A DNA stretch of 21,998 nt from a virus: the IMG/VR virus record IMGVR_UViG_3300032249_000501, positions 1 through 21,998 of that record; one strand, written 5' to 3'. A program made the translations under genes and the position numbers. The notes below the pieces were generated by a model that ran no database searches, was not told the DNA's origin, and was given only the letters and a program-made list of their open reading frames with translations. Every line of letters starts with the position of its first letter. Positions within the stretch are counted from its first letter, which is position 1. Below, in pieces: positions 1 through 21,998 of this stretch.

Positions 1-12
1 AGGGAAAAGAAA

Positions 13-234
13 ATGAAAAAGAATATGAACAATCTCAACTATCTCTTCAATGCTATGCAATATGGTAAGTATGCTGGTTTTACTGGTGCTAATGGTAAGG
101 GCTATATCGGCACTATCAACAGCATCATGCGTGAAGATGGTAGTGGAAAGAATTGGATTGTTAATGTAACGTACAATATTAAGTATGCCGCTTCTGGTGC
201 GGTTACTGAAAACGTTTTCGTTCACGCTAACTAA
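13..234 (+). CDS. Hypothetical phage protein, 73 aa
   Basis: I do not recognise this protein. It is small and rich in Asn, Gly and Tyr, with no membrane segment, signal peptide or metal-binding motif. The ATG follows AGGGAAAAG at a normal ribosome-binding distance; a second in-frame ATG lies four codons later. It is the first gene of a run of very small genes ending near 831. The promoter would lie outside the window. Confidence 0.75.
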   Translation: MKKNMNNLNYLFNAMQYGKYAGFTGANGKGYIGTINSIMREDGSGKNWIVNVTYNIKYAASGAVTENVFVHAN

Positions 235-244
235 GGAATATAAT

Positions 245-454
245 ATGAATGTCGATTACCTCGCTGATCTGTTTATCATGTTTATGTGTTTCTCTATCAT
301 AGGTTACTACGTTGGACAATACCTTAATGTATATGTGCAAAGGTATAAGGATAAGAGAATGCACGACCAATTCATTCGCAAGGGATTCACTGTAATGAAA
401 GATGACAATGGTAAGGAATGGTATGTAGGATATGGCTGGCCCTACGATAACTAA
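245..454 (+). CDS. Small membrane protein, 69 aa
   Basis: A hydrophobic segment at about residues 7-27 (IMFMCFSIIGYYVG) is followed by a charged tail with several Lys and Arg, suggesting a single-pass inner-membrane peptide. The ATG at 245 is chosen because AAGGAA lies just upstream (235-240) and the previous gene stops at 234; an in-frame ATG at 185 would overlap that gene by 50 bases. Function unknown. Confidence 0.72.
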   Translation: MNVDYLADLFIMFMCFSIIGYYVGQYLNVYVQRYKDKRMHDQFIRKGFTVMKDDNGKEWYVGYGWPYDN

Positions 455-471
455 ATATAAGGAATGCACGG

Positions 472-585
472 ATGTATAATCTAGACTTTGTTAGTGTGGC
501 TGTTGGATATGTTGTAGGTGTAGCATTGTGCTATACTACCATGCACATGATCTATACCATGGAGAATGCTGACGATGATACGTGA
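472..585 (+). CDS. Membrane micropeptide, 37 aa
   Basis: A 37-residue peptide starting MYNLDFVSVAVGYVVGV, almost wholly hydrophobic up to residue 29 and ending in acidic residues (ENADDDT). GGA at 461-463 gives a suitable ribosome site. It continues the chain of membrane micropeptides and overlaps the next by 11 bases. Function unknown; it is called on start, ribosome site and compact spacing only. Confidence 0.55.
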   Translation: MYNLDFVSVAVGYVVGVALCYTTMHMIYTMENADDDT

Positions 586-655
586 ACGCATGTATACTAT
601 ATGGGGATTATCTTTCTTATTTGGATGCGTGTTGACGTATGTCGTTACTAGGTAA
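575..655 (+). CDS. Membrane micropeptide, 26 aa
   Basis: A 26-residue peptide (begins MIRERMYTIWGLSFLFG) with a basic N-terminus and one hydrophobic segment. GGAG at 561-564 is well placed for the ATG at 575, inside the end of the previous gene, so translation is probably coupled. An internal ATG at 590 would give 21 residues. Function unknown. Confidence 0.45.
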   Translation: MIRERMYTIWGLSFLFGCVLTYVVTR

Positions 656-663
656 ATAAAAAC

Positions 664-831
664 ATGAGAGACATAGATACACTCACGCTGCAACACGAAT
701 TGCTTCGTTCTCAAGAAGCTCTTGAGAAGTGTACGAATGATCAGAGTAGACTGATGTACAGGTTGTATATCAAAGAACTTGCCTCTGAACTTTTGTACAG
801 ATATAGGGAAAGCAAACTTCAAGCTGGCTGA
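664..831 (+). CDS. Hypothetical protein, 55 aa, helical
   Basis: Residues 8-50 have regularly spaced Leu and many charged residues (LQHELLRSQEALEKC), consistent with a coiled coil or helical hairpin. The ribosome site is weak (AGG at 650-652). It is the last gene before the first four-arm intergenic element, which begins two bases after its stop. Function unknown. Confidence 0.6.
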   Translation: MRDIDTLTLQHELLRSQEALEKCTNDQSRLMYRLYIKELASELLYRYRESKLQAG

Positions 832-832
832 T

Positions 833-914
833 CGTAAACCCTTATCCAATAAGGACTTAGGACAAATCCGGCGGGCCGCATTTTTCGTAACTCCTTATCT
901 ACCATAGACTTACG
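833..914 (+). repeat. Four-arm intergenic element, copy 1
   Basis: Order of parts: arm 1 (GTAAACCCTTAT, 834-845), arm 2 (ATAAGGACTTAG, 849-860), GC core (GCGGGCCG, 871-878), arm 3 (CGTAACTCCTTAT, 886-898), arm 4 (ACTTACG, 908-914). Arms 2 and 3 are near-perfect inverted repeats around the core. This copy is the farthest from a following promoter (about 127 bp to a weak -35 at 1026). Confidence 0.85.
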
Positions 915-921
915 ACGATTT

Positions 922-962
922 GCAAAATGCAATGCAAAATGCTACACATTGCAGCAAAATGC
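922..962 (+). repeat. Three direct repeats of GCAAAATGC
   Basis: GCAAAATGC occurs at 922-930, 934-942 and 954-962, with start-to-start distances of 12 and 20 bases, close to one and two helical turns. The repeats lie between element copy 1 and the gene at 1076. An operator or iteron-like protein site is possible; nothing else supports a replication origin. Confidence 0.6.
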
Positions 963-1025
963 AACACTGCCAATCTGGCATCGTCATTTCTGATCTAGAA
1001 AACAAGCCAAAAAATATTTCTCGGT

Positions 1026-1053
1026 TTGGCACGGAAGGTGCATTATATATAGG
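1026..1053 (+). promoter_or_regulatory. Weak candidate promoter for the gene at 1076
   Basis: TTGGCA (1026-1031), 16 bases, then TATAGG (1048-1053). It is the only reasonable sigma-70 match between element copy 1 and the ATG at 1076. The -10 is poor. Confidence 0.3.
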
Positions 1054-1075
1054 TATAAGAAAGAGAGAGTTAGAT

Positions 1076-1276
1076 ATGAGAAAGTCAGTTTCAGTTCAGA
1101 ACTTCACCAAGTCCCTTCCCCCGATTTTCACGCATGACCATATGGTCTACATGAATAATGGCAAGGTTTACCGTGTTTACCGTCAAAGTTCAGACTACGG
1201 TGTGCATGAGTATATGCGTTCTCAGGGTTTCGATCCTAAGAATATCGTAAGAATCGATCTGGTTCCTGCAAAATAG
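1076..1276 (+). CDS. Hypothetical protein, 66 aa
   Basis: Not recognised. The C-terminal half, with a YMNNGKVYRVYR strand pattern and SQGFDPKNIVRIDLV, looks like a small mixed alpha/beta domain. The ATG at 1076 is preferred over an in-frame ATG at 920, because a purine-rich ribosome site (AAGAAAGAGAGAG) precedes it and the 920-1075 stretch is made of direct repeats and low-complexity codons. Probably a single-gene unit. Confidence 0.7.
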   Translation: MRKSVSVQNFTKSLPPIFTHDHMVYMNNGKVYRVYRQSSDYGVHEYMRSQGFDPKNIVRIDLVPAK

Positions 1277-1279
1277 GGG

Positions 1280-1307
1280 TTGACAACTAAAAACAAGCTG
1301 GTATAAT
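1280..1307 (+). promoter_or_regulatory. Sigma-70-type promoter
   Basis: TTGACA (1280-1285), 16-base spacer, TATAAT (1302-1307), 26 bases before the ATG at 1333. One of the few strong promoters here without the CCGAT spacer motif. Confidence 0.85.
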
Positions 1308-1332
1308 ACAAACACAAGAAAGAGAGAATAGA

Positions 1333-1647
1333 ATGAAAACGAAGTTCCCCATCATCGAAAATGCCAAGCGTCAAGCCCGTATGTGTTTTCTTGGTATCGC
1401 CATCCCCACAGAAGTCAAGAATATCGACGGTGAGATGGTTCAAGTCGAAAAGGTAATCAAGTTCAATCGTACTGCCCTGAAAAACATGGGTAAGGTTAAG
1501 GCCGATAGTGTCGATCCGCGATTCGTTGGCGGTGAAGATAAGATGCGGTTCAAGGTTGGAAAGCCGGGAAGTGCTGAACGTGTTGAAGCACTTGTCGCAC
1601 AGTATGCTAGTCTTGCTGAAGATGAAATGTCACCCTTTGAGGATTGA
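1333..1647 (+). CDS. Hypothetical phage protein, 104 aa
   Basis: Soluble, mixed-charge protein with no recognised domain. The N-terminal part (to about residue 45) is Lys/Val-rich and strand-like; the C-terminus is acidic (AEDEMSPFED). It follows a consensus promoter and a GAAAGAGAGA ribosome site, so it is probably well expressed, and it heads a three-gene operon (1333, 1650, 1838). Function unknown. Confidence 0.8.
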   Translation: MKTKFPIIENAKRQARMCFLGIAIPTEVKNIDGEMVQVEKVIKFNRTALKNMGKVKADSVDPRFVGGEDKMRFKVGKPGSAERVEALVAQYASLAEDEMSPFED

Positions 1648-1649
1648 AA

Positions 1650-1835
1650 ATGGATACGTTAACATTCAAAGAAGTTGTAAAGATGGCTCGTGAAAATGAT
1701 TTGCATATTCTTATTAGGTCTGAAGGATATGCGTTGTGTGATGATCAATTGGAAACTTTGGTAATCACTAGTAGTCTGCGTAAGCTGGTATGGTATATTA
1801 ACAACTGCGAAATTCTTGGAATCATAAAGGTATAA
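1650..1835 (+). CDS. Hypothetical protein, 61 aa
   Basis: Begins MDTLTFKEVVKMARENDLHI. Not recognised. The ATG at 1650 has GAGG (1639-1642) at the right distance; a TTG at 1644 is in frame but too close to it. The start lies two bases after the stop of the preceding gene, so translation is likely coupled. Confidence 0.7.
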   Translation: MDTLTFKEVVKMARENDLHILIRSEGYALCDDQLETLVITSSLRKLVWYINNCEILGIIKV

Positions 1836-1837
1836 AC

Positions 1838-2065
1838 ATGAGCAAGTATAACGGCTATGCAAATTATCAAACGTGGAATGTATGCTTGTGGATTGGTAAC
1901 GATGAGGGGCTGTACAATTTCGCAAAGGGTTGTGATGATTATGCCGAATTTGTGGAAGCTATGAGGGAAGATGGATGTCTTGAGACTCTAGACGGTGTGG
2001 CGTGGAATGATAGTGGAATCAACCTTGACGAAATGAAAGAATTCTGGGACGAAAGTTTTGCTTGA
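1838..2065 (+). CDS. Small conserved phage protein with NYQTWNV motif
   Basis: 75 aa. The N-terminus MSKYNGYANYQTWNVCLWIG, followed by ND..LY, matches a small family I recognise as recurring in phages and some bacteria (NYQTWNVALWI-type); I know of no proven function. Residues 30-75 are acidic and helical. The stop codon TGA (2063-2065) is embedded in the -35 box of the next promoter. Confidence 0.8.
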   Translation: MSKYNGYANYQTWNVCLWIGNDEGLYNFAKGCDDYAEFVEAMREDGCLETLDGVAWNDSGINLDEMKEFWDESFA

Positions 2066-2090
2066 CAAACGCCGATAATTGTAGTATACT
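2062..2090 (+). promoter_or_regulatory. Promoter with GCCGAT spacer motif
   Basis: TTGACA (2062-2067), 17-base spacer with GCCGAT at 2071-2076, TATACT (2085-2090). The -35 overlaps the end of the preceding gene (GCT TGA). Confidence 0.85.
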
Positions 2091-2115
2091 GGAAGAAACC
2101 CACTAAGGAGAAAGT

Positions 2116-2517
2116 ATGAACGATCTGTTTGTTATGCTGTGCTGTTTGATGATTGCTTGCGGCCTTATTATTGCTGCTATTCTATATGCTACATATGGGG
2201 GTGTGCATGGTTCACTTGTTGATTCTAATATTGGTAGTGTTTACAATTTTCGATACCTCCAACCATTGACCGGAACATATGAGCGTTATCTTGCCAAGGT
2301 AATTGCTAAACGTGATATGAAAGATTATATTCATAGGCTGAATGTAACGAGTGACTATCGCATTTTCGATAAAGAATTCAAGCGTACTAACACTCTTGTA
2401 ACGTGCGAACTGTCAAACGGTGATATTCGCAACTTCTATGCAGAACGTGTGCAGGATTGCTATCTCTCGTTTTTCGGTAAACTTTTGTACAGTACGGGCA
2501 TGGCCTGTATTTTCTGA
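2116..2517 (+). CDS. Membrane-anchored hypothetical protein, 133 aa
   Basis: Residues 4-26 form a strong transmembrane segment (LFVMLCCLMIACGLIIAAIL). The remaining ~105 residues are a soluble, probably cytoplasmic or periplasmic, domain with short charged strands (YLAKVIAKRD, CELSNGDIRNFYAERV). AAGGAG lies at the right distance. It is the sole gene of its unit, between a strong promoter and element copy 2. Function unknown. Confidence 0.8.
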   Translation: MNDLFVMLCCLMIACGLIIAAILYATYGGVHGSLVDSNIGSVYNFRYLQPLTGTYERYLAKVIAKRDMKDYIHRLNVTSDYRIFDKEFKRTNTLVTCELSNGDIRNFYAERVQDCYLSFFGKLLYSTGMACIF

Positions 2518-2533
2518 AAATTCTGGACTCGCT

Positions 2534-2614
2534 CTAAGTCTTTACCACATAAGGACTTAGGGTTAGTTCGGCGGGCCGCGTTTTTCGTAAGTCCTTATCT
2601 GACAACACTTTACG
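2534..2614 (+). repeat. Four-arm intergenic element, copy 2
   Basis: Arm 1 TAAGTCTTTA (2535-2544), arm 2 ATAAGGACTTAG (2549-2560), GC core GCGGGCCG (2571-2578), arm 3 CGTAAGTCCTTAT (2586-2598), arm 4 ACTTTACG (2607-2614). Arm 3 ends 67 bases before the -35 at 2666. Confidence 0.9.
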
Positions 2615-2665
2615 ACGCAGACGCGAACCTTACAGCATTGTAAGGAAAGAAATTCCAGATAGTGC

Positions 2666-2693
2666 TTGACAATGCCGATATACTCTGTATAAT
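2666..2693 (+). promoter_or_regulatory. Promoter with GCCGAT spacer motif
   Basis: TTGACA (2666-2671), GCCGAT at 2674-2679, TATAAT (2688-2693), spacer 16. One of three nearly identical promoters (with 5883 and 11121). Confidence 0.9.
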
Positions 2694-2716
2694 GAAAGCA
2701 CAAGGAGAAAGAAACC

Positions 2717-2893
2717 ATGCGATACGATTTTGATGATGTCAACGCGATTCTCTCCGCTCTTGCCGATGCGGACATTGTTGAGCCGGTTGTCGAGCCGATT
2801 GACGATCCTAGCGTGGAAATGAATTTTTGGGATTGGGCCGATGTTGTTGGTCTTGTTGACGAGTTTGTTCCAGAGGAGTATACTGATGCTTAG
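2717..2893 (+). CDS. Acidic hypothetical protein, 58 aa
   Basis: Begins MRYDFDDVNAILSALADADI; strongly acidic throughout, with an FWDW patch at 37-40. AAGGAGAAAG precedes the ATG. It is the first of three consecutive genes (2717, 2886, 2962) whose soluble members are very acidic. Such proteins in phages can mimic DNA or bind host enzymes, but nothing here proves that. Confidence 0.7.
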   Translation: MRYDFDDVNAILSALADADIVEPVVEPIDDPSVEMNFWDWADVVGLVDEFVPEEYTDA

Positions 2894-2957
2894 TGCTGTC
2901 GCGTTTCTTGTTTCTTACGTTGGACTTTTTTACATCGCTGCTACCATCAAGGACTAA
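2886..2957 (+). CDS. Membrane micropeptide, 23 aa
   Basis: A 23-residue hydrophobic peptide (MLSAVAFLVSYVGLFYIAAT then IKD) that is a single membrane span. GAGGAG at 2873-2878 sits 7 bases before its ATG, inside the end of the previous gene, which it overlaps by 8 bases; the overlap implies coupled translation. The next gene starts four bases after its stop. The strong ribosome site makes it more credible than its length suggests. Confidence 0.6.
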   Translation: MLSAVAFLVSYVGLFYIAATIKD

Positions 2958-2961
2958 TAAC

Positions 2962-3207
2962 ATGAGTCACCCCGATCCGTCTTACGATTTCGACAACTCT
3001 TTTGAGGATGATAACATGGAATACCACGACGATACCACCGATGCGAACTACGATGATTACAACGACTTCAATGACGGTTACGATGATAGCATGGATGGGG
3101 ATTTTGATTCAGCCATGCGTGATGCGGGATTTGGAACAGATGAAAACTATGGGCATTACGGGGATGATATCGACGCATTCCACGATTACTATGGGGAGGA
3201 TTACTAA
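2962..3207 (+). CDS. Extremely acidic low-complexity protein, 81 aa
   Basis: Nearly half the residues are Asp or Glu, with many Tyr, Asn and Gly (for example NYDDYNDFNDGYDD), and almost no Lys or Arg. Probably intrinsically disordered; a nucleic-acid mimic or binder of a basic host protein is a fair guess but unproven. AAGGA at 2949-2953 supports the ATG at 2962; an in-frame extension to 2893 would overlap the micropeptide gene entirely. Confidence 0.75.
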   Translation: MSHPDPSYDFDNSFEDDNMEYHDDTTDANYDDYNDFNDGYDDSMDGDFDSAMRDAGFGTDENYGHYGDDIDAFHDYYGEDY

Positions 3208-3560
3208 TGAGTAATACTATTGAAGTAAAGCGTCGAAAGGTTTTTATAGTTGGCGATATGACTTTTAGCAGTATGTTAAAAGCCCGCGATTATCTAAAAG
3301 AATATCCATATGAATACAAAGGAAAGAGATATAGTTCTAAGACCCAAATTAAATATCTTATAGACAAAGAAAAAAGATATGAACTAGATGAAGTATTTAA
3401 AAAGTACGCGGCAGTAGACATTGAATTTTTTAATAAGCGTTATGTTGATAATTATTATGGAAATAAATTGATAGAAGTGCTTTCTAATGCAGATTTTCAT
3501 AAAGATAGCTTGCGTATTGTTGAAAAGTATAATAAACTTATAGGACTATATGATGTATAA
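3207..3560 (+). CDS. Hypothetical protein, 117 aa, basic
   Basis: A Lys/Tyr-rich protein (MSNTIEVKRRKVFIVG, then EYKGKRYSSKTQIKYLIDK) with no clear domain. Its ATG shares a base with the previous stop. Codon use is AT-rich (AGA, TTA, ATA), unlike the genes before it, suggesting a different origin. The segment around residues 38-52 reads like a short helix-turn-helix-type stretch, but the match is too weak to call. Confidence 0.7.
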   Translation: MSNTIEVKRRKVFIVGDMTFSSMLKARDYLKEYPYEYKGKRYSSKTQIKYLIDKEKRYELDEVFKKYAAVDIEFFNKRYVDNYYGNKLIEVLSNADFHKDSLRIVEKYNKLIGLYDV

Positions 3561-3771
3561 AAAAACTGTACAATTCGATAACAACTACTCCGCGAGTGTT
3601 GTATGTAATGATATGAGTTATGGTGGGGATCGCGGATTGTTCGAAGTTGCAATCTTATATAACAATGAAATTACATATGATACTCCAATTACTAAGGGTG
3701 TGGTGGGATTTCTTGATTTTCAAGGTGTAGCAGACACATTCAAACAAATTGAAAAACTTCCGCGACGTTAG
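3550..3771 (+). CDS. Hypothetical protein, 73 aa
   Basis: Beta-rich protein (YKKTVQFDNNYSASVVCND, GLFEVAILYNNEI) ending in a helix (FQGVADTFKQIEKL). Overlaps the preceding gene by 11 bases; ATGs at 3550 and 3553 are both possible. Resembles small phage proteins annotated only as hypothetical. Last gene of its operon, directly before element copy 3. Confidence 0.7.
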   Translation: MMYKKTVQFDNNYSASVVCNDMSYGGDRGLFEVAILYNNEITYDTPITKGVVGFLDFQGVADTFKQIEKLPRR

Positions 3772-3773
3772 AC

Positions 3774-3853
3774 GCAAACCCTTGTGGCATAAGGACTTAC
3801 GACGCGGGGGGCGGGCAAAATTTGTCATAAGTCTTTACGTACCAACAACTTAG
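3774..3853 (+). repeat. Four-arm intergenic element, copy 3
   Basis: Arm 1 AAACCCTT (3776-3783), arm 2 ATAAGGACTTACG (3789-3801), GC core GGCGGGC (3810-3816), arm 3 CATAAGTCTTTAC (3826-3838), arm 4 ACTTAG (3848-3853). Arm 3 ends 41 bases before the -35 at 3880. Confidence 0.88.
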
Positions 3854-3879
3854 AGCAAGTTTTCTTCTAAAGAAAATGG

Positions 3880-3908
3880 TTGACACTGGTCGATATGTAT
3901 GGTAGGAT
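3880..3908 (+). promoter_or_regulatory. Promoter with CGAT spacer motif
   Basis: TTGACA (3880-3885), CGAT at 3891-3894, TAGGAT (3903-3908), spacer 17. Drives 3929 and probably 4124. Confidence 0.75.
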
Positions 3909-3928
3909 GGTAGTCTGGAGGGCAAACT

Positions 3929-4072
3929 ATGAAAGATAGTGAATATATACAACCTGAGAGTGAAACGATAGATTGGCTAGTTTACGCAGAATACATAGCT
4001 TACCAACTTGGGCAAATTAGGCAAGATGTGAAAGATGTGATGGATGAACAGAATGGGAAAGTATCACCCTAA
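3929..4072 (+). CDS. Hypothetical protein, 47 aa
   Basis: Begins MKDSEYIQPESETIDWL; acidic and probably helical in its second half (GQIRQDVKDVMDEQ). The GGAGGG ribosome site (3917-3922) is strong and follows the promoter directly. Function unknown. Confidence 0.65.
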   Translation: MKDSEYIQPESETIDWLVYAEYIAYQLGQIRQDVKDVMDEQNGKVSP

Positions 4073-4123
4073 GTAAACGGGTCAGAAGCTTTTGCGAGTA
4101 GTCAGCTAAAAGGAGAACTTTTT

Positions 4124-4285
4124 ATGAAGAATGTTCATGTTTATGACATTAGGACTGAGGATGGTGAGAGTCTGCAAGACTTGATTATTCCTATGGATAT
4201 GGAATACGAGTGGATGGATGTTTTTGAGAAAGTTCAAGGGGCATATCTTGACAACGTAGACAGTTATAGCTATACTGAGGTCTGA
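4124..4285 (+). CDS. Acidic hypothetical protein, 53 aa
   Basis: Begins MKNVHVYDIRTEDGESLQDL; acidic, Tyr-rich, no motif recognised. AAAAGGAG is well placed before the ATG at 4124. It lies 51 bases after the 47-aa gene and precedes the tRNA array. Confidence 0.65.
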   Translation: MKNVHVYDIRTEDGESLQDLIIPMDMEYEWMDVFEKVQGAYLDNVDSYSYTEV

Positions 4286-4366
4286 GAAGACTGCGGGCCG
4301 CTGACAGAATGATATCAAAGAAGTCGCGGTTAAATGCAAAGCCGAGTATGGCATAACCCGCAAGCT
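4286..4366 (+). other. Short spacer with GC core remnant and hairpin before tRNA-Lys
   Basis: GCGGGCCG (4293-4300) repeats the core of the four-arm elements, but the arms are missing. An imperfect stem (GCGGTTA at 4325-4331 with TAACCCGC at 4354-4361) follows just before the tRNA. It could be a decayed element or a processing hairpin. Confidence 0.35.
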
Positions 4367-4439
4367 GGGTCATTAGCTCAATTGGCAGAGCAGCAAACTT
4401 TTAATTTGTAGGTTGAAGGTTCGACTCCTTCATGACCCA
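4367..4439 (+). tRNA. tRNA-Lys (UUU)
   Basis: Acceptor GGGTCAT/ATGACCC, D-arm GCTC/GAGC, anticodon stem GCAAA/TTTGT around loop CTTTTAA (anticodon TTT), T-arm GAAGG TTCGACT CCTTC, discriminator A. No encoded CCA. It would read AAA and AAG, which are frequent in the AT-rich genes. Confidence 0.95.
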
Positions 4440-4468
4440 TTGACATTAAGGATAATAGTGAGTATAAT
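4440..4468 (+). promoter_or_regulatory. Strong promoter directly after tRNA-Lys
   Basis: TTGACA (4440-4445), 17-base spacer, TATAAT (4463-4468). It starts one base after the tRNA and should drive 4513, 4754 and the following tRNA array. Confidence 0.85.
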
Positions 4469-4512
4469 ATGAGGATGCGGCGTATTCACAAATATGAGTT
4501 AAGGAGCAGGCT

Positions 4513-4767
4513 ATGTCATGGCGAGATGAATTCTTCTTTTATAAGGGCTACAATTGTAGAATCGAACATGATTATGAGGAAGACAATGTTAAGGCATGGC
4601 ATATTGTCATTGATCAATTTGGTAAAGAAATTACTGCGGATATAACTCCATATGATAGTTCTCCAGAAGTTTTACGTTTGTGGATTGACGCTGGTATGCC
4701 TAGTCGTACTGGTTCTGGACCACTTCGTCGTGAAGATTTGGAGAAGATGATCTATGAACGAGCCTAA
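4513..4767 (+). CDS. Hypothetical phage protein, 84 aa
   Basis: Begins MSWRDEFFFYKGYNCRIEHD. The pattern YKGYNCRIE, then AWHIVID and LWIDAGMP resembles small phage proteins with a beta-hairpin N-terminus and a short C-terminal helix; I do not know a function. AAGGAG at 4500-4505 supports the start. Lies between the first tRNA and the other five. Confidence 0.75.
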   Translation: MSWRDEFFFYKGYNCRIEHDYEEDNVKAWHIVIDQFGKEITADITPYDSSPEVLRLWIDAGMPSRTGSGPLRREDLEKMIYERA

Positions 4768-4909
4768 CGTCTACCATATCTATAACGAATATGTATTGGG
4801 CGAAGTAGATTACTACGAGGACTTGGAAGATAATCCAAGAGAGGAACTCATGGAGTATGATGACTCTGATGAGTGGTACAACATTGATGAATCGGAGGCT
4901 GACGTTTGA
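4754..4909 (+). CDS. Acidic hypothetical protein, 51 aa
   Basis: Begins MNEPNVYHIYNEYVLGEVDY; the rest is mostly Asp/Glu/Tyr (DLEDNPREELMEYDDSDEWY). Overlaps the preceding gene by 14 bases, with GGAG in its coding end as ribosome site. It ends 11 bases before tRNA-Thr. It belongs with the other small acidic proteins of this region. Confidence 0.6.
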   Translation: MNEPNVYHIYNEYVLGEVDYYEDLEDNPREELMEYDDSDEWYNIDESEADV

Positions 4910-4920
4910 GTTGCGATGGT

Positions 4921-4992
4921 GTCGATGTAGCACAACGGTAGTGCAACTGATTTGTAATCAGTAGGTTGAAGGTTCAAATCCTTTCGTCGGCT
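4921..4992 (+). tRNA. tRNA-Thr (UGU)
   Basis: Acceptor GTCGATG/CGTCGGC (two G-U pairs), D-arm GCAC/GTGC, anticodon stem ACTGA/TCAGT around TTTGTAA (anticodon TGT at 4953-4955), T-arm GAAGG TTCAAAT CCTTT, discriminator T. Confidence 0.93.
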
Positions 4993-4993
4993 C

Positions 4994-5064
4994 TCCGAGA
5001 TGGTGAAACGGTATCACAGTTGACTTTGGATCAACTTTTCTACGTTCGAATCGTAGTCTCGGAA
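4994..5064 (+). tRNA. tRNA-Gln (UUG)
   Basis: Acceptor TCCGAGA/TCTCGGA, D-arm GTGA/TCAC, anticodon stem GTTGA/TCAAC around CTTTGGA (anticodon TTG), T-arm CTACG TTCGAAT CGTAG, discriminator A. Only one base separates it from tRNA-Thr, so the two are processed from one transcript. Confidence 0.94.
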
Positions 5065-5070
5065 CTATGA

Positions 5071-5142
5071 ACACAGGTAGCATAGTGGTAGTGCCGCAAA
5101 CTGTTAATTTGCTCTGCGTAGGTTCGAATCCTACCCTGTGTG
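5071..5142 (+). tRNA. tRNA-Asn (GUU)
   Basis: Acceptor ACACAGG/CCTGTGT, D-arm GCAT/GTGC, anticodon stem GCAAA/TTTGC around CTGTTAA (anticodon GTT), T-arm GTAGG TTCGAAT CCTAC, discriminator G. Confidence 0.94.
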
Positions 5143-5146
5143 TTTT

Positions 5147-5218
5147 GGCCCCATTGTATAACGGCTAGTACGCCACCCTTTCAAGGTGGAGATCGGAGTT
5201 CGATTCTCCGTGGGGTCA
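5147..5218 (+). tRNA. tRNA-Glu (UUC)
   Basis: Acceptor GGCCCCA/TGGGGTC, D-arm GTAT/GTAC, anticodon stem CCACC/GGTGG around CTTTCAA (anticodon TTC at 5180-5182), T-arm GGAG TTCGATT CTCC, discriminator A. Confidence 0.94.
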
Positions 5219-5220
5219 TT

Positions 5221-5309
5221 GGCTGAATGGCAGAGCGGTCTAATGCAGCGGTTTACTAAACCGCCGATCCTTTAACTGGGGTCCGTGGGTTCGAATCCTA
5301 CTTCAGCCG
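5221..5309 (+). tRNA. tRNA-Ser with ACU anticodon (unusual A34)
   Basis: Long variable arm (GATCC/GGGTC stem) and discriminator G, as expected for serine. Acceptor GGCTGAA/TTCAGCC, anticodon stem GCGGT/ACCGC around TTACTAA, T-arm GTGGG TTCGAAT CCTAC. The anticodon is ACT (5255-5257), where bacterial AGY-reading serine tRNAs normally have GCT. A34 is rare in bacteria outside tRNA-Arg(ACG). Confidence 0.9.
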
Positions 5310-5339
5310 TTGAACATTTTTGTCTTTTATGTGTATATA
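5310..5339 (+). promoter_or_regulatory. Candidate promoter for the HNH gene
   Basis: TTGAAC (5310-5315), 18-base spacer, TATATA (5334-5339), followed by AGGAGA and the ATG at 5358. Weaker than the phage's main promoters and without CCGAT. Confidence 0.5.
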
Positions 5340-5357
5340 TTGGTGTAGGAGACAAGA

Positions 5358-5777
5358 ATGAAAGAAAAAATATTAGAACTAAGATCATTAGGCTATTCGT
5401 ACAAACAAATCCAAGATAAGCTTGGTTGTTCTAAAGGAACTATAGCTTATCATGTAGGAATGGGTCAAAAAGATAAAACGTCCAAAAGAAGAAAAGATGG
5501 TAGGAATAAAATTAGAAAGTTGATACAGGAGTCGAAACATAATAAGAAATGTGTTGACTGCGGGGAATCATATCCGTACTGGATAATGGAATTTGATCAT
5601 CTATCTAACAAAAAATTCAACATATCAACATTTCAGTCTTATACTAACTCAATAGAAGTAGTTAAAGAAGAAATAGACAAATGTGATATCGTATGTGCCA
5701 ATTGCCACAAGAATAGGACGTTTCAAAGGCTTATCAAGACATGCGATGATGTTTTGATTGATAGCGACTTGGCATAA
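5358..5777 (+). CDS. HNH homing-type endonuclease with N-terminal HTH
   Basis: 139 aa. Residues 1-33 form a helix-turn-helix (LGYSYKQIQDKLGCSKGTIA) for DNA binding. After a basic linker (about 36-64) comes an HNH nuclease: zinc-binding C65/C68, the D80-H81 active-site pair, then C113/C116 with H117, N119 and R120. Free-standing HNH genes of this type are mobile and cleave DNA of related phages. It sits beside the tRNA array, is AT-rich compared with its neighbours and has its own weak promoter, all consistent with an insertion. Its stop lies inside element copy 4. Confidence 0.9.
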   Translation: MKEKILELRSLGYSYKQIQDKLGCSKGTIAYHVGMGQKDKTSKRRKDGRNKIRKLIQESKHNKKCVDCGESYPYWIMEFDHLSNKKFNISTFQSYTNSIEVVKEEIDKCDIVCANCHKNRTFQRLIKTCDDVLIDSDLA

Positions 5778-5852
5778 GTCTATATCTGACAAGTGTTTAG
5801 GACACGCGGGGAGGGCCGGGTTCGCCGTAAGTCCTTATGTACCAACAACTTA
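5773..5852 (+). repeat. Four-arm intergenic element, copy 4
   Basis: Arm 1 CATAAGTC (5773-5780) overlaps the end of the HNH gene; arm 2 is degenerate (AAGTGTTTAG, 5791-5800); core GGGCCG (5813-5818); arm 3 CGTAAGTCCTTAT (5826-5838); arm 4 ACTTAT (5848-5853 region). Arm 3 ends 44 bases before the -35 at 5883. Confidence 0.85.
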
Positions 5853-5882
5853 TATCAAATAATATTTTTCTCAAGATTTTTC

Positions 5883-5910
5883 TTGACAATGCCGATCTAT
5901 ATGGTATGAT
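5883..5910 (+). promoter_or_regulatory. Promoter with GCCGAT spacer motif
   Basis: TTGACA (5883-5888), GCCGAT (5891-5896), TATGAT (5905-5910), spacer 16. It drives 5934 and probably 6650 and 7151. Confidence 0.88.
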
Positions 5911-5933
5911 CATAGGACACAAGGGAGAAAAGT

Positions 5934-6638
5934 ATGAAAGTTGCAAACGGTAACGACAAGTTGGGTAAGGGTTGCTTGGTTGTTTCGCGTCCGGTTGGGG
6001 ATACTTGCCCCGATACTTGTGCTTTCCTGCACAATGGATGTTATGCAGAGCAAACCGAGAAGATGTATCCGGGTGTTCGTCCTGCTGGTATGCAGAATGT
6101 TATCACGGAAAAGCATCGCATTCGTGCTATGATTCTTGATGCTATTAGTCAGGGTAAGAGCATCCGTTGGCATGAACGTGGCGATTGGTTTCTCAATGGA
6201 GAGCTAGACTTGGATTATGTTGCCAACGTGACGGATGCTTGTGAGAGTATTCTTGCCGATGGTACTAAGCTGCCCGATATGTGGTTTTATACTCATATTT
6301 ACGATTCTCGACTTGTGAGTCTGGAAAAGTATATGAATGTATATGCCAGCATTCATAACGATCAGGATATGGGTGAAGCGTTGGCACAAGGTTTCAAGCT
6401 GTTCGCATGGTGCGACAGCGACCAGAAGATTGCACCGAAGCGTCCTCGTAACAAGGCAAAGGCCGACGCATGGCGAAAAGCATTGCCGAAGCTGGTGATT
6501 CTCAATGGCACGAAGTTTGTAACCTGTCCAGAAATCAGGCGTGGTCGTGGCGTTGTCACTTGCACACCGACTAAGGGTAGTGTAACATGTGATCTCTGCG
6601 TTCGCGGTTTGGCTAACGTTTTGTTTCCCTCTCACTAA
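5934..6638 (+). CDS. Cys-rich gp88-like phage protein
   Basis: 234 aa. It resembles the phage gp88-type family: an N-terminal Cys cluster (C14, C25, C29, C36 in CPDTCAFLHNGCYAE), a central RWHERGDWFLNGE (78-90), HIYDSR (121-126), and a C-terminal cluster C198, C210, C219, C222 ending in a PxH tail (FPSH). The spacing suggests bound metal or an iron-sulphur centre. Function in phages is not established. AAGGGAGAAAAG precedes the start. Codons are T/C-ending and CGT-rich, suggesting good expression. Confidence 0.8.
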   Translation: MKVANGNDKLGKGCLVVSRPVGDTCPDTCAFLHNGCYAEQTEKMYPGVRPAGMQNVITEKHRIRAMILDAISQGKSIRWHERGDWFLNGELDLDYVANVTDACESILADGTKLPDMWFYTHIYDSRLVSLEKYMNVYASIHNDQDMGEALAQGFKLFAWCDSDQKIAPKRPRNKAKADAWRKALPKLVILNGTKFVTCPEIRRGRGVVTCTPTKGSVTCDLCVRGLANVLFPSH

Positions 6639-6649
6639 GGATTATATAT

Positions 6650-7141
6650 ATGGGCGTTTGTGTTGGTAAGTATGATAACTGTGGAAGCCGTTCACAGTTT
6701 TATATTATAGATGAACAGCGTGGTTTCAAGGATTTTGAGACTGAGGAAGATGCACAGTATGCACACTATGTGCAGAGTAAACTGGCCTATCATAATCTTG
6801 CCCCAAGGGTATTGAGTGAGATTGGAAAGATTCGATATCGTCACGATATGGAATTGTCGGGCTGGGGATATATTACAGAGATTGCAGAGATGATCGGTTG
6901 TGGTGGCAACGATTGCGACTGCGGTGACTGTGAAGATATATCTGATGCTAAATATAAGCAGATATATAAACTTTGTAGAAAGATAGCTGATCTTGGTCTA
7001 GAGTTTATGGACGCTCATATTGGTAACGTTGGATATGTCAAGCGTAATGGAAAGAAAGTCTTAGTGTGTATTGACTGCGGTCAAGAGAGTGTGTATGATT
7101 CAGATGTTGATGACAACCCCGTTGGATATATAAACATATAA
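6650..7141 (+). CDS. Minimal protein-kinase-fold protein
   Basis: 163 aa. The C-terminal part has the kinase catalytic-loop pattern D121-x-H123-x-x-N126 followed, after a short strand, by VLVCIDCG (D142, G144), which corresponds to the metal-binding DFG-type motif. The N-terminal lobe is very short: the helix at 33-58 (DAQYAHYVQSKLAYHNLAP) and strand WGYITEIAEMIG fit, but no clear ATP-binding lysine is visible. A Cys-rich insert (CGGNDCDCGDC, 84-94) may bind zinc. Such mini-kinases occur in phages; the substrate is unknown. Confidence 0.65.
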   Translation: MGVCVGKYDNCGSRSQFYIIDEQRGFKDFETEEDAQYAHYVQSKLAYHNLAPRVLSEIGKIRYRHDMELSGWGYITEIAEMIGCGGNDCDCGDCEDISDAKYKQIYKLCRKIADLGLEFMDAHIGNVGYVKRNGKKVLVCIDCGQESVYDSDVDDNPVGYINI

Positions 7142-7150
7142 GGGAAGAAA

Positions 7151-7381
7151 ATGTCTAAATACTACATAAAGTGTGGCAGTCTAGAACTAATCTACAGTAC
7201 CGATAAGAATAGAGAAGAGGCGGCGGCGACAGCATTAGGTGAAACTAATAAGTTTGATGTATTAGATGAACATTTCTACATAGATGAACGTGGATTTAGA
7301 GACTATACCAATGCAGACAAAGAAACTACAGTAATAACCACTAAGAAAGTAATTAAATTAGCTAAATGGGAGATGGAATAA
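7151..7381 (+). CDS. Small conserved phage protein, 76 aa
   Basis: Begins MSKYYIKCGSLELIYSTDKN, then EEAAATAL and HFYIDERGFRD. The beta-strand, helix, then FYxDERGFR pattern recurs in many phage hypothetical proteins, but I know no function. GGGAAG precedes the ATG. AT-rich codons. Last gene before element copy 5. Confidence 0.75.
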   Translation: MSKYYIKCGSLELIYSTDKNREEAAATALGETNKFDVLDEHFYIDERGFRDYTNADKETTVITTKKVIKLAKWEME

Positions 7382-7384
7382 TGA

Positions 7385-7464
7385 CGTAAACCCTTGCTGC
7401 CATTAGACTTATGGCTAGCGGGGCCGGGAGCATTTGACGTAAGTCCTTATCCAACATAGACTTA
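7385..7464 (+). repeat. Four-arm intergenic element, copy 5
   Basis: Arm 1 CGTAAACCCTT (7385-7395), degenerate arm 2 (ATTAGACTTATGG, 7402-7414), core GGGGCCGGG (7420-7428), arm 3 CGTAAGTCCTTAT (7438-7450), arm 4 ACTTAG (7460-7465 region). No clear promoter follows this copy. Confidence 0.82.
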
Positions 7465-7512
7465 GAAACAATCCGAAAAAAGTCTAAAGGTCTATAGGGA
7501 GAAGTGTCGATA

Positions 7513-7557
7513 ATGTATGTATGGACGTTAGACGTAGAAATAGGAGAGAGATTGTGA
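7513..7557 (+). CDS. Possible 14-aa leader peptide
   Basis: ATG at 7513 follows GGGAG (7498-7502) at a good distance and encodes MYVWTLDVEIGERL. Its stop TGA overlaps a GTG (GTGA, 7554-7557) that has its own GGAGAG site, a typical translational-coupling arrangement for the following gene. Very short, so low confidence. Confidence 0.3.
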   Translation: MYVWTLDVEIGERL

Positions 7558-7919
7558 TTCAGTGGGTAGGTATCTTGATTGCTGTGGTTGGGTTGGCGTA
7601 TAACGGGATAAAGGACTATCAAAAGGGTGACATTAAATTTCCAAAAATGCCCCAGAAAGAGGTCTTGACAAAGCCCGTTTATCCTATACAATACTGTCTG
7701 ATGGCTTACGATCCTAATATTGATAAGGTTTTCTATCTACACGAAAATGGAATATGGCATGATTACGCTCCACAACAACGACGATATGCAGCGACCACGA
7801 CGCAATATCATCAAGGTCAAGAAGGTTATGCCGTGGGAAATGCGGCAGGGTCACAAGGAACATCGGGATACCGTTATGGACAATCGCCCCAAGCGTTTGC
7901 GAACACGCCGCGATATTGA
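7521..7919 (+). CDS. Membrane-anchored protein with Gly/Gln/Tyr-rich tail
   Basis: 132 aa from the ATG at 7521. A transmembrane segment (VIQWVGILIAVVGLAYNG, about 12-29) is followed by a soluble part and a low-complexity tail rich in Gly, Gln, Tyr and Ala (GYAVGNAAGSQGTSGYRYG). The ATG at 7521 lacks a ribosome site; the in-frame GTG at 7554 has GGAGAGAG upstream and may be the true start, giving 121 aa. Function unknown. Confidence 0.65.
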   Translation: MDVRRRNRREIVIQWVGILIAVVGLAYNGIKDYQKGDIKFPKMPQKEVLTKPVYPIQYCLMAYDPNIDKVFYLHENGIWHDYAPQQRRYAATTTQYHQGQEGYAVGNAAGSQGTSGYRYGQSPQAFANTPRY

Positions 7920-7933
7920 GAGGAGTTGGCGAG

Positions 7934-8086
7934 ATGAGTATGATATGTGAAGAATGCGGCAGTGATAAGATTGGATATGATGCTTGGGTAGACCAAGATG
8001 GTAATGTAGTTGGTGGCCCATACGACAATTGCTTGTGCATGGATTGTGGACATAATACTGCTGTTGAAGAAAGAGATATTGCTTGA
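7934..8086 (+). CDS. Zinc-ribbon protein, 50 aa
   Basis: CxxC at C5/C8 and CLCMDC (C33, C35, C38) form a rubredoxin-like zinc ribbon; the segment between reads KIGYDAWVDQDGNVVGG. Small proteins of this pattern are common in phages, with unproven roles. GAGGAG precedes the start. Its last codons (GCT TGA) overlap the -35 of the next promoter. Confidence 0.7.
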   Translation: MSMICEECGSDKIGYDAWVDQDGNVVGGPYDNCLCMDCGHNTAVEERDIA

Positions 8087-8110
8087 CAAACCGATAATAG
8101 AGTGTATAAT
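8083..8110 (+). promoter_or_regulatory. Strong CCGAT promoter for a non-coding stretch
   Basis: TTGACA (8083-8088), CCGAT (8091-8095), TATAAT (8105-8110), spacer 16. No gene follows for about 340 bases, so it probably makes an untranslated or leader RNA. Confidence 0.85.
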
Positions 8111-8451
8111 GATTGAAGAACAAGCAAATGCTTGTTGGTTATGTCGGGCCGAGTAGCCGGTAACAGCGGTGATGGATGTCCTAGGAAACGTCCACCACAA
8201 TCGGTCCTAACAATACAATCATGCGTGGGTCTAGCGACTAGATTGGGATAACCTATTCGAAAAAGTGTAGTAATTCCTTTATTCGGAAGGCTATGCCACC
8301 GATGGATATACACTTGACAACGGGGTTATACGTTGGATAGAATACCAATCTATGGAGGTGCGATTCCTCTGCCACGCCCTAATACAACCAGTAACCGTTC
8401 CCAAAAGCCAGACTAAGTGTTGTTTTATTAATGGTGGAAAAGGAGATGATG
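8111..8451 (+). ncRNA. Candidate structured non-coding RNA, unassigned
   Basis: About 340 bases without a gene after a strong promoter. Potential stems: a 5' hairpin AACAAGC/GCTTGTT (8119-8136); GGGCCGA/TCGGTCC (8146-8152 with 8201-8207) enclosing GGATG/CGTCC (8174-8178, 8189-8193) extended by GGT/ACC; TCTAG-CGA-CTAGA (8230-8242); TTCC/GGAA (8274-8288); and a T-arm-like hairpin GGAGG TGCGATT CCTCT (8354-8370) followed by CCACGC (8372-8377), which can pair with GCGTGG (8223-8228). It matches no canonical tRNA, tmRNA or riboswitch that I know. A second promoter lies inside, so the 3' part may be a separate leader. Confidence 0.5.
8314..8343 (+). promoter_or_regulatory. Internal promoter before the gene at 8452
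   Basis: TTGACA (8314-8319), 18-base spacer, TAGAAT (8338-8343). Transcription would start near 8350, leaving about 100 bases of leader with the T-arm-like hairpin. Confidence 0.65.
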
Positions 8452-8661
8452 ATGACTAAGGACAATATTATTGCCGCTAAAACATTTATTCAAGTGCGGG
8501 ACGAACTCGTAGAACTTAAAAGTTTGGTTAGAGAGTTTATTGACGAGATCGAACATGTGCCTTTTAGGGCTGTTGACTGTGACCAAGAAGCCGTGTATGA
8601 TTTGTGGAACAAACTAATTAAAGCAGCAGGATCGAACAATGACCGTTTCCGAACTGATTGA
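8452..8661 (+). CDS. Hypothetical helical protein, 69 aa
   Basis: Begins MTKDNIIAAKTFIQVRDELV; mostly amphipathic helix (VELKSLVREFIDEIEHV). AAAAGGAG at 8439-8445 points to the ATG at 8449 or 8452 rather than the in-frame ATGs at 8431 and 8446. Overlaps the next gene by 23 bases. Function unknown. Confidence 0.65.
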   Translation: MTKDNIIAAKTFIQVRDELVELKSLVREFIDEIEHVPFRAVDCDQEAVYDLWNKLIKAAGSNNDRFRTD

Positions 8662-8863
8662 GCAGTTGAAGGGTTATCCATCCGATATGAGGGTATTGAC
8701 TCTTGGGTATGAGGATGGGTTTAACGATATTAATCTTAGCACGGATGATATTGTATTCAATTTCAACAATAAAGATACTTGGTATTATGGGCCGCATGAG
8801 TGTGTTAGGTTTGCTGAGGGTGACAAGGGAGAAAAGTGTGTGATTGTTGGGAGGGGAAAGTAA
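8639..8863 (+). CDS. Small conserved protein of MTVSELIEQLK type
   Basis: 74 aa. The opening MTVSELIEQLKGYPSDMRVL, with a following GYEDGFNDI, is typical of a widespread small family of phages and bacteria (helix, then P-D-x-V strand, then EGGxDDI-like loop). Function unproven. GGATCG before the ATG serves as ribosome site. The next gene starts at the A of its stop codon. Confidence 0.8.
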   Translation: MTVSELIEQLKGYPSDMRVLTLGYEDGFNDINLSTDDIVFNFNNKDTWYYGPHECVRFAEGDKGEKCVIVGRGK

Positions 8864-9117
8864 TGGAATGGCTTAGTTTTTTTGGTCATCGTCGCCCTAT
8901 TAATGGTCAAAAGATTATCTATTATGGTGAGCCTATTGGTGTGTGGCGTGGAACATATAGGATAAATTATGAGGATGCTTTTTGTATCCATAATATTGAC
9001 TGTGGAGAAGCTCCCGGCAATGTAGACTATATGGATGCTCCGTGGTGGATGCCAGATGAGGGACAACCAAAACCACCACCACCAAAAGAACATTACCCAA
9101 AGGATTATCCGTCATAA
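8863..9117 (+). CDS. DUF551-like small protein, 84 aa
   Basis: The layout RRPINGQKIIYYGEP...GVWRGTYR, then a W-W-M-P segment (APWWMPDEG) and a proline-rich end (PKPPPPKEHYP) resembles DUF551 proteins, which have a WI...LPxxG...V start and end in thWMPLPxPP. The family is common in phages, function unknown. The ATG at 8863 overlaps the previous stop and has GAGGGG upstream, preferred over the in-frame ATG at 8836. Confidence 0.7.
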   Translation: MEWLSFFGHRRPINGQKIIYYGEPIGVWRGTYRINYEDAFCIHNIDCGEAPGNVDYMDAPWWMPDEGQPKPPPPKEHYPKDYPS

Positions 9118-9254
9118 TGGACAAAGGTCTAAAAATACTTAGCGATATTTGCCCGTGTGGGGAGTGTGATACTCTGGTATGGAGATATGATAATAATGGG
9201 GTTATCTGGAAGTTTTGCCAGCAGTGTCATTGGTGGTTTATTGGTAACTCATGA
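9117..9254 (+). CDS. Zinc-ribbon protein, 45 aa
   Basis: CPCGEC (C12, C14, C17) and CQQC (C34, C37) form a compact zinc ribbon with an aromatic tail (HWWFIGNS). The ATG shares a base with the previous stop, continuing the 8452-8639-8863-9117 chain of coupled genes. Function unknown. Confidence 0.7.
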   Translation: MDKGLKILSDICPCGECDTLVWRYDNNGVIWKFCQQCHWWFIGNS

Positions 9255-9256
9255 CA

Positions 9257-9323
9257 GGATAAGGACTTAGGGAAAGCCGGGCGGGCCGGACTCATCGTAA
9301 GTCCTTATGTAGCAACGACTTAT
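9257..9323 (+). repeat. Four-arm intergenic element, copy 6
   Basis: Lacks arm 1. Arm 2 ATAAGGACTTAG (9259-9270), core GCGGGCCG (9281-9288), arm 3 CGTAAGTCCTTAT (9296-9308), arm 4 ACTTAT (9318-9323). Arm 3 ends 46 bases before the -35 at 9355. It starts three bases after the upstream stop codon. Confidence 0.9.
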
Positions 9324-9354
9324 GTCACACCAAATTTTTTCTCAAGAAATCCTC

Positions 9355-9382
9355 TTGACAAGTCGATATAGTATGATAGAAT
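9355..9382 (+). promoter_or_regulatory. Promoter with CGAT spacer motif
   Basis: TTGACA (9355-9360), TCGATATA (9363-9370), TAGAAT (9377-9382), spacer 16. The transcript has a leader of about 40 bases before the ATG at 9428. Confidence 0.82.
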
Positions 9383-9427
9383 GATTGGAGTAACGGTTGA
9401 TGATTCCACTAACAAACGAGGTTCTAT

Positions 9428-9676
9428 ATGAAGAAGTTTGCGTTTACGGTTGATGTTGTCGGTGTTGATGCTGATGTCGAGGAGATTGTTGGTACGATTC
9501 GTAAGGCCGTACAGTCTCACGGGACGTACAATTGTGTCGATCATGTTGATACTACGGAGTTTACCGATCAGGGTCTGAAGGTTTGGACTAAGCGTAAGAT
9601 TGGCGTGAGTCTTGCCCAGCCCAAGAAGAAGAAGGCTCCCAAGGCTGATGTCGTTGCCGAGACGGCACAGGGTTGA
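9428..9676 (+). CDS. Hypothetical protein, 82 aa, Lys-rich tail
   Basis: Begins MKKFAFTVDVVGVDADVEEI with an alternating strand-helix pattern that suggests a small ferredoxin-like alpha/beta fold (residues 1-58), followed by a basic, disordered tail (QPKKKKAPKADVV). The tail could bind nucleic acid. T/C-ending codons suggest high expression. Function unknown. Confidence 0.75.
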   Translation: MKKFAFTVDVVGVDADVEEIVGTIRKAVQSHGTYNCVDHVDTTEFTDQGLKVWTKRKIGVSLAQPKKKKAPKADVVAETAQG

Positions 9677-9701
9677 TTTTCTAAAGGTTATATGCTAGAA
9701 T
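9673..9701 (+). promoter_or_regulatory. Promoter overlapping the end of the previous gene
   Basis: TTGATT (9673-9678), 17-base spacer, TAGAAT (9696-9701). The -35 contains the stop TGA of the upstream gene. CGAT lies just after the -10 (9704-9707). Confidence 0.65.
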
Positions 9702-9704
9702 GTC

Positions 9705-9736
9705 GATACTGGGTGAAGCGGTAGTAACCCAGTATC
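9705..9736 (+). promoter_or_regulatory. Perfect 10-bp hairpin at the 5' end of a transcript
   Basis: GATACTGGGT (9705-9714) and ACCCAGTATC (9727-9736) with a 12-base loop, starting about at the expected transcription start. It may protect the RNA 5' end or be an operator. Confidence 0.75.
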
Positions 9737-9765
9737 CATTCTGGCGATCTTGTAAGGAAAGAAAA

Positions 9766-9903
9766 ATGAAGATTCTTGGGTTGAATGACGATACTAAGTA
9801 TGGTAAGATTGTTAGTATCGCGGCTGATGGTGTGACGTTTGTTTCTAATGGTAAGAGGGTTGTGTATACCCTTGCTGATGTTGAGAAGATGTTTTCTATC
9901 TAA
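9766..9903 (+). CDS. Small SH3-like hypothetical protein, 45 aa
   Basis: Begins MKILGLNDDTKYGKIVSIAA; short beta-strands with DGVTFVSNGKRVVYTLADV look like a tiny beta-barrel (KOW/SH3-like), an impression only. The ATG at 9766 has AAGGAAAG upstream; an in-frame ATG at 9700 overlaps the -10 box and would read through the 5' hairpin, so it is rejected. Confidence 0.7.
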   Translation: MKILGLNDDTKYGKIVSIAADGVTFVSNGKRVVYTLADVEKMFSI

Positions 9904-9917
9904 GGGAGAATTTGAAT

Positions 9918-10127
9918 ATGAATAATTTTGCAAGTCTGCGTAAGGATCGCCATATCCGTTGCAAGTATCCTCTGCATGGAACTAAGAACGTGCTTAAGTT
10001 CCACACTGGACGTATCCTGCGCGTTGGTAACGGTCCTAACGGCAAGTATGCCGTGGTCCGTGCGATGGATAACACGGTGCGAACGCTGCTGTGCGATAAG
10101 ATGCTGGAAACGCACTGCTACCGTTGA
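9918..10127 (+). CDS. Hypothetical protein, 69 aa
   Basis: Begins MNNFASLRKDRHIRC; basic, with strand-like segments (TGRILRVGNGPNGKYAVVRA, then TLLCDKMLET). It resembles the preceding 45-aa protein in its strand-turn-strand and DKM/EKM ending, so both may be small beta-barrels. GGGAG (9904-9908) supports ATG 9918 over TTG 9912. Function unknown. Confidence 0.72.
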   Translation: MNNFASLRKDRHIRCKYPLHGTKNVLKFHTGRILRVGNGPNGKYAVVRAMDNTVRTLLCDKMLETHCYR

Positions 10128-10133
10128 TCTCCC

Positions 10134-10162
10134 TTGACGATGCGGGTGGTACATGCTATAAT
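10134..10162 (+). promoter_or_regulatory. tRNA promoter with 9-bp palindrome around the -10
   Basis: TTGACG (10134-10139), 17-base spacer, TATAAT (10157-10162). A perfect inverted repeat, GGGTGGTAC (10144-10152) and GTACCACCC (10168-10176), encloses the -10, so a bound protein would block this promoter. Confidence 0.8.
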
Positions 10163-10182
10163 AGTGTGTACCACCCGTTATC

Positions 10183-10262
10183 GCTCCCGTGCCGGTGGTT
10201 CCCGGCAACGACTCTTATAAGGTCGTCCGAAAGGGGACTTGGTTCGATTCCAAGCGGGAGTA
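10183..10262 (+). tRNA. Unusual long-variable-arm tRNA, anticodon UAU
   Basis: Acceptor GCTCCCG/CGGGAGT (G1-U72 at the end), D-stem GCCGG/CCGGC with a 6-base loop, anticodon stem CGACT/GGTCG around CTTATAA (anticodon TAT at 10216-10218), variable arm TCC-GAAA-GGGGA, T-arm CTTGG TTCGATT CCAAG, discriminator A. UAU would be isoleucine (AUA), but isoleucine tRNAs have a short variable loop, so identity is uncertain. Confidence 0.82.
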
Positions 10263-10517
10263 TTATTTTTGGACAATAAAATAGGATCGTGTGCTATTGC
10301 CCTTATTCTTAGCTTTGTATGTTGGTAATTGACAGTCGCAATTTGGACATACAATCCTAAGATTATCTAGCTTATTATTATTAGATTTACCATCAATATG
10401 ATCTACAATTAGAGTAATAGGTTTTCCGTTCCAGTTGTCTCCAGACTGTCCACAAATCATACAGTTATTTCCATTTGACACAGGAGGCTCTGTATGGTAG
10501 ACTAGATTTTTCATCAT
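10263..10517 (-). CDS. HNH endonuclease, minus strand
   Basis: 84 aa. Zinc ligands C19/C22 and C57/C60 flank the active-site pair D39-H40 (VDHIDGKSNNNKLDNL, N52), ending CPNCDCQLPTYKAKN: a compact HNH nuclease of the free-standing phage type. An in-frame stop immediately precedes the start, so there is no N-terminal DNA-binding domain. The only clear minus-strand gene in the window; its stop abuts the 3' end of the tRNA at 10262, and both facts suggest insertion as a mobile homing gene. Ribosome site weak. Confidence 0.88.
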   Translation of the reverse strand: MMKNLVYHTEPPVSNGNNCMICGQSGDNWNGKPITLIVDHIDGKSNNNKLDNLRIVCPNCDCQLPTYKAKNKGNSTRSYFIVQK

Positions 10518-10534
10518 TCACATAGGGAGATAAA

Positions 10535-10591
10535 TTGATAGAACTTATGATTATGATATTCATATGGAGCTTGCTATATAAACAGGAATAA
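10535..10591 (+). CDS. Possible 18-aa membrane micropeptide
   Basis: TTG at 10535 follows GGGAGA (10525-10530) and encodes a hydrophobic peptide (IELMIMIFIWSLLYKQE after the start). Non-ATG start and tiny length, so doubtful. Confidence 0.25.
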   Translation: MIELMIMIFIWSLLYKQE

Positions 10592-10593
10592 AT

Positions 10594-10602
10594 TGGTATA
10601 AT
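10594..10602 (+). promoter_or_regulatory. Extended -10 promoter candidate
   Basis: TTGGTATAAT has a TGN extension before TATAAT (10597-10602); the -35 is poor (TTGCTA at 10571, spacing 20). It would drive 10682 and 10863. Confidence 0.5.
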
Positions 10603-10681
10603 AACTTCATATAAAGTAACCAATATTCCCCCAAACATTCACGGCAGACCATACAAACATTATAAGAATAAGTAACATATT

Positions 10682-10870
10682 ATGGGTATAACATTTCCAC
10701 TACAGATTGTTACAGTTAAGATTGACTTGTGCATTAGTTCAGAGCAGTGTGATATTAAATCTAAGGAAAGTATTGCAGAGTTCTTGAACAAGAAGTTATA
10801 TGAAGATCCAGAGTTCTTTGGCGATTTCGGATCAGAGAACATTCTTGAAGTAAGGGCAGTAGATGATTGA
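10682..10870 (+). CDS. Hypothetical protein, 62 aa
   Basis: Begins MGITFPLQIVTVKIDLCISS, then SKESIAEFLNKKLYEDPEFF. A strand followed by a helix; AT-rich codons. It resembles small phage hypothetical proteins. Ribosome site weak; leader of about 75 bases after the extended -10 promoter. Confidence 0.62.
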   Translation: MGITFPLQIVTVKIDLCISSEQCDIKSKESIAEFLNKKLYEDPEFFGDFGSENILEVRAVDD

Positions 10871-11003
10871 ACTAACAGCTAATGAAATGTGGAAGATCCT
10901 AGATGCTATAACAGCATATAAGAAAGATTATGCAGTAAGTGTAGCAGTCCAGAAAACTATATCTGGTATAGAAAAAAAGTTGAAATCTGAACTGAATAAA
11001 TAG
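10863..11003 (+). CDS. Hypothetical helical protein, 46 aa
   Basis: Begins MIELTANEMWKILDAITAYK and continues as a Lys-rich helix. It overlaps the end of the previous gene by 8 bases. Function unknown; supported by the overlap, the AAGGGCAG site and the position directly before element copy 7. Confidence 0.55.
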   Translation: MIELTANEMWKILDAITAYKKDYAVSVAVQKTISGIEKKLKSELNK

Positions 11004-11007
11004 CAGT

Positions 11008-11090
11008 CGCCGCAAGTCCTTTGCTCACAAGGGTTTAGGGCCGACGCGGCCCGCCCCGCGAATCCTAAGTCCTTATCTACCAACGACTTA
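11008..11090 (+). repeat. Four-arm intergenic element, copy 7
   Basis: Arm 1 CGCAAGTCCTTT (11011-11022), arm 2 CACAAGGGTTTAGG (11026-11039), core GCGGCCCGCC (11046-11055, reversed relative to other copies), arm 3 CTAAGTCCTTAT (11065-11076), arm 4 ACTTAG (11086-11091 region). Arm 3 ends 44 bases before the -35 at 11121. Confidence 0.87.
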
Positions 11091-11120
11091 GAGCAAAAAG
11101 AAATTTCTAATGCTATCCCC

Positions 11121-11148
11121 TTGACAATACCGATATACATGGTATGAT
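11121..11148 (+). promoter_or_regulatory. Promoter with CCGAT spacer motif
   Basis: TTGACA (11121-11126), CCGAT (11130-11134), TATGAT (11143-11148), spacer 16; nearly identical to the promoters at 2666 and 5883. Confidence 0.88.
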
Positions 11149-11167
11149 GATTGAAAAGGAGAGAGTG

Positions 11168-11410
11168 ATGGTCGCGGTAAACACAAAAGAGTTTGATACG
11201 ATTCTGGACGCTGAGTGCGTTCATTGTTCGGGCAAGCACGTTTTGTTCGTGAAGATCAGAGATTATCTCAAGTGGAAATATAAAGAGGGTTTTATTCAAG
11301 ACCTTTTGCCGTACCTTACCAATGGTGAGCGTGAATTGCTCATATCTGGAACGTGCAGCGATTGTTTCGACAGAATGTTTCCGCCTCTTGACATTAGCAG
11401 CGACGAGTGA
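11168..11410 (+). CDS. Conserved phage zinc-binding protein, 80 aa
   Basis: CVHC (C17, C20) near the N-terminus and CSDC (C63, C66) near the end bracket DYLKWKYKEGFIQDLLPYL and ERELLISGTC. This DYxxW...IQxxLPxLxxxERELLISGxCxxCF pattern is one I recognise from phages of soil and plant-associated bacteria; no function is known. ATG 11168 is chosen because GGAGAGAG lies just upstream and the -10 box lies at 11143. The end of the gene carries the promoter for 11455. Confidence 0.8.
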   Translation: MVAVNTKEFDTILDAECVHCSGKHVLFVKIRDYLKWKYKEGFIQDLLPYLTNGERELLISGTCSDCFDRMFPPLDISSDE

Positions 11411-11416
11411 TATACT
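11388..11416 (+). promoter_or_regulatory. Promoter inside the end of the previous gene
   Basis: TTGACA (11388-11393), 17-base spacer, TATACT (11411-11416), with the -35 inside coding sequence. Drives the DUF932 gene. Confidence 0.8.
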
Positions 11417-11454
11417 AGGTTTATTGAGAGTTCCCACTAACTAGGAGTTTTTAG

Positions 11455-12654
11455 ATGAGCGATTACAATAAGTTGACGATTCAGTCCGACGTTTCCCAAG
11501 GTTCTTTTGTTCGTACCCTCCAAGGTAATACCGGCACGGGTTTTGAGAAGGGTACGCATGTTCATAAGGATTGGTGGGCTAAGACTAAGACCTACGAACA
11601 GGTCATGCAGGATGCTCACGTTGCGGTGGAGAACCGCGAGGATATTCTGGTCGAGACTAAGAATATTTCCTGCGTTGGAGAGAATAGTGATTTCTATTTC
11701 AAGCTGGCTGATGGTCGGAAGTTTCGTCCTACGGATCATGCTATCGAACAGTTTAGCGTTCGCACTGGCGTGACTTCTTCTTCGTTCCTGCGTGAGATGC
11801 GTAATATCGAAGAGTTCGATTCTCACGATGCTAACACGATGGCGATTGTTGGCAACAATGCGTTGCGACGTATTGAATCCGACAAGAAGTTCCGACTCCG
11901 TACCTATACGGATGGAACGTGCCGTGCGTTTGTCACTGAGCAGTATGCCCCTGTCGATAACCGCTGGTATCTTGAGACTCTCGCAGAGTTTGTTCCCGGT
12001 GGACGTTTCAGCCACTGGCGTGGCGATGAGGATACTATCTATGGTAATATCCTTATCCCGGATACTATCATGGATTATGGTTCCGATGATAGTGATTACG
12101 GTGGTATGATTAGTGTGGGTAACTGTGAGATCGGCACTCGCCGCATTTCGCAGACGCCTAGCCTGTTTCGTGCCATCTGCATGAACGGTTGCATCTGGGG
12201 TCAAACTGCTGGTGAGAAGATTCGTCGCGTTCACCGTGGTAATATTGTTCTGGATACTCTCAAGAGCGAAATCGCTCTGAATATCCAGCAGCAGATTCCC
12301 TTGCTTGCTCCCGGTATCAAGCAGTTCCTCGCTACCCGTGCTATGGAAACTGGCAAGGCTAGCGTGAAGGGTATCATCGCGTCCTTCTCGTCGGATTATA
12401 AGTTGACTAAGAAGGAAGCCTCTGAGTTTCTTTCGCAGTATGGTGAATATGAGTCTACCCATCGTAACCTGTTCGGAATTATCAACGGACTGACCCGTGC
12501 GGGACAAAAGTTTGATAATAAGACTTGGGTGAAGTTCGACGAGGTCGCTGGTAGTATGCTGACGATTGGTGCTGATCGCTGGTCTACCATCCTGCGTCGT
12601 GCGGATACCTTTACCGATAAGGACTACGAGAAGGTTTTCGCTCTGACGGCTTAA
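11455..12654 (+). CDS. DUF932-family phage/plasmid protein
   Basis: 399 aa, the longest gene here. It has the DUF932 pattern: a central alpha/beta region (YTDGTCRAFVTEQYAPVDN, 151-169), then ISVGNCEIGTRRI (219-231) and LFRAICMNGCIWG (237-249), matching the family's nSE-G and R-x-C-x-NG blocks. DUF932 proteins are frequent on phages and plasmids; their biochemical role is unsettled. Codons are strongly biased to CGT, GGT, GCT and AAG, unlike most neighbours, which suggests high expression. It is alone in its unit, followed by a strong hairpin. Confidence 0.88.
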   Translation: MSDYNKLTIQSDVSQGSFVRTLQGNTGTGFEKGTHVHKDWWAKTKTYEQVMQDAHVAVENREDILVETKNISCVGENSDFYFKLADGRKFRPTDHAIEQFSVRTGVTSSSFLREMRNIEEFDSHDANTMAIVGNNALRRIESDKKFRLRTYTDGTCRAFVTEQYAPVDNRWYLETLAEFVPGGRFSHWRGDEDTIYGNILIPDTIMDYGSDDSDYGGMISVGNCEIGTRRISQTPSLFRAICMNGCIWGQTAGEKIRRVHRGNIVLDTLKSEIALNIQQQIPLLAPGIKQFLATRAMETGKASVKGIIASFSSDYKLTKKEASEFLSQYGEYESTHRNLFGIINGLTRAGQKFDNKTWVKFDEVAGSMLTIGADRWSTILRRADTFTDKDYEKVFALTA

Positions 12655-12658
12655 TAGT

Positions 12659-12715
12659 GGGAGGGATGGATCGGCGGGCGGTTATCAATAAATTTTCCCG
12701 CCGGTCCTACCTTCC
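12659..12715 (+). terminator. Strong hairpin after the DUF932 gene
   Basis: GGGAGG (12659-12664) with CCTTCC (12710-12715), and GGATCGGCGGG (12668-12678) with CCCGCCGGTCC (12697-12707), around an 18-base AT-rich loop. No U-tract follows, so it may be an mRNA 3'-end stabiliser or Rho-related terminator rather than an intrinsic one. Confidence 0.55.
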
Positions 12716-12739
12716 AACAATCTTGGGAAGCTGGCTCTC

Positions 12740-12845
12740 GCCGTAAGTCCGTTGCCCATAAGGGTTTACGGCTGGCGGGGCGGGCCGCAATTTCCATAAG
12801 TCTTTTATTTCCAATATGTTACATCAAGTGAACGTAAGTCCTTAT
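12740..12845 (+). repeat. Four-arm intergenic element, copy 8 (extended)
   Basis: Arm 1 GCCGTAAGTCC (12740-12750), arm 2 ATAAGGGTTTACG (12758-12770), core GCGGGCCG (12780-12787), arm 3 CATAAGTCTTTTAT (12795-12808), and an extra full arm CGTAAGTCCTTAT at 12833-12845. Arm 3 is about 48 bases before the -35 at 12857; the extra arm is only 11 bases away. Confidence 0.85.
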
Positions 12846-12856
12846 TCCTCAAGTAG

Positions 12857-12885
12857 TTGCGTATAGAGTGTCGATATGGTACAAT
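12857..12885 (+). promoter_or_regulatory. Promoter with CGAT motif, long leader follows
   Basis: TTGCGT (12857-12862), 17-base spacer with TCGATA (12871-12876), TACAAT (12880-12885). The leader to the ATG at 13010 is about 118 bases. Confidence 0.65.
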
Positions 12886-12929
12886 GGAGAAGGTGGATAG
12901 AGTAGGGTAAATAGATAAATTATCGAAAA

Positions 12930-13009
12930 GGCATGGGCGTGTATTACCTAACCTAACAGGTTCGCCCGTTATGCCACAGTCAGTGAACAATAGCCTATAA
13001 GGAGACATT
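12930..13009 (+). promoter_or_regulatory. Structured mRNA leader with CAGTCAGTGA motif, copy 1
   Basis: GGCAT-GGGCG (12930-12939) pairs with CGCCC (12963-12967) and ATGCC (12971-12975), with an inner ACCT/AGGT stem. ATGCCACAGTCAGTGA (12971-12986) follows, then ATAGCC and AAGGAG before the ATG at 13010. Confidence 0.65.
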
Positions 13010-13270
13010 ATGAAAAATACCGATGGACTAAAAGCAAAGAAGGTTTCAGATTATAATCTCACGCCCTGTGATGTTATCTTTAATCAGGTAGATAAGCCTA
13101 ATGATTTCCTTTATTGCAGAAGTATTAATGTGTTTGATGATAGGTGGCGCGTTAATATATATAGTAAGCGTTACGTTGAAGATATAGAGGGCAAGTATAT
13201 TAGCAAGAGTTACTTTATTCATTTTAATAATGCGAATGGTAATATGACGTTTGTATCTCCCAAGATATAA
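13010..13270 (+). CDS. Hypothetical protein, 86 aa
   Basis: Begins MKNTDGLKAKKVSDYNLTPC; beta-rich (FLYCRSINVFDDRWRVNIY, SYFIHFNNANGNMTFV). No recognised domain. AAGGAG is well placed. Preceded by the structured leader, so its translation is probably regulated. Confidence 0.72.
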   Translation: MKNTDGLKAKKVSDYNLTPCDVIFNQVDKPNDFLYCRSINVFDDRWRVNIYSKRYVEDIEGKYISKSYFIHFNNANGNMTFVSPKI

Positions 13271-13310
13271 AGATCGCCACTAATGCCACAGTCAGTGAGA
13301 TATAGCCCTT
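13271..13310 (+). promoter_or_regulatory. Leader motif, copy 2, without a gene
   Basis: AGATCGCCACTA (13271-13282) then ATGCCACAGTCAGTGA (13283-13298) and ATAGCCC. No gene follows; the region runs into the promoter at 13345. It may be left from a lost gene or an unfinished duplication. Confidence 0.6.
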
Positions 13311-13344
13311 AATGTAATATATACGAACGATACTTTTTTTAAAG

Positions 13345-13373
13345 TTGACAAAGCACCAGCGTCGATGTATACT
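13345..13373 (+). promoter_or_regulatory. Promoter with CGAT next to the -10
   Basis: TTGACA (13345-13350), 17-base spacer, CGAT (13363-13366), TATACT (13368-13373). Confidence 0.8.
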
Positions 13374-13391
13374 AGTACTACTCTAACTATA

Positions 13392-13434
13392 GAGATCGCT
13401 ACTTATGCTACAGTCAGTGACTAATGGAGATATT
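13392..13434 (+). promoter_or_regulatory. Leader motif, copy 3
   Basis: AGATCGCTACTT (13393-13404) then ATGCTACAGTCAGTGA (13405-13420) and a GGAG ribosome site. The motif contains an ATG in frame with the gene, but the ribosome site lies after it. Confidence 0.6.
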
Positions 13435-13893
13435 ATGGAAGCTACTAAATTGAAACGCGGACAAAAGCTGTGTAAGAATTGCAATAATGTTAATGGGGCT
13501 AGGGCGCATGTTTGTAAACATTGCCAGTTTGAGTTTGTAAAGTCAGACGGCCCTAAGAGTAAGTTTAAGAAGAAGAAGCGTAGTAAGAAATATCTTAAGA
13601 TCAATTGGAAGGAACTCGTTAAGGGCGATAAGATTAAGGTATTCAAAGGTGGCGGTAATTACTATGTTAATGAGATGGGAGAAAAGATATATATGAGTCG
13701 CCCCGGTATATATACTATACATAACATAGATGATCACGGGCTTATAGTTTACAGTAACAAGAATGGTGGTTTCGGGTATATTTATATGGATAAAGAAACT
13801 GAATCATCTACTATAAATAACTACTATAGAGCGCCCCATAAGATCGCAAAGCTAAATATACCAGTTCGTGAAAATGATCCAAATTCCCCGTAA
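13435..13893 (+). CDS. Zinc-ribbon protein with basic linker, 152 aa
   Basis: N-terminal ribbon C13/C16 (CKNC) and C27/C30 (CKHC), then a very basic linker (KSKFKKKKRSKKYLK, about 41-55), then a beta-rich domain with GDKIKVFKGGGNYY and PGIYTIHNIDDHGLIVYS that resembles an SH3-like fold. Zinc ribbon plus basic patch suggests nucleic-acid binding. The ATG at 13435 has GGAG just upstream; the in-frame ATG at 13405 lies inside the leader motif and is rejected. Confidence 0.75.
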   Translation: MEATKLKRGQKLCKNCNNVNGARAHVCKHCQFEFVKSDGPKSKFKKKKRSKKYLKINWKELVKGDKIKVFKGGGNYYVNEMGEKIYMSRPGIYTIHNIDDHGLIVYSNKNGGFGYIYMDKETESSTINNYYRAPHKIAKLNIPVRENDPNSP

Positions 13894-13951
13894 TATTTAA
13901 AAACCATCCTACTTTGTTTTTAGAAAACACTCTAAATGCGGGAGATTTAAT

Positions 13952-14227
13952 ATGTCAAAAGTAACCAAGAAAGAATTCTTTGATCATATGAGTTCTATAT
14001 ATGGAGAGAAGTATAACGACGTTAAGGCATACAAGGTGCTACTAGAGATCATAGATAGATCAGATGATGATAAATTCCTAGCTGAAATCTATGAGATTAC
14101 TACAATGAATGAGAAGCAGAGGCTTATATATAGAAACGAACTGGCCTGCCTTGGTAAAGAGTATACTCCCACTCAAATAGACCAATACATAACCCTCATA
14201 GAGTATGCCCTAGAACGTCTAGAGTAA
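13952..14227 (+). CDS. Hypothetical helical protein, 91 aa
   Basis: Begins MSKVTKKEFFDHMSSIYGEK; all-helical and acidic (IIDRSDDDKFLAEIYEI). No recognised domain. GGGAG precedes the ATG. AT-rich codons. Last gene before the 360-base non-coding gap. Confidence 0.72.
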   Translation: MSKVTKKEFFDHMSSIYGEKYNDVKAYKVLLEIIDRSDDDKFLAEIYEITTMNEKQRLIYRNELACLGKEYTPTQIDQYITLIEYALERLE

Positions 14228-14588
14228 ACATACTCTACCTATACTCCCTATACAAGTATACGCATCCTAAAAAAGATGGATAATAGGGATATTTTATTAA
14301 TGTGAAATAGCCACATTATATCTCCATTATATAACTCCCCATATCCCTATCCTTATCCTATCTATACTCCTCTTATATATATGTATTGTATACAGTATAG
14401 TATATATATGATTTTATAGTGTTTTATGCACCTACGTTATATGTTAATATCTCTCCAGTAACATACCGTTTAGATATAGAAAAGGGTGTATTTACCATTG
14501 ACTATATGGGTTAAAAGCCCACAAGAAAAAAGGAGGAAAAGATATATTTGGGAATAAAAACCACAAAACCTAGAAAAATGGAGAAAAA
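14228..14588 (+). other. 360-base AT-rich gap with a long inverted repeat
   Basis: No gene is supported. GGATAATAGGGATAT (14278-14292) pairs with ATATCCCTATCCTTATCC (14341-14358) except for a 3-base bulge, and an inner stem AATGTG/CACATT lies at 14299-14317. Beyond this are pyrimidine-rich and TATA-rich tracts (14340-14420). A GGAGG (14532-14536) lies before the next gene. The gap marks where the four-arm elements end. Confidence 0.55.
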
Positions 14589-15185
14589 ATGCCAAGTATT
14601 AGACAAAGAATTTATGCATACTTAATGCTTGTGGCAATCCCTATCTTTCCAGTATTATATATAAACAGTAAGATGTCAGACACAAACGTATTAAATAAAG
14701 ATATTAGAAGCATACTCGCAGACACAAAGATGAAATTGGTATGCAATGTTGATACTAATTCAAAATACTTTATATTACCAAAATTAACAAACTTTTTAGG
14801 AAAAGATAAGATCTGTACATATTTTGGAGTAGATTACGATTACTGGGCATCACACACTTATGAAGTAAAAATTAGAGTATCAGATTATCCTACAAGGGAC
14901 TTTGTTCCTAAAGGTGAATATATAGTAATTGGTGAACCCGTATTAACAGATATAGACCAAGATGGTAAAATAACATATATAATTCCAATTAAAGAACCAC
15001 AAGAATTAGAAGAAGTATTAATATCCAGTTATACAGATAATTGTGTGGGCGTTTTTGGAGAGTTTAGTTATTTGTTCGATAGGGTAAATTCAAAAGGATT
15101 AACTATGAAGGAATTCGATAGAGCTATGGTATGTATAAGTAATATTATATATCCAAAAAAAATGGAGAATAAAAATGGAAAATGA
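14589..15185 (+). CDS. Membrane-anchored protein with EF-hand-like loop, 198 aa
   Basis: Residues 9-25 are a membrane anchor (YAYLMLVAIPIFPVLYI). The rest is predicted extracytoplasmic. D121-I-D123-Q-D125-G-K-I-T matches a calcium-binding loop pattern. Four Cys (C52, C77, C152, C182) could form disulfides. Not assigned to a family. GGAG at 14580-14583 precedes the ATG. AT-rich codons. Overlaps the next gene by 11 bases. Confidence 0.72.
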   Translation: MPSIRQRIYAYLMLVAIPIFPVLYINSKMSDTNVLNKDIRSILADTKMKLVCNVDTNSKYFILPKLTNFLGKDKICTYFGVDYDYWASHTYEVKIRVSDYPTRDFVPKGEYIVIGEPVLTDIDQDGKITYIIPIKEPQELEEVLISSYTDNCVGVFGEFSYLFDRVNSKGLTMKEFDRAMVCISNIIYPKKMENKNGK

Positions 15186-15429
15186 TGTTAGGCCAGAAAT
15201 TGATAAGGTAATATCAGAGCTAGAATCTTTAGGTATATCTAATACTAGCCACATGATGTCTCAAGACGTTCAAGGCTTGGGCGATTTAGTAGAATCAGTT
15301 TTAACCAAGGTTGGAATTACAGAAGAAAGATTTAAAGAATGGTTTAATCTAAAGGAATGTGGATGCTCAAAAAGAAAAGCTTGGCTAAATAGTCTTTTTA
15401 GCTGGACAAAAAATCGACCTCAAGCTTGA
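15175..15429 (+). CDS. Small protein with CxC-x-K-R-LN motif, 84 aa
   Basis: Residues 35-60 are helical (GLGDLVESVLTKVGITEERF), followed by CGCSKRKAWLNSLFSW, a variant of the CGGCxxRxxxLNxxF motif seen in small phage proteins; function unknown. GGAG at 15164 supports the start. Its stop TGA lies within the -35 of the next promoter. Confidence 0.75.
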   Translation: MENDVRPEIDKVISELESLGISNTSHMMSQDVQGLGDLVESVLTKVGITEERFKEWFNLKECGCSKRKAWLNSLFSWTKNRPQA

Positions 15430-15453
15430 CAATGCGTCTGGCCGATGTATAAT
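15426..15453 (+). promoter_or_regulatory. Promoter with CCGAT next to the -10, for uvsE
   Basis: TTGACA (15426-15431), CCGAT (15442-15446), TATAAT (15448-15453), spacer 16. A small hairpin AGTGT/ACACT (15454-15469) lies at the transcript start. Confidence 0.87.
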
Positions 15454-15483
15454 AGTGTGTCCCAACACTCTATGAGGCATCGC

Positions 15484-16407
15484 ATGAAATACGGTCTATG
15501 TTGTATATCTTTAGAATTACAAGAACTTGATGATCCAATCAAGTTCCAAACAATGACATATAAGAGATTCTCTAGTCTACCAAGACAAGAGGCTCTACAA
15601 ATACTTGGTGATCGTATATTAAATAATACGCTCACCACAAATGAAATAATAAAACATTGTGCAAAGAACGATTTTGTTTATAGAATAAGTAGCGACCTTT
15701 TTCCTCTTATCACATATGATGAAGCAAATATTGATCTTGTGGACTTGCCAAATCACGACGATATTCAAGACAGTTTTGATGATATAGCACAAACTATATC
15801 TGACACTAATATTCGCGTGTCTTGTCATCCTAGCGAATTTAATGTTCTAGCCTCTAACAATGAGAAGGCTGTAGAAAAAACTATTACAGAACTTAATTTT
15901 TATTCTTCATTCATGGATCGCATCGGTTGCCCAGCAGACTACCGATCACCAATGAATATTCATATTCATAATAAATCTGGCACATACGATGAAGTGCGTA
16001 ATAGATTTATGACAAATTTTGATCGCTTGGATGATAATTGTCAGAAAAGAATTGTTGTAGAAAATGATGACAAAACTGGAGGATGGAGCGTTATAGAGTT
16101 AATCCATCAATTCCACGACATTACTGCTATACCAATTACTTTTGATTATTTACATCATGCCTGTCATCCAAATGGAATAGACGAAGAACGAGCTATAATG
16201 GCTTGCTACAGATCGTGGGATGGTTATAAACCATTATTCCACTATAGCGAGAGTCGTCCCGGTAATAACCCAAGAGCGCACGCTGATTATGCACAAAATT
16301 CATTCAACACATATGGATTAGATTTTGATATAGATTTTGAACTAAAAGCTAAAGACAAAGCTATACTACAATATAGAAAGAAATATCATGAAAGATCCGT
16401 TGCATAG
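15484..16407 (+). CDS. uvsE: UV-damage endonuclease, UvdE/UvsE family
   Basis: 307 aa, about the usual length. The family is a TIM-barrel, metal-dependent enzyme that nicks DNA on the 5' side of UV photoproducts, beginning repair. Visible motifs: YRISSDLFP (66-74), RVSCHPSEF (111-119), NIHIHN (158-163), VVENDD (191-196, the conserved metal-binding Glu), FDYLHH (220-225), HYSESRPG (253-260) and H266. No truncation or frameshift is seen. ATG 15484 has GAGG (15474-15477) upstream; in-frame ATGs at 15445 and 15472 overlap the -10 or lack a site. Own strong promoter, so expression is probably early. Confidence 0.9.
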   Translation: MKYGLCCISLELQELDDPIKFQTMTYKRFSSLPRQEALQILGDRILNNTLTTNEIIKHCAKNDFVYRISSDLFPLITYDEANIDLVDLPNHDDIQDSFDDIAQTISDTNIRVSCHPSEFNVLASNNEKAVEKTITELNFYSSFMDRIGCPADYRSPMNIHIHNKSGTYDEVRNRFMTNFDRLDDNCQKRIVVENDDKTGGWSVIELIHQFHDITAIPITFDYLHHACHPNGIDEERAIMACYRSWDGYKPLFHYSESRPGNNPRAHADYAQNSFNTYGLDFDIDFELKAKDKAILQYRKKYHERSVA

Positions 16408-16714
16408 AATTAAAAACATAAAAAAGCTAGCAAGACATCTAGCTAAAACAGTAGCAGAAGATTGTGGTCTTACTATAGAAGATCTTAAAGAATTTATGAC
16501 GGTCAAAAATGCTGTGAGTATAGTGAAAGAAAATGCTAAACTAGATGAGAATGGTGAATTTTTAATAAATACAAAAATACTTGAAAAAATATGTCTTGAT
16601 ATGAGCGGATGGTTGTTAGGCGTAAATCTTGCAAAATTGGCAAGTCAAGATTTATTAGATTGCTACTGGGATAGCAAAAAAAATTGCATGGTGTTCAAGA
16701 AAAAAACTAAATGA
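16388..16714 (+). CDS. Hypothetical helical protein, 108 aa
   Basis: Begins MKDPLHRIKNIKKLARHLAK; helical with a basic N-terminus and KKNCMVFKKKTK at the end. It overlaps uvsE by 20 bases, so the two are coupled. No domain recognised; a role beside the repair enzyme cannot be claimed. Confidence 0.7.
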   Translation: MKDPLHRIKNIKKLARHLAKTVAEDCGLTIEDLKEFMTVKNAVSIVKENAKLDENGEFLINTKILEKICLDMSGWLLGVNLAKLASQDLLDCYWDSKKNCMVFKKKTK

Positions 16715-16715
16715 C

Positions 16716-16744
16716 TTGACACAATCTTGCCGATGAACTACAAT
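16716..16744 (+). promoter_or_regulatory. Promoter with GCCGAT spacer motif
   Basis: TTGACA (16716-16721), GCCGAT (16729-16734), TACAAT (16739-16744), 17-base spacer, just before AAGGAG and the ATG at 16758. Confidence 0.82.
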
Positions 16745-16757
16745 ATAAGGAGAACAC

Positions 16758-16961
16758 ATGACTTGGAATGAACTTAAAAAGTATATAGAAGCTCAAGAAG
16801 AATATTTTTTAGATCAGCCCGTTAAACTTTACGATTTTGAAACTGGTGATGAATTTTTTGCAGATGTAACAGAATTACATGGAAACGATGGCTGGATTCC
16901 ATACATATCTATAAATACAGAGGTTAAAGATGGCAAAGCTCAGGAAACAGGTATCGATTGA
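16758..16961 (+). CDS. Small MTWxEL-family protein, 67 aa, paralogue of 19120
   Basis: MTWNELKKYIEAQEEYFLDQ, then PVKLYDFETGDEFFADVTEL. The N-terminal helix, PV strand and YDxETGDEF motif are shared with the gene at 19120 and common in phages; the role is unknown. The transcript leader is very short. Overlaps the next gene by 32 bases. Confidence 0.8.
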   Translation: MTWNELKKYIEAQEEYFLDQPVKLYDFETGDEFFADVTELHGNDGWIPYISINTEVKDGKAQETGID

Positions 16962-17253
16962 TTTTCTAACTCATCTTAAGTTGAGCGTAAATGATATGCT
17001 TCAATCTAGGATTCCACAACATACTAAGCAAAAACTTTGCATAATTATGGAAAAACTGTTAAATGAAACTAAAAGCTATGAAGGATTCAAGTATTTATAC
17101 TGGAGCCGTCATGGATGTCTTGATTGGCAAGACGCAAAACTTAAGGGAGTTTATAAGGATGTTCCAAAGGAATATATAACCGGCCCAGATTATGACGGTA
17201 AACCAGAATTTATTAGTGATATTCAAGGTGAATTCTCTAGAATATACATTTAA
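16930..17253 (+). CDS. Conserved phage-type hypothetical protein, 107 aa
   Basis: Helical N-terminal half (KQVSIDFLTHLKLSVNDML, then KLCIIMEKLLNETKSYEGF) followed by FKYLYWSRHGCLDW. The GF-x-YLYW segment is one I recognise from phage hypothetical proteins. AGAGG lies before the ATG within the upstream gene. Function unknown. Confidence 0.72.
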   Translation: MAKLRKQVSIDFLTHLKLSVNDMLQSRIPQHTKQKLCIIMEKLLNETKSYEGFKYLYWSRHGCLDWQDAKLKGVYKDVPKEYITGPDYDGKPEFISDIQGEFSRIYI

Positions 17254-17316
17254 TTGTAAATAAGCTTAATAAGTGTAATTTGATATGGTGTAACTACCTT
17301 ATCAAAGGAACTTATT

Positions 17317-18066
17317 ATGCTTAAAAATATAATAATATGCATTTTACTTAGCTGTGGAACATTATCCGCTGGAACAATAGATATTAACAAAAGTGATACT
17401 TCTTATACTACATATGGAAAACAACATGAATGTGTTGTAGAAATATGTGGAGAATATGACCCTAAAACAAAGTTTAGAGCTTCAGCAGTAATAATAAAAC
17501 CAACATGGGTATTAACAGCAGCACATATCGTACAAAAGGCCAAAAATTGTTCTATTAAATTTAAAGGAGAGAAAATACAAATATCATGTATAACTTCTCA
17601 ACCAGATTATGATGATGATAAATTTGCATTTAATGATATAGCTATTTGTAAGCTATCCAAACCTATAGAAATTAATTTCTATCCACAATTGTACGATAAG
17701 AGCGACGAAGAGAATAAAATATGTAGTATATCTGGATTTGGTTTAACTGGACCGTATCAGATATCACAAACTAGAAAAAGTGATGGAATAAAAAGGGCTG
17801 GAACAAATACAATAAATAGAATTGAGAATCATATTTTAGTATGTTCGCTAAGAGATAAACAAACAGATCTTGAATTTTTAATATGCCACGGTGATAGTGG
17901 TGGTGGATTATTTATAGATCAAAAGTTAGCTGGCATTAACTCTTGTATATTTAGCGATGACAAAAATTTAGATTCCAACATTGATGATGAGTCTGGACAT
18001 ACTAGAGTATCAATATTTGTAAATTGGATAAATGAAACAATAAAAAAGATGGAAAATTGTGAATAA
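17317..18066 (+). CDS. Secreted trypsin-like serine protease (S1 family)
   Basis: 249 aa with an N-terminal signal peptide (about 1-18, ending LSAG). The chymotrypsin-fold catalytic triad is complete: H70 in TAAHIV, D107 in NDIAIC, S194 in GDSGGG. Paired Cys residues (for example C39/C44 and C190/C210) suggest disulfides. No Lys-rich tail or anchor is seen. The protein should act outside the cytoplasm, possibly on envelope or external proteins. Such proteases are unusual in phages. AT-rich codons; AAAGGAAC ribosome site. Followed by a membrane peptide and a secreted protein. Confidence 0.88.
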   Translation: MLKNIIICILLSCGTLSAGTIDINKSDTSYTTYGKQHECVVEICGEYDPKTKFRASAVIIKPTWVLTAAHIVQKAKNCSIKFKGEKIQISCITSQPDYDDDKFAFNDIAICKLSKPIEINFYPQLYDKSDEENKICSISGFGLTGPYQISQTRKSDGIKRAGTNTINRIENHILVCSLRDKQTDLEFLICHGDSGGGLFIDQKLAGINSCIFSDDKNLDSNIDDESGHTRVSIFVNWINETIKKMENCE

Positions 18067-18256
18067 TATGGTGGCGTCAATAATAGTTTCTATTATATCA
18101 ATTATTACAGTTATTGGTCTATTCTCATTATTAATAGACTGTTTTAATGTTGAATATATAGATGAAATTCTCATAAACAATTATGAGACTAATCATAAAG
18201 ATGATTATGAATTAGTCAATAATGATTATGAGTATGATGATTATTCAGAAGAGTAA
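18059..18256 (+). CDS. Membrane peptide with acidic tail, 65 aa
   Basis: A membrane span (about 5-27, ASIIVSIISIITVIGLFSLL) is followed by an acidic Asn/Asp/Tyr-rich tail (NYETNHKDDYELVNND). The GTG at 18059 overlaps the protease stop by 8 bases and has GGAA upstream; an ATG at 18068 is the alternative. Coupling to the protease suggests joint action, but this is inference. Confidence 0.62.
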   Translation: MNNMVASIIVSIISIITVIGLFSLLIDCFNVEYIDEILINNYETNHKDDYELVNNDYEYDDYSEE

Positions 18257-18299
18257 TCAAAGTTGTCACGGATGATTTAATTTTTACTTTGGAGGTAAT

Positions 18300-18512
18300 A
18301 TGAGATACATTGCTATGATTATTGTTATGCTTTTTGGTTCAGTTTGCAGTGCTGGCGAATGTGTAAATGGTACTTGCAATCTACGCAGCCGTACCGTTAC
18401 GGTTGCCCGTGAACTAATCAGCGTACCCGTACAGGTGACACGACGCACCGTTGAGGCTACACGTACTTTTGGCCGTCGAACGGTTGATCGTGTTCGTAGT
18501 GTTACTCGTTGA
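18300..18512 (+). CDS. Secreted Arg/Thr/Val-rich protein, 70 aa
   Basis: Signal peptide about 1-18 (MIIVMLFGSVCSAG). The mature part has two Cys (CVNGTC) and then a repetitive Arg/Thr/Val pattern (RTVTVA, RRTVEATRTFGRRTVDRV), strongly basic. Its Arg codons are CGT/CGC rather than the AGA of its neighbours, so it may be a recent arrival. It could bind acidic envelope polymers or DNA outside the cell; unproven. GGAGG precedes the start. Confidence 0.72.
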   Translation: MRYIAMIIVMLFGSVCSAGECVNGTCNLRSRTVTVARELISVPVQVTRRTVEATRTFGRRTVDRVRSVTR

Positions 18513-18517
18513 TTATT

Positions 18518-18568
18518 AAGTGGAAAGTTCCCCCTTAAGTTCATACTTTTGGGGGTTCTTTTCCACTT
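18518..18568 (+). terminator. Long hairpin, probable intrinsic terminator
   Basis: CCCCC-TT-AAGT-TCAT-ACTT-TT-GGGGG (18530-18555) followed by TTCTTTT, with outer arms AAGTGGAAA (18518-18526) and TTTCCACTT (18560-18568). The right arm overlaps the -35 of the next promoter. Confidence 0.78.
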
Positions 18569-18594
18569 GACACAGGCTCTTTAGCGTGTATAAT
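18567..18594 (+). promoter_or_regulatory. Sigma-70-type promoter after the terminator
   Basis: TTGACA (18567-18572), 16-base spacer, TATAAT (18589-18594). No CCGAT motif. Drives 18613 onward. Confidence 0.87.
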
Positions 18595-18612
18595 GCACGA
18601 AAAGGAGGACTT

Positions 18613-18831
18613 ATGAAGTGTACGCATTGTAGAAATGATATTGACATTGATAGATATAATTTTTTGATTGAAACAGGAAGAACTGTTGTTTGCAAAATAT
18701 GTTCCATAGAGAAGAAAGCTATTGGATTTATGGATTGGAATCATAAAACCGCACCTAGCTTAGTTATGGTTCCAGCAAACGCAAAAGAAACTATTCGTAA
18801 ACTTGATAGAGCTAATAGGAGAGCAAGATAA
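18613..18831 (+). CDS. Zinc-finger protein, 72 aa
   Basis: CTHC (C3, C6) and CKIC (C36, C39) form a zinc finger, followed by GFMDWNHKTAPSLVMV and an Arg-rich end (LDRANRRAR). The DWxHKTAPxLV segment is recognisable from phage hypothetical proteins. The ATG at 18613 follows AAAAGGAGG and starts a few bases after transcription begins; an ATG at 18586 overlaps the -10 and is rejected. Confidence 0.8.
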   Translation: MKCTHCRNDIDIDRYNFLIETGRTVVCKICSIEKKAIGFMDWNHKTAPSLVMVPANAKETIRKLDRANRRAR

Positions 18832-19160
18832 TGGCTAAGAAATTTTATAAGGCACCAAAGCATAGTACAGGTAGAGTTATAACAACTAAGACTCCTTATG
18901 GAAGCACCAGTGATATGATCGTTACTGATACAGAAATCCTTAAGAAAGTATCGGTAGCAGAATTTTGTGTTCTGTTAAAGGATGATGATGGTTATTATAT
19001 CACAAATAAGAATAGAATAGATAGCGGACTCGCTGATCCTCTTAGGTATTGCGAGACTTACAGAAAGATTATGTCAGAAAAAATACAAAAAGATTTTGAC
19101 GCATGGGAGAAATACTTAAATGAGCAAGCAAATAAAAATGACTCAAATGACATGGCTTGA
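18831..19160 (+). CDS. Hypothetical protein, 109 aa
   Basis: Begins MAKKFYKAPKHSTGRVITTK, basic N-terminus, then VAEFCVLLKDDDGYYIT and an acidic, Asn-rich end. Its ATG shares a base with the previous stop. No recognised domain. Confidence 0.72.
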   Translation: MAKKFYKAPKHSTGRVITTKTPYGSTSDMIVTDTEILKKVSVAEFCVLLKDDDGYYITNKNRIDSGLADPLRYCETYRKIMSEKIQKDFDAWEKYLNEQANKNDSNDMA

Positions 19161-19350
19161 TTTATACAATTATCTTCATGCACAAGCTAATGGATTAGAT
19201 AACATTGGTAACTTCAATTGGAATGTTCCAGTGCTTATACATGATGCTGAAAGTGGAGATGAGTATAATTGCGATACGTGGGTACTTTCAGACAGCAATA
19301 AAAATGAAAAACTTGTATTACTAATTAATCCAGACTCTATTTTTAGGTAA
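19120..19350 (+). CDS. Small MTWxxL-family protein, 76 aa, paralogue of 16758
   Basis: MTWLDLYNYLHAQANGL, then VPVLIHDAESGDEYNCDTWV matches the 16758 protein in helix, PV strand and D-x-E-SGDE motif. The ATG at 19120 has GGGAG (19106-19110) upstream within the previous gene, giving a 10-residue extension; a start at 19138 or 19150 is possible. Overlaps the gene before by 41 bases. Confidence 0.75.
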   Translation: MSKQIKMTQMTWLDLYNYLHAQANGLDNIGNFNWNVPVLIHDAESGDEYNCDTWVLSDSNKNEKLVLLINPDSIFR

Positions 19351-19352
19351 TC

Positions 19353-19613
19353 ATGAAATTTACTGATGTTAGAAAATGGGCAAAAGAACAAGGATTTTCT
19401 GTTAGAAAAGAAGAGGATGATTCTATAAATGGAGCATCTTATTACTGGGCCAACTTAGAAAATCCTAATATAAATGGAGTGTCATTAAGCGTAAGCAAAC
19501 TTGCTAGAGATTTATTTAATCATATAAATAGTAATAAATATATAGATCATCAAATAAAATATCAAGAAAACTTAAAACATAAACATCTAGATAGAGATAA
19601 GTTTTGGTATTAA
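19353..19613 (+). CDS. Conserved small phage protein, 86 aa
   Basis: VRKWAKEQGFSVRKEEDDS, then NGASYYWANLENPN and SVSKLARDLFNHIN, ending HQIKYQENLK. The pattern of an N-terminal VRKWAKExGF helix, a GAxYYW strand and a SVSKLAxxxxNHI helix is familiar from phage hypothetical proteins. Function unknown. Confidence 0.8.
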   Translation: MKFTDVRKWAKEQGFSVRKEEDDSINGASYYWANLENPNINGVSLSVSKLARDLFNHINSNKYIDHQIKYQENLKHKHLDRDKFWY

Positions 19614-19616
19614 AAT

Positions 19617-19766
19617 ATGATATATGTTGCACAAATTCAATCTATTGTTAGAAAACCAATCTGTCCAACATATATTCATGATGATTGTACACGTATAGTT
19701 ATATCTATTGTTGGTATAATCATATGCTATATAATTTATTACAAGTATTTCAAAAACTTAGTCTGA
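19617..19766 (+). CDS. Small membrane protein, 49 aa
   Basis: Begins MIYVAQIQSIVRKPICPTYI; membrane span about 26-42 (VISIVGIIICYIIYY) with a basic end. It starts three bases after the previous stop; no clear ribosome site, so less certain. Confidence 0.5.
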   Translation: MIYVAQIQSIVRKPICPTYIHDDCTRIVISIVGIIICYIIYYKYFKNLV

Positions 19767-19782
19767 AAAACTAAAGAACCGC

Positions 19783-19811
19783 TTGACGGTTGACGATAGA
19801 TAGAGTATGAT
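19783..19811 (+). promoter_or_regulatory. tRNA promoter with CGAT motif
   Basis: TTGACG (19783-19788), CGAT (19794-19797), TATGAT (19806-19811), 17-base spacer. The tRNA begins 8 bases after the -10. Confidence 0.78.
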
Positions 19812-19819
19812 TGAGATAT

Positions 19820-19894
19820 GGCCCGATAGTCCAACTGGCAGCAGACAATCGACTTAAAATCGATACAGTGTGGGTTCGAATCCCACTCGGGCTA
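19820..19894 (+). tRNA. tRNA with UAA anticodon but short variable loop
   Basis: Acceptor GGCCCGA/TCGGGCT (G1-U72), D-arm GTC/GAC, anticodon stem ATCGA/TCGAT around CTTAAAA (anticodon TAA at 19855-19857), 5-base variable loop ACAGT, T-arm GTGGG TTCGAAT CCCAC, discriminator A. UAA reads UUA (Leu), but leucine tRNAs normally have a long variable arm. Confidence 0.88.
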
Positions 19895-19927
19895 CTTATA
19901 CACAGAAACCTTTTAAGAGTATAAATA

Positions 19928-20122
19928 ATGAACGAAGAAATCCAAACTCAATTTGATAGAGCCAAACAACTAGCTAAAGAAATTTGGTTTGATGATAATG
20001 AAACTGAAGATGCTAATGGTCGCTATTATTTTAACTGTGGATTTGCGGCGGGTTTGAATTATCAAAGACTAAAAGCTCTAGAAAAATTGAGTGAACTTGA
20101 TCAAGAATTAGGATTTCAATAA
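19928..20122 (+). CDS. Conserved small phage protein, 64 aa, paralogue of 21793
   Basis: The core RAKQLAKEIWFDD...YYFNCGFAAGLNYQRLKAL and end KLSELDQE are nearly the same as in the gene at 21793. A short helical protein without known function; the paralogue pair shows local duplication. Starts 33 bases after the tRNA. Confidence 0.8.
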   Translation: MNEEIQTQFDRAKQLAKEIWFDDNETEDANGRYYFNCGFAAGLNYQRLKALEKLSELDQELGFQ

Positions 20123-20556
20123 TGAATCAAGAACTACAGAATAAACTATACGAAAAGTATCCAAATCTTTTTAGTAACAAAGATAATAAATCCAGCCCCA
20201 TGATATATGGGTGCGAGGTTGGCGATGGTTGGTACAATCTGCTAAATTCTTTGTGTTGGAGAATTAATCAACATAAACAACAGAAGATTGATCGTTTCAG
20301 ATATCTGATTAAAAATGATCCAGAAAAGTTAAAGACTGAACCAGATTATCCCGATGTTAAGTTTGATCAGATTAAGCAGAAGTTTGGGGTTTTAAGGGTT
20401 TATTATTCTGGTGGAGATGAATATATTCGTGGGGCTGTTAGTGCAATTGAAGATTGTTCTAGTACAATTTGTGAGCAGTGTGGTAATAGTGGTAGTATAA
20501 GAAAAGGTGGATGGTCTGTGGTTTTGTGTGACCAATGTTTTGAAAAGAATAAATAA
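20122..20556 (+). CDS. Conserved phage-type zinc-ribbon protein, 144 aa
   Basis: The front part, YEKYPNLFSNKDN, SPMIYGCEVGDGWYNLL, then KQKFGVLRVYYSGGDEY, matches a recurrent phage family; the C-terminal CEQCGNSGSIRKGG and CDQCF form a zinc ribbon (C117, C120, C136, C139). Function unknown. Its ATG overlaps the previous stop. Confidence 0.82.
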   Translation: MNQELQNKLYEKYPNLFSNKDNKSSPMIYGCEVGDGWYNLLNSLCWRINQHKQQKIDRFRYLIKNDPEKLKTEPDYPDVKFDQIKQKFGVLRVYYSGGDEYIRGAVSAIEDCSSTICEQCGNSGSIRKGGWSVVLCDQCFEKNK

Positions 20557-20558
20557 CT

Positions 20559-20828
20559 ATGTGGAATTACTACTTGGTAGAAGAACTAATCATGAACTCT
20601 AAATGGTTAGAAGAAAATGGTGATAATTGGGCGGCTGGTCGAGTAGAGTGCCACAATGAAGATTCTATGGGTTATTCTGAAAGAGAATATTGGTTAATGA
20701 TAGACAAAAAAGATTGGAACAAGTTTGACGATTATCTAAGAACTTTGCGTACAACCTCTTTACAAACCCTTGACCAACTGATACAATCTAGTAAGTTGCC
20801 CATAGTCCAATTCCAGAGTAAGAAATGA
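20559..20828 (+). CDS. Hypothetical protein, 89 aa
   Basis: Aromatic, acidic N-terminal half (SKWLEENGDNWAAGRVE, SEREYWLMIDKKDWNKFDDY) and a helical end. No recognised domain. A later ATG at 20592 is a possible start. Ends in a 4-base overlap with the next gene. Confidence 0.72.
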   Translation: MWNYYLVEELIMNSKWLEENGDNWAAGRVECHNEDSMGYSEREYWLMIDKKDWNKFDDYLRTLRTTSLQTLDQLIQSSKLPIVQFQSKK

Positions 20829-21022
20829 ACTGGAGAAAAAATGATATGAGTTCTAATGAACAAATTAATGTTGGTGAGGAATTGGTCACAAGACTACAAA
20901 ATCTGAACAAGATGCTAGATGCTATTAAATCAGCACAGTTCGATGAGTTGAATCTTCCAGAAATAAATGAACAAAATAAATCTACTATGAAATCTAAAAA
21001 GTCTCCTAAAAGGACAAAATAA
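20825..21022 (+). CDS. Hypothetical protein, 65 aa, coiled coil with basic tail
   Basis: Residues 15-40 are a heptad-like helix (GEELVTRLQNLNKMLDAIKS); the end is very basic (KSKKSPKRTK). An ATGA overlap joins it to the gene before, and its stop shares a base with the next start. Confidence 0.7.
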   Translation: MNWRKNDMSSNEQINVGEELVTRLQNLNKMLDAIKSAQFDELNLPEINEQNKSTMKSKKSPKRTK

Positions 21023-21282
21023 TGGGCTGGGAATACCGAATTAGCAAAGAAATACAAACACATAAACATCTTCGCTATGATCCTAAAATAGTTTTTGGGA
21101 TTAAAAAAGTATTTGTTGGTGAGAATGGGGATATTGCTTATATTCGCTCTATGCCTGTATTTATGTCTGAAACTGTTGATGAGTTGAAAACTGAGATTCA
21201 GAATATGCTGGAGGGTTGTAATAAACCCATGATTGACTATAATACTGGAGAAGAAGTGAAACAACACTCGCCACCGACTTGA
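21022..21282 (+). CDS. Conserved small protein of WxYRI family, 86 aa
   Basis: MGWEYRISKEIQTHKHLRYD, then FGIKKVFVGENGDIAYIRSM and ETVDELKTEIQNMLEGC. The WxYRI start, GI-x-x-V-x-x...G-x-I strands and a C-terminal helix match a small family found in phages and proteobacteria. Function unknown. Confidence 0.78.
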   Translation: MGWEYRISKEIQTHKHLRYDPKIVFGIKKVFVGENGDIAYIRSMPVFMSETVDELKTEIQNMLEGCNKPMIDYNTGEEVKQHSPPT

Positions 21283-21509
21283 TCACCGGGAGGTAACGTC
21301 CTGTTGCTCTAATACTCGTATAGTTGAGATTCCTCACAAAGAGTATTAATCAACAATAATGGGGGCGTTTTCAATACAAAAAATCATGGTAAGACAAGGA
21401 AAAGGAGAATGGGATTTGACTAATATGAGAAAATAAAGCTTAGGTCTGGAACATTGACCTTGGATATCAGTGTTATTTTCAGAGTATTAGTAATGATACC
21501 TCACCTGCC
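21283..21509 (+). other. Non-coding stretch of 227 bases with a hairpin
   Basis: No gene is supported. AATACTC (21311-21317) pairs with GAGTATT (21341-21347) around an inner TGAG/CTCA stem. A second GAGTATTA occurs near 21481. A 16-codon open frame at about 21387 has no good ribosome site. Confidence 0.4.
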
Positions 21510-21656
21510 ATGTTTCAATTTTTATTTTGTTGTTTTTTTGGTTTTTTGATACTACAAATAGTATTTTTATCTTTTGTTTTACTTTACGAACTTTATGAAT
21601 TATTTTACTATTTGGTTAATCCGAATTTTAAAACTAATGATGTGGGACCAAAATGA
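21510..21656 (+). CDS. Hydrophobic membrane peptide, 48 aa
   Basis: MFQFLFCCFFGFLILQIVFL continues hydrophobic to residue 35, one long or two short spans, then a polar end. No clear ribosome site, but its stop overlaps the next ATG (ATGA). Very T-rich codons. Confidence 0.5.
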   Translation: MFQFLFCCFFGFLILQIVFLSFVLLYELYELFYYLVNPNFKTNDVGPK

Positions 21657-21796
21657 AACTAATTTTTGATATTATCGTATTCTTGCTAATACTTTTTTGT
21701 TTTCAAAGAATTGCTGAATTAAGCAACAGATTAGGAATGAATATTATGGTTGTTCAAGGATTGCAAGACAGAGTAAATGAACTGGAGAAAAAATGA
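21653..21796 (+). CDS. Membrane peptide with coiled-coil tail, 47 aa
   Basis: Span about 3-18 (LIFDIIVFLLILFCF) then a helix with Leu/Val spacing (LSNRLGMNIMVVQGLQDRVN). It overlaps both neighbours by 4 bases. The shape recalls small phage membrane proteins that assemble with partners; function unknown. Confidence 0.6.
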   Translation: MKLIFDIIVFLLILFCFQRIAELSNRLGMNIMVVQGLQDRVNELEKK

Positions 21797-21998
21797 AAAA
21801 AACTTGGCAACAAAAACAAAAAGAAAGTATTCAATCTGGTTATGACCGAGCCAAAGAATTAGCACAAGAAATATGGATAGAGGGAGATCATGAAGGAACT
21901 CCTAATGATTTTTATTATTTCCAATGTGGATTTGTGGCGGGTTTGAACTATCAGAGACTACAAGCACTAAATAAACTGAGCCAACTTGATCAAGAACT
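21793..21998 (+). CDS. Paralogue of the 19928 protein, cut by the window end
   Basis: MKKTWQQKQKESIQSGYDRA, then KELAQEIW...YYFQCGFVAGLNYQRLQAL and KLSQLDQE; 68 full codons are visible. It is close to the 19928 protein with an N-terminal extension of about 8 residues. GGAG in the preceding coding end is the ribosome site. Continues beyond the window. Confidence 0.82.
   Translation, partial: MKKTWQQKQKESIQSGYDRAKELAQEIWIEGDHEGTPNDFYYFQCGFVAGLNYQRLQALNKLSQLDQE

Follow-up and report, generated by a model that had tools for sequence, protein, structure and literature searches.

A paired-dyad intergenic element that looks like a shared protein-binding site in an uncultured group of large bacteriophages

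The window analysed here, a stretch of 21,998 nucleotides of viral DNA (IMG/VR record IMGVR_UViG_3300032249_000501, positions 1 to 21,998), carries eight copies of an 84-nt element, all on the + strand and alignable without gaps. Each copy comprises two 25-bp inverted repeats of the form TAA(GT/AC)CCTT-N7-AAGGACTTA, which flank a GC core; arms 1 and 2 make up one repeat and arms 3 and 4 the other, with the same geometry (9-N7-9), their centres are separated by 53 bp, and the GC core is the site of a single overall dyad for the whole element. The copies and the sites beside them are as follows.

833..916, + strand: element copy 1 (A1-A2 dyad, GC core, A3-A4 dyad)
922..962, + strand: three GCAAAATGC sites (922, 934, 954), downstream of copy 1
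1026..1042, + strand: TTGGCACGGAAGGTGCA, a sigma54-like box, 109 bp past copy 1
2533..2616, + strand: element copy 2
2666..2693, + strand: sigma70-type promoter TTGACA-N16-TATAAT, spacer containing CCGATA, 49 bp past copy 2
3773..3856, + strand: element copy 3
3880..3908, + strand: promoter TTGACA-N17-TAGGAT, spacer containing TCGATA, 23 bp past copy 3
5773..5856, + strand: element copy 4
5883..5910, + strand: promoter TTGACA-N16-TATGAT, spacer containing CCGATC, 26 bp past copy 4
7385..7468, + strand: element copy 5 (without a close TTGACA promoter)
9243..9326, + strand: element copy 6
9355..9382, + strand: promoter TTGACA-N16-TAGAAT, spacer containing TCGATA, 28 bp past copy 6
11011..11094, + strand: element copy 7
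11121..11148, + strand: promoter TTGACA-N16-TATGAT, spacer containing CCGATA, 26 bp past copy 7
12742..12825, + strand: element copy 8
12833..12861, + strand: a third dyad, made of a further half-site CGTAAGTCCTTAT and a degraded partner, which overlaps the -35 of the promoter that follows
12857..12885, + strand: promoter TTGCGT-N17-TACAAT, spacer containing TCGATA, 31 bp past copy 8

A first-pass annotation made from the letters alone had noticed eight sites with a common order of arms, and this description held: the order is as described, the start positions given are correct to 0-14 nt (the copy placed at 9257 in fact begins at 9243), and the arm-3-to-arm-4 portion is indeed the most conserved. 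Scored with a matrix built from them, the window copies reach 86-104 bits; the runner-up on the window's + strand stands at -14. Every window copy stands in the order ORF stop codon, element, next ORF start, with only two overlaps of upstream ORF ends (~5 and ~12 nt); we claim intergenic placement on the window ORFs only, because gene calling in the relatives over-called ORFs and placed about half of the elements inside genes. The gap between the end of arm 3 and the -35 hexamer measures 41 nt in copy 3, 44 in copy 4, 46 in copy 6, 44 in copy 7, 49 in copy 8 and 67 in copy 2, compared with the 41-48 and 67 first reported, and no sigma70-type promoter lies within ~110 bp of copies 1 and 5. The promoter at 5883..5910 is upstream of a GP88-family gene (5934-6638), and that at 11121..11148 is upstream of an ORF (11144-11410) and a DUF932 gene (11455-12654).

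Further copies, the search for which the annotation had proposed, were found in dozens of relatives. The element pattern matched in 47 of the 48 source records searched and its reversed-pattern control in none, and the mapped genomes hold 8-18 copies each, confined to one block. A refined matrix applied to 1.12 Mb of related loci gave 235 sites above 30 bits, against 0 in shuffled sequence; the distinct copies number 230 and are spread over 51 loci. Of the loci picked up by the initial pattern scan, over half lack the full element and resemble chance matches to the 25-nt pattern. A terminase scan confirmed at least 580 relatives. The element was absent from cultured phages and plasmids by blastn, which short diverged sites can escape, and no description of it was found in the literature. 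Among the bacterial genome contigs scanned, the full element occurred in two MAG contigs only, at least one of which is a phage by gene content; a chromosomal repeat was rejected because only these two contigs match and one of them, L128, shares cluster genes with the phages (up to 80%). The carriers are an uncultured group of large bacteriophages, in which the element looks like an undescribed shared protein-binding site. It probably forms the control system of this group, which is abundant and lacks close relatives in culture.

Placement relative to promoters, which had likewise been suggested for checking, proved strongly non-random and helically phased. The distances from element to TTGACA are quantised by the helical turn, at about 25, 35, 46, 57 and 68 bp (23-26, 32-38, 44-51, 57-63 and 66-69), and this phasing persists after ortholog de-duplication, which removes inherited spacings (permutation p<5e-5); orthologous spacings differ chiefly by 0-2, 8-11, 21-23, 32-33, 42-44 or 52-55 bp. 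Within the element, the dyad-to-dyad spacing is 53 in 227 pairs, with a minor class of 42, one turn shorter. In 104 of 120 cases it is the A3-A4 side that faces the promoter, element-linked promoters are mostly of the TTGACA type (TTGACA/TATAAT), and A-tracts occupy the stretch from dyad 2 to the -35 hexamer. A sigma70-type promoter was present within 150 bp of 102 of the 163 copies; ~37% have no recognised one nearby, which may mean that the promoter pattern is too strict or that some of the copies work in another way. A few promoters, of the CTAAAG/TTCAAG spacer class, are in a different register.

Distances quantised in helical turns are characteristic of a regulator that contacts RNA polymerase from upstream, and we consider it probable that each copy is the double-stranded DNA target of a dimeric sequence-specific regulator acting at phased promoters. 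One dimer would occupy each 25-bp inverted repeat; the pair would share one face of the helix at a distance of 53 bp, with the GC-rich core in between. The centre of the promoter-proximal dyad would fall near -68, -79, -90, -100 or -111 relative to the start predicted from the promoter hexamers, most often at about -79. The bound protein would then face sigma70 RNA polymerase, and the intervening A-tracts resemble an UP element; this position together with the UP-like A-tracts makes the alpha C-terminal domain the likely contact, as in class I regulation, a contact of which the A-tracts between dyad 2 and the -35 are suggestive. Because the element is repeated before 8-18 operons, the small-gene block may constitute one regulon, presumably of early genes, which the array would switch on or off. 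The original proposal of a dispersed operator or activator array is thus upheld as to promoter linkage, phasing and copies in relatives, and neither of the two outcomes that the annotation had named as refuting it was observed. We lean towards an activator, although the near-consensus promoters do not demand one; a repressor that contacts RNA polymerase is a serious, somewhat less likely candidate.

The dyads behave as modules. In one relative, G053, an element of the same layout but with another palindrome (B, CTGCCAAAATGGCAG) occupies the corresponding genomic position and precedes the same genes, and unrelated T4-like phages contain mixed A-B elements whose promoters lie 26-27 bp from the A dyad; both the A and the B palindromes recur across unrelated phages (a novel terminase lineage and T4-like phages). 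GSQG repeats in L284 proved to be coding and were discarded. The palindrome swap under conserved genes and the mixed elements open the question of how operator specificity changes across a whole array to direct study, and a plasmid reporter would suffice for testing the exact sequences and spacings, no cultured phage being needed.

Several other readings of the element have to be weighed. Inverted-repeat arms that directly follow stop codons, a GC core and, in some copies, a T-run might befit hairpins in the transcript at which inter-operon termination, attenuation or processing takes place. However, no compensatory covariation was seen across the arms; covariation is confined to neighbouring columns, the strongest couplings are between adjacent bases, and the partner columns of a dyad pair no more often than their base frequencies predict, which argues for protein-DNA readout and not for an RNA hairpin. 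Rfam matches were tRNA-related only, with the gathering score reached by tRNAs alone, and an RNA reading cannot account for the phasing to the promoter downstream; an RNA structure was rejected on covariation and Rfam, and we regard this reading as extremely improbable. A role in structure or replication (partition/centromere-like, packaging or origin iterons), or that of a mobile repeat, would suit the regular ~1-1.7 kb spacing and the single block per genome, but strict orientation, helical spacing to promoters and near-invariant 53-bp inter-dyad spacing make such roles very unlikely, and neither a mobility gene nor target duplication was seen. Repressor or immunity operators, stoperator-like or lambda-like, would shut the early block en bloc, with the palindrome classes as heteroimmune specificities. 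Wholly different palindromes stand at the same genes in close relatives, as in heteroimmune phages (PMC6550527), an off-switch is sensible at near-consensus promoters, and the extra dyad of copy 8 overlaps the -35. Nevertheless, the sites are found upstream of promoters, in a fixed rotational register, and not over them or in gene bodies, the mixed A-B elements are at odds with exclusive immunity groups, and the ten large contigs, which may be incomplete, contain no HTH_3 repressor and no integrase over the cut-off (one sub-cut-off match). We therefore consider such an immunity array unlikely, and the stoperator-like logic of the first-pass annotation is not retained.

The regulator in our preferred reading, a dimeric protein acting at phased promoters, was sought among the phage proteins. 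Pfam and PHROGs scans of the conserved proteins gave no convincing regulator, HTH_17 and RHH were absent from the large contigs tested, and a comparison of class A with class B gene content, followed by Pfam scans of the class-specific genes, yielded no regulator family. A conserved 231-aa protein is sigma70 region 2-like and was set aside as no convincing regulator; a 268-aa HTH/coiled-coil protein adjoining the terminase was not adopted owing to its diverged HTH and TerS-like position. Host-encoded transcription factors may instead bind the dyads, the phages hijacking a host regulon and each palindrome class reflecting the host factor used, which is compatible with our preferred reading as it concerns the origin of the protein. 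The recurrence of A and B in unrelated phages speaks for this idea, as does the lack of a shared candidate or a recognised regulator family in the contigs tested, but the restriction of full-element matches in bacterial genomes to the two MAG contigs does not, nor does the absence of the A dyad from 398 Pseudomonadota genomes, a set that possibly does not include the phage host; on balance we hold it to be a realistic possibility, short of probable. More tentatively still, environmental phages of unrelated lineages might share a cis-regulatory code of exchangeable palindromic modules (A, TAAGTCCTT-N7-AAGGACTTA; B, CTGCCAAAATGGCAG; and possibly C, CCCC-N-GGGG), paired across a GC core and phased to sigma70 promoters, which would place the small-gene block under possibly host regulators and read the host state through common operators.

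At class I activator sites of the CRP type, the allowed distances upstream of the -35 differ by whole helical turns. The same whole-turn spacing is found here, as positional and not functional evidence, but each site has two dyads and a GC core, with a modal centre predicted near -79. Sigma54 enhancers, the upstream sites of bEBPs, form upstream arrays at fixed distances, and sigma54-like boxes also lie near the arrays in these phages; the GCAAAATGC motif was seen again in relatives, upstream of TTGGCAC-N5-TTGC boxes. In contrast to sigma54 systems, in which an AAA+ activator works at a -24/-12 promoter, the main promoters here are TTGACA/TATAAT and no bEBP gene (sigma54 activator, PF00158) was found in 16 contigs, though a host activator could serve. 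Protein p4 of phage phi29 acts from a position near -80, with helical dependence and alpha-subunit contact. Its sites form two inverted repeats per regulatory region, each independent, at sigmaA/sigma70-type promoters, and the one protein can activate or repress (PMC3100819). The element resembles such a region in its two 25-bp dyads with a sigma70-type promoter downstream of dyad 2; however, phi29 has two regions with sites CTTTTT-N15-AAAATG (PMC3100819), a consensus different from that of the element, whereas here 8-18 copies of TAAGTCCTT-N7-AAGGACTTA have a GC core and a fixed distance of 53 bp between dyads. Most cluster A stoperators are not associated with promoters; they block elongation (PMC6550527), and they are asymmetric sites of a monomeric repressor (PMC6550527, PMC9283540). 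The likeness to them consists of many dispersed, oriented copies per genome and a specificity that varies between related phages, but the sites described here are intergenic, promoter-phased, symmetric double dyads of near-invariant geometry, built from paired inverted half-sites.

The eight intergenic sites of the first-pass annotation were recovered as eight ungapped copies of an 84-nt element, each placed after the stop codon of one ORF and ahead of the following ORF's start, and all within the first 13 kb of the window, an entire 21,998-base IMG/VR record with eight tRNA genes and many small ORFs. A matrix built from these copies scored them at 86-104 bits, and the highest-scoring remaining + strand site of the window reached -14.

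Element copies and example promoters in the window
833, 2533, 3773, 5773, 7385, 9243, 11011, 12742: starts of the 84-nt element copies
2666-2693, 5883-5910, 9355-9382, 11121-11148: examples of promoters with a CGATA-type spacer

The element consists of two inverted repeats of identical 9-N7-9 geometry, dyad 1 (columns 3-11, TAA GT/AC CCTT, and 19-27, AAGGACTTA) and dyad 2 (columns 56-64 and 72-80), with centres 53 bp apart and a GC core, GGSSSSCC, between them on the overall dyad axis. When single dyads were searched for with no spacing imposed, unique pairs fell at 53 bp (n=227), 52 (n=26), 42 (n=13), 51 (n=6) and 54 (n=6), the 42-bp class being one helical turn below 53, and the reversed-sequence control contained no pairs.

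Further copies are widespread in related phages, as the earlier reading of a dispersed array had led one to expect. A pattern scan of IMG/VR returned at least 119 stretches, with full elements in at least 51 loci, the window counted; the degenerate pattern was found in 47 of the 48 source records searched and the reversed pattern in none. Bacterial MAGs account for two of the 48, and one of these two MAG contigs, L128, is on its gene content a phage, because genes of the phages' own cluster have orthologues on it with identity up to 80%. Counting the window, 13 contigs were mapped in full or almost in full; they carry 8-18 copies apiece, 163 in total, forming one block of about 8-19 kb per contig at intervals of mostly 1-1.7 kb. 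By blastn the element matched no cultured phage or plasmid. The terminase common to these phages is at best 24% identical, over most of its length, to those of Bacillus Slash-like phages, the adjoining 336-aa protein has no match among cultured phages, and a terminase-profile scan gave at least 580 confirmed relatives. RIIA/RIIB-like proteins are encoded by these phages, and the longest contigs of the group exceed 200 kb.

Across the 13 contigs and 163 elements, downstream promoters are TTGACA-N16/17-TAGAAT-type, usually with a CGATA-containing spacer, and begin 15-17, 25-29, 35-38, 48-51, 59-60 or 68-70 bp past the element. Among CGATA-type promoters, 75 fall within 75 bp; their phase concentration at about 11 bp was 0.68, whereas 5000 uniform draws never exceeded 0.40. 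Because related genomes have spacings in common, we grouped promoters by orthologous downstream gene and let each distinct spacing contribute a single distance; the concentration for the remaining 59 distances was 0.49, reached by 0 of 20,000 draws. The regular placement ahead of promoters first noticed in the window is therefore non-random and helically phased. Spacing differences at orthologous loci are mainly 0-2, 8-11, 21-23, 32-33, 42-44 and 52-55 bp: indels between element and promoter are tolerated mainly in whole helical turns. In the window, five copies have 31, 34, 34, 36 and 39 bp between the centre of A4, the second arm of dyad 2, and the -35; in a sixth copy the distance is 57 bp, two turns more. 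The element is directional: of 120 cases, 104 have dyad 2 on the promoter side, and A-tracts lie between dyad 2 and the -35, at the UP-element position. Of 110 element-linked promoters in relatives, 85 have the conserved CGATA in their spacers, as against about 1 of 21 promoter matches arising by chance in reversed sequence; a minor class carries CTAAAG or TTCAAG instead.

A conserved RNA hairpin is made very unlikely by the absence of excess arm pairing and by coupling confined to adjacent bases: among 230 distinct copies, Watson-Crick pairing at dyad positions equals the product of column frequencies within a few percent, and the strongest couplings join neighbours, such as columns 6-7 (AC or GT) and 76-77. 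This pattern points to protein readout of independent half-sites rather than a conserved helix; Rfam gave nothing beyond tRNAs and sub-threshold matches. Most likely, dimers on the dyads contact RNA polymerase: one dimer would occupy each dyad, both on the same DNA face, and reach the polymerase from about -68 to -111, in the manner of class I regulators and phi29 p4. Sites with such phasing ahead of a promoter activate more often than they repress. We lean modestly towards activation by the element, and repression keeps a substantial share of the probability because the promoters are near-consensus. Phi29 p4 binds paired inverted repeats, activating one promoter and repressing others (PMC3100819). 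The element would work in the manner of a p4 region or a class I upstream site, repeated here as a regulon. The likeness to stoperators first proposed was not borne out, since the element differs from such arrays in symmetry and in promoter association, both of which were tested. The sequence, double-dyad-with-core layout, turn-quantised spacing and module exchange had no precedent in the literature searched; few subscription papers were covered, and the absence is weak evidence.

The palindromes themselves are exchangeable. In the related contig G053 (terminase about 79% identical), the block lacks any TAAGTCCTT element. Its array, at the matching genomic place and preceding the same conserved genes (DUF932 and GP88, 78% and 84% identical to those of the relative G022), is built of CTGCCATTTTGGCAG, a 14-bp GC core and CTGCCATTTTGGCAG; the two palindromes are spaced 29 bp, and the -35 lies mostly at 23-25 bp. 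In another relative, G063, the element's own dyad (A) is paired with the other palindrome (B) or with a CCCC-N-GGGG dyad. Three contigs, G466-G468, have regular arrays of mixed A-B elements, with a recognised promoter in 4 of 10 copies examined; in each of these it lies 26-27 bp away from the A dyad. G467 encodes a T4-type portal and T4-like terminase, proteins also present in G466 and G468; the main-lineage terminase was found in none of the three, which have almost no genes in common with that lineage. The swap in G053 and the mixed arrays together show that A and B can replace one another within a single layout. In both unrelated lineages the element block contains genes of the GP88 and DUF932 families, their proteins too diverged for blastp.

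GP88 / DUF932 family genes
5934-6638, 11455-12654: in the window
304-960, 1369-2343: in the locus L314

No regulator-typical families were found in the large contigs, and comparison of the palindrome classes for class-specific genes gave no good regulator candidate. A phage sigma70 region 2-like protein adjoins an HTH/coiled-coil protein (L155:6311-7006 and L155:5529-6335 in G022), a pair conserved in contigs reaching that region; both proteins are present in both classes and thus do not account for the swap. Host factors are a serious option as binders, because unrelated phages use the same palindromes; no A dyad occurs in 398 Pseudomonadota genomes, a set that may not include the phages' host.

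Several other features were observed. TTGGCAC-N5-TTGC boxes (202 in related loci) resemble sigma54 -24/-12 promoters; they may instead represent a further phased binding site, because many occur in reverse orientation ahead of TTGACA promoters, at quantised distances of 20-23, 31-33, 52-58 and 68-70. GCATTTTGC sites lie upstream of these boxes, typically at 83, 103 and 147 bp (upstream at 14 boxes, downstream at 1). A small protein in the element block, whose homologues occupy differing places in relatives, is possibly a free-standing homing endonuclease, and two 177-nt repeats look like paralogous genes.

Other features of the window and relatives
922, 934, 954: GCATTTTGC sites, also in the related loci L204, L223, L241, L249 and L269
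1026-1042: TTGGCAC-N5-TTGC box
5358-5777: small protein with N-terminal HTH and HNH-like cysteine motifs
12954-12986, 13266-13298, 13388-13420: 33-nt repeat ending CAGTCAGTGA, three copies past the last element, intergenic/leader
15445-16407: UvdE-type UV endonuclease gene, counterparts in relatives
17317-18066: trypsin-like protease gene, counterparts in relatives
19931-20107, 21820-21996: 177-nt repeats, 72% identical, the second truncated at the end of the window
L284:12276-14318: collagen-like GSQG coding repeats in a relative
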